Source of the DNA: Leucosporidium creatinivorum
Taxonomy: Eukaryota; Basidiomycota; Microbotryomycetes; Leucosporidiales; Leucosporidiaceae
Length of the DNA stretch: 64,000 nucleotides
NCBI GenBank assembly: GCA_001600635.1
Contig: BCKL01000006.1
Location: 1,125,696-1,189,695, forward strand
Direction of reading: 5' to 3'
Under the pieces are notes generated by a model. That model was not told the DNA's origin and did no database searches. It saw only the letters and a list, made by a program, of their open reading frames with translations. Positions 1 to 64,000 of the stretch are shown here, piece after piece. The position numbers were made by a program, and so were the translations under genes. Each line of letters opens with the position of its first letter. Positions within the stretch are counted from its first letter, which is position 1.

Positions 1-420
1 AGAGGCGAGCGAAAGCTCGGCGCTCGACTCGGCTCTGCGCTCAGCATCGCCATCTGCTCCTCGTGTGTACCGGAGTATGGCGAGATACACAACGTACCAG
101 CAAGCAGAGAGAAGACTTGATCGTGTAGCAGCTTGCGCTCAGTTCCAGCTTTCGGCGCCCGCTCTTCCGCTCTCCCGCTCCCGCTCTCGCTCTTTCGACC
201 AACAACCGAGTTGGAGGCGCAACGACGTATCAAACGACTCGATTTTGCACTACATATCTGTCCACTACCACTCTGCTATGTTCTGTGCCCCTGCCTCCCT
301 CTTGCTGCTGCTGCCCACCGCCGAGGCCGGGGGTCGGCGTCCTCGGCGCCCTCTCCTCCCCCTCCTGGTGGACCGACCGCTTTCATCTTGGAGGAGGAGG
401 GGGATATGGACGGCAGTAAC
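1..420 (-). repeat. Diverged partial copy of the 3' end of the LDB1-like gene
   Basis: This stretch resembles 1,060-1,650. Both carry a similar downstream flank (clusters of 'cggcgctcg', 'tctgctcctcgtgtgta'), the block 'acgacgtatcaaacgac' (about 212 and 1,288), and then minus-strand coding for a Lys-Ala-Val-Gly-Pro-Pro-Gly-Gly peptide followed by a Pro-Arg/Gly-Gln tail. In this copy the roughly 200 bases between the 3' flank and that peptide are missing, and the reading frame is not joined to any upstream exons. I infer a truncated tandem duplication of the C-terminal end and 3' UTR of the gene ending at 1,394. The duplicate has no promoter or N-terminus and is very probably non-functional. 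The left limit is the window edge. Confidence 0.6.
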
Positions 421-422
421 AG

Positions 423-917
423 ATGTATGGCCACCAGCAGCACCAGCCTGTGTACCAGCAAGGGTATGGAGTACCAGCAGCAGCAGGGAGGGATGATGGG
501 CGGTGGGATGGGAGGAAGAAGGCAGGGAGGGATGGGGGCAGGTGGCATGGCAATGGGAGTAGGAGGAGGTCTTTTGGGCGGTATGATGCTGGGTAGGTCG
601 CCGGGCTTGTTCCCGGGTCGATGGGAGCGAGTGGAGCGTTTCTCGGCGATGAGGCTGACCTTTCGCCCTCTCGATCTCCCTTTGAACAGGCAACATGATG
701 TCCGATAACAACAACGAGGCCTACCAGGATGTGCGCTCTTCCTCCTTTCCTCTCACTCTACCCTCCGCTGCCCTCGGCGATCGCTCGCTGACTTTCGCCC
801 TCCTTTCCTTCCTCCCTGCTCCCATTCTTCGCATCCTCTCGGAAACAGGGCTAAAACGACGGCAACGACGGCGACGACTACGGCGGAGGAGGGGATGATG
901 GAGGAGGAGGAGAATAA
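423..917 (+). pseudogene. Broken Gly/Met/Gln-rich protein gene (C-terminal part)
   Basis: The plus strand encodes a Tyr/Gln-rich stretch (YGHQQHQPVYQQGYG), then a Gly/Met-rich stretch ending in GGGLLGGMMLG, then a short exon (NMMSDNNNEAYQD) and a third piece rich in Asp and Gly. This order is typical of fungal low-complexity proteins that end in a Gly/Met-rich hydrophobic segment and a Gly/Asp tail. Introns at about 594-689 and 731-848 have good donors, CTGAC branch sites and CAG acceptors. The gene looks damaged: the Tyr/Gln-rich part and the Gly/Met-rich part lie in different frames, and a TAA at 852-854 interrupts the last exon although the same frame stays open to a second stop near 915. 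The N-terminus is replaced by the LDB1-derived duplicate. No function can be assigned. Confidence 0.45.
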
Positions 918-1393
918 TCGGGCGAGCGAGGAGTCGGCTCGGCGGAAGAAGAGAAAGAGAAGGAGAAGGACACGAGGAGATGATGCATAAAGCGTATTGT
1001 AGCACAATGAACTCTCTTTCCAATTAGTCTATGAACACACACACGCACGATGAGCTATTCCTCGCTGCAGAAGCTGAGCGAGAGCGACCGCAGTTCGGCG
1101 CTCGAGTCTCCTCTTCGCTCAGCGTTGACATCTGCTCCTCGTGTGTACTCGAGACTAGCGAGCCCATCCCTAGCAGCAAGCAGAGCGAAATGCCGATCCT
1201 GTAGCGACCTGTTCGCTCAGCTCAGGTCCTATCGGCGCTCGCTGGCTCTCTTGCTCGCCCGAGATGCGAGACTCGAGAAAGAACGACGTATCAAACGACT
1301 TCCTTTCCGTTACTACGTATATGTCCAGTACTACTCTTGCTGTGCTCTGCCCTAACGACGGGCGGGTATCATCCACTCCTCTCCTCCTCCGAG

Positions 1394-4209
1394 CTAACCT
1401 CTCCGATTCCTCGCGCCCCTCCCCTGCGCCTGCGCCACGCCCTGCTGTGCTCCCGCGCCCGCAGCTGGCGCTCCACCGTTCCCACGAGCCACTTTATTCG
1501 GGCTACCGGGCGTCCCTCCCCCTCCCGCTCCATTCTGCTCGTATCCCTCTCCTCCTCCTCCTCCGCCTTCCTGCTGCTGCCCAAGTCCAGGCGTAGGCGT
1601 CCTCGGCGGTCCCCCTCCTGTTCCTCCTGGTGGTCCCACCGCCTTCCTCTTCCCCGCCCCAGCGCCTCCAGGGCTCGGCGGCACCCCTCCTCCTCCTCCT
1701 CTACTCTCGGGCCTCGCTCCCTCCCCTCCCGCTCCGGGGCCAGTAGGAGGTGGCGGTACCGTGGAACTGGCGTAAAAAGGGTTGGTTTGCGGGTTCTGCG
1801 AGGTCGAGGCGATGGGGGCTGTTTGGGGTGCGTTCGTTGGGGGGAAGGGGTTGGAGGGGGGCGCGGGAGGGAGGGAGGAGACCGAGGTGGAGTAGCGGGT
1901 GAGGGATTCTGTGTATACCTGAAAAGTCAGTGGGAGAGGGAGGGAGAAGAAGGGGAGAGAGGACGAACGAAGAGGACCGAAACCCGTTTCGAGCGAAAAG
2001 CCGATGAGCTCGTGTAGTTGTGCTACGGATTCGGCAATCTGTGTTTCATTTGCCCACCAAGATTGTCAGCTCACCTCGAACTCGGGAGAGAGGAAAAAAG
2101 AGGGAGAGAGACGGCCTCACCTCCAAACACCTCATCCCCATCTCCGTAATCCCAAAGCTCCCGACCCTCCCCACACCGCCTCTGAGCTCCCTAATCCCCT
2201 CGACACTGCCCAACCCCTTCATCCTCTCCTCCCTACTCCACCTCTCCCCCGACCCAATCGGCAACTTATGTCCTTTCGTCGGGTCGGTGGGAGTGGCAGG
2301 AGGGTCGGTCGTAGCGGAACTGGCACTCGCCCCACCAGCCGAGCGTCGGCGAGTGAGGGCGCCGGCGAACTTCTTGCCTCCTCCTCCTCCTCCCTGCTTG
2401 GGACTCCCTTCTTGCCCACCTGCTGCCTCCTCCCCCGACCCCGACCCCGAAGCCGACCCTAAAGAGCCGAGCCCACTAAACCCGCCCTCATCGAACCACC
2501 TGACGACCCTCTCCCTGACAACCGCCTCCCTGCTCACAAACTCGTCGTGCCCCCTCGCCTCGAATTCCATGCTCTCGATCCTCAATCCCGCTCCTCCCCC
2601 TCCTGCTCCTGCGCCGTCGAGAGGCGATGAAGGCGAGGAGGAGGAGGAAGAAGGGGCAACGACCACGAAATGCACCGTCAACACCCCCCCTAACTCGACT
2701 TTGGAGCCATCCTCAAACCTCGAATGCCACGTCGCTTCGTCCGCTCTGAGCAAATAACCAACATGCACTCCCCTCGGCGGAGAAGGCGAAGGGGGAGGGG
2801 TAGGGTCCGGGCAGGAGAGGGAGAACTCGCGGATGAAGGAGGGCGAGAGGGTGTGCGAGAGGATGCGTTGGAGGGTGTGGATGTGGAGGAAGCGGGGGAG
2901 GGAGGAGATGGGGATTTCTGGCGACGCGGAGTGGAGGGAGGCGGTTAGCGAGTGAGCGTAGAGAAGACTGGGCTGATCTCCTCGGTTCCCCTTTCTTCTA
3001 CTCGGCAAACTTTTTTCGTTCTCTTCTCGTCTCCTCTGCTCCCTTTGCCCTCCTCTCGGCCCTCTGCAGCCTCGTCCTTCCTCCCCTCCTCACCCCTCGC
3101 CTCGCCTCGCCTCTCCCCGCTCCCCGCTCCCCCCTCCCCCTCCCACATTGCACAACTCACCAAACACCTTATTCAACCCCGCGCCCGGATCAAAGAGGCC
3201 ATACTTGAGTACCGCGGTTTCGGTGAAGTAGGAAGCGACGACGGCGCGGAGGGAGGGGAGGGGGGAGGGTTGCTTTTAAGTCATCCATCGAACGCGGCGC
3301 GGGTGGTGCAGGGAGGGAGGGAGGGTAGGAGAGGGTAGGAGGGAAGGAGAGGTTAGCGAGGAGGAAGGAGAGGGAGGGAGGGAGAGAGATAAGAAACTAA
3401 CCTCGAATGCAATGCTCAGCGCTTCGTTGAAGGCGGTTAGCTTGCTCAATCCGGGGCCGACGGGCGTGGCGGTGGCTGTGAGGGGGCCGTGTCTGTGTTG
3501 CGGTGAATGGAAGGCGAGCGAGACGAGACCGAGAACGAGATCAGCGCCCGAGCCGAGCCGAGCCGAGCGGCGAGAAGAGACGGCGAGAAGGAACTCACCC
3601 CTGCGCCGCGAGACTCGCCGCGAGGGCTAGATCATTCCTCACTGCTCCCTGTACCCCACCAGCGCCCATCGGTCTCGGCACCACCCCAGCTCCACTCGGC
3701 GGCGCAGGTCGATAGCCCGGGGGCATGGGCGGGAGCGGGACAGGCGGCCCCCCTCTCGGATCTGCAGAGTTGTAGGAAGGTGGTAGTGGTGGTCTCTGGG
3801 GTTGAGGTTGAAGTGGTCCTGCGGAGAGGGGCGGGCCAGCGCCGTTGGGTTGGCGGGGTGGGGCTGTAGCTGAGGAAGGGGAAGGATGGGGAGGGAGAGA
3901 GGTTTGGATACGGATGGGTGGTGGTCCTCCTCCTCCCTGCTGTTGAGGATGATAATGCTGCTGAGGAGGAGGCCCGCCCGGCTGAGCTTGAGCTTGAGCT
4001 TGAGCTTGTAATTGTTGCTGGTGTAGCCAGGCTTGATGTTGAGGATGAGAGGGATGAGATGGGGGGATTGAATAGGGTTGTCCTTGTTGTTGTCCTGTAC
4101 CGTTCTGCTGTTGAGGTGCAGCACCTCCTCCATTAGCGCCAGGCGGGGGAGGAGGAGGAGGAGGAGGCCTCGACCCGGGAGGAAGGCGCTGAGGTGGTTG
4201 TTGCTGCAT
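1394..4209 (-). CDS. LDB1: LIM-domain-binding transcriptional regulator (LDB1/Mfg1-like)
   Basis: Multi-exon gene. Exon 1 (4,209-3,599) encodes a Gln/Pro-rich N-terminus beginning MQQQPPQRLPPG. Later exons encode LSKLTAFNEALSIAFE, LRAVVASYFTETAVLKYGLF, then LPRFLHIHTLQRILSHTL, a long segment with VELGGVLTVHFVVVAP and SMEFEARGHDEFVSREAVV, then IAESVAQLHELIGFSLETGF and a Gly/Pro/Ala-rich tail. This is the order of the LIM-bd domain of animal LDB1 and fungal Mfg1/Adn-type regulators. Those proteins are nuclear adaptors that join LIM or other DNA-binding factors (Flo8/Mss11 in yeasts) to control filamentation and adhesion. The start is the first Met after a CTACAG-containing leader. Introns lie near 3,598-3,485, 3,410-3,275, 3,165-2,970, 2,125-2,045 and 1,995-1,920; exact junctions are estimates. 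Family call is firm; partner factors are unknown. Confidence 0.8.
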
Positions 4210-5281
4210 GTTGGAGTGCTGTAGCTGTCTATTCCCGGCCTTAGAAGAGCAGCGACATGATCCGGTACAGAAGCAGCGAGCAGAGAGACGAGGATGTAGG
4301 CAGAGCTCAAAGAAGGAGCGGGCCAAGCTCAAAGCGCGGGTCTCCTTCAGCCAAGTCGAAGCTTGGACAAGAGTTGTAGCTCGATACAGCTTCTTAAAGA
4401 GAGAGCTACAAAGCTACAGATTATACAACTACCCTGCAGTAGCCCCTTTTCTCCTTACCCACCTACAACCCTGCACAAAGGCGGGTTCTTTGTCTCCTCC
4501 CACCCACTGCACCACGCGCCACCCTCTCTCTCGCTGCTGTAGCTCAATCTCTCGCTCCCCTTGAACGTGTAGCTTGATAGTACTAGGTAGCTTCTGCTCT
4601 TAGCCGTTTGCCTAGTCGTCTGCTTTATTTCCTACAGCTCGACAGCAGACGCGCAGACGCTTCCCAGCTCATCTGACGTTCACCTAGTCCAACCACCAGG
4701 CTACAAGGCTACACGAGGGGTAAGCACTCGCTCCTACTCCTATACAAGACCCTCCGCTCACTCGTCAGATCTCTCTTAACCCCCTACAGACCTCAAGATT
4801 GACCTCTAAAGCCCTTGGGCCACAGCAGACTCGCTTGCTCGCTCGGCCAGCTCAGGATCCCGCTTCCCTCGCTCGCTCGAATGGCCGACAACTTGCAACG
4901 GTAAGCTGGCGACTCTATCGTCCTACAGAAGACGAAAAAGCCGGAAAAACGATGTAACTGCAATAGCTGCTGCATCACTTGCACGAAATGGGCCACAAGC
5001 TGGCCTAGGCCGAGCGAAAGAACGCGCCGCTCCCTCTCCCTTCTATAGCACCAGGCTCGCTACCAAGCAGCAGGATAGGACGGGTCATGTCGGTATAGAA
5101 TCGCTGACTCTCTTTCTTCTCTCCCCCTCTCTTCCCTCCCTCCCTGCCGCCGATGCTGCACCTCATCACCCTCCTCGGCGTTCTCCCTCCCTCGGCGCTC
5201 TCTCTCTCCTCCTCCTCTCAACCTCGCACTCGCCATCCAACCTCTCCACTACTCAAATGTACACCATACAACACTCAACAG
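4210..5281. other. Intergenic / divergent promoter region
   Basis: About 1 kb between the start of the LDB1-like gene and the first clear coding of the PNUTS-like gene. It contains many CTACAG/CTGTAG and ACAACT-like words and runs of pyrimidines, but no long or family-like ORF. The last part (about 5,105-5,281) reads as a long intron tail or 5' UTR of the downstream gene: a GCTGAC branch-like site is followed by about 175 bases without any AG. Confidence 0.5.
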
Positions 5282-8200
5282 CTACTCCCACCTCGCCCAC
5301 ACCGCCTGGGACCGATCCTTCCTCTCAAACCCTTCATTCTCCTCCTGGTTCACCTCGCAACTGTCCGAACGCCCTATGCGAGAAGGAGAGCTACTGGTCG
5401 ATTATGTGAGGGAGAGGATCGAGTTGGCTAAGGGGGATCCTTTGAGTGGCGGGGCGGCGGCGACGACGACCGCCGAGACGGAGAGGGAGGAGCAAGTTGA
5501 GGCTGGAGGGCAGAAGGAGGAGGAGGAGGGAGACGTGAATGAGATTTTTGACCTCTCGGGATATGCGCCGGATGAAGCTTCCCCCACCGCCGCCGACGCC
5601 GAGGTCCCCACGACCACCAGCAGCAGCAACGGCTTCCCTCCCTCTGCCTTCTCCTCCTCCTCCTCCTCGACGGCCCCACCGCCAAACCATCTCGCCCACT
5701 CGTCCCTCCTCGCCCACTCGCACTCGCAATCCCCTCAACCTCAACCTCGCTCACCAGCCGCTATTAGCACTTCCTCCTTCTTCTCCAATGGCGGAGGAGG
5801 AGGGAGCATCAACCCTTCTTCCCTTTCCGGCCCCCCTCCTACTTTGAACGGGAACGGCGAGGGCGCGAGCAGCTCGTTGCAGCTGCAGAGGGAATTGGTC
5901 GAGGCGGAGCAGAAGCGTGCCACGGCATCGTCGAAGAAGGAGAAGGAGGTCATCAAGAAGAAACGAGAGCCGAGCGCTGCCGAGCCCGCTCGACCGCCGC
6001 CGCCGGTTAAGAAGGTCAAGACGAATGGCGCTTCTACCACCACCACCAGCAGCAACAGCAGCAGCAGCAAGCCCTCCTCCCGCTCCACGACTCCCCAAGA
6101 AGCACAAGCACACTCCACCTCCCGCGCCACCTCCAGCACTCCCGCTCCCGCTCCCTCCTCCTCCTCCGCACCAACGACCAACGACCCCTCCTCCGACCCG
6201 TGGCTCAAACTCCTCCCGCACCTTCGAACACAAATGACGCCCACCCGCCTAACCCGTTACCCCTCCTCCTCAGCCTCCAAGCTCTCCAAACTGCTTCATC
6301 AATTCCAAGTCGCCCCCTCCTCCTCCTCCTCCTCCTCCTCGGACGGGTCCCTCATCCCCCCCTCCGGTCGGATCGAAGTCCTGCAAGCTCTGCTAGCGAG
6401 TGGAGGGGAAGGGGGAAGTGAGTTTTGGAAAGCCTGGTTGGGGGAGAAGGAGGGGGTTGAGGTGCTGCAGAGTTGGTTGAGTGGGTGCGTTGGGGCGCTG
6501 TTGGGTGGTGGTGGGGGGAAGGGGGGTGAAGCAAGGGAGAGGGAGAGGGAGATGAGGGGGACGGAGGGGGTGATTAAGGTGAGTGAGGTTCGGTTCTCGG
6601 TTTGAGTTCGGTTTGGGAGGCGAGGGCGGGGCGTCTCGCGAATATGGTCTAGGGCTCGGGTTTTGTACAGAGAGAGGATGTAGCGGAAGCGCTGACGGGG
6701 CGGGGCCAGACGCTCGGATCTCGACACGGGCGCTCGACTTGCTGCTCGCTCGGCGCTCGGCGCTGGCTTCCCTCGCTCGCCTTGAAGGAAGGCTTTGACG
6801 GCTCAGCTCGTCCGGCCACGGTGCTTGTGAGATGGGTCTCACCAATTCATCGGATCTCCTCTGATTACTGAACACGAGTTGGGAGAGCGCGCGAGCAGAC
6901 TTACGCTTTCTCTCTCTTCCTTCGCCGAGGAGGCACTCCAACTCAAGACGATGCAGGATGAGCGCATGAAGCTGACTACTCCCTCCCTCCTCTCGCCTTC
7001 CTCTACACCACCTCTCACGCACCCGTCCTCTCTCACCACTTGCTCGCCATCGGCCCAACCTCTTCACCTCCCTCTTTTGACTCGCCGTCGCAGGTCATCG
7101 CCCGCCTCCCCTTCACGCTCGACCACCTTCGCAAGTACAAGAAGATCCCCAGTCGGATCCAGCGGCTCAGTTTGAAGGGTTCGGACGGAGGTGAGTTTTT
7201 TTCGAAACCCGTTTCGGCTCTCCTTCTTCTTCGGTCGGCGGGCGGGCGGAGCGATGGCGCTGACTTATGCCTGCCGCACAAACAGAGCTCAAGACCCTCG
7301 CTACGACGCTTACGGCTCAGTGGGCTAAGATGCAGGCGGACGAGGCGAAGAAGCTTGCTGCTTCGGCTTCGACTGCTGCTTCGACGGCGGCTTCGGGCTC
7401 CTCCTCGTCGGCGTCTGCGGCGGTGAAGAAGGACGCGACTACCAAGGAGAAGGAGGGGGAGAAGAAGAGGAAGGCGGAGGAAACTACTGGTACGTTCGTT
7501 TTTCGCAACTTGGATTTGGGAGCTTCGCGAGTGCGCCGAGCTGACTCTTTCCTCTCTCCTCTCTCTCTCCCTCTCCCTCTCCATCTACGACGCATCTCAA
7601 CAGACGCCAAAAAGAAGCTCAAGCCCACCCCCTCCGCCACCAGACCCAAACCCGCCACCTCCGCCTCCTCCCTCTTCCCCTCCAAGCTCTCCACCTCCTC
7701 CCTCCCTTCCTTCACCAAAAAAGCCCCGGCCCCTGCCCCGGCGGCCTCGACAAACCTCTTCCAAGAAGCCTTCGCCGCGATGCAGGGGAAGAAAGCTGCT
7801 GCTCCCCCTGCTGCTGCTGAAGCGGCGGCAGGGGGAGCGGGAGGGCCAAAAGGGAGGGTCGGCAAGAATGGCAAGAAGATCAAGAGCGTGAGGTGGAGGC
7901 CTGATGATGAGTTGGTCGACGTTAGGGAGATTGAGAGTAGGACGGAGAGTATGGGGTTGCAGTTTGAGGACGAGCATGAGCAGATGAAGATGATGGATGG
8001 GGAGGAGGGCCAGGTCCATGCGCTGCACTTGGAGGAGGAGATGGATGAGGAGATCGACTGGTACGAACCTCAGGGTGAGCTGCTTTCTTCTCCCCGAGGC
8101 TGGTAGCGCCAAGCTGACCCGTTCGCACCCGCGCCGAGCAGACGTCTTCATCCCTCCCGACGCTCAGATCCAACCCTCCACCTCCCCCGCCACGGACCTC

Positions 8201-8467
8201 GAGACCACGCGCGAAGCCACCACCCCCGCATTCGACCTCACCCTCGACCTCCCCGACTCGCCCTCCGAGCCGACAGAGCCCTACACCGCCTCAACCATGC
8301 CGCTCACCATCCCCCTCTCCGTCGAACTGCGCGACGACCCTTCCGTCCAAGCGACCATCGCCCACGCCCAAGCTTCTACTACTCCACTAGGAGGGTTCGC
8401 CGCCAACGAGCAGATCCAAACCCTTCTCGGTCAACTCACTGCTGGAGGATTTAACGCCCGTCCGCCT

Positions 8468-8505
<38 letters not shown>

Positions 8506-9150
8506 TTGGCAGCAGGCGCTACCGCATCAACCCGCTTTCGATCAGAATACGATTGACGCTCTGGCGAATCATGATCCCGAGTTGATTAGGGGGATTGTGG
8601 AGAGTAATTCGGCGTTGCAGGGGTTGGCGGGGCAGTTGGGCCAGTTGGGAGTGTATGGCGAGCAGCCTAGAGTGAGTTTCAAGTCTTGCTACTCTCGAGT
8701 TGAACGTCGGCTGACCTGTTCGGACGCGCAGCAGCAGCAGAACCCTTACGGCGCTCACCCTCCTCCGAACCACGCTCAAGGAGGCGGAGGCTACAACCCC
8801 TACGCCCCTCCGAGCCACAGCGCCTACCCATCAGCATGGGGCAGCTCAGGCCCCGGTCCCAGCCAGCAGCAGTACGGCGGCTACCAGCCTCCTCCACCGA
8901 GCTACGGCCACCCTCCTCCTCAGCAACAGCAGCAACAACAGAGCCGAGGGGAGAGGATGGGAGCGCAGAAGGGGAGGAGGAAGATGGCCGTGCCGTGCAA
9001 GTTCTTCAACCATCCAAAGGGATGCGATAGGGGCGATGCTTGTGAGTTTCTTGGAGTTCGAGGAGGAGAAGAGGAGGAGAAGAGGGAACGCCGAGCTGAC
9101 TTTTTCGCTTTCGTTTCGCAGGCCCTTTCATCCACGATAGGAACGTCTGA
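5282..9150 (+). CDS. PPN1: PNUTS/Ppn1-like PP1 regulatory subunit (TFIIS-N domain, RVxF-type motif, CCCH finger)
   Basis: Exons in order encode: a segment with AHTAWDRSFLSNPSFSSWF; a Ser/Pro-rich region; a helical region LLPHLRTQMTPTRLTRYPSS to WKAWLGEKEGVEVLQSWL; a TFIIS N-terminal (LW)-like part with ARLPFTLDHLRKYKKIPSRI; a Lys-rich linker; the motif KKIKSVRWRPDDELVDVREI, which fits the RVxF-type PP1-docking site of PNUTS; a 12-residue Gln tract; and a final CCCH zinc finger C-x8-C-x5-C-x3-H, ending CPFIHDRNV. This order matches animal PNUTS (PPP1R10) and fission yeast Ppn1, nuclear PP1 targeting subunits working with cleavage/polyadenylation and Pol II termination. The final exon joins by a phase-1 intron (about 9,042-9,122). 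The 5' end is unsettled: the first ATG in frame is 5,376, but coding-like sequence runs upstream. Junctions between 6,581 and 7,091 are unresolved. Confidence 0.75.
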
Positions 9151-9336
9151 GGAGGAGGAGAGGAGTCTGTTGCACAGTTTTTTGTACCTAGTCGTAGTCG
9201 AGATGTGCCCAGTCAGCAGCAATAGCATCTACCCACCGTTTTGTTCGCCCTTCACTGCTCGCCGAGCTTCGCGAGCGCTCTCGACGCGAACAAGCGACCC
9301 CTAGAATACTGATACACTACAGCGCTTTACAATCTA

Positions 9337-12252
9337 CTACTCATGCCATCTCCTATTCCTCTCCCTGCTCTTCAAACCCTCCCTCCTCGTTCTCTCTCTC
9401 TCCACACTCTTCCTCCCACTGCCCTGCCTCGCCCACTCGCTCCACATCTCCGCATCCTCCCTCTCCTCCCCCTCCATCCTCTTCTCAGGAAAAAGCACCC
9501 CCAGCGCTTCCCTCGCCTCCCTACTCATCATCGCCTTCCTCAGACTCTCCAGCTCGGGCCCTCGACTCCCGCCCTCCAACTCCCACGTAGCGACAATGGG
9601 AGCCGCTTCGGCTCGTAAGAACGGCTCGACCGCTCCGATAGCGTCTATCCGCCGCATGCGAGTGGAGCGGTGGACATCGGCGCCTTCGCCGAGACGAGCG
9701 AGGAGGGCTGCTCGGCGCTCGGAGAGGAGGAAGACGCGCAGAGCGTGGCGACCCCAGCCGCGGACGAGGGTTGAAGGCTCAGAGTCGGAGCCTTGGGCGA
9801 TGAGGGCCTGGCCGCGTCGAGCTTCTTTGGCGTAGAGTTGGAGCATGAGGATGAAGGCTTGGGGAGGGAGGGTCCAGGGTTTCTGAGCGGGCGAGGGTGG
9901 CGATGCTGGAGCCGAGGAGGGGTCGTCTTCTGAAGAAGGTTGACGAGAGAGCTCTGCTGACCACCGAGCACAGCGGAAGACTCGTTCGGCGAGGCCTGTT
10001 CGACCGGCCGAGACGAGCGCCGAGAGGAGGGCGACGTAGAGCCAGGGGGAGCGGCCGGGTGGTGGTGGGAGGGCGGAGGGGATGTCGCCGAGAGTCGCGG
10101 AGGAGGGGGAGGTCTCGTCAAACTCGGTTGAGAGAGGGTACGACGACGAGGTCGAGGGAGCGTCGGCTGAGGAGGGGCGAAGGTCGAGCTCGGGCAGGAG
10201 GTAGTAGACGATCTTCTCGATATGCTCCCAGTCGCCCGTACTACTGAGGTACTTGATAAGACTGGGGAACGTATGCGAGTTGCGAGGGTTGGCTCCAACG
10301 AGGTCGAGGGCGTCCTTGCTCGACTGCGCGAGCAGTTCGAGAAGGATGTTGTGCGTCGCGGCGTTAGGCTCGAGGCCTTGCTGTCGCATCTTTTCGACGA
10401 GACGGAGGGCAATTTCGGAAGAGTTGAATTGCCGGAGAACGTAGGTGATGAGGAGGTTGAAGCCGATGGCGTTGAGGGGGAGGCGTTGAGGGTCGGCGGA
10501 AGGAGGGGAGGAAGGAGAGTCGCCTACGACGACCTTGAGAGGACCGAGGTAAATGGGCCGGTCAATAGCCTCCTCGATGATGCCTCGGAAGACCTTCCTC
10601 GTCATCTTGTCGACCTTGTTGTGGATGAAGGCCACTCGTCGGCGCTCCGAGCCGGCCTCAAAGTCCCTTACGAACGGCGCGAATGGGAAGGTGGCGAGCA
10701 AGTCGATCATCTCGTTGAGCGACGAGTGACTCTTCTCCCCTCCCCCTGCCCTCTCCTCCCTCACTCGCACCCATTCCCGATCCAGCGCCCTCGCCATCGT
10801 AGCCACACTAGCCAGCGTCGGCCGATCCATCACACTCCTGTACCTCTTCCCCGAGTCCCTCAACTTGTGCTTGATCTTGTTGAACAAGCGCATCAACTGC
10901 CTCTCGCCCGCTCGATCTCGTAGAGTCGCTGAGAGCATAGCGACCCATAATCGACTAGCGAGGTCGGGTCGAGAGTTGTCGAGCGCCATGTTGATGGAGT
11001 GAACGAAGGTGCGGCGGGAGACGGGGAGGGAGAGATCGATACGGCCGAGGGAGAGGGCGAGGGCGGTGGAGGTGAGGGGTGTGGTGCGCTCGGGGTGTTG
11101 TGCGAGGAAGAGGAAGAGCAGGTCGATGGTTGGTTGTGGAAGAGAGGAGAGTGGATGAAGAGTTGGTGGGAGGGGTGCTGGAGTGGCAGAGAGCTTGATG
11201 GATTTGAGCGCCGAGTCGTCCTGAGCGACGCGAGTGCGAAGTAGCCGATCCGAGAGCGGCTCCCTTGCCTGCCTTCTCCGCGCCTGCGCCCTCCTTCCAT
11301 TAGCCCAGATGACCTCCCCATCCGCCTTTCCCTTCCTCGACTGCCCCAACGCCGTCTCCAACTCCCACCTCTGCCGCTGCTTCTCCTCGACCCCCCATTC
11401 CCAGCGCACCAGCCGCTCGTTATCCCCGGACATCCTCTCCCTCTCGTCCAGCCTCGTCATCACAGCGACCTCCTCCTCCAACCCTTTCCCTCCCGTCTGT
11501 CCTCTCACTCGAGCGAGCAACCGCTCCCACTGCATCGAATGCGAGTGCCCTCGGCTGAAGAGGACCGCCGCCCAAATGAGCGAGTCCCAGTGCAGTGCAT
11601 GATTGGCGAGCGTAACGGCGAGAGGTAGGAGCGCGTCTCGTGTGCGGTCGCTACAGGCGGGGTCGTTGAGGGTGCGGAGGATCGAGTTGATGGCAGTCGT
11701 GGCGGGGAGGCGCCAGATCCATTTCTCGGGGAGGAGCACGCAGGAGTGGATAGGTCCGGCGGAGGGAGTTTCGAGTGTGGGGAGGGTGAGATGAGGGGTT
11801 TGGGTGACCATGTTGAGCTGGCGGAGCATGAAGATGCCGTCGAAGGGATGGGGAGAGGGGGAGGCGAACCGCTTGCGGAGAGTCCCGGAGAGGGTGATGA
11901 GCTGCTTAGGCGTTGGCGCGGGTGCTAATGGTGGATGGGCGACGATGGGCGAGGGCGAGCCTGCGCTGGGGTCGATTGGCTCTGCTGCCTCGGCCGAAGA
12001 CTCGGCGACTTGCTGAGCGTTCGACGAGGCGTATCGCGCCCGGATGACGGGGATGAGGAGGCTACCAGCCGTGATGGCGCTCATTTGGAAGAGAAGCGCG
12101 AAGGGGGAAGTGACGAGCTGAGTTGCTGAGAGCGTGGGTCGTGCTCGGGCGACCGTGGCGAAGGTGGTTGCCGAGGTAGGAGCATGTCGCGCTCGAGGCG
12201 TGGCTATCCGAGGTCGGCTACCTCGGAATAGAGAGGATGTTGCGAGCTTCAT
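9337..12252 (-). CDS. Mitochondrial PPR-like protein
   Basis: A single uninterrupted 971-residue frame, unusual here where most genes are intron-rich. The N-terminus (MKLATSSLFRGSRPRIATPR) is rich in Arg, Ser and Ala without acidic residues, a typical mitochondrial presequence. Around residues 590-680, PLNAIGFNLLITYVLRQFNS, then LRLVEKMRQQGLEPNAATHN and LIKYLSSTGDWEHIEKIVYY look like 35-residue helical pentatricopeptide repeats, and other helical pairs occur before and after. Such proteins bind organellar RNA and control its stability, processing or translation. The C-terminus is rich in Arg and Glu. It ends convergently with the PNUTS-like gene, 186 bases away. PPR family assignment is by pattern only; the RNA target is unknown. 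Confidence 0.65.
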   Translation of the reverse strand: MKLATSSLFRGSRPRIATPRARHAPTSATTFATVARARPTLSATQLVTSPFALLFQMSAITAGSLLIPVIRARYASSNAQQVAESSAEAAEPIDPSAGSPSPIVAHPPLAPAPTPKQLITLSGTLRKRFASPSPHPFDGIFMLRQLNMVTQTPHLTLPTLETPSAGPIHSCVLLPEKWIWRLPATTAINSILRTLNDPACSDRTRDALLPLAVTLANHALHWDSLIWAAVLFSRGHSHSMQWERLLARVRGQTGGKGLEEEVAVMTRLDERERMSGDNERLVRWEWGVEEKQRQRWELETALGQSRKGKADGEVIWANGRRAQARRRQAREPLSDRLLRTRVAQDDSALKSIKLSATPAPLPPTLHPLSSLPQPTIDLLFLFLAQHPERTTPLTSTALALSLGRIDLSLPVSRRTFVHSINMALDNSRPDLASRLWVAMLSATLRDRAGERQLMRLFNKIKHKLRDSGKRYRSVMDRPTLASVATMARALDREWVRVREERAGGGEKSHSSLNEMIDLLATFPFAPFVRDFEAGSERRRVAFIHNKVDKMTRKVFRGIIEEAIDRPIYLGPLKVVVGDSPSSPPSADPQRLPLNAIGFNLLITYVLRQFNSSEIALRLVEKMRQQGLEPNAATHNILLELLAQSSKDALDLVGANPRNSHTFPSLIKYLSSTGDWEHIEKIVYYLLPELDLRPSSADAPSTSSSYPLSTEFDETSPSSATLGDIPSALPPPPGRSPWLYVALLSALVSAGRTGLAERVFRCARWSAELSRQPSSEDDPSSAPASPPSPAQKPWTLPPQAFILMLQLYAKEARRGQALIAQGSDSEPSTLVRGWGRHALRVFLLSERRAALLARLGEGADVHRSTRMRRIDAIGAVEPFLRAEAAPIVATWELEGGSRGPELESLRKAMMSREAREALGVLFPEKRMEGEEREDAEMWSEWARQGSGRKSVERERTRREGLKSRERNRRWHE

Positions 12253-12814
12253 CGTCTGTAAGGAAAGAGCTGGTCAGCTGTAGTTCTCAGCTTGGTTGAA
12301 TTGGCAGGCGTGAGAACGGTCGCGAAGGGCGAATCTCGAGTGAGGCCGCGGCAGGTGTACAGAGATGGCAAGAAGGTGCTCTTAAAAGCGAATCTGTGCC
12401 GTCGCCTGTCGCAGCCACCGCCGATACTAGCTCCGCAGGCGATCCGAAGCAACGCTTGAGAGAGGATCCTCCTCCGAGCAGCTGTAGCTCGCCGACGCGG
12501 TCCAGATGAGCGGCCGTAGCTGTGGGCGGTCTATAAGGCCACGCTCTACCGTCCTACACGCTCTGCTCCTTCCGTCCACCCTCACTGAGATCGAGAATCT
12601 GCGAGTCGACGCAAGGAAGGGGAGAGCTCACCTCAAGAGTAGCGACGACCGCCGAGAGCCTACTCCAGTACAGCTCCTTCTCACACGATGCTCCCTGATG
12701 TACTACCGAGTCGAAAGCCGAGACGACGAGATGTGATGCAGAGCCAACCTTCGGAATCTTGAGCGATTCGCCTCTTTCCTTTCGCCAAGCTCGCGTCGAC
12801 TCTGTAGAATCGAC
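12253..12814. other. Divergent promoter region between PPR-like and CBP80 genes
   Basis: About 560 bases between two divergent start codons. I see no ORF of note, no tRNA and no clear repeat. A 'gaagcaacgcttgagagagg' patch and scattered CTACAC/CTGTAG words occur, without an assignable function. Confidence 0.5.
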
Positions 12815-15800
12815 ATGGTACGTCTTGGAAAGCGCGCTAGATAACTTGATAGCTCACTCATGATCTGTACCACAGTCTGGCTACAACAACTCGCATGGCG
12901 GAGGGTGGAATCGCGGTGGAAACTCGGGAGGAGGGGGAGGATACGGCGGAGGCTACAACCAAGGCGGCGGCGGAGGATACCAGCAAGGAGGAGGAGGAGG
13001 AGGCTATAGGCAAGGAGGTGGTGGGGGAGGAGGGGATTACAATCAGGGAGGGCGCAAGCGTGGTCGTGGTGAGCTTCAGCCCCCGTTTGCATGCTCGTTG
13101 AAGGAGAGGGGGAGCTCATCTGTACCCTCTTACACCTGCAGACGAGGATCCCATGGACGGACCAGCGTACAGGAGGCGCGCCAACGATCGAGGAGACTTC
13201 TCTTCCCCGGGTCGCGGCCACAATCAGAGCATGTCGCTCGCCGGCTCTCAGACACGCTTCAAGGAGAGTGTATGGAAGTTGGGATCGGGCCGAGTGAGTT
13301 GCAGTATCGCTCTCCGTTCATTCTGTAGCTCACCACTCGCATTTAACAGGACTACGACCCTGCAAACGACTTGCCCACCCTCGCCGAGTCGATCCAGTCG
13401 CAATACTTCCGCGACAAGGCCCTCGTCCTCAGCACCATCCGCGTCGCGTAGGTCTCTCCATCTCACTCAGACGACTGACCACTAACCCCTTGCCCCTCAC
13501 AGCATCACCGAGCTCCCTCACAAGCTCCCTCACTTCGCCGCTCTCATCGCGCACCTCTCGCTCACCGCCGTCGGTCCTCCTGCGCCTACGCTCGAGTCCC
13601 GCATCACTCCCGCACCCCGTCTCGATCTCCCCACTCGTCCTCTCCCCGCTCGTCCTGCCAGTCTTCCCTCCAAGCCCGTCGACACGGAGGAGCCCCTCGT
13701 CGAGCAGGACGTCGAGATGGAGGCTGAGGCTTCCACCTCAGCCAACAAGGACGAGAAGATCAATGTCGGCAGGATCATTACCGCTGATCTCATCAAGGCG
13801 TTCCAAGGCTATCTGGACGAGCGCAAGTGGCGTAACGTCCGCTACTGCGTGAGTTTGGCCTCTCATCTCTTGCTCGTCCACTCGTACTGACCTTCCTTTC
13901 GATGAACAGGTCCTCCTCTTCGCCCACCTCACTCAACTCCCGACCACCACTCCCCTCGTCTCCCCCTCCTCGCTCAACACCCTCCTCTCGTCCTTCATTT
14001 CGGTGCTCGACGAGCCTGGACTTCGCGCCGCTCGCGGAGACGAGTGCGTGAGGATCGTCGTTGAGGCGCTGTTGCACCTGGGTCCCGGTACGGAGGGAAC
14101 CGAGAGCTTGAGGGATGGAGTGCAGGGCTACCTTGCTGCGAGGAGGCTCGATAAGGAGCTGTTCGCTGATGCTGAGACGCAGGGACAGTATGAAGATGTG
14201 AGCTCGGTCACGATCCCGAAAGAGCACCCGCTGACTCCTTTACATTTGCAGCACCTCGAGACCCTCATCTCCACCCTCACCTCCGACTCTAACACGGGCC
14301 CCACGGTCCTTCCCAACATCTTCTCCTCGCTCATCCCTCTTTCGGCGCCCGACATGGAGGAGGACGGCGTCTCCTCCTCCGGCAGCGAGCCCATCACCCT
14401 TCCCAACGTCCTGGTCCCCCCAGAGCTCGAGGAGAGCGATCTCATCAAGGTCGCCCCTCCTGCCGCTTCCAGCTCGGGACTGCGTGGTGATGAGGGAGTT
14501 GGATATGAGGGCGTGAGGGTTTACCTCAAGCTCTTCGAGGACGAGGTTAGTCTTTTCCTCACTCCTCGAGCGAAGAAACGGGCTGACGAGCCCTCTCTCC
14601 CACTGACTCACTCGCAGTCCGTTCCCGGTCCCTACGACCCCTCGGGCGCGATCCTCCGCTCGCTCATCCACGACATCATCGACCTGTACGAGATCAATCG
14701 CAAGGAAGCTGCTGGCATCCTCCTCGAGCTGCCCCAGTGGGTCGCGCCTGGCACCTTCAAGCCCAAGCAATCGGACGAGAGCTCCGAGGCCGAAGCTAAG
14801 AGCGAGTGGATCCTCGAGAACGTTATCGTCGAGGTGCGTCTCTCCCCCCCCCTCCCATCTCCCTCTCGCCGCCTGCTGACCCAACCTTGCTCAAGCAGTC
14901 CATCCTCACCTCCCTCTTCTCCCTGCCCAAGCCTCGCCTCCCCGCCGCCTACTACCACTCGCTCCTCACCGAGCTCTGCCGCCTCTCGCCCGGTACCGTC
15001 GCCCCCGCTCTCGGCAAATGCGTGCGCCGTCTCTATGCCGGCCTCGGCAGCGATAGCGATGGAGGCAACCCCGTCCTCGACCCCGAGGGAATCAGAAGGT
15101 TCGCAGAGTGGTTCTCGGTTCACTTGTCGAACTTTGGGTTCATGTGGGGCTGGGGCGATTGGTGAGTCTTCTACCCTGGTGGCAGATGAGCAGATGGCTG
15201 ACTTTGGTGATCTACAGGGCCCCCGACATGGACGTGAGTGCCAAGCACCCGAAGCGAGTCTTCGTCAAGCGCACCATGGAGCTCGAAATCCGTCTTTCCT
15301 ACTACGATCGCGTCAAGGGCACCATTCCTCCCGAGATGCTCGACACGGGAGTCATCCCCGAGGACGCTCCCGGCGCCGAGTTCGCTTACGAGAACCCTGG
15401 TTCGTCTCTCACCCCTCCTCGCGGCGAGCGAAGCTGACCCGCTGAACGCATACACAGATCACAAGCATGCCGCCGCCGCCGCTTCCCTCCTTCGCCTCGT
15501 TCGCGCCAAGGGCCCCATCAACGAGGTCGAGACTGAGCTGGCCGAGTTCGCCAGCGCGCTGCAGAAGGAGCACAGCCTGAGCGAGGAGGAGGCTGACGCT
15601 GTCAAGCGCGATATGGCCATCCAGACGATCCTCAGCGTCGGAAGCAGGTCCTTCTCTCACTTTCTCAACGTTCTCGAGAGGTGCGTCTCCTTCTCGCCCG
15701 CCTTCTCGTGCTCTGCGCTGACCGACTTCGCCGAGCAGGTACCTCCCCCTGCTCCGCACCCTCTCTCCCTCCCCCTCAACGCGCATCGAGCTCCTCTCCA

Positions 15801-16547
15801 TCCTTGCCACCTTCTGGCGCCGCAACTCGCAATTCCACCTCATCGTCCTCGACAAACTCCTGCAATACCGTCTCGTCGACTCGGCCGACGTGATTGCTTG
15901 GGTCTTCAGCCCCGTCGCTACAATGGAGGAGGATGGCAAGCGGAAGAAGGGGTGGAGTGATGTGGATACGTTTACGGCGCTGAATGCGACGATTCAGACG
16001 GTCCAGGGGAGGGTTACGGGAGCCAAGGGCAGATTGGATGGGATCACGAGGGAGGAGGAGGCTAAGGCCGCTGAGAAGGAGCATGAGATTGATCTCGGTG
16101 AGTTGTTACCTCTCTGCGTCTTTCTTGCGCTCTGCTGATCTCTTCGTCACTCGCAGACCGCATTCCCGAGGACGACGAGAACCGCGAGATTACCCTCGCC
16201 AAGGAGCAGCTCGACACCGTGGAGGGAGAGCTCGCCGTCATGATCATCGAGGTCATCCGTCAGTTCTCCATCCTCCTCCCTGTTGGCGTCGACAAGGATG
16301 ATTGGGAGACTTGGTGGGTCGAGGGTTGGTTCCGCCAGTTCTGCCGCTCGGTGAGTTTCTTGCTCGCTCTCTTGTCCTTCTCCCTGTGCGGCGCAGCCAG
16401 CTGACCTGCTCGGAATCACAGATCGTCGGCTCCAAGATCCTCGCTACCCCCGCCGTTGTCGAAGGGATCGCCAAGCTCGAGCTGCCGAAGGAGTCGCCCG
16501 TCATGGCCATTATTGACAGCGCGAAGAGTTGGGTCGACTTTGCTTGA
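12815..16547 (+). CDS. NCBP1: Nuclear cap-binding protein subunit 1 (CBP80)
   Basis: The ATG stands alone as a one-codon first exon (donor gtacgt at 12,818). Exon 2 (from about 12,879) encodes a Gly/Tyr/Asn/Gln-rich stretch ending GGRKRGRDEDPMDG, where the last residues come from exon 3. Then comes the conserved body: RFKESVWKLG, DLPTLAESIQSQYFRDKALV, ADLIKAFQGYLDERKWRNVR, LPQWVAPGTFKPK, a MIF4G-type helical core, FAEWFSVHLSNFGFMWGWGD, KHPKRVFVKRTMELEIRLSY, and a C-terminal helical domain ending SAKSWVDFA. This is the pattern of CBP80, the large scaffold of the nuclear cap-binding complex that holds the cap-binding RRM subunit and links capped RNA to splicing and export. About 12 introns are seen. 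The Gly-rich N-terminal extension is unusual for the family. Confidence 0.92.
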
Positions 16548-16743
16548 GCTCGAGGAGACGAGACAAAGGCGCCGAAAGTAGTGACGATGAGATCCAGAAT
16601 ATAGCATAGCACTCAATCGCGCGATGGTACAGTGAGCAGCGAGCAGCGAGCCCTTCTTTTTCCTTCCCTTCGGATCGCGCTCGACTCCCCACGAGTCGTC
16701 CTGCAGACTTCTAGCGAACCTCCCGACCCCATTACACACCACT

Positions 16744-18686
16744 CTAACCCCAAGTGAACTGCGTACGACCCTGCTGACCTGGGAATCCTCCGCCCTGCTG
16801 GAAGAAGCCTTGGAAGGGATGACCTCCTCCGAAGGGGTTGCCGCCCTGCTGGAAAGGATGGCCCTGGTTCTGCGAGTGGGGGTCGTTTGGGTCTTCGCCG
16901 TTGTTGAAGCGCTCGCGGAGCTCTGTCGTTGCGGAGAGAGGGAAGGGCATTAGTAAGGGAAGCGAGAAGGCAAAGTGAAGGGAGAAGGACGGACCAGGGT
17001 TGGAGAGCACCTCGTAGGCTTCGTTTAGGGCGGCCATCTTCTCCTCGGAGCCTCCTTCCTTGTCAGGATGAGCCTTGAGGGTCATCTTGCGGCTGTAAAG
17101 CGCGAGGGGAAGGTGAGCGAGCGTTCGGCGAGGATAGGGAGCAGCTGGAAACGCACTAAGCACGCTTGATGGTCTTGGCATCGGCGTCGCGGGATACTCC
17201 AAGCACTTTGTAGTAATCCTGTGCAGAGAGAGAAAGAGGATATCAGATTAGTTACTCAGGGAGAGCCGGGCCCACAGCGGAAGGTCACCTTTGCCGTCGA
17301 TTGCTTGAGCAACCTCTGCGCCTTCTGCAGCCTTCCCAGGATCTGTTGGAATAGCAGAGGGTCAGCGCTGGTGCTCGAAGGCGTAAACGAGGTCGAGAAA
17401 CTAACATCGCGATCGCTCCTGCCCGTCGCCTCGAACGCCGAGTTGAGCGCCCTAACCGCCTCCCCCCACTCCTCATCTGCCATAAGCTTGTCTGCTCGTC
17501 CTACAAGTCCCCATACATCCTCAGGGTTGATCCTGAGCACCTCCTCGCATGCCGCGCTGGCCTTCCTCGTCTGGCCGAGCGAGATGTAGGCTCGACAGAG
17601 GTCGGAGGATATGCGACCGAGAAGAGGGGAGAGGTCGGCTAGGTCGGCGTCGGTAGGGAGAGGTGCAGGAGCGTCGGGAGAGGTGGGAAGAGGTTGCTGA
17701 TATTGCGAGATGAGGGTCTTGACTGTCTTGATAACTCCCTCGGTCTTGGACGATCCAGCGAGCACGACAGCCGCTTCGGTCCATCGTCCTCCTTCGACAC
17801 AGTTGCGCAGCTTGGCCAACTCCTTCTCCAAGGCCTTGAGGCTCTTGAACACCCCTCGGCAGGCCTTGGAATCGGGGTCGGAGGAGAGGCATCGCTTAAC
17901 GGGGAGGAGAGCGTCGGCGGGGATCTCGCGGCCGTTGTCGAGGAAGAGGGAAGAGACGAGGGAGATGCGAAGGAGGAGATGAGGGGGAAGGGAAGGGGAG
18001 AGGGCGGAGGCGCGAGAGAGGTCGCCGACGGTGGAATCCCACTCGCGGGCGAGGAGGTAGCATTCGGCGCGGAGGAGGCGGAGCTCTTCGCTGTTGGGTG
18101 CGACGGTGATGGCCGAGGTGGTGGAAGCGATGCAGCTGTCGAGCTTGGGGGACTTGGCCGCGAGCGCTTTGCGGGCGGCGACGAGCTCCTTCTGGGCGTT
18201 GAAGATTTGCTTGCGCTGTAGAAGAGCAGGAGTTAGCTAGTGATGCTATATCTAGTTGACTGCAGAACTCACCAGATCCCTTGCTTCGGTGGTCTCCTTG
18301 GAGTCGGAGCCCTTGCTCATGCTGAGGAAGGTGTCGACCTCCTTCTTTGCCTGATCAAACTCGCCGAGCTTGGCGTGCAGCTTGGCGAGCTGTAGGTGAG
18401 CCTGATCCCACTCCTTGACGGCCAACACCTCGTGGAATCCCTCCTTGGCTTTGCCCCATTGCCCGGTGGCAAGTCGAACCGTGGCGCGCTTGTACAAGGT
18501 GGCAAAGTCGGAAGGGTCCCGTTCGAGGCAGTAGTCGTAGATGGTCAACGCCGAAGCTGATTTCCCCGACGTCAAAGCGGCGTTGGCAATGTTGAGGAGC
18601 TGGGCGATGGGAAGGTCCGCCGCGTTGTCAGGAAGCTGAGCGGCTGCTGCCGCTACCAGCGCTAGCAGGGCTACAATGTACCGCAT
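16744..18686 (-). CDS. DNAJC3: ER-luminal J-domain TPR co-chaperone (DNAJC3/P58IPK type)
   Basis: Begins with a signal peptide (MRYIVALLALVAAAAAQLPD), then TPR repeats (NIANAALTSGKSASALTIYD; FATLYKRATVRLATGQWGKA; AHLQLAKLHAKLGEFDQAKK; further units to about residue 440), then a C-terminal J domain: DYYKVLGVSRDADAKTIKRA, RKMTLKAHPDKEGGSEEKMA with the HPD triad, and ALNEAYEVLSNP. A Gly/Phe/Gln-rich tail ends QFTWG. This order (signal, TPRs, J domain) is that of DNAJC3/ERdj6, which binds unfolded clients in the ER and hands them to the Hsp70 BiP; it is usually induced by the unfolded protein response. Introns split the J domain on both sides of the AY/RK boundary. Convergent with CBP80. Confidence 0.9.
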
Positions 18687-18941
18687 CGTTCGAGTACAGA
18701 AGTACAGATGGGAAAGCGAGGCGAGGCGAAAAGCGAAGACGAGGTGTAGTGGGCGAGGGAGAGCTGCGAGACCAGCGAACCACGCAGAAAGCCGTGGACA
18801 CGTCGATTCGCGTACAGCTTCGGATGGTGCAGAAACCCGAGCAGAAGGATCGCACTTGATTTTTCGGGCTCTGCAGGTCATTCGCGAGCTCTCTGTAACC
18901 CTCGGCAAGTCGCTGAACCCCTTATTCCATCTCGGCGATGT

Positions 18942-20204
18942 CTAAGTGGGCGTCTGACCAGCATGCACGGCCAGCGTACTACCGCTAACAAAGGACGAAG
19001 CGTCGCTAATCAAGAAGAGCATCGCCTGAGCAATCTCGGTGGGATCCGCCGGTCGTTTGAGGACGTTGGTATCGCAGATGAGGGCCTGCGAGGAAGCGCC
19101 GGGTGAGATCAGCGCGAGTGGGAGAGCACTGCACAAGACGAAGAAAGCTCACCTGAGTCTCTGGAGGGAACGTGGCAAACATCTCGGTGTTGGTAGCGCC
19201 TGCGAAGTGGGAGAGACGAGTCAGCGAGCAGCTCGGCGATGGCTCGAGGAGGCCGATAGACTCACCAGGCTGGATACAGTTGGCTCGGATTCCATAGCGA
19301 GCGAACTCTTGACTAGCAGTCAATGAGAGACCCCTCACAGCCCATTTACTGGCAGTGTAGCCTCTGCGAGCCGTTCGAAGGGATCAGCTCTCGGCGCCGC
19401 CAGCTCAGCAGCTCAGTACTCACGCCATCCCGACCTCTCCATAAGTCGCAGCAACACTCGACACAAACACAATCGAGCATCCCTTCCCACCCGAAGGCGA
19501 AGCGAGCATGCTCTTGACCGCCGCTTTCGCCGTCGCGAAGGATCCTCGAACATTGACCGAGTGAAGCCGGTCCACCTCTTCCACGGTCGTCTCGAGCCAG
19601 GGTTTGACGCCGAAGGAGAGGCCGGCGTTGAGGACTGCGCCGTCGAGTCGGCCGAACTGAGCTACCGCGGCCTGTGAAAGGGAGGTGGGGTTGGAGGTCA
19701 GCTAGGTCGCCGTGGGAGAGGATGGCGAGCGGCTCACCTCGCAGACAGCGGTGATGGAAGCTTCGTCTGTTACGTCTCCCTCGAGGTAGCCGACGGACTT
19801 GGAGTCGTAGGAGGCGAGCTGCTCGCGCGCGTTGGAGAGGTTGAGGTCGGTGAGGAAGACTTGAGCGCCGTTGGAGAGGAAGAGCTTGACTGTGGGGGNN
19901 NNNNNNNNNNNNNNNNNNNNNNNNNNNNNNNNNNNNNNNNNNNNNNNNNNNNNNNNNNNNNNNNNNNNNNNNNNNNNNNNNNNNNNNNNNNNNNNNNNGG
20001 GGGGGGGGGGCTGAGCTTCAGTATAGATCTCGGACGAAGCTCGCTCTGCTTACTCACCAGCAGCAAGTCCGATCCCGCGATTCGAACCAGCTGTGGGGTG
20101 CTTGCGCGTTAGTCCATCGTCTCGGAGTGAAAGTGAAGGGACGCACTGATGAGGACGACTTTGCCTGCTACCGATCCTGTGGGTGTTGCTGGTACGTGGC
20201 TCAT
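18942..20204 (-). CDS. Short-chain dehydrogenase/reductase (SDR)
   Basis: Starts MSHVPATPTGSVAGKVVLIS; the next exon supplies GSNRGIGLAAG, completing the Rossmann cofactor loop (GxxxGxG class). Later come AQVFLTDLNLSNAREQLASY, GRLDGAVLNAG (NAG motif), the catalytic Ser in IVFVSSVAATYGE, the YTASK active-site Tyr/Lys, and a C-terminal IRANCIQPGATNTEMFATFP followed by MLFLISDASSFVSGSTLAVH. These are the hallmarks of a classical ~260-residue SDR using NAD(P)H; the Asp in TDLN at the end of beta-2 favours NAD(H). The substrate cannot be told. An intron (about 19,892-20,056) contains a 100-N assembly gap next to a G/C homopolymer, so coding is probably complete. Confidence 0.85.
19899..19998. other. 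Assembly gap (100 N) flanked by a G homopolymer
   Basis: Exactly 100 N, the usual placeholder for a gap of unknown size. G runs sit on both sides (five G before, about 12 after). On the gene strand this is a C-rich tract directly before an acceptor (cccccacag), so the missing sequence lies in an SDR intron. Confidence 0.95.
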
Positions 20205-20423
20205 GCTGTGGTGAGGTAGGAGTGAGAAGAGCGCGCTCGTTCGAATCTCAAGCGGGGAGGAATCCGGAGCCCAGCTTCCGCCGAGCGAGAGGGTCGTCTC
20301 GCTGTGAGCTGCAGAGCAGACAGCAAACGAGCGATGAGAGAACCGAGATACTTGCACGCTGAACACGACTACCCATCCGCTGCCCTCGCCGACCATCCTG
20401 CACGATTCCCCGCACTTCGGCGC

Positions 20424-21325
20424 TCATCCTTGCCTGCGCGAGATGCGCGTTTCGACGTAGCTGCGAAGAGCGTCACACCCGAAGCGAACGTCCTGCTCAG
20501 CATCGGTATCGACCCTCCCACGAAGGGCATCGACAGTTTGCTGAAGGCGACCCACTGCTCGTCGCAAGTGGTCGGCCTCGGGGGGCGGTTCGACGCCGGA
20601 GGGGGAAGTCTCATGGTGATCGAGGAGGGCGTAGAGGTACAGGGAGCTCTCAAGGACCGGCTGAAATGGGCGAGGGTCTGTATCCGACGCGGTGAGGCGG
20701 TAGTGGACTGGGAGCTCGAACGCGGTGACTTCGGCGAAAGGTCGAACTCGAGAGGCGGCCTTGTCGCCTTTGAGGTAGTAAGGGCAGAAGGTGAGTATGC
20801 ACAGGTCCCTTGTCCTTATAGTGATGTTGTGTTGGCCCGCCAAAACCTCGAGATCAGACTGGGAAGGCGAAAGAGTGAGCTGAGCATCAATGCGAGAGCC
20901 GAGCTTGCCAGGAGTCAGGACTCGTGGCGTCTTGAAGAGCAGGGTCGCGCGCTCGCGCTGTAGCAACTTCATACCTGAGGTCGAGCCCCGACATGTCTGT
21001 GCAGCTGAACATATAAGGCAACGAGCGAAGGCGGGCCAAAAGCGAGCGACTGACCGTGGCGATGGCTCAAAGAACAATCGACCTCCTCCTGCTTCAACGG
21101 CGGCTGTACCAAGGTGTCCTTTCCGCAGAGGTGCTTGTGCGTGACCCAGAGCTGTATGAGAGTAGCGATCCGACTCAGCGAGACGCAAACTGAGCGGTGC
21201 AGGCGGGTCGAGCTCACAAGCTTCTGGTGAGCCGCGCTGCAGAAGAAAAGCTTCGTACAGCCCGAGCAGCGTTGCTCTGTAGCCTTGCCGCACACTACAC
21301 ACTCCTTGTCCTTGAACGCTTCCGT
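20424..21325 (-). CDS. MYND-finger protein, type A, pair 1 (A1; canonical start lost)
   Basis: Encodes EAFKDKECVVCGKATEQRC, then SGCTKLFFCSAAHQKL, an intron, and LWVTHKHLCGKDTLVQPPL: a MYND zinc finger with ligands C-C-C-C-C-H-H-C. Further coding runs through SRIDAQLTLSPSQSDLEVLA and RDLCILTFCPYYLKGDKAAS to YVETRISRRQG, a helical C-terminus without a known domain. At the position where paralogs A3 and A4 have ATG, this copy has ACG (21,325-21,323). The only in-frame ATG upstream is 21,445, which overlaps the partner gene's ATG on the other strand. So either a longer N-terminus is used, or a non-AUG start, or the gene is decaying. MYND fingers usually mediate protein-protein contacts; the role here is unknown. 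Confidence 0.6.
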
Positions 21326-21443
21326 CCCGAGTCGAAGCTGAGCAGACGAGGTGAAGCGCAAGAGGGCAAGGGAGCTTAAGGGAGCGAGCGATTTCGTCTC
21401 TCTCCCTTCTTCCTCTCCCTCGTCTCTCGACTCGATTATAGGC
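21326..21443. promoter_or_regulatory. Shared spacer of MYND pair 1
   Basis: 118 bp between divergent genes A1 and B1. It shares with the three other spacers the words 'gagcagacgaggtgaa' and 'gcgagcgatttcgtctctct' followed by a CT-rich tract. Here the terminal element near B1 is 'tcgattatagg' in place of 'tcgactacagg'. Both promoters must lie in or across this spacer. A donor-like 'gtgaag', the pyrimidine tract and the terminal (c)tacag also look like a small 5' UTR intron for the B gene. Confidence 0.6.
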
Positions 21444-22432
21444 ATGGCGCCTGCCGCTAGGGAGTGCGCTGTCTGTCCTGCTACATCCAATCTCAAAGCC
21501 TGCTCTAGGTGCAAGGAGGCCTTCTACTGCTCTACAGACCACGCCAAGCTGGTGAGTCTGAGCTCGGCCCTTTGTCTCTCACGAGGAATAGCTCCTCTTC
21601 TTCCCCCACTTCGCACTCAGCTCATTCGTTCACCTACTTCACTACAGCTTTGGCCTCTGCACAAGACATACTGTGCTACAGGCGTCGAACCGTGGTTCGA
21701 GGACGACTTCACGACCGAGGAGGTCGCCTATCTGAATTCGGTCGATTCTCGTTGTGAGTGAGGCTGGTTCGCGTCACGCGACAGCGATTAACGATACACA
21801 TATAGTCGAGCTTCCACCAGTTGGGCCTAATCAGCCCGCACGTACCTTCCGAGCCATAGCTCGCCAACATTTCCCGCCGAGCACGTCGCCCGATGTCAGT
21901 GCTTCGCTGCTTCGCGCGAGCGTGCACCGCTGACTCTTCTTGTACGTTCTTACAGACTATGTGGGAGTCCACTTCCTTGAGTAAATGGACAGGCGAAGCT
22001 ATACTCCGATCCTGGATCATCTCCTTCGGCCGTCAATTCACGCTCTTCTCGTCGGGCGTTGGTAGGCTCCCTGACGGCACTCCAGCTTCTGATGCGCTCC
22101 CACAGCAGATGGGAGAGGTTCGGCTTTGGACTCTTCACCCCTCGTGGAATGCTTCACCCGCCGTGCACGACCTTCGCAGCAGGTTCCTTCGCCAGGCGCT
22201 CATCGTTTGCCATCTCCGAGATCATCGCCACCTCGAGGACGGCAGCCTCAGCCCCGAAGCTCACTGGAACGCCTGTTTTGCAGCCCGTCGTCTCGAGAAG
22301 GTGGCCGCCGAAGCAACTCTGAGAGAAAACGGACCTCTCGGACCGAGCTTGGTCGACTGCGCTAGAGGACTACGCTCGGCGCTAGAGAAGGACGGCCTCA
22401 AAAGTGGAGTACCGAGCTTTAGTCCTGTGTAA
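21444..22432 (+). CDS. MYND-finger protein, type B, pair 1 (B1)
   Basis: Starts MAPAARECAVCPATSNLKAC, then SRCKEAFYCSTDHAKL, an intron, and LWPLHKTYCATGVEPWFEDD. Ligands C8, C11, C20, C23, C29, H33, H41 and C45 form a MYND finger with His in place of the sixth Cys. Later exons give FELPPVGPNQPARTFRAIAR, WTGEAILRSWIISFGRQFTL, VRLWTLHPSWNASPAVHDLR, SRFLRQALIVCHLRDHRHLE and a helical end to PSFSPV. The C-terminal region resembles that of B3 (WTGDPLVRSLLISLGR; RLTTFHPTW; RLEQIA), so the B family has its own conserved helical domain. All introns have good splice sites and I see no break. Divergent from A1 over 118 bp; function unknown. Confidence 0.75.
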
Positions 22433-22894
22433 CTATAGCTTACAATTTGTACCACCGGGATTGCGAGGTTCGGGCGAGCATGGGGGGCGCTGTTGGACTA
22501 TCGCCGAGCACTTCACCGAGACGGGCTGAGCTTCCCGCCCTCGGCTACGCTTGGAGGGCGCGCTTCTCAGACACACCTCCGGAAAGTGCAGGTCGAACTA
22601 AACGCCCTTCGCGAAAGGCGAGCCACAGGCCAGCCTGATGTCGCTCGGCCTTCGTGATCCGTTCGCCGACGTCTTTTCCCTCTCGCTCTCGCTCTCGCTC
22701 AGCACCAGTGATGATCCAAGAAATGATGTTAATGGCAGCTGGGGGGGCGTTATACAACCTGCTCGCGGCTAATACGAGCAGAGGGGTGGACCTAACAGAG
22801 TGCGAAGAGAACTAAGGGAGGTGAGACGGTCCTTTTGGGGGAGGTGTGGGTAAGTCTAAAAGCGAGATAAAGGGCCGACAGGAGGGTGAGGAGC
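22433..22894. other. Intergenic, convergent gene ends
   Basis: 462 bases between the stops of B1 and the nucleolin-like gene. It has a short (tctcgc)n-like run near 22,680 and a G run at 22,741. No gene is seen. Confidence 0.5.
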
Positions 22895-25039
22895 TTAGAA
22901 GGTGACCTTCTTGCCCTCGAAGGCGGCGGCGCCACCAGTGCGAGCGGAGCCGCGCGAGGCCCATCCAGAGTCTCCTCCGCCGCGTCCTCCACCACGTCCT
23001 CCACCGCGTCCTCCTCCACCACGTCCGCCACGGTCTCCACCGAAGCCTCCACGTCCTCCACCACGTCCTCCACCTGAGAGAGAGCAAGCAAGAGCGAAAG
23101 TCAGCGATCGAGCTCGGCGAAGACGAAAAGCTCGAGAAAGGCGACTAACCACGTCCTCCACGGTCACCTCCGAATCCACCACGTCCTCCACCACGTCCTC
23201 CTCCGCCACCCTGGCGGTCGGCGCGCGGCTGCGAGTAGTCGAGACGAACGGTGCGGCCCTCAATCGAGACACCGTCGCCCGAGGCGGTGGGTCCTCCCTT
23301 GGCGATGGCAGCCTCGGCTCCGTCGAGCGAAGAGTACTCGACGTATCCGAAGCCCTTGGGGCGGCCGGACTCGGAGTCAGTAGGGAGACGGACGGAGGAG
23401 ACACTGCGAGTTGGGAAGAGCGAGGTCAGCGAGCAGCTCGGCGAAGGCGCAAGCGGGAGAAATGAGCTCACTCTCCGAAGTCGGCGAAAGCGGACCAGAC
23501 GGCATCCTCAGTGGCGGAGAAGGGAAGGTTGCCGACGAAGAGGGTGGTGGTAGGGGGTCCGGAAAGGGTGTCGTTGAAGACCTTCTTGGGCTTGTCGCCG
23601 AAGGCGTTCTCACGGGGAGGGCGGGGCTGGGAAAGGTCGACCTTGATGGCGCGGCCATCAATCTCGTTGCCGGCCATCTCGAGGGCCTTCTGGGCGAACT
23701 CGGGCTTGGTGAACTCGACGTATCCGAAACCACGAGACTTGCCAGTGTCGCGGTCGGTGACGACGCGGGCCGAGACGACCTCGCCGCAGACCTCGAGCTC
23801 GGACTTAAGCCACTCGTTGTCGACGTTCCAGGAGAGGCCTCCGACGTAGACGGTGGTGGAGGGAACCTCGCCATCGGCGGTAGGGGCGGCCTCCTCGACC
23901 TTGGCCTTCTTAGCGGGGGCCTCGGTCTCCTCAGCAGCGCGCTTCTTGGAGGCGGGGGCGGCCTCGGCCATCTCGGTGTCCTGTATAGCAGAGGGGCTAG
24001 TTAGTTAGGCCTCGGAAGTTGAGAAGCGCCGAAGTAGAGCTCACCTCGTCAGACGAGTCGTCCGAAGAATCGTCCGAAGACTCCTCCTTCTTAGCAGCGG
24101 CGGGCTTGGCGGCCTCCTGTGGTGTAGCAGAGTCGTTAGTGTCGAGTCTCGAGGAGTAGACGCTCTCAAGTAGGCTCACCTCCTCGTCCGAAGAGTCAGA
24201 GTCGGAAGAAGACTCCTCCTTCTTGGCGGCGGCGGGGGCAGCAGCCTTGCCGTTGGCCTTCTTGGGGGCCTAGATAGATGTTCAAAGAACGAGGAGGAGA
24301 GAAGAGAAGCTAAAGTCAGTGTTTTGATCTTCGAAAAGGCGGGGACGAGCCCCGAAAAGCCAAACGCCGAAGCTAGAGAACTCACCTCATCCTCAGAGGA
24401 AGAGTCGTCCGACGAGTCGTCGGAGGAGTCCTCCTTGACAGCGGCGGCGACGGCGGCCTTGCCGTTGGCAACTGCCTTCTTGGCGACCTCGGTGGCCTTC
24501 TCGGCGACGGCCTCGACGGTCTTCTTGGCGGCCTTGACGGGCTGAAGTTGGCAGCAATAGGTAGTCAGCATGCTGTACATTAATATGAGTGACCGCCCTG
24601 ACTCCACAGCGCTCCTCGCTCACTCGAAATCGAGCGCGAGAAAAACGCGGCGAGGCAAAAACAAAGTGGTCGGCGAAGGCTAACTCACAGCAGCGGGCTC
24701 ATCGTCGGACGAGTCCGAGGAAGAGTCGTCCGAGGACTCGGGCTTGGGAGCGGGCTTGCTCTTCTCCTTCTTGGAGGCCTTCTTGTCGTCCTTCTTGCTC
24801 GACTTCTTGACGGGCTTCTCCTCCTCCGAGCTGGAATCAGAGTCGGACGAGTCGGAGGAGTCGACCTCCTTGGAGAGAGGGGAAGGGCCCTTCTTAGAGG
24901 CCTTGCCGACCTTGGCGGGCGAGGGAGCGGCCTCGTCCTTCTTGGTGGCAGCGGCGGTGGAGCTCGACTTGGTCTTCTTGGATCCCTTCTCGACCTTGGA
25001 GGTCTTGGGGGCCTTGACGGTGCTGCTGGTCTTTCCCAT
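22895..25039 (-). CDS. NSR1: Nucleolin-like protein (Gar2/Nsr1)
   Basis: N-terminal Lys-rich basic stretch (MGKTSSTVKAPKTSKVEKGS), several acidic Ser/Asp/Glu tracts separated by Lys/Ala segments, two RRM domains, and a C-terminal RGG region. RRM1 has TTVYVGGLSWNVDNEWL (RNP2) and KSRGFGYVEFT (RNP1). RRM2 has TTLFVGNLPFSATEDAVW and RPKGFGYVEYS. The tail is GGRGGFGGDRGGRG repeats ending EGKKVTF. This is the layout of nucleolin, Gar2 and Nsr1, nucleolar proteins needed for pre-rRNA processing and small-subunit assembly; acidic serines are typical CK2 targets. At least three short exons each end in an acidic Ser/Asp run, giving a modular look. Convergent with B1. Confidence 0.92.
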
Positions 25040-26071
25040 TGTGAAGTAGTGTAGTAGAGGGGGAGAAGAGGGGGAGAAACGGGGCGGAGAAGTGGTGGGG
25101 TGAAGAGAAGAGCCTCAACCGCGAATTCTCTGAGGAGTTGGCTTCGAGGCTGGATTTTCGGCGGGTGAGTATATGCAGCCGCCTCGTCATAACCAGCAAT
25201 TTCGGTTTACTAGTCAAGCTTACTCGGTGTCGACACTTTACTATGAGCCATTCCGAGCCGCGCCTCCTCTCCTTTTCGCCGAGATCAGGCCTCGCGCTTC
25301 TTGTAGGTCAACATACGAGTCGAAAATGGCAGCAGAGCGTTTAAAATGTGCTCGACTACATCTACAAGCCTCCATGCGTTCCGCTGAGCCCCTGCACTCT
25401 GTACGAAAGCCGACTTCGGCGGAGCAGAATCTTCGCCCGCCACTCGAACGGCTGCCAGCGTGCAGAAGTGGAGTGTAAGAGAACTATGAGAAGGAGACAA
25501 TGCTCCTGTAGTGCCCTACAGTGTCCCCAGAAACTTACTCGGCGTCTAGTCGACTGCAGAACTCAGCTCGGCGTTCGCTCGGCGCGCAATTCCTTCGAGA
25601 CTTTCTCGTCAAGTCGCGCTCTCAAGCAGTCCTCAAGAACCAGAGTGTTTCTCTCTATCACCGTCGACCATTCAAGCTCGCTGTACACTTCTCACTCTTG
25701 CATCTGGCCCTCTCGTTCGCCTCGGTCGAAAGCCAGAAATGTAGGGCGAGCAAGCTCAGCCACCGAGTAGGCGCAGGCTCTTGCAATCCAATTGCAAGTG
25801 GAAACCTTCCAGGCCGGGTAAAGATAAGGATAACTATCAACAAGAAGAGGGGGGTGGAGGGAGGGAGGAGAGGCGCGCTCGTTACCCTCCGCTAGGGAGG
25901 GACGAGGCTGGCGCAGGATGGTGAGGGGAGGGGGGAGTAGTGCATGACTAGCATGCGGGAAGGAGCAGGGATGAACGATGGGTGAGAACCAGTCTCTGAC
26001 CCGGTGTTCGTCCGGTCCTGAGTTGTTGAGGGAGCCGAGACGAAGTCGGCGCCGACGTGCTCGGCGTGGAT
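25040..26071. other. Intergenic region, no supported gene
   Basis: About 1 kb between the nucleolin start and the chitinase stop, both on the minus strand. It should hold the nucleolin promoter and the chitinase 3' UTR. Short frames exist (for example around 25,350-25,770), but their residues look random and carry no family motif. I see no repeat or RNA gene. Confidence 0.5.
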
Positions 26072-29064
26072 TTAGCCCGAGCGAGTGAGGCCCATGTTGA
26101 CGCGCCAGGACTGGGCGAGTTCCCCTTGAGTCGTGTCGCCGGACATTTCCCACTGTTGGTGTGTAGGAAGAGCGAGGTCAGCTTCAAGTGGAGGAGAAGG
26201 AAGAAGGGAGAGAGAGATGGGAGAGACAGGACGAACCATCATGATGCCGGCGATGCCCTTCTGGAGCGCGAGACGACCCTTCTTGGCCATCGAGGCGGGG
26301 TCGTCGTAGGTGATGACGGCGCTGCGGGAGACGTCGTAGAGGTAGGGCTGTGGGAAGCAATGGGCAGGATCAGCGAGCTGCTCGGCGAAAGACGGCGGGC
26401 GAACGAGAGAAACTCACCGTAGAAGAGCAATCATCCCAAGCGCGTGTGTAGCCGTTGACGGGGTTGAAATCATGCCCATCCTGAACGAGGACGCCGTAGT
26501 TGACCAACTCCCAGAAGTTGATCTGGTTGCCCTCCAAGCCCTTGAGGTCGCCCTGCCCGAGCTTGGTCTTGCCGACATTGCCAGTGAAGACGCCGTCTCC
26601 GCCCGAAGTCGAGTTGCCAGTCGAGTTGCGCGAATCGGTAAGAGGGTTCCACTTGATTTCGGTGATGTTCTGGCCTTCGACGCCGGCGCAAGGCTTGCCC
26701 GAGTGGTTGTCGGGGCAGAAGACGGCGGCGCGCTTGACGAGGGCGTTGTCGGAGGAGGCGGCGAGGGTGGTACGTTGGGAGCGCTTGAGAGCTCGGCGCT
26801 CACGACGGCGGGATTCGACGGCGGCGCGGGCTTGGTTGTAAGAGCGATGGAAAGGGCTGATGTACTTCTCGGCGCGGGTGGCGAGCTCCTCCTTGTGGGC
26901 GACGGTCGCTCGCTCGCGGTTAGACATGGGCTTGACGGGGATGGAGGGGATTCCATCGCGCTTGTGAACAAGCGAGGTGGCGGTCGACTTGGAGACGTAG
27001 CCGTAGGCGGGCACTCCCATGAGCATCTTCTTGGCGGGCATGCCGGCTGCTTCCCACGCTTCGATGGCCGAGAGCATGTTGGCGTTGGGTTGCTGCGAGT
27101 TGGCGCAGGTGTTCTTGAGAGGGGCGTTGGCGCCGGGGTTGGCCGAGGCTGCGAGACGGAGAAGCGAAAGTCAGTTTCGGTCGAGACGGCAGAGAGAAGG
27201 TCGGATGGACTCACCTCCCCAGACGTCGTAGTTCATGACGAGGATGTTGTCGAGAACAGCAGCAAAGGCCGAGACGTCGGTAAGAGGAGATCCATTCTCG
27301 CCGATGAAGGCGTGCTGAGTGGTGCAGGACGAAAGGCGCTTGGTGGGGAGGGCGGCACGAAGCGCCTGGAGGAAGAGGAGGAAGTTGTTGGTGTCGACCT
27401 TGGTGTTGTAGACGTTTCCATCAGCTCCAGCGGTTCCGGGGTACTCCCTGCGACGAGAGGAAAGCTGAGGTCAGCTTCGGTCGGTCGAGAGACGAGCGAT
27501 TGGGAGGCGCGGAAACTCACCAGTCAATGTCGACTCCATCGACGTTGTACTTGTTGACCAACGCAGCGATGGCCTTGACGAAAGTAGCGCGGTTGGCGGC
27601 ATTCTTGACGGCGTCCGAGAAGTAGGCTGAGTCGCTCCATCCGCCAACGGCGATGAGGACCTTGCTGTTCTTGGCGTGAGCGGCAGCAACGAGCTCGGTG
27701 AGGAGGTCGGCCGAGTTGTAGTCGCTGAAGGCGACGCCGTGGGTCGAGGTGGGGACGATGAAGGCTGTGAGGGAGGGGAAGAGGCGAGTCAGCTTCGGTC
27801 TAGTTTCGGAACCGAAGATTGCAAGAGACTCACAGAAGTTGATCAAGTCGTACATGTCAAAGTCAATGGACGAGACGGGGAGAGTCTCGGAAGTCCAATC
27901 GGCCCAGTACCCTCCAGCAATCATTCCTCCCGAGGCAGGCCAGCTGCTCGAGGTGGGAGTTGCGGCGATCGTGGTGGTGGTCTTGGTCGTAGTAGCCTTG
28001 GTGGTAGTGGTAGCTGCCTTGGTGGTGCTGCGAGAAGGGAGCGAGAAGTCAGCGAGAGCTCGAGACTAAGTCGGCGCCGAGCAGCTCGAACGGAAACTCA
28101 CGTCGTGGGCTTGACCGTGGTCGTGGTCTTGCTGGTGGTAGTCGCCGCCTTGGTAGTCGTCGTTGTAGTGGTGCTGTAGGAGAGAATGTGGGTCAGCAAA
28201 TCGAACTTGCGACAAAGAAGAAGGGAACGCCGAAACTCACGTCTTCGAAGTCGTCGAGGCCTTGGACGAGGTAGACGCCGCCTGAGTGGTCGTGGTACGA
28301 GGAGTGTTGAGCGGCTGGACGGTGACGGTCGAGGTGCACGAGCTCACGAAGGCGGGGTTCTTGGGATTGGGAATCACTCGAGGGACTCCGATGGCCCTTC
28401 GCTCGACCTGGGCGTCGACCTTCTCTCCGGCCAAGATCCTGCGCACCAGGCTCAGGAAAACGCTACGGCGAGAAGGGGCGGTGACGGAGAGGGGAGTGGC
28501 GGCGACGACGATGGGAGTGCGCTTGAGGAGCGACCGTTTCTTCGGGTTGAGGACGATGGGCGCCGAAGGGATGGTGGAGCGCTTCTTGGGGTTGAGAACG
28601 ACGACGGGCGCGGCGACCGAGCGCTTAGCCTTGGGGTTGAGCACCACGGGAGTGTTGACGACGAGGGATCGCTTGGCCTTGGGGTTGAGGACGACAACCC
28701 GCGAGGAAGTGAGCACCGAGCGTTTCTTGGGGTTCGAGATGACGGGCGACGAGGCAATCGCCGAACGCTTGGCCTTGGGGTTGGTGATGGGCTGATTCCT
28801 CTTGACGATAACAGACTCGGCGACGACGGGAGCCTCGCGACGAAGGAGACTGGCGAGGGAGCGACGAAGGCGAAGGCGCTCGATGGAGCGACTGGGGCCG
28901 ACTTGAGGGTCTGCGGCGTGGAACAGAGGCTCAAAGAGGGCTGCGGCGCGACGATTCGAAGTTGGAAGAGCGTTGGCCGAGGTGGCGAAGGCGAAGAGGG
29001 TGGCGAGGATGAGGAGAGGGAGAGGGAGGAGAGCGGCGCGGGTGTTGGTAGTGGTGAAGAGCAT
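26072..29064 (-). CDS. Secreted GH18 chitinase with kexin-site repeat pro-region
   Basis: Exon 1 (29,064 to about 28,240) has a signal peptide (LLPLPLLILATLFAFATSAN) and, at residues ~88-182, repeats of 11-17 residues each ending in Lys-Arg, with a core like VVLNPKAKR or VVLNPKKR. Two short Thr/Ser/Lys-rich exons form a linker, then the GH18 barrel follows: GGYWADWTSETLPVSSIDFD, KVLIAVGGWSDSAYF, the catalytic DGVDIDWE (split by an intron before the Glu), ILVMNYDVWG, MLMGVPAYGYVSKS, INFWELVNYGVL and SRSAVITYDDPASMAKKG, ending WRVNMGLTRSG. GH18 enzymes cut chitin by substrate-assisted catalysis. An insertion rich in Arg (about AVESRRRERRALKRSQ) interrupts the barrel. The repeats suggest Kex2 processing during secretion. 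About eight introns. Enzyme call firm; peptide release is inference. Confidence 0.85.
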
Positions 29065-29978
29065 CCTGTGCTGTTATTGATGTTGGAGCTGCAGACTAGC
29101 TGAGCTTTGAGAAGGTGTAGGTTGGTAGAGAGCGACTAGCGCTGCTCTGTAAGGAAGGTGGGAAAACGAGGACGGAGGGCGGCTTAGAAGAGAGAGGAGG
29201 GGAGAGAGGACGAGAACCGGTTGGTAGCAGCTAGGGGGAGGGAGGAGTTGAAAGCTGAGAAGGCGGAAGATGGGAAGGAGAGAGAGAGAGAGTAGGAGGA
29301 ACCGGCCTCGGGGGAAGGGAGAGATGGCAAGGAAGGAGGGGGGGGGGCGAACGCTCGAGAGGAGGGAAGGGAGAGATGGCAAGAGGGAGAGAGAGGCGAG
29401 AGGACAAAGGTGCAGCCTTGACGGCTTGGACTTCGCAGCGCAACCCAGCCTGGGCTGAAGGGCGAGAAAGGCGGAGGTTCACTCACAATCTAATGCGGTC
29501 AGTGGGCTGGCCGAAACTCAATCGCCGAACGAGCAGCTTTGAGGCTACTTCCATGGCACTTGAGTCGACTTTTATCAGCTGTAGTGGAGCATGACGTATC
29601 TCCTCAGATTTCTACGCGGTCTGTATCATACCACACGCGCTCCAACAAGCAAGAACAGCCGAGTTGAGTGAAAAATCTAGGCTACAATTGGCTTACTCCG
29701 CAGTTTTCGAAATGGAATTTGAGCTCCAGCCATCTCAACCTTCTCGCCCGGGGCTTCCGCCTTCCCTCTTCTTCCTTTTGCCAGCCATTCTACTCGACTG
29801 CACAGAATGGCAGCTCACGTAACAGCCCACAACTCACTTGGAGGAGGATCCTGCCTTCTTGTACTCAGTGCTCGCTCGCCCTCTTATACTCGTGCTCGCT
29901 CGCTTCTGCTCTTTCTTCCCTAAACCTCACTCCTCCTCACTTCAACTCGAACTTCAAAGTCACCTCACACGCCTCAAG
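29065..29978. other. Divergent promoter region, chitinase / secreted repeat protein
   Basis: 914 bases between the two divergent start codons. It contains GA-rich tracts (29,160-29,420) and CT-rich sequence near 29,750-29,950. No gene seen. Both flanking products are secreted and carry dibasic sites, so shared control is possible. Confidence 0.5.
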
Positions 29979-31081
29979 ATGGTCCACCTTCCCTCTTCCC
30001 TCCTCCTTCTCCTCTCCATCTCGGTCGCCTTTGCTCTTCCAGCACCAGCCCATCGCCGACGAGATATTAACATCTCGCACACCTCGCGCTCCAATGGCAC
30101 CGCCATCACCCACACCATCGACTCGTCCACTCTGCATCCTGCACTCAAAGCAGCCATCGAAGGCAGCGACCTGAACATCAACATGTAAGCTTCGGTTTCG
30201 CCTTTCGCTTGCTCTCGCTCGGCGCTGACCTCGCTTCTCTTTCTCTCTCCCTCAGCGTCGGCGATAGGAAACGCTCCGTCGCTCCTCGGTCAGCAGGCAT
30301 CACAAACTCGACCATCAACCTCACCGTCATCGGCTCATCCAAGAAGCTCAAGCGCAAGCGCTCCTCGGCCGCCGACAAGCTTCAGCGCCGCTCCAAGCCC
30401 GCCTCCTCCCCCTCCTCCAACTCGACCACCATCGAACCCGCACACCACAACATCCACATCGACGCTTCCACTTCTGGCACCGGTACCGGAGGAGGAATCA
30501 CCAACAGCACCATCAACATCAACCTCAACTCTCGCCGGACTCGCCGAAAAGTCAACCTCGGCGATCACTCGGTCCTCGTCGACACCTCGGCAGGACAGGA
30601 CTCCACTGGCGCTGCTGCTGGTATCGAGGACTCGACTGTGCACGTTAACATCCTCCCCGCTCGCGCACTGGACAAGAGCGTCGGATCCCACTCCATCGTC
30701 ATCGACTCCTCCTCGGGCAACGACCAAGGCTCGACAACCACCGGCACCCACTCTGCCGTCGTCGACACCTCTTCCTCCTCTTCGACCAACTCTACCGACG
30801 GAGCACCCATCGGCATCAAGGGTTCGACCATCAACCTCACCGTCGTCTCTCCCGACTCCAACTCGACCGAGCCCGCTCGCCTCGTTCGCCGAGCAGAGTC
30901 CTCCCCCGCTTGGGCAGCAGCTATCAAGCATCGTTCCTACACTCGTACCACCTCAGAGGAGCAGCAGGATGAGGTTGTTGTCGAGGTCGAGGTCGTCCCC
31001 GCCGTCGTCGAGGAGCCGCTGAGGTTCGAGGTTCGGCGCTCGCATGCGAGTTCGCCTTCGCGGTTTAGTAAGAGGGAGTAG
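29979..31081 (+). CDS. Secreted repeat protein with dibasic sites, function unknown
   Basis: Two exons joined by an intron at about 30,185-30,255. A signal peptide (MVHLPSSLLLLLSISVAFAL) is followed by HRRR, a possible processing site. The body alternates two short repeat types predicted to be beta strands: GITNSTINLTV, GITNSTININL, GIEDSTVHVNI and GIKGSTINLTV; and HNIHIDAST, HSVLVDTSA, HSIVIDSSS and HSAVVDTSS. Between them lie basic sites (RKRS, LKRKRS, QRRS, RRTRRK, VRRA) and Ser/Thr/Asn-rich linkers with N-glycosylation sequons. The end is acidic-Val rich and then Ser/Arg rich (RFSKRE). I recognise no named domain. It is probably secreted or wall-associated and cut by a kexin-type protease. 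Head-to-head with the chitinase. Confidence 0.7.
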
Positions 31082-31774
31082 GGGTCTCTAGTCGGGTTCT
31101 CGGGTTCTATTATCTTCTCTTTACGATTATCATTGTTGTTAGTTCTCTCCTTCCTTCCCTTTACGATCTGTTCAACGGCGCAGCGCGCTCGACACTGCTG
31201 GCGAGTGTGTGGGTTTCTCTTTCTTGGTAGGCGATGAGCTGAGCTCCCGGGTGTGTACGTTGCTTTTTGGTCAACTGGAAAACCATGGTCTATTCGTCTT
31301 ATATCTGCCTTGGCCGTGCGAAGTTGGGAGCGAGACCAATGAGAGGTGAGAGCCCGGCGATGATGGAGAGTAGGAAGAGGAGAAGCCACCGAGATGGGGA
31401 AGCTACGAGAACAGCTCGAACTCGCTATACAGTACTTTGAGGCTCCCCTACCCGGCTCCCGCTTCTGTTAAAAGGCTACAGCTCGTCGTCGCCAGCCTCG
31501 GCGATGGAATCAAGGGGGAGAGGGCAGCTTGGCTTAGCCTCTCTCTGCTTTCTCATCGCGACATTTCCTTGTTCTCTACTAAAGTTCCATCTAGCCATCA
31601 CTCCGTCTGCAGACCCCGCCTCTTCGACCCAGCTTACCTCAGCTCCCCCACCCTCGAGTCAACTTCGGGCGATCTGCTCGCGAGATCTGCCTACTCTCTT
31701 GCGCTCCTTCCACATCGCTGCTACAGTTCGGGCGCACCTGGATCTCGCTAAGTCCCCTGCTCCTACGACCTAGC
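31082..31774. other. Intergenic region
   Basis: 693 bases between tandem plus-strand genes. It contains the 3' UTR of the secreted repeat gene and the promoter of the arrestin-like gene. A CTACAG word occurs at about 31,722, near the next start. No ORF of note. Confidence 0.5.
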
Positions 31775-33395
31775 ATGGCCATCAAAGCGCTGTTCAAATC
31801 GGCCTCACCCAGCGTCGTCGTAACACTGAGCGAGGACCTCTTATTCGTCCATCCCACGCTCGCTGAGGTCGAGCTCACCACACCGGGGACTAGTCGGGAT
31901 CCAATCCTCTTTGGCACTGCTTTACTCTCCCTTCCCGCCTCGAGAGCGGTCAGCAAAGTGAGGGTGGTGTTTGAGGGATTGACGGACGTATCCGCTGGCT
32001 CGGGTCATCCTTATGAGACGACTACGGCGTTGCATAAAGAGCTTGAGTTGGATCTGAAGGGCGAGGCTGTAGAGGTGGGGGAGCATGCGTGAGTTCTGCT
32101 GGATGAGACCTGCCGCGAGGGCCGCCGTGCAGGATGAGCTCTCGAGTTGGCGAGCTGACACTTTAAATTCTCGTAGGTTCAACTTCTCTTTCATCGCGTC
32201 ATCGAACTCGGCGCCGTATCAGCGGTGCAACTACGGCCGAACTCGCTATTCTGGTGAGCGCCGAGCTTTCCTCCCGCCGAGCTGTGAGCTTACGCCCCTG
32301 CTCCACAGTCAAAGCTACCGTCACCTTCGCTTCTACGCTCAAGAGCTCCATCAGCTCACCACCGGTCGCCGTCTACGTTACTGCAAGCCCTCAAGGACCA
32401 GGAGAGGTTCCCCTTCCAGCCGACATCTCGCTTCAGCATTTCGACGAAGCTTTAGGGGTACGTTCAGCACTTCATCCGACCCCTTAGGTCTCGCTGAACA
32501 AGTGCTCTTCCCCTCGTAGCCCGTAGGTGTCGGCTTCGCTTCGCCTCACCTCACCGTCGCCTCCCTCATCTCGGTCCGGCTCTCCCTCCTCGGCGCTCCC
32601 ACCAAGCTCAACATCATCGCCATCAAATGCTTTGTTTCCCAACAATTCGCCATCCACTACATCAATGGCAAGGTCATCCATCCCCCGCCAGGCCGCTACG
32701 ACCTCCGAGCAGTCGACCCATCCTCCGCTCCTTCGCTCTGCGTTCCCGTCAGTCAGATGGCGAGGAACTTGCCATCCAAACCGCTCACGCCCAACTCCAA
32801 GTACCCCCGCCCCCTCCCTCTGCCCGCCGACCTTCCGCTCATCGACCCCGAACCGCTCGTCGAAGTCGAGAAGGGCGAGCCGTACACCTTCTCGAGAGTT
32901 ATGAGGATCCCTATTGATGATCACGTGAGGGCTTCTACGTTGGAAGGGAGTGAGACACCGATTAGGGTGTCGCATAAGCTGTTGGTGGAGGTGAGGTATA
33001 GAGCGGAGGGAGGGACGGAGGATAAGATCTTCCTGTTCGGCAAGGACGTGACGATTGGAAGCGTGAGTCATTCTCCCACCTCCTCCTTGAGAATCAATCT
33101 GACTCCCCTCGCTTCACAGTGCTGCAGCCTAGCCGACTCGATCTGGCTCCCAGCCTACAACAGCTCCCCATCGCCGAAGCTCATCCTCGAACCCTTCCCT
33201 TCGCCCTGCTGCTGCACAATCGACACCAAGGAGCTCTTCGATCGAGACGGAGTAGCCCTGCAACGAGCTGCGTCGATAGGCCAGCCGAGCAGCGAGGCGA
33301 GGATATTGGGGCAGGACAAGTCGCCGGGTTTTACAGATGGAGCCACGCTCGCCATGCCTTTATCAGCACGACAGTCAGCAGATCTCCTTGTGTAG
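31775..33395 (+). CDS. Arrestin-like protein (alpha-arrestin type)
   Basis: Exons encode a beta-rich protein: MAIKALFKSASPSVVVTLSE, a strand-rich segment with PILFGTALLSLPASRAVSKV and RVVFEGLTDVSAGSGH, then FNFSFIASSNSAPYQR, VKATVTFASTLKSSISSPPV, ASPHLTVASLISVRLSLLGA, IAIKCFVSQQFAIHYINGKV, SRVMRIPIDDHVRASTLEGS and TPIRVSHKLLVEVRYRAEGG, ending with a Cys-rich CCSLADSIWLPAYNSSPS and a Ser-rich tail. The order fits the N and C lobes of fungal arrestin-domain proteins. Alpha-arrestins usually carry a Rsp5-type ubiquitin ligase to membrane transporters; I see no clear PPxY here, so that role is uncertain. Introns near 32,091-32,175, 32,247-32,311, 32,458-32,519 and 33,064-33,119. Convergent with the Hem25-like gene. 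Confidence 0.65.
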
Positions 33396-33505
33396 TATCC
33401 GTGCACTCATGTTGTGACCTAAGTAGCCCTCTTCACCTTCGCCGACCTCCATCGAGAGAAAGTTGCGAACGATATAGTTTCCCTTTTCTATCGCGCCGAG
33501 GCGCT

Positions 33506-34813
33506 CTAACCACCACCACTACGCTCTTCCGCCGCTCTAAGCTTCGCCCTCGATTCTCCCAATCCCACAACACCTTCATACACCGCCCATCCAATACCAG
33601 CGCTCCCTGCTTTCCTCACCACCCGCAGCCCTCCTCCTTCCCAAAAGCCTCGAATTCCTCCCGAGCGGTAGACGATGTTGATGGAGGTGAGGAGTGATGT
33701 ATATGTTTGAGGAGAGATTTGTCGCCGGGTTTTGATGAGGTCGAAAGGGGTGGTGAGCAGGGTGGAGAGTAGTGAAGCCGAGGCGCCTGCGAGCGGAAGG
33801 GTCAGTCTCGGCCGAGAGAGGGACGAAATCCAGCGAGGACTCACCTGCTACACCGCCTCCTACTGCTCCTCCTCCTCCATCGCCTCGGATACCCAAGATC
33901 CGCCGTCCTCGCTCGTAGAAGACGATGAACAGGCCGGCGCCGGGAGCGTCGCGAAGAGCTGTTGGTACGGCTCCTCGCCAGAGAGACTTAATGCCGCCTG
34001 ACGTATAGAGTTGGCGAAGAGCGGAGAAGGAAGAAGGAGCGGAGGCTGAGCCACGAGGGAGGGAAGTAGAGGACTGTCGCGAGAAGGGAGGGTCAGCGAC
34101 GAACGCCGAAGGGCCGAAAGCGAGACGACTCACCTCGGAAAGCGTCTTGAGGAGAGTGAAGGGCATTAAGATGAACCCTACGCCCGTGCGAGCAGTGCTG
34201 CCTACGAGCAGATCGCCTGCCGTCGTGAGCTTGACCTTGCCGCCGGCATTCGTCGGTAATGGCGCTCCCTTTGCTCGAAATTGAGGGAATTGGCCGACGA
34301 ATGTACGAAACCGTGAGAGCGTGAGGAAGTACATCGACACGCCGGGCACGTTGCTGATGAATGACGAAGGGGAGTCAACATCGGCCTTCGAGCCTGACGC
34401 AGAGCGAAAGCAGCAGCCGCTACGTACCGATACAGCGTAGGCGTAGTTCCTCGCCATAGACCTCTTGCTCCATCTGTTCGCACCACCTCCTTGACCGTCC
34501 CCCAGATCTTTGCCTTTGATTTGAGCCCCGCTTGCAGCTGCTCCTTCCCGACTTCGCCGACGGCTTTCGAAGTGGATGCTACCGGTCCATGCTCTTGCTG
34601 TACGCGAGTTTTAATGACTGTGCAGCTCTGCAGGTCAGCGGGCGAGCTCCAAAGGCCGTCGATGTAGAGCTCACGGTCAAGAGGCTGCAAGGCGAGAACG
34701 CTGGCTGCTCCCGAGACGGCGCCTGATGCGAGATGCCAGGTAGCGGAGAGTGGCACCTTCTTGTGTGTATCTAGCGGTGGCTGTTGACCGAGCTCGGCTG
34801 TCGACTTGGACAT
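33506..34813 (-). CDS. HEM25: Mitochondrial carrier, SLC25A38/Hem25 type
   Basis: Three carrier repeats are visible. Repeat 1: WHLASGAVSGAASVLALQPL followed after an intron by DVIKTRVQQ, the PxDxxKxR signature. Repeat 2: NVPGVSMYFLTLSRFRTFVG, LLVGSTARTGVGFILMPFTL and a degenerate LLKT signature, then IKSLWRGAVPTALRDAPGAG. Repeat 3: ASASLLSTLLTTPFDLIKTR, then GIRGFWEGGGLRVVRKAGSA. The VPGVSMYF and MPFTLLKT forms are typical of SLC25A38/Hem25, the inner-membrane glycine carrier that feeds heme synthesis. Start chosen at MSKSTAELGQQPP. At least four introns. Divergent from ARL2 over 288 bp. Confidence 0.85.
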
Positions 34814-35101
34814 GCGAAGATGAACGAGGAAGGCAAGGAGCGAAAGCGGTTCGGAGGGGGCGGTTGGGTCCAGGTCGCTATTGCTGCAGGGCTCGCTGAG
34901 GAGCAGAGGGCGGTCCGCTGTATCCACAGAATTCTCTGAGGCTGCTCCGCAGCTTGCTTGGGCTGCTTGGAACTCGCGAGCCCCTCCTCCTTTCGCGCCG
35001 CTCCGCCGAATCGCTCTATCTCTCCTGCTTCTCCCACGTCTCTTCGCTTGGCCTTGGTTCGGAACCCAAGAGCTACAGCTCACTGCTCGCTCCCTGCTGA
35101 G

Positions 35102-35993
35102 ATGGGCCTGCTCACCATCATCCGCAAGACACGGCTGAAGGAGAAGCAGATCCGTGTCCTGATGCTGTGAGTTGCCTCTTGCTGCCCGCTGACAGCTTCG
35201 GGCGACGAGCTCAACCTTTCTTCGCATCTACAGGGGACTCGACAATGCTGGCAAGACGACCATCGTTAAGCGCATCCTCGGCGAGGACGTCAACGAAGTC
35301 TCGCCGACTCTGGGCTTCAACATCCGCACCATCATCCATCAAGGCTACTCACTGAACGTCTGTAGGTGATCTTCTACTACTGGGCTACCTCCCACTGCTC
35401 TGCTGACCGCTGCCGACGTCTCGCAGGGGACATTGGAGGCCAAACCTCGCTCCGACCTTACTGGCGCAACTACTTTGAGACGACGGATGCTGTGATCTGG
35501 GTGGTGGACTCGAGCGATAGGGAGAGGATGGAGGACTGTCGGCGAGAGCTGAGGGAGCTGCTGCAGGAGGAGGTGAGCTCGTTCTTTCGGCTCCGAGCCC
35601 TTTCGCCGACTTGCTAACCCCTCGCTTTCTCGGTGCAGAGGCTATCGGGAGCCAGTCTGCTCGTCTTCGCCAACAAGCAGGACATTGCGGGAGGGATGAC
35701 GAGCGCGGAAATCTCGGCGGTGAGCTTCCTCTTGAGCTCGGCGATGGCGCTCCCGCTGACCTCTTCCTCTCGCGCAGGCTCTCCAACTCCCTTTACTCCT
35801 CTCTCACACCTCACATATCCAAGCATGCTCAGCAAGATCAGCTTCGACGACCGAAGGCGACCAGCGGATATGGGATGGCCTTGACTGGGTCGTCAAGGAG
35901 GTCGCAAGGAGGGTCTACTATGGCACCGGAGGGGGCATGCCAATGGCTAGTGAGGTGCAGGGTAAGGTGACGAGGTCGTCGTTGGATGTATGA
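35102..35993 (+). CDS. ARL2: ARL2-like small GTPase (Cin4/Alp41)
   Basis: Five exons encode about 185 residues: [20 protein letters not shown] (Gly2 present), the P-loop [29 protein letters not shown] (switch I Thr), [20 protein letters not shown] (switch II), [38 protein letters not shown] (the NKxD motif), and a last exon with [20 protein letters not shown] (the SA motif), [16 protein letters not shown] and a tail ending SSLDV. ARL2 acts with tubulin-folding cofactors in microtubule assembly. All GTPase motifs are intact. The sequence from 35,672 (within the NKxD exon) to the 3' end is present again, inverted, at 47,057-47,380. Confidence 0.93.
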
Positions 35994-36900
35994 GTGTCTC
36001 GGGTTCGACGTTGAGCAATCTCTGTTGTACATTAGTGAGCTTCTCGACTCAGCTTCGGCGTTCGACTCGCGCTGACTTGCGCTCCTTCTCGGGCTCCCTC
36101 AGTCCTTGCAAACCGCCGATCTCGTTTCAACCTCATTCTACCTGCGATCGTAGGTACTGGCNNCNATCCTTGCCACCTTCTTNGCCATCTCGGGGGTCAT
36201 ANGCGAGCCTGCTGGGTTCAAGCTGCGCTGAAGGCCGCCGTGTANGTCCTTCATNANCCCCTCACTNTTCGAGCCAANGTGCGGCTCTATGCTGTGGAGA
36301 AGGGCCCCAATCTTGGTANGGCACGCCTCGGCGAAGTTGACCTCGGCCTCCCCCTCGAGGTGACTGTTGAACGTCTTGGCGGCGAGTTGCAGGTAGCATT
36401 GATAGGCCAGGCGCTTGAGAGTTTGGTGGATACTGTATGGGAGCGTTACAGCCTCAGGATCGCGGTCTCGCATGTACAGGCGATGCTCGACGAAGGCGAC
36501 GAGGGCGAAGGCGAGGAGGGGGAGCTGGCGAGGATTGGGTCCGTATCCAGTGTACATGGTGCCGACGCACTGCTTGCGCATGGTGACGATCATGAAGGGC
36601 ATGGTCGAGAGCTTGAGAGCGTAGTCCGTCTGTACACACGAGGCAGTTTTCGTCAGCTCGGCGTTGATCCTCGAGGCGCAGAAGAGACGAACCTGGCCAA
36701 ACTTGTCATGCCAAAACTTCTGCTTCTCCGCCATCATACCTGTAGACGGCACTGTAGGATGGTCAGTCTGGAGAACTTTTATCTGTCAGCGAGTCAACTC
36801 ACCCAGGTACTAGGCCCACTCCACCTCGGCGTCGGTGAGCGCTGGAGGGCTGTACTCCTCTTTCCCGCAGAGGTGCTGATGAATCGGCCAGAGCTATAGT
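35672..36900 (+). repeat. Left arm of a ~1.2 kb near-identical inverted repeat
   Basis: Covers the last two ARL2 exons, the ARL2/A2 intergenic bases and the 3' half of MYND gene A2. The same sequence occurs in reverse at about 46,150-47,380. Positions add to about 83,050 (for example N at 36,162 pairs with N at 46,888), so the arms are colinear. Even the scattered N occupy matching positions. Identity is near complete through ARL2 and the A C-terminus and falls off gradually toward the MYND exons. Confidence 0.9.
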
Positions 36901-37070
36901 AGAGCAGTAACCTCGTCAGCAAAAGACGCACTCGAACGCTCCACCGCGCTTCGAGGACTCACCAGCTTCTGATGCTCCTGGCTGCAGACGTACAGCTTCT
37001 TGCACTGCAGGCAGGCGTTCTTGGAGAACATCCCACACACCACACATTCCTTGTTCTGGAACGGTTCCAT
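36138..37070 (-). CDS. MYND-finger protein, type A, pair 2 (A2; internal stop)
   Basis: Starts MEPFQNKECVVCGMFSKNAC, then LQCKKLYVCSQEHQKL, an intron, and LWPIHQHLCGKEEYSPPALT: the MYND finger. The second exon continues DAEVEWA and then reads TAG where paralog A3 has GAG (Glu). Beyond it the gene is colinear with A3: exons with STGMMAEKQKFWHDKFGQ, TDYALKLSTMPFMIVTMRKQ, LLAFALVAFVEHRLYMRDRD, SIHQTLKRLAYQCYLQLAAK and a C-terminus ending ASTYDRR, containing N bases. Unless the stop is a sequencing error, the product is only the finger plus about 20 residues. A3 gives the full-length comparison (about 270 residues). Shares a 114-bp spacer with B2. Confidence 0.6.
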
Positions 37071-37184
37071 TCCTGTAGTCGAGCTTGAGCAGACGAGGTG
37101 AAACGTAAGAGGGCAAGAGAGGGAGCGAGCGATTTCGTCTCTCTCCCTTCTTCCTCTCGCTCGTCTCTCGACTCGACTACAGGA
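37071..37184. promoter_or_regulatory. Shared spacer of MYND pair 2, bounded by 17-bp inverted repeats
   Basis: 114 bp between A2 and B2. A perfect 17-bp inverted repeat covers both start codons: 37,067-37,083 is the reverse complement of 37,172-37,188 (ctcgactacaggaatgg). The inner part has the family words 'gagcagacgaggtgaaacg' and 'gcgagcgatttcgtctctct' and a CT tract. In pairs 1, 3 and 4 the A-side end is 'tcgagtc' or 'cgagtcgaag' instead, so the A2 leader looks replaced by the B leader. Confidence 0.65.
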
Positions 37185-38143
37185 ATGGCGACTGCTACTC
37201 GGGAGTGCGCTGTCTGTCCTGCTACATCCAATCTGAAGGCCTGCTCTAGGTGCAAGGAGGCCTTCTACTGCTCTACAGACCACGCCAAGCTGGTGAGTCT
37301 GAGCTCGGCCTTTCGTTCGCCCCGAGGAATAGCTCCTCTCTTCCCCCACTTCGCACTCCGCTGACTCGCTCTTCTGTACTCGACTACAGTTCTGGCCTCT
37401 GCACAAATTCTTTTGTGGAACAGGCGTCGCTGTGTGGGAAGAACCCGAGCTCACTAGCGCCGAGCTCGAAGCTCTTCGGGCTCTGGAAGAATGTTGGTGG
37501 CTCGATTTCTCGCCTTTAGGCTTCGCTGACCTTTGCACCTCTGCTTAGACCGCTCGCCTGGGCTGCTGACTGTCTGCGACGTCAAGGACGTACTCGGTCT
37601 GTACGTTCCGTGGTGGCCGAAGGTGAGTCTGTGTCTCGCGCGCTTTGTGCACACCATCGTCGTGCTGAAACCACTCACATCTAGCACGACATCTGGTCAA
37701 CTCCGTCGGACCCCCGCTGTACGCCTCGCGAGCTCCACTGGGTTCGCGCAGCCAGCCGTGAGGTTCTCGAAACGAACCGAGCGCACTTTGACATCGTTGG
37801 GCAGCAGTCCGCGCCTTGCGCCATTCCCGCCCCCCTCGAAAACGACCGACCCACCCCGGGCGCCTCCCCTGCACGAGCTAGGCTCTACAGGCCCTCATTC
37901 ACCGGCTCGCAGGGCGACGAGCTCCAACACCGTTTCCTCGCTCAACTCCTCATCTACGACTACCTCATTCGACGCACGGACGGCAATGGCCGACCGGACT
38001 GCAGCACAAGAGAAGGGCGTGATCGAGTTTCAACAGCTGTCCGCAGGCTCCTTGCTCTGGCTGAAGAGGGCCGAAAGACGATGGACAGGCAGGGGCACGA
38101 GACTTTGAGCAGAATGTCGGCCCCCGCTGAGTATCTCATCTAA
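37185..38143 (+). CDS. MYND-finger protein, type B, pair 2 (B2)
   Basis: MATATRECAVCPATSNLKAC, SRCKEAFYCSTDHAKL, intron, FWPLHKFFCGTGVAVWEEPE: a complete MYND finger with the same His ligand change as its relatives. Further exons give LTSAELEALRALEE, a short exon with KDVLGLYVPWWPK, and a long last exon: HDIWSTPSDPRCTPRELHWV, REVLETNRAHFDIVGQQSAP, LQHRFLAQLLIYDYLIRRTD, VRRLLALAEEGRKTMDRQGH, ending SAPAEYLI. The C-terminal layout matches the orphan copy and B4. No break seen. Head-to-head with A2. Confidence 0.72.
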
Positions 38144-38611
38144 TAACGCTTACCGTTGACTGAAAAGTGCAATACGTATCTCACGAGATGTGGATGATCT
38201 TGCTGAGCCGAGTAGCGAGCACCTGTGGACGCTGTCCTGATCCGACGCCGAAGCGATCGCCGAAAACTGACTTCCAGAGCACTGAAGGTGCCCAAAGGTT
38301 GCGGGATCCCTCTCTACGTTCGGAAGACATACATTATTGCTTGCTTGTGACCCATTACCGGCTACAGTGCAGCCTGACAGCAGTTTCGACGAGATCTTCG
38401 GCGATGACTTCGGCGAGGCAAGCAAAACAGGGTGTGGCTGTGGAGCTGCTTCATTGAGCTGCTCTCTGGAGAGGGTGAAACCTATCCGCGTAGACGTTGC
38501 TAGGACTGTCGCCGAGCCCCTAACTGGCATACGAGAGGCCACGAAGTCGCCCTTTGTCTCTTTCCCTCCTTCCTCTCGCCGCTCCCTGCTCGACTCGAAT
38601 CGCCTACAGCG
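38144..38611. other. Intergenic region upstream of the orphan MYND gene
   Basis: 468 bases. The last 60 (tttgtctctttccctccttc to cctacagcg) match the B-side half of the pair spacers. I find no trace of a type A gene on the minus strand, so the partner was lost or never copied. Confidence 0.5.
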
Positions 38612-39586
38612 ATGGCACCGACCAAGGAATGCGCACTATGTCCATCTATCGACGTGAAAGCCTGCTCTCGATGTAGAGAAGCCTATTACTGCTCTACAGA
38701 GCATGCCAAGTTGGTGAGCTCGGGCCTCCCCACACGCCTCCCCACACGCGCTGAACTCGCTTTTGTTCTCCCTCGCCTGCTTTTCTACAGCTATGGCCGG
38801 TTCATAAGAACTTCTGTGGAAAGGATGTAGAGCTGTGGTATGAAGAAGAGCTCACCAAGGGCGAGGTTGAGGCTCTTGACGCTCTCGGAGATCGTGGGTC
38901 TCTCTCGCTCGGCTCGCAAGCCACGCTCTGGCTGATGGCATCTCTCTGCTCGCAGATCACTGCTCAGAGTGTAACGTCAGTGCACCAGCCATGAGGAAAG
39001 TGCTTCCTGAGTATCTGCCAGGCTGGCCCGAGGTGAGCTTCGGCTTTACCCTCATCTTTGGCTCCGCTCGTCTGCTAACTCCCTAGACCTCCAACAGAGC
39101 CTCTGGACATTTCCTGAAGCCTCTCCTCCATCTTCCACCCCCCGCCTCCAAAGTTGGGTCCGCTCCAATGGCCGACAGCTCCTCTTCGACATCACCGAAG
39201 CGCACCGCTCGATCGGGAAGAGCCACCTACTGCCGTGCATCAACTCCCCAATCCCTAAGCACAACTCTGAGCTCCCCGTCTCCGCCCGAGGGTCGACTTT
39301 TCATCCCAACTCTACACCCTCACCGCTCGGCGAGCTTTTCATCCGCCGTTTCTTGGTGCAGGTGTTCAATTTTGATCATCTTGTGAGAGTGGTGGAGAGG
39401 AATGGGCCTATTGTGGATATGAGCTTTGAGGGATTGGGGCATGTCAAGGTTGTGTTGGATAGATTGAGGAAGATGGAAGCGGAGAGTAAGAGCGTGCTGC
39501 AGTTGACGGGTCAGAGGGGCGTTAAGATGGTGTTGATGAGGATGGAGAATGTGTTGAATGATATGACGAGGGGGATTTGTCTTTAG
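38612..39586 (+). CDS. MYND-finger protein, type B, orphan (no divergent partner)
   Basis: MAPTKECALCPSIDVKACSR, CREAYYCSTEHAKL, intron, LWPVHKNFCGKDVELWYEEE: a full MYND finger with His at the sixth ligand. Later exons: LTKGEVEALDALGDR, CSECNVSAPAMRKVLPEYLP, then SLWTFPEASPPSSTPRLQSW, VRSNGRQLLFDITEAHRSIG, LGELFIRRFLVQVFNFDHLV, RLRKMEAESKSVLQLTGQRG and an end at MTRGICL. The C-terminal pattern follows B2 and B4, though more diverged. All introns look usable. It lies in tandem after B2, so a B-only tandem duplication is likely. Confidence 0.7.
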
Positions 39587-39820
39587 GTAGACTGCTAAAA
39601 GGCATAGACGGTGACCCAGCAATGTAGGCCGTCGAACGGCGAGTGCAGAGCCGAGCTCTTAACCGAAGCCTCTGGCGAACCTCTCACGCTCAACGGCAAA
39701 CGTCCCACAAAAGCATGTACATATCAAGGTGACTACCTTCAACCTCCGCTACCGCCTTCCAGCTCCCCTGCCCCTCCTCATCGCCGAACCCCGCCTCCCT
39801 GGACCCCTACCCTCGCTCAA

Positions 39821-41228
39821 TCAATCATCCTCGGGCGTAGGGCTCAGAGTGATGACATTAAACTGGATCGAGTCGGAGAGGGAGACGATCTGTTTGACGA
39901 CTTGGGCGGCGTCCTGCGCGTGGTAGTGAGCGTGGCGAGCGAGATCCGGCAGTCGAGGAGGGGAGGAGGGAGAAGCGGGACGGGGCGAGGGAGGGCGCAG
40001 GGAGTAGGTGGAAGAGACGAAAAGTCAGCACTCTACTACACGGTTGAGAAAGATGGATGAGTCAAAGCTCACCTCCAGAAGCCCCTCCCGAATCTTGCCA
40101 TGGTTGACAGGCGAATTCCTCCTGCCGTCGAGCTCAATCAACGCGCCGTCGTGCTCTACAAAGGTGACGAAATGGAGGTCGACTTCCACGTCAAGGTCGG
40201 GGGTCTGTGGCGGCGTTGGGTGAGGTGAGGGGCGGGTGGAGGACATGGTGAGCGTTGGCGGGAGAGGGTGAGGGGGAGGGAGGCGGCGAGGTGGATAGGG
40301 GAAGGTGAAAGATGGTCAGCATCGAACGAGAAGGAGGGAGCGGGAGAAGCTGTCTAACGCACAGCAGTCTGCCCGCTCTGGGCCGTCTCGGTGTGCACGC
40401 GCTCGAGGTCCTGGTTGTTGGAAATGAGGGCCGCGCGCTCCATGGGGCTCTGTAGGTTCGCGCACGTCGCATAGGATTGATTTCGGTCGAGTTGGAGGGG
40501 ACAGGGAGGACGTGAGACGGCGAAGGCGTCAGCGAACGACCGAGAGGACAGGGAGAGCGAGAGCCGAACCTTGTCGATGCAGTCCTCGAACATCCTCTTC
40601 AGAGGTCCGTCGGCCAGGGGGACGCCGCAGTTGGCTAGAGCGTGGAGAAGGGCAAAGGTGCCGCAGGCGTTGCCGACTGTGAAGGAAAGAGGAGGGGGTT
40701 AGCGCTGCTCGGCGGAGAAGGAGGCAGGGAGGGGAATGGAATGGAGGCGTGAAGTGGGCGGTGTAGAAGTGGGGATGGGAGAGCCGTACTAGTTTGCTTG
40801 AAGCTGTAGCATGCGAAGGAAGAGCGTCAGTAGTGAGTATTCGGCGCTCAAGCTCACGGCCGCCGAGCTCGGCGCTGGCTGCGAACTCACTAGATGACAT
40901 CTGCCACTCCCTCAACACCATCCTCCAAGATCTGCTCGTCCTGCGCTTTCCTCTGCTTCTCATACGCCTCGGTAATGGGGAACAACAGCAGAACCGCCTG
41001 TTCTCATGCGCCCGCTCACACTTGGTCAGCGGTGCTCTTCACTGCTCGAGAGCAACAGACAGGGCAAGAGGGCACCTTTACGGGCTGCTTGACCCATGCC
41101 AGGACCTCGGGATCCAAGCCGTAGCAGTCCTGCCAGCTGTAGATTGAAGTGTCGACTCCGAGGTCTTGGGACCAGGCGTTCATCGACTGGGGGTTGGATT
41201 CGAGGGGGAGCCAACGAGGTGCGGCCAT
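39821..41228 (-). CDS. YUH1: Ubiquitin C-terminal hydrolase (UCH-L3/Yuh1 type)
   Basis: MAAPRWLPLESNPQSMNAWS, then SIYSWQDCYGLDPEVLAWVK, AVLLLFPITEAYEKQRKAQD, a tiny exon with YSFKQT (oxyanion Gln), VGNACGTFALLHALANC (catalytic Cys), LADGPLKRMFEDCIDK, SPMERAALISNNQDLERVHT (crossover loop), VDLHFVTFVEHDGALIELDG (catalytic His and Asp) and an end at TLSPTPEDD. All three catalytic residues and the Gln are in place. Family C12 cysteine proteases remove small adducts from ubiquitin or NEDD8 C-termini in the cytosol. Length about 230 residues is normal. Divergent from CCT2 over 222 bp; convergent with the orphan MYND gene. Confidence 0.92.
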
Positions 41229-41450
41229 TGCTGTAGGATGTTCTGTAGGTCGGTAGAGCTGAGAGAGAGAGACAGAGACGAGAAGATTGTCAAGCAGTGA
41301 TGGAGCGGAGGTCAAGAAACGATGGAGCGCGCAAGTCGGCTTGTTCTCACCCCTCATCGCCTAGTCACCTTCGAATCGACTACAGGCTCCCACTCTACCC
41401 CACTCTACCCCCTCTTCTACTACCGTCCTACAGATATCACCTAGCGGATC

Positions 41451-44400
41451 ATGTCGGTCTCCATCTTCGGTCAAGACGTGAGCTTCTCTCTCAGCTCCCC
41501 CTTGTCAGCTCATCTTGAGCTTCACTGACTGATCCTCGTTGTACCCGACTACAGGCCACTCAAGAGCGCGCAGAGAATGTTAGTCTCTTGCTGTCTCCTT
41601 ACTCGCCTACACCTTCCATCCACCTCCAGCTCGAACAAGACGGCAGTCCATGGGCTTCTTTTCAGCACGCGCCGCTTTACCAGCAGCAGACGCTACAGAG
41701 ATGGCAGAGAAGCTATGGGCAGCATGAGAGGAATATGATGGAGCTGCCGGGCGAGACTCTGGTACAGGGGCGCGAGGAGGCTAGGAAGCCTCAGGTCGAG
41801 ATGGGACGACGCGTTGTCGTGATGGAGGATAGCGCGGGTCTGCAGCGCTACAGCTGTCGTGCTAGCTCACAGCAGCAGCGGCATTCCCACTCACTCCATC
41901 AATCCTCACCCTCCCCTACTCGCGCTAACCCGTCTCCCCCCTCCCTTAGGCCCGTCTCTCCTCCTTCGTCGGCGCTCTCGCTCTCGGTGACCTCGTCAAA
42001 TCGACCCTCGGCCCCAAAGGCATGAACAAGATCCTTCATTCGACCTCGACGGGAGAGATCACCGTCACCAACGACGGAGCTACCATCCTCAAGTCCATCG
42101 CCCTTGACAACCCCGCCGCTAAGATCCTGGTCAACATCTCAAAGGTGCAGGATGATGAGGTTGGAGATGGTGAGTGTTGGTTGTTTTGTGAGGAAGCAGA
42201 TTAGAGCTAATGCTGGGAATACGCTGCAGGAACCACCTCCGTCACCGTCCTCGCCGCCGAGATCCTGAGGGAAGCCGAGAAGCTCGTTACTCTCCAGCAC
42301 GTTCACCCTCAGACGTAGGTCCCTCTCCCTCGTTATCTCCCCTCTTGTGCGCTTGCTGACCTTCGTGCGCTCCAACAGCGTCATCGAGGGATTCCGTATC
42401 GCCTCCAAAGCAGCGCTCGAGGCTCTCGAGAAGTCCGCTACCGACAACGGGTTCGTCATTGCCCCCTCCATACTCTTCAGTTCCCCTCACTGACCTCCCG
42501 CTCTTCACGTCTCTTCCCCTCTCCCCTCGCTCTCCCCATCTCCCTCCTCTCTCCCCTCGTACTCTCGGATCAAATCCTCTCGTCCTCTTCGCCGAGCAGC
42601 AAGGACGCCGTCGCCTTCCGCGAAGACCTCCTCGCCATCGCCCGCACCACCCTCTCTTCCAAAGTCCTCGCAGCCGACAAGGACTACTTTGCCGAGCTCG
42701 CCGTCAGCGCCGTCCTTCGTCTCAAGGTTTGTCTCCCTCCTCTTGCCTCTCCCGTCCCTTCTGCGGCGGCTGATGGTCTGAATGTGATATCGAGCAGGGA
42801 TCGACCGATCTCGAGCACATCCAAATCATCAAGAAGCAGGGAGGAAAGCTCACCGACTCGTACTTGGACGAGGGCTTCATTCTCGACAAGAAGATGGGCG
42901 TCAACTGCCCGCATAAGATTGAGAACGCCAAGATTTTGATTGCCAACACTCGTACGTCGCCGTTTCTCCATCCCCTTTGCTCTTTGCGGCCTCGCTGGCT
43001 TCGGCGTTGGGCGGAGCGAGATGGGACAAGCGCCGAGCGAAGAGTGGAACGCTGACCCTCCTCCTCGCTTCACGCGCAATAGCCATGGACACGGACAAGA
43101 TCAAGATTTTCGGAGCGCGCGTCAAGGTTGATGGTACCGGAAAGCTGGCAGAGTTGGAGAGGGCCGAGAGGGTGCGTTCTCGTGGCTTTCGCCGAGTCAT
43201 TGAGCGTAGTGTGAAGGCGGGTCACTGACTCTGCATCTTCTTTAATCTCTCCCCTTCGCTACTTGAATCTCTCCTCCCTCTCTCTCTCCATCCCGCTCGC
43301 CTAATCGCTCCGTCTCCTCCTTGCTCCCTCGCCCCTCGCAGGAGAAGATGAAGGCCAAAGTCGCCAAGATCAAAGCGCACGGCGTCACCTGCTTCGTCAA
43401 CCGTCAACTCATCTACAACTACCCGGAATCCCTCTTTGCTGAGGCGGGCATCATGTCGATCGAGCATGCCGATTTCGAGGGAGTGGAGCGACTTGCGTTG
43501 GTTAGTGGAGGAGAGATTGCCTCGACGTTTGATCAGCCGGATTTGGTCAAGTTGGGCATGTGTGATACGATTGAGGAGATTATGATTGGGGAGGATAAGG
43601 TGCGTTCCCACGGCGCCTTTGACTGCTCGGCGCTGAAGGCTAACCTTCCCTGCCTCTTCTACACTCGCCCCCCTCCCCACCCCCTCGTCACTCTTTTTCC
43701 TCGCTCCCATCCATACTCTCAATCACAACCTACCACACCTCGCCCTCGCCCTCTCTCCTCTCCTCTTTCCCTCCCTCTCCTCACCACCAGCTCATCAAAT
43801 TCTCCGGAGTCGCCGCCGGGGAAGCCTGCACCGTCGTCCTCCGCGGCGCCACGGGTCAAATGATTGAAGAGGCCGACCGATCTCTACACGACGCCCTGTC
43901 GGTCTTGTCCCAAACGGTCAAGGAGACGAGGGTCACCCTGGGAGGAGGATGCGCCGAGATGACCATGGCCAATGCGGTGGATGAGGAGGCTAAGAGGACG
44001 GATGGAAAGAAGGCGTTGGCGGTGGAGAGCTTTGCGAGGGCGTTGAGGCAGGTGAGTTTGGTGATGCGACGAGGACTGGAGGGAGAGCGAGCGCTGATAA
44101 GTTTTGCCGACGACCCGACAGATCCCTACTATCCTTGCCGATAACGCTGGATACGACTCGTCGGACCTGGTAGCCAAGCTCCGTGCGGCACACTACGAGG
44201 GACGATCAGACGCCGGACTGGGTTCGTTTCTGCTCTCGCTTCTGTCTCCCTTCTCTTGCTGACCTTTCTCACTCCTTCTGCTTCCTTCTCCTGCCCTCTC
44301 CCCTTCCAACTCGCTCACTCACACCAGACATGGAGCGAGGCATCGTCGGTTCGATGAGGGAGTGCGGAGTCACCGAGTCCTACAAGCTTAAGCGCCAGGT

Positions 44401-44571
44401 CATCCTCTCCGCTAGCGAGGCCGCAGAGATGATCCTCCGTGTCGATGATAGTGAGTTCTCGCTCTCCCCCTCCCCTCCTCTTCCTCCTTCTGGGTGAGTG
44501 AAAGAGCGAAAGCTGACCTCTCGCGCGCAACAGTCCTGAGGTCCGCACCGAGGCGTCGTGACGGTCACTGA
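41451..44571 (+). CDS. CCT2: TRiC/CCT chaperonin subunit beta
   Basis: Begins [17 protein letters not shown], then [49 protein letters not shown] (nucleotide-binding GDGTTS follows), the apical segment [100 protein letters not shown] and the C-terminus [33 protein letters not shown] and [12 protein letters not shown] identify the beta subunit. It is part of the eight-subunit cytosolic ring that folds actin and tubulin. About 11 introns; the second (about 41,579-41,948) is some 370 bases, several times longer than its neighbours. No defect seen. Confidence 0.95.
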
Positions 44572-44879
44572 ACAGCAGCAGCATCGTCCCCCCGAGTCGT
44601 TCGCGTCGTCATGAATATGCAGTGTGCAAACAAAATGGAAATCGAAGCCATAGAGATTTCAGTACTCCTCGGCGGTCGAGCTCGGTTCGGTGATAGCGAG
44701 CGGTTCATCAGTCGCTCAGAGTGGGAGGCGCTGTCGAGCGGCCGTACGGGGTGCTGAGCAGTCGAGCTGTGCTCGTCGAGAGAGGCTTGGGCAGGCTGTA
44801 GAGCAACGAAAGCGCTTTCTCGGCGAGGACAAGAACGGGCTAGCCCCTACTCTTGATTCCAGCTCTCGTACAACCCACA
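44572..44879. other. Intergenic, convergent gene ends
   Basis: 308 bases between the stops of CCT2 and B3. It holds two 3' UTRs. Nothing else is seen. Confidence 0.5.
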
Positions 44880-45868
44880 CTAACTGATCCTGCAGTCTGG
44901 CTCGCTCGTCACCTTGTCCCAATCCTCCTGCAGCGCGGGTCGGTGTCCCTTCGCAAACTCAACGATGCCCCTGCCGACGGCTCCATGCTCGGGCGTGTCA
45001 GCTTCGCGAGCAATCTGCTCGAGTCGCGTGACAGCCAGCCAGGTGTAGGACCACATCTCCTTATCGACGCCGAGTGCTGCCATGGCCTTCGTTTCGAAGT
45101 AGCGAGCCAGGATGACTTGGTGGAGGAATTTGGCGCGGAGCTCGAGGAAAGTAGGCGCGGTCTTCCAAGTCGGGTGGAAGGTGGTCAGGCGTACATTCGA
45201 TATGATGAGCCATAGACTGGCCATGCCGTCGACGACGTCCCGGGGGTTGCGACCACCTCCGAGTGAAGCGGTGAAGTAGGTGTGCCGGCCGAGCGAGATG
45301 AGCAAGGAGCGGACGAGGGGGTCTCCAGTCCACGTGGCCGACGAGAGCGAGTTCCAGATGTGCTATAAGTGGTAAGGAGGGCGTCAGTGTCTATCGCACT
45401 GAGCAGACGAGCTTGAAAGCTCACCTCGGGCCTGATGTTCGACGGAGCCATGTCGCGTATGATCTCTTTCAAGGGGTAGTACAGCACCCCCTCGGGGATC
45501 AGAGAGGCTGTGAAGATGGCTCAGGCGAAGCTCGTTGTTCCGGAACAGCGATCACTTACGGTCAGCTGCGAATCGCTTGATGTTCTCGATCTCGTCGGTC
45601 GTCAAGTCGTCCTCGAACCACGGCTCGACACCAGTCGCACAGAAGCGCTTGTGCAGAGGCCAGAGCTGTAGTGGTGCAGACGAGCGAGTCAGCGGAGTGC
45701 GAAGTGGGGGAAGTGAGGAGCCTCTCCTTGGGGCGAACGAAGGGCCGAGCTCGAACTCACCAGCTTAGCGTGTTCTGTAGAGCAGTAGAAGGCGTCCTTG
45801 CACCCAGAGCAGGCCTTGAGGTTGGTTGTAGCAGGACAGACAGCGCACTCCCTAGCAGTAGTTGCCAT
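44880..45868 (-). CDS. MYND-finger protein, type B, pair 3 (B3)
   Basis: MATTARECAVCPATTNLKAC, SGCKDAFYCSTEHAKL, intron, LWPLHKRFCATGVEPWFEDD: a MYND finger. Further exons: LTTDEIENIKRFAAD, SLIPEGVLYYPLKEIIRDMA, HIWNSLSSATWTGDPLVRSL, LISLGRHTYFTASLGGGRNP, SLWLIISNVRLTTFHPTWKT, LRAKFLHQVILARYFETKAM, TWLAVTRLEQIAREADTPEH and an end at SEPDCRIS. It aligns along its length with B1 (WTGEAILRSWIISFGR; LHPSWNASPAVHDLRSRFL). No break seen. Faces A3 over 108 bp, in mirror orientation to pair 2. Confidence 0.75.
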
Positions 45869-45976
45869 TGCTGTAGTCGAGCTGAGAGACGAAGGAGAGG
45901 AAGAAGGGAGAGAGACGAAATCGCTCGCTCCAGCGCTCCCTTACGTTTCACCTCGTCTGCTCAGCTTCGACTCGAA
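45869..45976. promoter_or_regulatory. Shared spacer of MYND pair 3
   Basis: 108 bp between B3 (minus) and A3 (plus). Read on the minus strand it carries 'gagcagacgaggtgaaacg', then 'gcgagcgatttcgtctctct' and the CT tract, ending 'tcgactacagca' at the B3 ATG. It is the mirror of the pair 2 spacer, slightly shorter between the two core words. Confidence 0.65.
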
Positions 45977-46912
45977 ATGGAAGCGTTCAAGGCCAAGGAG
46001 TGTGTAGTGTGTGGTGCAGCTACCACCAAGACCTGCTCGGCGTGTAAAAAGCTGTTCTTCTGCGGTCCAGAGCATCAGAAGCTGGTGAGTCCTTAAGAGG
46101 CGGTGCAGCCGTTTGAGTGCGTCTTCTGACCTCGGCTCGCTACTCTACTACAGCTTTGGCCAATACACAAGCACCTCTGCGGCAATTCGGACTACATGCC
46201 TCCACCGCTCACCGACGCCGAGGTGGAATGGGCCGAGAGTCTGGGTGAGTTGACTCGCCGACAGATAAAGGTTCTCCAGGCTGACCATCCTACAGTGCCG
46301 TCTACAGGTATGATGGCGGAGAAGCAGAAGTTTTGGCACGACAAGTTTGGCCAGGTTCGTCTCTTCTGCGCCTCGAGGATCAACGCCGAGCTGACCGGAA
46401 CCGCCGCCTCGTGTGTACAGACGGACTACGCTCTCAAGCTCTCGACCATGCCCTTCATGATCGTCACCATGCGCAAGCAGTGCATCAACACCATGTACAC
46501 TGGATACAGACCCAATCGTCGCCAGCTCCCGCTCCTCGCCTTCGCCCTCGTCGCCTTCGTCGAGCAGCGCCTGTACATGCGAGACCGCGATCCCGAGGCT
46601 GTAACGCTCCCATACAGTATCCACCAAACTCTCAAGCGCCTGGCCTATCAATGCTACCTGCAACTCGCCGCCAAGACGTTCAACAGTCACCTCGAGGGGG
46701 AGGCCGAGGTCAACTTCGCCGAGGCGTGCCNTACCAAGATTGGGGCCCTTCTCCACAGCATAGAGCCGCACNTTGGCTCGAANAGTGAGGGGNTNATGAA
46801 GGACNTACACGGCGGCCTTCAGCGCAGCTTGAACCCAGCAGGCTCGCNTATGACCCCCGAGATGGCNAAGAAGGTGGCAAGGATNGNNGCCAGTACCTAC
46901 GATCGCAGGTAG
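45977..46912 (+). CDS. MYND-finger protein, type A, pair 3 (A3)
   Basis: MEAFKAKECVVCGAATTKTC, SACKKLFFCGPEHQKL, intron, LWPIHKHLCGNSDYMPPPLT: the MYND finger. Then DAEVEWAESLG, STGMMAEKQKFWHDKFGQ, an intron ending at about 46,418, TDYALKLSTMPFMIVTMRKQ, LLAFALVAFVEQRLYMRDRD, SIHQTLKRLAYQCYLQLAAK, AEVNFAEAC and a C-terminus with several N-derived unknown residues ending ASTYDRR. This is the intact counterpart of A2. The C-terminal domain is helical and unlike A4 at the residue level. About 270 residues. The role is unknown; MYND fingers normally bind proline-rich peptides. Confidence 0.75.
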
Positions 46913-47380
46913 AATGAGGTTGAAACGAGATCGGCGGTTTGCAAGGACTGAGGGAGCCCGAGAAGGAGCGCAAGTCAGCGCGAGTCGAACGCCGAAGCTG
47001 AGTCGAGAAGCTCACTAATGTACAACAGAGATTGCTCAACGTCGAACCCGAGACACTCATACATCCAACGACGACCTCGTCACCTTACCCTGCACCTCAC
47101 TAGCCATTGGCATGCCCCCTCCGGTGCCATAGTAGACCCTCCTTGCGACCTCCTTGACGACCCAGTCAAGGCCATCCCATATCCGCTGGTCGCCTTCGGT
47201 CGTCGAAGCTGATCTTGCTGAGCATGCTTGGATATGTGAGGTGTGAGAGAGGAGTAAAGGGAGTTGGAGAGCCTGCGCGAGAGGAAGAGGTCAGCGGGAG
47301 CGCCATCGCCGAGCTCAAGAGGAAGCTCACCGCCGAGATTTCCGCGCTCGTCATCCCTCCCGCAATGTCCTGCTTGTTGG
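46150..47380 (-). repeat. Right arm of the ~1.2 kb inverted repeat
   Basis: Reverse complement of about 35,672-36,900, with the same N positions. It includes the 3' half of A3, its flank, and a copy of the last part of ARL2. Identity stops abruptly at 'cctgcttgttgg' (47,380); beyond it the sequence is unrelated to ARL2, marking the duplication breakpoint. Confidence 0.9.
47057..47380 (-). pseudogene. 3' fragment of ARL2 carried in the duplicated arm
   Basis: Encodes the end of the NKxD exon ([16 protein letters not shown]), an intron, and the full last exon to the stop at 47,057-47,059, nearly identical to ARL2 at 35,672-35,993. The P-loop and switch regions are absent and there is no promoter, so it cannot make a GTPase. 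The near identity shows the duplication is recent or has been homogenised. Confidence 0.85.
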
Positions 47381-47749
47381 GAAAAGCATGGGTGTGCAAA
47401 ACTTACCTCCCCCTCGCAGAAGGCGAGCAGCTTAGGTCGGGCGGCTCGGCGTTTCGCTCCCTCTCTTTCTCGGCGCTCACTCGCCTTGACTCGACTCGAC
47501 TCGACCGAGAAGTAGAGCTGAACGCATGCACTGCCCGCTCGCCCTCCTCCAAATCCTAGTGCTAGCACATGATATGGTATAAAACAAACAGAAGGAAGAG
47601 AGAGAATAAGACAAACCCGACTCGACTTCAGCGCCGATGCGGAAGGGGAGGGGGTAAGCTCGGCGAGCGAGTTGTGGGAGAGAGAGGGGGGATAAGTCGA
47701 TAACGAGAGCACGATAAAGAGAGAGAAAAGAGTGTCCACCGCCGCACCG
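47381..47749. other. Intergenic region beyond the duplication breakpoint
   Basis: 369 bases between the ARL2 fragment and the SH3 gene's stop. It has tandem-like 'gactcgactcgactcga' near 47,490 and A-rich sequence near 47,580. No gene seen. Confidence 0.5.
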
Positions 47750-50142
47750 CTAGGGTTCCACCTTCCCCAGCTCGAGCTCCTCCTCCCCGAGCTTCCTCAC
47801 CCCGACCCCGACGCCGGCGGAGAGGTCCTTCACCACTCCCTCCTCCTCCGCCCTCGGCGTCCCCCCACCCTCCGCCCAGCGTCTCTCCTCATCCGTCACT
47901 CCTTGCTTCCTCACTTGCCCATCCCCATCCCCTCCCTCCCCCTCCTCGCCCGGGGGCAAATCGTAAACCGCCGAGGGCGAGTCGGTATTGGAGGAGAGAG
48001 AGTTCAAAGCCCGCTGCTCGTCCGATTCGATCAAGGCGAGGTAGTTCTCTGGTACGAGGCCGACTTCGCCGGTGATTTGCCCGGAGGAGACGCGGCCGGC
48101 TTGGACCTTTTGGGGGTTGAGCGCGTGTGAGGAGAAAGAGAGGAGAGGGGGAGAGGGAGGGAGGCAGGGCGGGAGAGGCGGAGGAGGGCGAGAGAGGCGG
48201 AGGAGGGCGAGAGAGGCGGAGGAGGGCGGGAGAGGCGGGGGAGGGCGAGGGCGAGGGTGAAGAAAAGTGGAAGGACGAGGAGTGGGGGGAGCGTCGAAAG
48301 CGGAGAGGTGAAGGAGGATCGAGGAGTGAGAGATTAGGAGGATGACGAGGATGGCGTGGAAAAGGAGAAGAGAAGGGAAGAGAGGAGAAGGAGAAAACCG
48401 AGCATCAGCGAGCCACTCCACTCCACTCCTCCCATCCTCTCTCCTCGGCGCTCCTCAGACGACTCACCCAGCCCGCACACTGCCTACTCAAAACCGTCAC
48501 AATCTCCCCCGCTCTTATCCTCATCTCCGTCTCCAACTCGGGTTCAAAATCATACACCGCAGCATACACGCCGGGGACGAAATCGCCCATCTCATCCTCT
48601 AATTCCTCGTCAAAACCGTATTGATCCACGTCGTGGTCAGCGTCGGAGGAGTAGTATTGATGTTGCGAGTGGGAGGACGAATCCTCCGAGGGAAAGTCGG
48701 ACGAGTGGGACGTGACGAAGCCCCAGGAGACTGCTCGGGCGACGTTTAGGAACCAGAACCAGGGTCAGCTTCCTTCCTCCCTCCCTCCCTCCGTCCCCTC
48801 TCCCGCTCGAAACAAAACAGAAAGAAAAGAGCTACTCACATCCTCCCCCACCGCCACCCTCCAACCCCTCATCCTCATAAGCCCGACTCGCCCTACTCGC
48901 CTGATCACTCCCTCTCCTCCCCCCCTCCCCCGCCTCGGGCCCACCCCCTCCCCCAAACCGCGCATCATCGCGGGGGAACGCGAAATCCCTCACAATAACC
49001 CTCAACTCGCCTGGCTCTCGAGCTCCCACCGCTGAGCCCTCAGCCACAGAGGAAGAAAGCACATCCGTCGGCGTCCATTCCTCGCCTCCCGCACCGAGGC
49101 GTGGGGAGGGGCTCGGCGCCCCTCCATGTCCGTGCAGACTCGAGCTGGAGAACCTCCGATGATCCCCCGAGAGCCTCGAAGCAGAGGTATTGCTCGCGCT
49201 CCGAACTCGAGCGACGCTCGGCGGGCGGCTCGGCGGCCTACTGTGTGTGCGGGGTGCACCCCGGGAGGAAGAGGTGGTGGAGAAGGACGGTGATGGTGGG
49301 ACTATGTGGGAGGTTGAGGAGGGTGAGGGTGGGGGGAGCTCGGTGTTGGAGGAGGAGGAGGAGGAGGAGGGGAGGGGTGAGGAGAGGGAGGGAGGCGAGG
49401 GCTTGGAGCGGGCGGATTCGATACGCGAGTCGAGACGCGATGCGAAGGATTGCTGGTGTTCGAGGTCTGGGGGAGGGCGGAAGGAGGAGGAGGGGGAGGG
49501 GAAGTGATCCGCTCCTGCTGCTGCTGCTGGTGGGGGGACGTCGGAGTCGAGGAGGGCTGAAGTGGAGGAGGCGGAGGGCGGAGGAGGAGGGGGGAGGTGC
49601 GTGTACTTCTTCTCTCCTTCCCCATGGGCTTGGGGTTGTGCAGTAGGGATAGAAGACGACTCCCTCGACAGCTCGGGCGGGGAATCGACGAGCTGCGGTG
49701 TCGTTCCTCCGTGCGGCGCCTTTGCTGCTTCTTCGGTATCGGAGGCGAGTGGCGTAGAGGGGAGGTCGTCCTTCTCTCCCAATGGAGACACTGGTGAAGG
49801 CGCAGTGGAGGAAGTGGAGAGAGAGCGAGGAGTGCGGTCCGCGTCTGAGGGCTCGGGTGGTGGTACTTTGGAGGGTGAGGTGGATGGTGTGGAGAGGGTT
49901 GAATCTGTGGGAGAATGTGCAGGGTTAGCGGGGTGCTGTAGGGGAGTACAGGGAGGTGCGAGAGACGAGGAGAAGGGGGGCGGCGCAGATCCCTTGCTGA
50001 GGGCAGCTCGAGCGCAAGAGGGAACGACTACGGCAAGAGCCAGTGCACCGCAGAAGAGAGTGATCCTACTACATACCACCCAGCGAGCTGTAGCCCATCC
50101 TCCGCCGCTGCGCTGAGGAATATCCTCAAACCCACACGGCAT
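47750..50142 (-). CDS. SH3-domain protein, Nbp2/Skb5-like
   Basis: A long Ser/Pro-rich N-terminal region (about 400 residues, with runs such as SPSSTSHIVPPSPSFSTTSS and HSRPPSRPPSVARVRSASNT) is followed by FLNVARAVSWGFVTSHSSDF, an acidic stretch YGFDEELEDEMGDFVPG, then the SH3 domain: VYAAVYDFEPELETEMRIRA (ALYDF-like), GEIVTVLSRQCAGWV, intron, then VQAGRVSSGQITGEVGLVPE and NYLALIE. A Gly/Glu-rich tail ends ELELGKVEP. The SH3 form with ELxxxxGxxxxVLxxxxxGW and GLVPENY resembles fungal Nbp2/Skb5 adaptors, which bring phosphatases or kinases together in stress and wall signalling. The start is uncertain: ATG 50,142 opens the long frame, but an upstream exon starting MEPSSESVATALPPSTAG (50,422) may be the true first exon. 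Confidence 0.6.
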
Positions 50143-51435
50143 TGAACGCGACTCTTCTCCCAGCTGAGCGAGCAGCGATGGGCAGCAGAGGCGCAGAGCA
50201 TTCTCCCACCCGAGCTGTACCCGAGTAGACGACCTGCTCTTCTCCTTCTTCCCTCAGCGCGGCCCTGTCGACAGCCTCTCTGCCTCGCCTCCCAAACGGT
50301 CACCTGCTGACTCTCTCTGCCCGCCGGTCGCTGCAATCTCCTACAGCTGCTCCGTGTCAAGAGTACTGACCTGCTGTTGATGGTGGTAGAGCAGTAGCTA
50401 CCGACTCTGAGGACGGTTCCATCCCTTGCTGTTGAGACGCCGGCGAGGGCGAGGCGGGGCTGCTCTTGCTTGCTTGGCTTGAGAGAGAGTTGAATGAGAG
50501 ATGTAGGATGGTTGGTAGGTGGGTGGTATCGCGTGTAGTAGCTGTTGGAAGCTCTGTTGAAGAGAGATGTAGCCGAGTAGAAGTAGCAAACGAACGACGA
50601 CGAGGGGAGAAGGCTGAGAAGCGAGAGGTGGGCGCTCCGCGCGTGAGCAAGTCTTAAATCGAGGCGAGAAGGCTAGTTAGAAGGCTACAACTCTCTCAAT
50701 TGAAATCGCGTGGCATACAGCAGCAGTCAAATTCAGCTTAGTACAGTACAGTACAGATTAATCTCGACTACAGTACAGACTTAATTTGCTACAGAATCCT
50801 GAGTCGGTCAGTCGGCTGAGGTTGAGCTTGACCCTTTCGCTCCTTTTCACTCTTCGACAACCCGGATTTGCAACTCTCGACCTCTCGACTCTGATGAGCT
50901 ACAGCAGGATGCACCTCCTGATAGCCCACTGCTACTACCAGTACTCGGCTCTGTTCGCAGCGCAGTGAGAGCCGCCTGGCCTGGCCTGGCTGGACCGAGA
51001 CGCCAGCCTCCCCTCGACGTCCTCGACCGGAAGCGGCAACTTGTCGACCTCAGCCTCGTCTCTCTCTTGTAGCTAAAACATGAGGTGCCTTATATCCTAC
51101 ACGCTCAATTCGGCTTTCTTAGCAGGACTCTAAGCTTGTCCTACACCACACCACAACAAGCCACTTTGCCCTCTCGAGCTCGACAGTCGACAGCCTCCCC
51201 TCCTTCGTCTCCTCCCCATTCTTCTCTCGCCCGTCGTCGTCGTCGTACAGCAGAGCAGCAGCAGCGCTAGTCGCTCTACCTATTCAACTCGGAGTCACCC
51301 CAACACACACAGCTGTAGACCAGCTCCATCCCACCCTCGACTCCGCACCTACACTCGTTTCAGCCTCCTCGGCTCCCGTCGCTCTTTCCTTACCTCCCCT
51401 TCACCTACAGCACCACCACAGCCCTACACCAAAGC
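50143..51435. other. Divergent promoter region, possibly with a first exon of the SH3 gene
   Basis: About 1.3 kb. Minus-strand 50,422 to about 50,375 may be a short first exon (MEPSSESVATALPPSTAG with a gtcagt donor). The rest has repeated 'acagtacagta' near 50,740, a (gtc)n run near 51,235 and a CT-rich leader with CTACAG at 51,405. No other gene supported. Confidence 0.45.
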
Positions 51436-54400
51436 ATGTCCGACTCCCCGACCCGTCCTCCCGGCCCCTTAAACCGCCCCGGCCGCCCCCGCCCCCTCAA
51501 CCCCCCTCGCTACCACTCAACCGACGCCGTCCCCCAATTGCCCAAGCAGCAGCAGGCCCCTCCCCCTCGTTCCCATTCCCCTTCACCCTCAGTCACGAGC
51601 AATAGGAGCTCGAGGAAACCCGTGCCCGTTTATGATCCGACCGAGGAGATGCCTATGCCCGAGGGAGCGGCGTTGAGAGCTAGTACGAGCAGCCAGGCTT
51701 CCACCGCTCCTCGCCCTACAAACCCAAACCCTTTCGCCATCCCCTCCTCCTCCTCCAACACCCATTCCGCACCCACGACAGGTCGCTCCTCCCCTTCGCC
51801 AACCTCCATCTCGCCGACCTCGGAGTCAGCTCCCGGCTCCGACGATTTCGGGATCCTCAACTTTGGCCGTCGGCCCTCTGCTATCGATCCCCTCGCCCCT
51901 TCTTTCTCCTCCACCGCGAGTTTCGGACAGCCTGCTAGTCGCCAGCTCGTCGGCGGAGGAGGAGGATTGCCTTCGCCGACCCGAGCGTCGAGCCAGGCTT
52001 CCGCCGCTGCAGCCGCTCAAGCGGCCGCTCGACCCACCCCTCCCCCCGGAGGCAACCACAACCGCCGTCAATCCCACTCTCGCCAACCCTCCATCTCTCT
52101 CTCCCTGCCCCTCTCCTCCACCTCCAGCACCACCTCCCCCCTCCCCTCCCCGACCTCTCACCCCTCCAAGATTCTCCCGCTCCAACCCGTCCCCACGCGC
52201 ACCCGCGCCCCAATGGAGGCCTTCGCCTCTGTGGAGATGCTCCAAGGCCAGCGGGAGCATCAGGATCGGGTGAGGGGGAGTGAGGTGTTTGGGAGGGATG
52301 GGAGGTATGAGGGGAGGGCGAGTCTTAGTGGGGCTAGTTCGGATGGTCATGTGAGTTTTTTTTTTTTTGCTTCCTCTTCTCTCTTCTCGACGCCGACCGA
52401 GAGCTGACCGAGTACGAGAGAACAGCACTTCCGCCGCCCCGACCCTACCGAGACTGTTCGCGCCGCTCGCGGGTCGCAGAGGATGGCCAGTGGGGCGCCG
52501 ACTCTGCCGCCTATCGAGGTGGATGTGGCGAGTATTGCTACTCAGTTGAGGGAACATGATCAGGGGAGGAGGGAGAGCGAGGGGAGGAGGGAGAGCTTGG
52601 TGAGTTTCTCTCCCCTTCTGTCTGTTTGCGCTCGATGGAGTAGAGTAGGGAAAGCGACGAGGGAGAGGAGAAAGGAGGGAGAACGATCGCTAACCCACCC
52701 CGCACCGTCGAACAGTGGCGCCGCTCCTTCTCGGGCGACGAAGACCTCGACCCTTCTTCCTCCGCCGACTTTACCCCCACCAAGAACTTCTCCTTCCCTC
52801 CTCAGCGCGCTTCTACTACCCTCTCCCTCAAATCCACCTCCCCCTCCTCCGACCTCGACCTAGGCGACGACCCCTCGGACCTGGGCGGTCCATACAGCGA
52901 CAAATCCCTCTACGCCGAGCACTACGCCTCGAACGAGCGGCTCGCCCCCTCGGGCTCCCACTCGGGAGGATGGCGCACCGAGTACCTCGGAGCCAGCGAG
53001 AAGGCGTTCCAGATGCAACGGCCTAGTATCGTTGCTCTGCCCGTTTATCCCTCGCCCTCGGGCACGTTGGGCAGGAGTTGGAAACTCAAGGCGAGGAAGG
53101 TCGGGGTCAAGATGACGTGGGTGACGGTGCTGTGCAGTAATGCGGCTACTTGGTGGTACCTTAGTTTGAGGTATCAAGCCATGAGGGAGGTGGATGGCAA
53201 GATTCCGGGGGTGTTTGTTGGTGGGTGGGCATTCATCGTGTTGGAGACGTTGGTGGCTATTATCATGAGTACGTCTTCTCGCTTCTCCTTCTTTCTCTCG
53301 TCGAGCTCGAGGATGTAGCTGACGAGCGATGGTGATTGTCCGAACAGCCCTCACCTCACTCTGGTCGACCTTCTCGTACCGCACCTCGGGCTCGGATCCC
53401 AAGATGCGCCTCAGAGGGGACGCCAACCTCCCCGCCGTCGACATTTTCGTCGTCTCTTCCGGTCAGACCGACCAGACGGTCTGTCCTCTCTCACCCCTGC
53501 TCCCTCTCCTCTCTTCTCCTCGCTGACCCTCTCCCCTCGCTCGCTCGCCCGCTCGCTCTCGCAGACCTTCGACTGCGCCGTCGCCGCCTCTTCAATGGAC
53601 TACCCACCACACCGCTACCGCGTCATGGTCCTCGACCCCACCGGCTCCCTCACCCTCCAAAAGGACATCCTCGCGCACGCGAAATCCCAAGCCTGCCCTC
53701 ATCTTTCTTACCATCGCCGAGCGCTGGGCGACGGGTCGGCGAGCAAGGCCAATAGTATCAACTTTGGGATGATGGAGGCGATGAGCTTTGGAGTCAAGGG
53801 ACCGGCCGAGTTTATTGCTGTGTTTGATGCCGATGTGAGTTTGGTCTCTCGTCTTCTTCTCTCGTTCTCGGCGAAGAAGCTGACGAGACGGAACGACGAT
53901 AGATGATCCCCGAGAGGAACTACCTCCGCGCTATGCTCCCTTCCATCCTCGGAGAAGGCAAGGTCGGCCTTGTCAAGACTACTCACGGGCTCATCAACCT
54001 CCCTCAACGCCTCTCGCAAGCCGTCTCGACCCTCATGACCGCGGCCGAGACTCCTTCGTTCGTCTCTTGTCACTTCTCCTCTTCTCTCTCGCCTCACGCT
54101 GAGCTAATCTTTTCCGTGCATTGATACAGCGACTCCCGCTCGGGCTTCCTCCTCCGCCGCGCCGCCCTCGTCGAAATCGGCGGCTTCCCCTCGGATTCCT
54201 GGATCCAAGACGGCCAATGCGAGGCGCTCCTCCAGGGTCGCGGCTACAAGATCGCAGAAGTGGAGGAGGTCCTCCAGTGGTCCATGGCTAAGCCTACTTA
54301 TGGTGCTCAAATCCACTCGATGATGGTCAATAGGCTGGGACCGCTGAGGACGGCGGCGAGGTTGGGATTCTTCTTGGCGGGAGGGAATGAAGTTCGGCTG

Positions 54401-55455
54401 GTGGTGAGTCGTACACGCTGTGAGGGTGCAGGAGCGTGAGCTGACCGACTTTGGACCTCGAACAGCCCTTCTGGTCCCGCGTCAAGGCCATCGGTCGCGC
54501 CATCTTGCCCATCCTCTCGGTCCTCGCTCTCCTCTTCTCAGCCGTCTACCCCTTCATGTTCTCCTTCGGCGGCGTGCGTCTCCTTCTTTCTTCCTATCTC
54601 ACCACTTCCTCGCTAACCCTCGCTCTTCTACAGATCCTCGTCCTCACGCCCAACCTCTCGAATTTGAACCTCCTCCTCAAATCAGCGCTCGCGATGCTCC
54701 TCCTCAACCGCCTCCACGAATGGCTCTGGACCTGGTCCACCGGTCAACCCTCGCCTAGGCGCATCTTCCAATCCTGGATCTTCGCCTCCCCCTACCAAGG
54801 CGTCGCCCTCCTTCGCATGATGCTCCCCGTTTGGCTCGGTGGATATGCCCGTGGGAGCGATATCGATATCAATGCGGCGTCGGCGCAGGTCAGGCCCAGC
54901 TTTATGAAGAGGCTGGGATGGTTGACGATTGATCCCCATACGAATATCGCCGCTTCTTTCCTCGCTTCGGTCGGAGTGGCCATTTGGAGGGTCGTCAAAG
55001 ATTACGAGCACGGCACGGTTGATGATCATCAGACGGCTCGTGAGTAGAGCTGATTTTTGCTCTCGTAGTAAGCGCTCGAGCTGACCTCTTACTTCGCTAC
55101 AGTGACCATCCTCCTCACCTTCGGCTGGCCCTCGATGCTCTGGATCGACTTTGTCTTCGCCTCCATCGTCCCCTTGTGTGTCTCTTCTCTCTCCCCCTTC
55201 TACCCTCTTCATTCCGCTGACCTCTCTCTCACGCACAGCACCTGCCTCCTCTTCCCCTCCCGCCTCCTTACCGAGCCCCGCGAATCCTTCCTCATCCGCG
55301 ACCACTACTCCTCGGTCGCCCGCCCCAAGCAACCCTTCAAGATGGCCATGCCCTTCAAGGTGCACCGTGGACCCGAGTTCCTCGTCGGCTTCTTGCTCGT
55401 CGGATGGGCCATCGCTTGTGTCGTGATTGGCGAGTTCACCGATGTGCTCGCTTAG
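51436..55455 (+). CDS. Family 2 glycosyltransferase, cellulose/glucan synthase-like membrane protein
   Basis: A Pro/Ser-rich N-terminus (about 300 residues; MSDSPTRPPGPLNRPGRPRP) leads to a first membrane region (KVGVKMTWVTVLCSNAATWW; FVGGWAFIVLETLVAIIM), then the GT2 domain: NLPAVDIFVVSSGQTDQT, DYPPHRYRVMVLDPTGSL, GSASKANSINFGMMEAMSFG, FIAVFDADMIPERNYLRAML (DxD), GLVKTTHGLINLPQRLSQAV, DSRSGFLLRRAALVEIGGFP and DSWIQDGQCEALLQGRGYKI. Several C-terminal membrane spans follow (AILPILSVLALLFSAVYPFM; ILLTFGWPSMLWIDFVFASI; EFLVGFLLVGWAIACVVIGE). The layout is that of processive plasma-membrane polysaccharide synthases. The usual QxxRW motif is not clear (VLQWSMAKPTYGAQIHSMMV instead). About 13 introns. 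Probable role: wall or capsule glucan synthesis; the product is not deducible. Confidence 0.75.
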
Positions 55456-55645
55456 CTTTCTGTCTTAGATCTTGTAGCCTTCCTTTTCACTTCTGTCTGT
55501 AGCCCTTTCCACTCCCCTCGCATTACCTATAATCGACTGCACTGCATGTGCGAGTTCCTCGTTCTCGTTCGGATGTTCACCGAGAGCGCTCAACTCGGCG
55601 AAGGCAAGGTCCGAGATCGAATTGGTGAGCAGAACCAGCTGCAGT

Positions 55646-57775
55646 CTATTCCATCGTACCAAGAGCCTCCTTGGCCACCTCTCTAAGCTCAGCGACCTTC
55701 TCCTTCCCCTCCACCGCCTCCTTCAGCACCTTTCTCACTCCCGCCTCCTCCACCCCCTTCCTCCCCCTCTCCTTCCACGCCTCATCGTTCGCCGCTCCCA
55801 CACCATTCGCCACCGACCTCAAGACATCGTATGCTCGATGTCTCAGTCCTTCTTGATCCTCCTCGGCGACGAGAGCGAGGAGGATCTCCAATCCTCGAGG
55901 GTAGAGCGCGAGGGTGAGGGCGAGAGTCGGCTCCATAGCGAGAGAGGTGAGAGCCCCTGAGGCTGCTAGTCGAGTTTGAAGGTCGGGAGAAGAGGCGAGG
56001 GCGATGATGAGGTGAAGATGGGAGGTCGGTGAAGGAGCAGCGTCGGTGGGTCGAGGGTTTGATGGGAAGGGAGTAGCGGCGTAGTGCTCGAAGCCGGGTT
56101 GCGAGGCGACGAGATTGCACATGAGCTCTGTGGCTGCTCGTCGGACCATCGTGTTGCTGCTCAGCATCAGCTCCTCGACGATAGCGAGCAGCTTGCGCCC
56201 TCCTCCTGCCGAGTCGTCCGAGCTCGGCTTGAGCTTGACGCCGGCTACCACCGCGGCGTCGAGACTGGCGATGTTGGTGAGCGCCATGAGGCACTCGAAT
56301 TTGACGAGGAGGCCGGTCCCGCCGCCGCCAAAGTCCTCCTCGTTAGCTACGGCGAGCGGAAGGGTGAGGGCGTTGATGCCTTCGGCGAGGAGAGGGGAGG
56401 AGGCTGATGGACCGAGAACGAAAAGCGGGTTGGTGGTGATGAGGAGCTTAGCGAGGGCTTGGACGGCGAAGACGTCTTCGGTAGGGTTGAAGGGTGTGGG
56501 AATCTGGCGGACGAGGGTGAGGGCGAAGCGAGCGATGCCGCCTTGCAGCAGGGTGCCGCGAAGGGTGGTGGGAGTGACGAGGGAGAGCGTGATACGGGCG
56601 GCAAGTCGGCGGCATGCGAGTGATGGGGAAAGGCAGAGCTGTCGCAGAGTGGGAAGAGGCAAGTGCGAGACGATAAGGGAGACTCGAGTCGTGACGGAGG
56701 AAGTGAGCTCGGGCTTGGGCGGCGTGGCGGTCTTCTGCTTTGCTGATGCGAAGGCCTTGAGCCGGTTGATCTGCGCTGCCTCTCCTTTGGCGTCGACCGG
56801 TGGTGGGAAAGCGGTGAGATGGTCGAGCAGGGTTGCGACGGCGAAATCGAGGGGACTCGATGAGGTCGGGGGAGTGGTGGCTGGAAGGAGGCTGAGGAGC
56901 GCGTCGAGGAGTGGTCCCGTAGCGATCGCTGGTTTGATGGTGGGCGAAGACACGAGAGTGAGGTAGGCCATGCCTTCGAGGCAGGCGAGGAGGGTTTGAG
57001 TCGTGCTCGGCTCGAGGGTGATGGTCGCCTTCTCCTTAGTCGACGGCGCAAAGGAGGTGAAGAGCTTGACGAAAAGTACAGCGAGCTGGGGAAGGGTCCA
57101 CTTCGATGGCAGCTCCTTTGTCTCCGAACCCTCCGCCGAGCCTCCCTCTTCTGGCTTCTCGGTGCCGAGGCGGAGTTTGACGATCCCCACCGCTGCCAGC
57201 GCCGTGATCTGGACCTCCTTCTCCAGCACATCTTGACTCGGTTCTCCCACCACACTCTCCAGCCATGGCACAGCCGACGCTCGAATCTGTGCACGAAGAG
57301 CGCTCTGACCGGCTGCGAGCGACAGCAGCTCGACGAGCGCGAGCCGCTCTCCTCCCTTGCCCGACTTGGATGCCGTGGGGCTCGTGATGTATTCGACTGC
57401 CTCCTCGAGGTTCTTCCGGACGGCGCCCTCCTTGAGATAGCTGACGGCGAGGGAAGGAGCGACTTGGAGGACAGCGCTGAGCGTGGAGAGGCCGACGACG
57501 AGGTCGGTCGAATCGGTACCAGCTAGGCGATCCTCTACAGCTGTTCGGAGCGAGTCGAGCGTAGACTTGGTCGGTGAGGGGGTGAGAGCGCGGGCGAGGA
57601 GGACGAGGGCGAGGGTGCGTTCTGAAGGGGCCGAGGCGGGCGTGAGGGCGGGAAGGATGAGCTGGAGGTCGTCCTTGTTGAGCGAGAGAGGTGCAGAGCG
57701 TGCTAGGATCGCCTTGAGCTGCTCCTCCAAGCTGCTACCGTCGCTGCTGCTCGTCGTTGGCGCTGTTGAGCTCAT
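55646..57775 (-). CDS. SHE4: UCS-domain myosin chaperone (UNC-45/She4/Cro1)
   Basis: One exon of 709 residues from MSSTAPTTSSSDGSS. The protein is built of armadillo-like helical repeats. Diagnostic pieces are LVVGLSTLSAVLQVAPSLAV, VQITALAAVGIVKLRLGTEK, TLLACLEGMAYLTLVSSPTI, VFAVQALAKLLITTNPLFVL, LLVKFECLMALTNIASLD, MLSSNTMVRRAATELMCNLV and RLAASGALTSLAMEPTLALT, near the C-terminus. This matches the central and UCS domains of fungal She4/Rng3/Cro1, which fold and stabilise myosin motors for endocytosis, actin cables and cytokinesis. As in other fungi the TPR domain of animal UNC-45 is absent. The start is eight bases after a CTACAG that probably ends a 5' UTR intron. Convergent with the GT2 gene. 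Confidence 0.85.
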   Translation of the reverse strand: MSSTAPTTSSSDGSSLEEQLKAILARSAPLSLNKDDLQLILPALTPASAPSERTLALVLLARALTPSPTKSTLDSLRTAVEDRLAGTDSTDLVVGLSTLSAVLQVAPSLAVSYLKEGAVRKNLEEAVEYITSPTASKSGKGGERLALVELLSLAAGQSALRAQIRASAVPWLESVVGEPSQDVLEKEVQITALAAVGIVKLRLGTEKPEEGGSAEGSETKELPSKWTLPQLAVLFVKLFTSFAPSTKEKATITLEPSTTQTLLACLEGMAYLTLVSSPTIKPAIATGPLLDALLSLLPATTPPTSSSPLDFAVATLLDHLTAFPPPVDAKGEAAQINRLKAFASAKQKTATPPKPELTSSVTTRVSLIVSHLPLPTLRQLCLSPSLACRRLAARITLSLVTPTTLRGTLLQGGIARFALTLVRQIPTPFNPTEDVFAVQALAKLLITTNPLFVLGPSASSPLLAEGINALTLPLAVANEEDFGGGGTGLLVKFECLMALTNIASLDAAVVAGVKLKPSSDDSAGGGRKLLAIVEELMLSSNTMVRRAATELMCNLVASQPGFEHYAATPFPSNPRPTDAAPSPTSHLHLIIALASSPDLQTRLAASGALTSLAMEPTLALTLALYPRGLEILLALVAEEDQEGLRHRAYDVLRSVANGVGAANDEAWKERGRKGVEEAGVRKVLKEAVEGKEKVAELREVAKEALGTME

Positions 57776-58411
57776 CTCGCGGTCTGTAGGTTGAATAGCG
57801 GTCAATGTGAGCTACAGCTGTAAGACCCGCGTGCCTTCTCCCCAGCAGCTGGCTCTCGAGCTCCCTCGAAAGGCCGTGAGGAGCTGAAGCCAGCGCTCAG
57901 GCCTGAGAGAGGTCGCGATTGACTCACTTTGGTGCAGAGGCAGGAGTTCCGAGAGCAGCAGACAGTCTGTAGGGTATCAAAGAGCTTTCCTCCAAGCTGC
58001 TGTAGCCGAGTCGACGGAACGAGCGAATAGTAGCAGACGAAGAAGCGACGTGAGCAGCTCGACCACCTTCTGTGGCTGTCGATGCCGCTGTTGGGGGCTG
58101 AGCCAGCTGAAGAGCAGCCGTAGGATCATATAGGAGCATTGATGTAGCCTTGCATGCTCTGCGAGCCATCAGAGCCGAGCTACCCCTATCGTTCCAGCGC
58201 CGAGCCGAGCCGACTTCGCGCGGCGACTTCGGCTACAGAGAACGAGTGCGGGATGTCCGCCGTAAGAAGACTGGCCGATCACGTGAAGACAACTTCCACG
58301 AAAGGAAGCCAAGCAAAGAGATCACCACGCGACGAAGGCTGAAAGGGCCGCCGGCGGAGACGGCAACCTCTCTTTACCTCCTATATCTCGCTCGTCTCAC
58401 ATCTCGACTAG
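57776..58411. other. Divergent promoter region
   Basis: 636 bases between UNC-45-like and MATE-like starts. CTACAG at 57,784-57,789 (minus strand) precedes the UNC-45 ATG. No other gene is seen. Confidence 0.5.
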
Positions 58412-60670
58412 ATGGAATCGCCTGATACGAAACGGGACAGCGACTTGCCGTCGCCAAGTAACTCTGCAAAGGACTTCCCTCGCTTGGAGCCCACCGCCGA
58501 GCTGCGCGATTCGCTGCACAAGAACGGCGGGCTCTCTTCTTCGTCTGCGCCATGGTACTCTCGCCGAACGTGAGTTCCGAGCTGCCAAAGTATGGTGAGC
58601 GGTGCTGACCTGTACTGTAAGACGCAGCTACCCCGGCGCCCTCCTGTTCAATTTTGGAGTCTTTCTTCTTCCCGCCGTCTATGGAACGCTCTCCAAGCTC
58701 TGGATTGCCAACATCGACTCCTCGCTCGTAGTCACTACCGATACGTACACCTGTGAGCATCTCTCTGTCTTGCGGAACCCTACGCGGGAGAAGATGACCT
58801 GCGGCTGACTCGGCGATTCGTAGACGTGGGCATCATCGTCGAGTGCTTCAACGAGGGCTTACCTCGAGCTGCTTGGTGAGTAAGCGATCTATTTTCGACC
58901 TCTATCTGACTCGTTGCCATTGCACAGGTCCACCATCGCCAATTACTCGACCAACTCGCTCGCTCGGCGAATCAGTCTGACCCGCACGCTCATCATCGTC
59001 CAGGCCATCATCGGCCTCGTCCTCTCACTCGCCTTCATCGGAGCAGCAGATCAATTCGTCTCCAACTTCTTCCCCGGTCCTGTACAGGCCGTCTCGGTGC
59101 GCTACGTTCGAATCTCGGCGTTCGGTAGCTGCCTCGCAAGCACGGTTGAGATCGCTGTGAGCGGAGGAACACGGGCGCTCGACAAACCAGAGTAAGTCGC
59201 TCACCACCTGATGACCGACGCGAGCTCATAGCTGACACTATCCCGTTCAGCGTTCCCCTCGCCATCTCGGTTGTCAAAACCCTTCTGCAGATCATCCTTG
59301 AGCTTATCTTCATCTCGACGGTGCACGTCGGGGGCGTTCGGCCTACCATTGAGAAACAAGCGTGGATTCGACTTGTTTGCGAGTGATTGGCCAACTTCCT
59401 TCGCCTTAGCCGGAGCTGACCGCTCCCCTCTGCGCAGCCTCGGCGGAGGTTGCGTGGGACTCGTCTACTTCGTCTTCCTCGCTCGTCGGATGCTTCGCGA
59501 CTCGAAATTACCCATCGAAGACGTCAAACCCTCCTTGTCGTCCCTCAAGATTCTTCTACGACCTGGCGCCTCGACTTTCACCGAGAGCGCCGTTCGTAAC
59601 GCCATCTAGTGAGCTCTTCGCACACCTTCCTACGAATATGAGCTCACCTGAGCCGTTCGTACTCTCTTCCTGGTACACACCGTGATTCTCCAAGGGCAGG
59701 CTTATGCTACTGGTGAGCTTCTCGCCTGCAAGCTCTCGGCCCCGAGCTGAACCTGTCTCTCGCAGCCTGGGGAGTCTTCAACACCATTCGGTGGGGTCTG
59801 ATCAGTAGGCTCCGTTCTTCAGTGCTCTAGACTAGCTTTTGACAAGTTGCACAATGCAGTGGTCCCTGTACAAGCCCTCGAAGCCACCTCGAACGTCTTC
59901 GTCGGCCATCAATGGGGGCGCTTCCAGCGTCTCCGACTGGACACAAAGCACCTACCCGCTTCTTGGAGAGACGCCTTCTGTACGTCTTCTATCGAGCTTC
60001 AGCAAACGAAGATGCCTGACACCCTCTCCTCAGTCGTCACCAAGCCTGCTCTCGTCTCGGCTGCCATTGCGCTCGCCATCGAGGTGCCCATGTGCCTCAT
60101 CCTCTCCTTCGCCGCCGTCAAACCCTTTGCAAGGTATCTTGGCGGTAGCTCGGAGGTCGCAGCCATAACCGAGCACATGTGGAAGACGATTGACTGGGTT
60201 CGGCGTTCGCTGCTGCTCGATTTCGCATGTAAGGCGCTGACATTTCGCCCTTACGCTGCAGTGCTACATCCTCTACGCCGTCTCTACATGCTTCGCGACT
60301 GTTCTTCTAGCTACCAAGCCATCATGGTGCGTCTCTCACTTCCCTTCCTTCCTGCTCCGACCCGAGCTGATCGTTTCCCTCGCCAAAAGGTACCTCGGTC
60401 AATCCCTCATCGCCAACCTCGGCTACTGCCTTCCCTGGGCGATTGTTCTCTCTCAGATCAAGGTCACCGAGGGGTCGGCATGGACCTATCACGCCCTCGT
60501 CTTTGTGAGTTGCGCTGGCGGCGAGTAGCTGCGCCGAGAGCAAGCTCGCGAGCGAGTAAGCTGACGATTTGCTACGTACGCAGGGAGGTAGCATGGTGGT
60601 TTCCTTCATCGTAATTCTTGTCGTCAACAGCGTCTGGGCGCTGCGTCTCCGCGCAGGGAGGCTCGATTGA
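58412..60670 (+). CDS. Polytopic membrane protein, MATE-like
   Basis: A short polar N-terminus ([20 protein letters not shown]) precedes about 10-12 hydrophobic segments over many small exons: [80 protein letters not shown], a cytosolic loop [51 protein letters not shown] with [60 protein letters not shown] and [20 protein letters not shown], ending LRAGRLD. The repeated two-half layout and the [19 protein letters not shown] segment, like the MATE helix 7-8 region, suggest a MATE-type (MOP superfamily) exporter. Substrate unknown. About 11 introns; exact junctions are provisional. Confidence 0.6.
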
Positions 60671-61044
60671 GCAGGTCTTTGGCAAAGGCAGAGTCAGTTT
60701 AGACATTCTACTTCTCCCTTTCCTTTATATCAGACCCTGTGCTAGGAAGGCGGCAGGCAGCGCATGCGCTGACCTTTAGCTATTGCGAGGCGAAGTGCGA
60801 GCGAAGGAACGCCGAGCTGATCGCCTGTAGAGAACGTGAGGGCGGGAGAGGGCTCAGGCGCTCGGCGAGCGCCGGCGAGCTTTCACCGAGACTTCGCCAT
60901 TGGCTCTAGGGGGGTGCAGATGAAGGTGGTGTGATGCAGCGAAGATCTGTATTTGAAATACACGAATCCGACATGAACCTATCCCACTGCAGCTCCCCCC
61001 TTGGAGAGTCGTCGAGGAGGCGACCACTGCCAGCGGCCCTCGGA
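60671..61044. other. Intergenic, convergent gene ends
   Basis: 374 bases between the MATE-like and A4 stops. Contains 'cgctcggcgagcgccggcgagc', a GC-rich partial palindrome near 60,860. No gene seen. Confidence 0.5.
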
Positions 61045-61924
61045 TTAGGCGACGCGTAATCTGCGCATCACCTGTTGACAGATTTGAAAAGCTTCTAGCA
61101 CTTGCGCGTCCTCTTGTTTGTCCTCAAACAAGTTGTCGAGCCTGTCGAACGCTCGCTGGGCATATTCGACGCAGACAGCGGTGGGAAGGTCGGGATTGGA
61201 GACGATGGATGCGCGACCGTGTATGTGCTGAGCACCGAGAGTGAAGAGGATCGTAGCAAGCTGCAGGGCAGTGCTGCGCTGCCCAATTGCGAGGGAGCTC
61301 TTGCTGAGGTAACCCTCGACGAAGGCGAGCTCGGCGAAGATGGCGAGGTCGACTCTCGGGCCCTTCAAGGAGGATGAGGGGCAGTCGAGAATAAGGAGGG
61401 TTGTCCTAACTTTCCAAGTCTCCTCCAGGGATGCCGTGTAGTGCTGTACATCCTCCTATCGACTGGGAAGGGTCAGCGTCGGTCGCGGGGCACTAGTAGT
61501 TGGCTCGGAGCTACCTTTCTGAGCGGCTCGCGTAGCTTATTTCGCGGCCCTCGTCTGAGCAACGAGCGTTCTACACACTCCGGAGAGTCGTCAGCATGCT
61601 TTCGAGTAGCCAAAGCGCGTGCAGCCGGCAGAACTCACCGTCGTCTTCGTGCGAAAGCAGCCAGGCCGCTTCGTCGTCGGTGAGCGGCGGCTGCTCAAAG
61701 TGCTCCTTTCCACAGAGGTGCTTGTGCGTGACCCAAAGCTGTAGTGCAGCAGCGAGCGAAATCAGCGAAAGATGCACTCGACGGCTGCACCGCTCTCTTC
61801 GTCTCCCAGGACTAACCAGCTTCTGATGCTCTGGACTGCAGAAGAAGAGCTTCTTGCACGCCGAGCAGGTCTTGGTGGTAGGTGTGCCACACACTACACA
61901 CTCCTTGTCCTTGAATGCTTCCAT
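61045..61924 (-). CDS. MYND-finger protein, type A, pair 4 (A4)
   Basis: MEAFKDKECVVCGTPTTKTC, SACKKLFFCSPEHQKL, intron, LWVTHKHLCGKEHFEQPPLT: MYND ligands C9, C12, C20, C23, C29, H33, H41, C45. Then DDEAAWLLSHEDD, a short exon ERSLLRRGPRNKLREPLRK, and a last exon EDVQHYTASLEETWKVRTTL, LILDCPSSSLKGPRVDLAIF, AELAFVEGYLSKSSLAIGQR, ALQLATILFTLGAQHIHGRA, YAQRAFDRLDNLFEDKQEDA and a C-terminus QQVMRRLRVA. All phases join cleanly, giving about 236 residues. The finger exons are very close to A1 and A3; the C-terminus is quite different from A3. Faces B4 over 112 bp. Confidence 0.78.
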
Positions 61925-62036
61925 CCCGAGTCGAAGTTGAGCAGACGAGGTGAAGCGCAAGAGGGCAAGGGAGCGAGCGAGCGATTTCGTCTCTCTCCCT
62001 TCTTCCTCTCGCTCGTCTCTCGACTCGACTACAGGA
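61925..62036. promoter_or_regulatory. Shared spacer of MYND pair 4
   Basis: 112 bp between A4 and B4. On the plus strand: 'cccgagtcgaagttgagcag', 'acgaggtgaagcgcaagagg', then 'gcgagcgatttcgtctctct', a CT tract and 'ctcgactacagga' abutting the B4 ATG. It differs from the pair 1 spacer at few positions. A gtgaag donor-like site and the final ctacag could define an ~85-base 5' UTR intron of B4. Confidence 0.65.
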
Positions 62037-63025
62037 ATGGCGACTGCTACAAGGGAGTGCGCTGTCTGTCCTGCTACAACCGATCTCAAGGCCTGCTCTA
62101 GGTGTAAAACGGCCTATTACTGCTCTACAGAACACGCCAAGCTGGTGAGTCTGAGCTCGGCCCTTTGTTCGCCCCGAGGAGAAGCTCCTCTCTTCCCCCA
62201 CTCTGCACTCCGCTCACCTGCTCGTCTAATCTGCTACAGCTCTGGCCTCTACACAAGAAGTACTGTGCTTCAGGTGTTGAGCCGTGGTTCGAGGAGCCGC
62301 TGTCGGCCGACGAGCTCGAGGCGATCCGTTGTCTAGACGAAGGTTTGTTCTCGGCTATTCTGTAGCCTTCTAAAACTGTCCTGATTGATCTTACTCGTCG
62401 TGAACATTGCGCAGAGATCGATGATGAGCCGGGTGTAGTCAACCTCAAGCGGCTCGTCCAGCAGCGATTTCATTCGTGGCCCGAGGTGAGCTTATACGCC
62501 GAGCATCTTACAGACGTCTCGCGCTGACCAATCGGGTTGTTCAGGATATTTCGTCGTTCCCTGATCTTACTCGAGCGAGCTGTACCGAGCGCATAGTCCA
62601 CTGGATGCGCACCATGATTCGTCAAGTGCTCGGCAACGTCAGCGTTCAACCATCCGCCGCCGCAACTGGCAGGCTTCCCTGTCGCCCGTTCACAACCATC
62701 GGGAAGATTAAGCCTCTTTGATGGACTTGGTCTTGCGTTGAGTTACCACCCCGGTTGGCCATGGAGTGCAGAAGCCGACGCACGCCGCCGAAACTTTCTC
62801 GTCCACTTCGCCATCTTCGATTATCTCGCGACGCAAATCTCGCGTACTTCGACAGCATCACGGGATAGCTCCAGGGACGATGAGGAGCGGTTCATGGAGC
62901 TTGCGGTGGTCAGGCTGGAGAAGCTGGCAGAGGAGCATTCGCTGGGCGACGACGCTGCGGAGTCAGCGTTGAGGCTCATCTTGCGGGCCGCTCGTAGTTT
63001 ACTAGAGTCTTCTCGAATGCTGTAG
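62037..63025 (+). CDS. MYND-finger protein, type B, pair 4 (B4; probable frameshift)
   Basis: MATATRECAVCPATTDLKAC, SRCKTAYYCSTEHAKL, intron, LWPLHKKYCASGVEPWFEEP: MYND ligands C8, C11, C20, C23, C29, H33, H41, C45. Later exons: LSADELEAIRCLDE, EIDDEPGVVNLKRLVQQRFH, then DISSFPDLTRASCTERIVHW with MRTMIRQVLGN. In this frame a stop follows at about 62,719. The family C-terminus (RRRNFLVHFAIFDYLATQIS; FMELAVVRLEKLAEEHSLGD; end SLLESSRML) continues in another frame from about 62,640. No plausible intron links the two, so this is a frameshift or a sequencing error. If real, the protein lacks its last ~110 residues. Confidence 0.65.
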
Positions 63026-63190
63026 GCTTGTAGCGCAACAAAGGTGCCCCACACGGTAGTGTGAGATGCCAGCGAGGCCCCGCCGAGTCGCCGAGCTTGC
63101 GAGGTCAAGAGAGGATGAGGCTCGAGTTAGCCCAGGGAGCCACTCAGCTGCTATACATTCGTACACCAGTGAAGAACCTCGTGAACACCC

Positions 63191-63757
63191 CTATCTCTGC
63201 CACATCGACGCGCCCCCTCGTTTCCTCTTCACCTCCTCGCACACCGCGCCAGCGCCGAGCTCCTTCGTGATCTTGTCGTAGCTTGTGAAGGGGTACGATT
63301 CTCGCACGACAAGAGACTTGATGGCGAGTGTCATGCAGTCGGGCTCGCTTCGATGTGAAGAAGAGGATCGAAAGTCAGTCTCGGCGAAAGCGGAGATGAA
63401 GAATCACCGAGCAGCGCCGAGCAGCGCAGCCACGACTCACGTATTGGAGGTGCAGCGAACCGAGTGGCAGAAGTTGAGCTGTTCAATGGTCGTTCCGTCC
63501 TCCAGGGTGAAGGGGATGCACTGGTCGTTCTCCCAGTAGAGGATCCCTCCGTCCGAGTAAGAGGCGATGGCGATCTGTAGGAGAGCTAGAGGTAAGTAGG
63601 GTGTACACAGCGGCTCAAAGAGTGTGTACAGAGATCTCACAGTATTGCTGTAGTGCGAGCAGTAGTCGTGCAGCTCCTTGAACGTCTCGGCGGCGATTCG
63701 GCGAGCCAGGAAAAGAGCGAAGATGAGGACCGAGAGAGTCGTGAGAAGCCGCTTCAT
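63191..63757 (-). CDS. Small secreted cysteine-containing protein
   Basis: Three exons give about 135 residues: a signal peptide (MKRLLTTLSVLIFALFLARR, IAAE), then ETFKELHDYCSHYSNT, an intron, IAIASYSDGGILYWENDQCI, PFTLEDGTTIEQLNFCHSVR, CTSNT, an intron and EPDCMTLAIKSLVVRESYPF, SYDKITKELGAGAVCEEVKR, ending GGASMWQR. Six Cys in the mature part could form three disulfides. The donor of intron 2 is good; its acceptor is inferred as 'cgaag' and is the weak point. No known domain is recognised. Size, signal and Cys count are those of secreted effector-like or wall-associated small proteins. Convergent with B4. Confidence 0.6.
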
Positions 63758-64000
63758 AGCATGCGATGGTGAGACTGAACGACGAGACGAGCGGCGGAGA
63801 ACAGAGCAGCGACGAGAGGAAGGAGAGTGACCCTCATCTCATGTGACGGCCGTGTCTTAGCGCGATTCCCTGCTCCAACGGCGAAGTCGCGTCCAGGAAA
63901 GGCTTCGAAGTGAGATGTAGGAGAATAGAGGCGTTGAACTGGGTAAGCTGGACATGTTGTGAGGTGATAAGGTGGGTGCCGGACCTGCCTGGAGCTTCTG
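63758..64000. other. Upstream flank of the small secreted protein gene
   Basis: 243 bases to the window end, upstream of the start codon at 63,757. Presumably its promoter; no other feature seen. Confidence 0.4.

Follow-up and report, generated by a model that had tools for sequence, protein, structure and literature searches.

Head-to-head pairs of MYND-finger genes with a conserved core and divergent tails in Leucosporidium creatinivorum

Gene pairs in the window and along the contig

The 64,000-nucleotide stretch of DNA that was analysed, referred to as the window, contains nine genes of a MYND-finger family (Table 1). Four divergent pairs, each of one type A and one type B gene, are found at 21.3-21.4, 37.1, 45.9 and 61.9-62.0 kb; one further type B gene, B38, stands alone at 38.6 kb. 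This agrees with the layout given in an earlier note made from the letters alone, except that the nine-member array described there is not wholly intact: all nine genes were located, but A21, A37 and B61 are damaged. A phase-0 intron within the finger is common to all nine, after codon 36 (codon 34 in B38), and a phase-1 intron 2 and phase-0 intron 3 to eight; the exception is A21, in which intron 3 has no clear donor. The common exon plan supports the proposal that the A and B types come from one ancestor. Comparing the profiles of A tails and B tails did not show them to be related (probability 6%; E 0.006, a single comparison).

Table 1. Genes and shared promoters of the MYND family in the window (window coordinates; E, exon)
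Feature	Coordinates	Strand	Exons	Remarks
A21, type A MYND gene	20424..21325	-	E1 21218-21325, E2 21055-21151, E3 about 20935-20996, E4 20424-20858	probably pseudogene; ACG at usual start; no GT intron-3 donor as modelled
Shared promoter, pair 21	21326..21443	none		118 bp between start positions
B21, type B MYND gene	21444..22432	+	E1 21444-21551, E2 21648-21753, E3 21806-21894, E4 21956-22432	open
A37, type A	36138..37070	-	E1 36963-37070, E2 36803-36893, E3 about 36693-36751, E4 36138-36629	stop codon in exon 2; E4 98% identical to A45 E4, same Ns
Shared promoter, pair 37	37071..37184	none		114 bp
B37, type B	37185..38143	+	E1 37185-37292, E2 37390-37492, E3 37549-37622, E4 37685-38143	open
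B38, unpaired type B	38612..39586	+	E1 38612-38713, E2 38791-38893, E3 38956-39032, E4 39098-39586	open; no shared promoter found
B45, type B	44880..45868	-	E1 45761-45868, E2 45560-45665, E3 45425-45507, E4 44880-45362	open
Shared promoter, pair 45	45869..45976	none		108 bp
A45, type A	45977..46912	+	E1 45977-46084, E2 46154-46244, E3 46296-46354, E4 46421-46912	open; Ns in exon 4
A61, type A	61045..61924	-	E1 61817-61924, E2 61639-61738, E3 61515-61570, E4 61045 to about 61443	open
Shared promoter, pair 61	61925..62036	none		112 bp
B61, type B	62037..63025	+	E1 62037-62144, E2 62240-62342, E3 62415-62485, E4 62545-63025	frame lost in exon 4

The Pfam family zf-MYND (PF01753) was found above its 22.7-bit cut-off in all three spliced proteins tried (B45, E 4.3e-10; A61, 1.2e-9; A1040, outside the window, 4.9e-8). 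No other Pfam family, including SET, homeodomain and chorion, reached the cut-off in these three, and in the six tails scanned no Pfam family passed its threshold. In the PDB, B45 matched the finger of SMYD2 (E 1e-4, residues 7-49, finger only); the SMYD methyltransferases thus have the MYND finger in common with the present family, which differs in lacking SET in the three proteins scanned. In profile searches of the PDB, the A tails matched coiled coils with E values no better than 0.084, and the B tails yielded a single match (E 0.12). No relatives were found with a B query in a viral contig collection, nor with an A query in a genome contig collection other than one of fungal genomes.

The family extends past the window on both sides and is subtelomeric. 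Most members, ten pairs and five unpaired genes, lie at most 286 kb from an end of the contig, which terminates in TTAGGG repeats (six hexamers in the last 1.5 kb); two further A-like copies are found outside this cluster. Four exons with intron phases 0/1/0 are present in 19 of 21 modelled genes, and non-family genes are interspersed among the pairs. The head-to-head pair is the usual unit of the family, as had been proposed, and pairing exceeds chance: ten A/B pairs less than 400 bp apart were counted on the contig, whereas 2000 random placements gave 0.13 on average and never more than 3. Start-to-start spacing is 108-118 bp in all eight pairs measured (of the ten), and the pair-61 promoter used as query found the shared promoter at 11 places on the contig, its own included, namely the ten pairs and the orphan A1072. 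At least one member is visibly broken in six of the ten pairs, and the partner looks open in five of these six. Part of the gene breaks could be assembly errors.

Identity along the genes and the unpaired members

Identity between pairs is high around the shared promoter and falls to near chance in the tails. Among eight paired B genes (28 comparisons; shuffled means 0.45-0.50) it is 0.918 in the 60 bp upstream, 0.897 in exon 1, 0.822 in intron 1, 0.627 in exon 2, 0.505 in intron 2, 0.512 in exon 4 and 0.485 in the 200 bp downstream. The corresponding values for 11 A genes (54 of 55 comparisons, A37/A45 omitted) are 0.800, 0.763, 0.675, 0.617, 0.537, 0.500 and 0.482. The finger exon, described earlier as highly conserved, is so in the B genes (mean 0.90) but only moderately in the A genes (mean 0.76). 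Intron 1 is better conserved than the coding exon 2 that follows it, and introns 2-3 and the 3' flanks are near chance identity. On the B side the conserved block stops where the finger ends, in all 28 comparisons within a narrow zone 211-271 nt from the ATG. So narrow an edge is also expected from a transplanted cassette or from selection on the finger, which counts against gene conversion as its cause.

The pairs resemble one another over a core of about 600 bp, which comprises the promoter, exon 1 and intron 1 on either side and the portion of exon 2 that encodes the finger; the resemblance is clearest in the B genes. The sequence beyond it is old and private to each gene, with A37/A45 as the sole exception. 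Tail identity over the eight modelled pairs is 18-43% for the A genes and 21-38% for the B genes, apart from A37/A45 with 97%. The divergence of C-termini within a type that had been noted therefore stands for most genes but not for A37 and A45, in which exon 4 is 98% identical and the next 200 bp 100%. As their Ns are at the same positions, this may be unresolved assembly. At four-fold sites of six paired B genes with an open exon 4 (chance about 0.30), identity is 0.896 (0.850-0.950) in exon 1, 0.560 in exon 2 and 0.289 (0.192-0.392) in exon 4. The A genes give overlapping values, 0.565 (0.445-0.730) in exon 1 and 0.466 (0.389-0.542) in exon 4, which counts against conversion.

Unpaired genes, of which only four were used, serve as a natural control. 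The tails of unpaired B38 and B1213 are 3.94 and 3.91 changes per site from those of paired B genes, against 3.79 between paired B genes; at 2-5 changes per site the tail distances are saturated, which makes equal divergence a coarse statement here and precludes a dN/dS estimate for the tails. The 5' distances of the same two genes are 0.681 and 1.275, against 0.169 for paired genes, or 4 to 8 times further off. Similarly, unpaired A1119 and A1066 have 5' branches of 0.74 and 1.07, the median of 13 A rows being 0.093. Rather long 5' branches occur in the paired A965, A37 and A1040 as well (0.34, 0.28 and 0.24), an observation that counts against conversion. Single comparisons give the same picture: B37 and B38 are 2.02 apart in the tails and 0.84 at the 5' ends, B37 and B981 4.56 and 0.13. 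The claim of rapid or diversifying change in the C-termini is not borne out, as unpaired B tails lie no closer to paired ones than the paired do to each other, and only the 5' ends of paired genes are close. With introns 2-3 and the 3' flanks near chance and four-fold sites in B exon 4 random as well, the tail appears to be old and the head to have been homogenised.

The 5' tree comes close to a star. An old 5' signal persists in part in the ten-gene tree, where B38 groups with B61, which belongs to the same tail group (85/87), and in the cluster of A1119 with A37, A45, A61 and A1208 (97/98). AU tests on 5' DNA did not reject the tail-based groups (p 0.113, 0.119, 0.156, 0.329 and 0.403), and one 5'-based group was not rejected on the tails (p 0.213). 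In the B genes of eight pairs, 5' and tail distances are uncorrelated (r -0.35). A-tail and B-tail distances are likewise uncorrelated (r -0.04, Mantel test on eight pairs, weak at this number; r 0.34, p 0.11 without pair 37), which gives no support to the earlier suggestion that the pair is copied as a unit.

Interpretations of the conserved core

The probable explanation is ectopic gene conversion centred on the shared promoters of a paired array like that of the chorion genes. The core would be kept alike through non-reciprocal copying between pairs, which most likely begins where the shared promoter breaks and weakens away from it. Recombination in budding yeast has its starting points near those of transcription and declines into the genes (PMC6215864). 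The tails may escape copying since their homology is already gone, or since spread into them is selected against. The outcome might be a range of MYND adaptor proteins that share a docking finger and are expressed together, and each adaptor's own tail could serve a different partner. Pairs also decay, often with one partner broken. Several results count against conversion: no conversion tract was seen directly in this single genome, the AU tests were not significant, some old signal persists at the 5' ends, 5' distances of A and B genes are uncorrelated (r 0.04), and chromosomal distance is no predictor of 5' similarity (r 0.10, p 0.33). The support is also weaker on the A side than on the B side.

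Constraint alone, in which purifying selection on DNA or RNA function holds the promoter, leader, intron 1 and finger without any transfer between pairs, would be expected for a shared bidirectional promoter and fits the coincidence of the block edge with the finger end. It is nevertheless unlikely: intron 1 (0.82) exceeds coding exon 2 (0.63), B exon 1 has 0.90 identity at four-fold sites and no Rfam family reached its gathering score within the window. The unpaired B38, B1213, A1119 and A1066 are without the likeness, which constraint restricted to pairs would explain too.

It also appears improbable that promoter and finger spread once and recently, as a cassette, onto old tails, by exon shuffling through template switching with no ongoing exchange. 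The nearly star-like 5' tree and the narrow edge at 211-271 nt are what such a transplant would give, but the A side forms a slope rather than a step, and the shared phases of introns 2 and 3 in 19 of 21 genes mean that the tails must already have been of the MYND family before the event.

Diversifying selection on the tails for recognition of variable partners, the view of the earlier note, would account for the low tail identity; it is hardly likely when unpaired B tails are about equally diverged and the neighbouring introns and flanks are likewise near chance. A conserved head with a divergent tail may reflect homogenisation of the head and not necessarily diversifying selection on the tail. 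Finally, an obligate heteromer, with the A and B proteins of a pair acting together and kept for matched expression and partners, is compatible with conversion and is suggested by the ten pairs on one shared promoter and by known analogues (ves and homeodomain mating pairs), but it is doubtful because six of the ten pairs are partly broken, most with an open partner and perhaps in part through assembly errors, and because the A and B tails, with uncorrelated distances, carry no signal of co-duplication.

Similar layouts and a second MYND family

The statement that no described system has this layout did not hold, since silkmoth chorion A/B genes, Babesia ves genes and Abp pairs share it; the comparisons below draw on excerpts of the cited papers. 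The silkmoth has 21 HcA/HcB pairs 330 nt apart, with a common promoter more than 90% identical between the TATA boxes, and gene conversion has been proposed for them (PMC4639761). As in the present family, two related types form a head-to-head array with a short common promoter and a small first exon, these two being the most alike, and unpaired members and pseudogenes occur among the pairs. The chorion genes differ in encoding structural proteins of the insect eggshell and in a long second exon that is also conserved (82% and 73% on average; PMC4639761), whereas the MYND tails are near chance and other genes lie between the MYND pairs.

In Babesia bovis, about half of the ves1alpha/ves1beta family is found in some 33 divergent pairs, the rest being unpaired, and the pairs have quasi-palindromic bidirectional promoters and undergo segmental gene conversion (PMC7485966). 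The ves genes encode parasite surface antigens, and conversion serves antigenic variation by altering their coding sequence; nothing points to such a role for the MYND pairs. Nor is a quasi-palindromic promoter, or an origin by inverted duplication, established in the latter. Likeness between the two half promoters is 0.655, compared with about 0.48 after shuffling (matched by 0 or 1 of 500 shuffles in each of eight pairs), but nine other leaders of the genome, four of them from unpaired family members, are nearly as alike (0.50-0.67 to the A or B side), and in three promoter stretches the inverted arms are short, 72-75% complementary, or absent.

The mammalian Abpa-Abpbg secretoglobins are also of two related types, mostly head to head, and have been interpreted as products of recent pair duplication, not of conversion (PMC2291036); in the MYND genes the tails are saturated and the heads alike. 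Basidiomycete HD1/HD2 mating-type genes are divergently transcribed pairs of fungal regulators (PMC4915694), but encode heterodimerising homeodomain proteins (PMC8545103), and no homeodomain was found in the three MYND proteins scanned. A copy-number row for zf-MYND is given in PMC4469406; a term search found no mention of MYND in PMC12093110. The latter gives L. creatinivorum a genome of about 28 Mb and no carotenoid genes; the 27.7 Mb analysed here gave no crtI match over the cut-off, only five short ones below it. No description of head-to-head MYND arrays in fungi was found in the literature search, based in part on excerpts, which does not prove their absence. The fungal zinc-finger family shares its layout with paired arrays known from silkmoth eggshell genes, a Babesia antigen family and mammalian secretoglobins.

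A second MYND family in the same genome is likewise arranged in head-to-head pairs, and together the two would provide a setting in which to test whether gene conversion is driven by shared promoters and whether these keep a family in step. It is tempting, if rather speculative, to regard the divergent promoter as a unit of concerted evolution, with two MYND families (finger first and finger last) separately paired, the promoter homogenised by recombination and the proteins diverging. If so, conversion initiated at promoters would offer genomes a general means of keeping the many members of a family under a single regulatory head while new tails are explored, perhaps for the recognition of partners or of self and non-self. 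The second family is a supporting case and no clean test. With near-identical comparisons removed (two of 15 and two of 21; one of 15 in the case of the second finger figure), the segment lying 120-240 bp upstream gives identities of 0.55 and 0.64, and the closest 120 bp 0.51 and 0.57. Three coding segments range over 0.51-0.54, but the distal finger reaches 0.63 and 0.59.

Extent and gene plan of the A/B array

The array of MYND-finger genes is a real, well-ordered feature of contig BCKL01000006.1 (C6), in which the window occupies positions 1125696-1189695; the assembly comprises 27.7 Mb in 63 contigs, and its introns mark it as eukaryotic. All four head-to-head A/B pairs that the earlier note read from the window were recovered, as was the single unpaired B. 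Of the A- and B-type fingers found, nearly all lie in the interval 957-1214 kb of C6, a contig of 1,242,253 bases with TTAGGG repeats at its end. This interval holds at least 13 A-type and at least 12 B-type genes or remnants, the finger searches giving lower bounds on family size. There are ten head-to-head pairs, named by kb position in the window or in C6 (957, 965, 981, 1040, 1121, 21, 37, 45, 61 and 1208), and five unpaired genes (A1066, A1072, A1119, B38 and B1213). Random placement gave a mean of 0.13 pairs and a maximum of 3 in 2000 trials, against ten observed; gene 1213 was entered as A in this test, with no effect on the pair count.

Gene models cover 21 genes, of which nine belong to the window and 12 lie beyond it. 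A total of 19 follow a common plan of four exons with intron phases 0/1/0: exon 1 has 36 codons (34 in B38) and ends within the finger, exon 2 in most opens with the finger's second half (LW..HK..C), exon 3 is short and exon 4 has about 130-170 codons. The other two, A21 with no clear donor at intron 3 and B1040 with an ambiguous exon 2/3 junction, still have exons 1 and 2 as in the rest. Pfam zf-MYND was the sole match above cut-off in all three proteins scanned, and three further tails (the C-terminal part, mainly exon 4) gave no Pfam match above cut-off.

The promoter shared by the members of a pair, 108-118 bp between the start codons in measured pairs, is present at 11 places on C6, namely the ten pairs and the orphan A1072, with two partial matches on contig C11. 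Because A1072 retains the far side of the promoter and inspection of the locus revealed no B gene beside it, it looks like a pair that has lost one partner. The head-to-head partner of A1119 is an ARF-family gene, not a B gene. Partial copies of the ARF-like stretch beside A1119 lie downstream of A37 and of A45, and this stretch may have travelled along with the A37 and A45 units. Two A-like copies on contigs C2 and C50 are 96% identical over 1.7 kb; their finger frame is open from upstream and the usual ATG is absent.

At least one member is visibly broken in six of the ten pairs, according to gene models and reading of the loci. Exon 1 is out of frame in B957 and B965 (97 nt in each), A1121 and A37 contain a stop, B1121 and B61 have lost the frame, and A21 lacks both the ATG and a donor. 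Some of these breaks may be sequencing errors. Both members are open in pairs 981 and 1208, pair 45 is open though A45 contains Ns, and pair 1040 is open except for the ambiguous junction of B1040. The unpaired A1119 has lost the frame in exon 4.

Heads and tails of the paired genes

Mean identity by segment; shuffled sequences gave means of 0.45-0.50, and the A series (11 genes, 54 comparisons) excludes the A37/A45 comparison
Segment	Paired B genes (n=8)	A genes
60 bp before ATG	0.918	0.800
Exon 1	0.897	0.763
Intron 1	0.822	0.675
Exon 2	0.627	0.617
Intron 2	0.505	0.537
Exon 3	0.495	0.464
Intron 3	0.519	0.523
Exon 4	0.512	0.500
200 bp downstream	0.485	0.482

When eight units are aligned together, identity forms a hill that is highest within about 150 bp to either side of the B start codon, and is lower and slopes more gradually on the A side. 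The stronger conservation of intron 1 than of exon 2, the coding sequence that follows, is difficult to attribute to protein-level selection. At four-fold sites, six paired B genes have an identity of 0.896 for exon 1; for exon 4 it is 0.289, against a chance level of about 0.30. The two parts of one B gene therefore seem to differ greatly in age. The corresponding A-side values, 0.565 and 0.466, have overlapping intervals, so the case rests mostly on the B genes.

The unpaired genes served as a control. The tails of paired B genes differ from each other by a mean of 3.79 changes per site; from B38 to these genes the mean is 3.94, and from B1213 it is 3.91. Values this large are saturated and hence coarse. 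For the 5' ends, or heads, the corresponding means are 0.169, 0.681 and 1.275. In the A tree, the 5' end branches of the unpaired A1119 and A1066 are 0.74 and 1.07, compared with 0.093 for the median of all 13 rows. A1072, also unpaired but with the promoter retained, has a branch of 0.085, and three paired genes are in between (A965 0.34, A37 0.28, A1040 0.24). Thus head likeness is associated with having the shared promoter, and B tail divergence shows no relation to pairing. The earlier reading of rapidly changing tails is replaced by one of a probably homogenised head, since paired and unpaired B tails are similarly diverged and the 5' ends are not.

The nine-gene tree of B tails contains two fully supported groups, one of 37, 38, 61 and 1208 and one of 981, 1040, 1121, 21 and 45. 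The 5' tree of the B genes is nearly unresolved and lacks both groups, and AU tests on the 5' data did not reject the tail-based groups (p 0.11-0.40). An older signal is found in the 5' ends, where B38 joins B61 (85/87) in a ten-gene tree and A1119 joins A37, A45, A61 and A1208 (97/98) in the A tree.

Copying of A and B as a pair, also proposed from the sequence earlier, is not borne out, as A-tail and B-tail distances are uncorrelated over eight pairs (r -0.04; without pair 37, r 0.34, p 0.11). Over the same number of pairs there was no correlation between A and B 5' distances (r 0.04) or between B 5' and B tail distances (r -0.35). Pairs 37 and 45 stand out as a recent copy, with 1.77 kb in common at 92%, including the A tail at 98%; their B tails are near chance identity. 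This resemblance is treated with care because exon 4 of A37 and of A45 has Ns at identical positions, which may mark sites where the assembler left two near-identical copies unseparated. Near-identical duplicates of a second MYND family on contig C31 likewise have Ns at matching positions.

Possible mechanism and known analogues

In budding yeast, recombination is described as beginning near transcription start sites and weakening into the gene (PMC6215864). With a promoter shared between two start codons, recombination would be expected to start at the centre of the pair. Ectopic repair from one pair to another would then produce a hill of likeness flanked by private tails. On the B side the likeness has a narrow edge where the finger ends, 211-271 nt from the ATG in 28 of 28 comparisons. 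Within such homogenisation the edge may be the point where homology stops, or the point past which selection disfavours converting the tail. It may also be the border of a transplanted cassette, and the narrow edge fits all three alike.

In well-studied proteins the MYND domain serves to bind other proteins. A shared docking head combined with a tail peculiar to each gene would therefore be a reasonable guess at function, but no more than a guess. ZMYND8 provides one example of such binding (PMC13196413).

The statement that no described system has this layout was wrong, because it is found in silkmoth chorion genes, in the ves genes of Babesia (PMC7485966) and in mammalian Abp genes (PMC2291036). 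The closest known system is the silkmoth HcA/HcB genes, for which the source describes head-to-head pairs 330 nt apart with a common promoter more than 90% identical, proposes gene conversion and notes unpaired pseudogenes interspersed among the pairs (PMC4639761). No description of a head-to-head layout for fungal MYND genes was found in literature listings.

A second MYND family and the neighbourhood of the pairs

The second MYND family, with proteins of about 315-410 aa and the finger near the protein end, also forms head-to-head pairs, eight among 21 hits on C31 and two among seven on C11, with a finger-to-finger spacing of 2240-2399 bp. The intergenic block of one pair recurs at all eight C31 pairs (its own included) and is partly present beside two lone members at 76 and 107 kb; the block of another pair, used as query, gave the same ten C31 places. 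Among eight units, unlike pairs can be aligned mainly in the central intergenic block and in short finger blocks, and one like pair (184/233) over 1.46 kb. The contrast measured between the central block and other segments is modest.

Pfam gave no match for ten of the 16 window ORFs scanned. Ordinary genes lie between or beside the pairs (table). The minus-strand stretch beside pair 21 is perhaps a gene for an RNA-binding protein. Two inverted segmental duplications sit among the pairs, and their ORFs do not have a MYND-like appearance.

Coordinates of features in and around the array
Feature	Sequence	Coordinates	Remark
PPR gene	window	9337-12252	Pfam
MIF4G-like gene	window	14003-15960	Pfam
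Stretch beside pair 21, minus strand	window	22895-24000	seemingly RGG-like repeat-rich, by eye only
Mitochondrial carrier gene	window	33576-35227	Pfam
A37 exon 4	window	36138-36630	
A45 exon 4	window	46421-46912	
UNC45-central gene	window	55646-57805	Pfam
Inverted duplication	C6	1042561-1046314 with 1058081-1061840	3.8 kb, 98.7%
Inverted duplication	C6	1088063-1092106 with 1113982-1118003	4 kb, 92.7%
ARF-like stretch beside A1119	C6	1118111-1119191	
Partial copies of ARF-like stretch	C6	1160687-1161775 and 1172665-1173075	
A-like copy	C2	16001-18300	
A-like copy	C50	42301-44600
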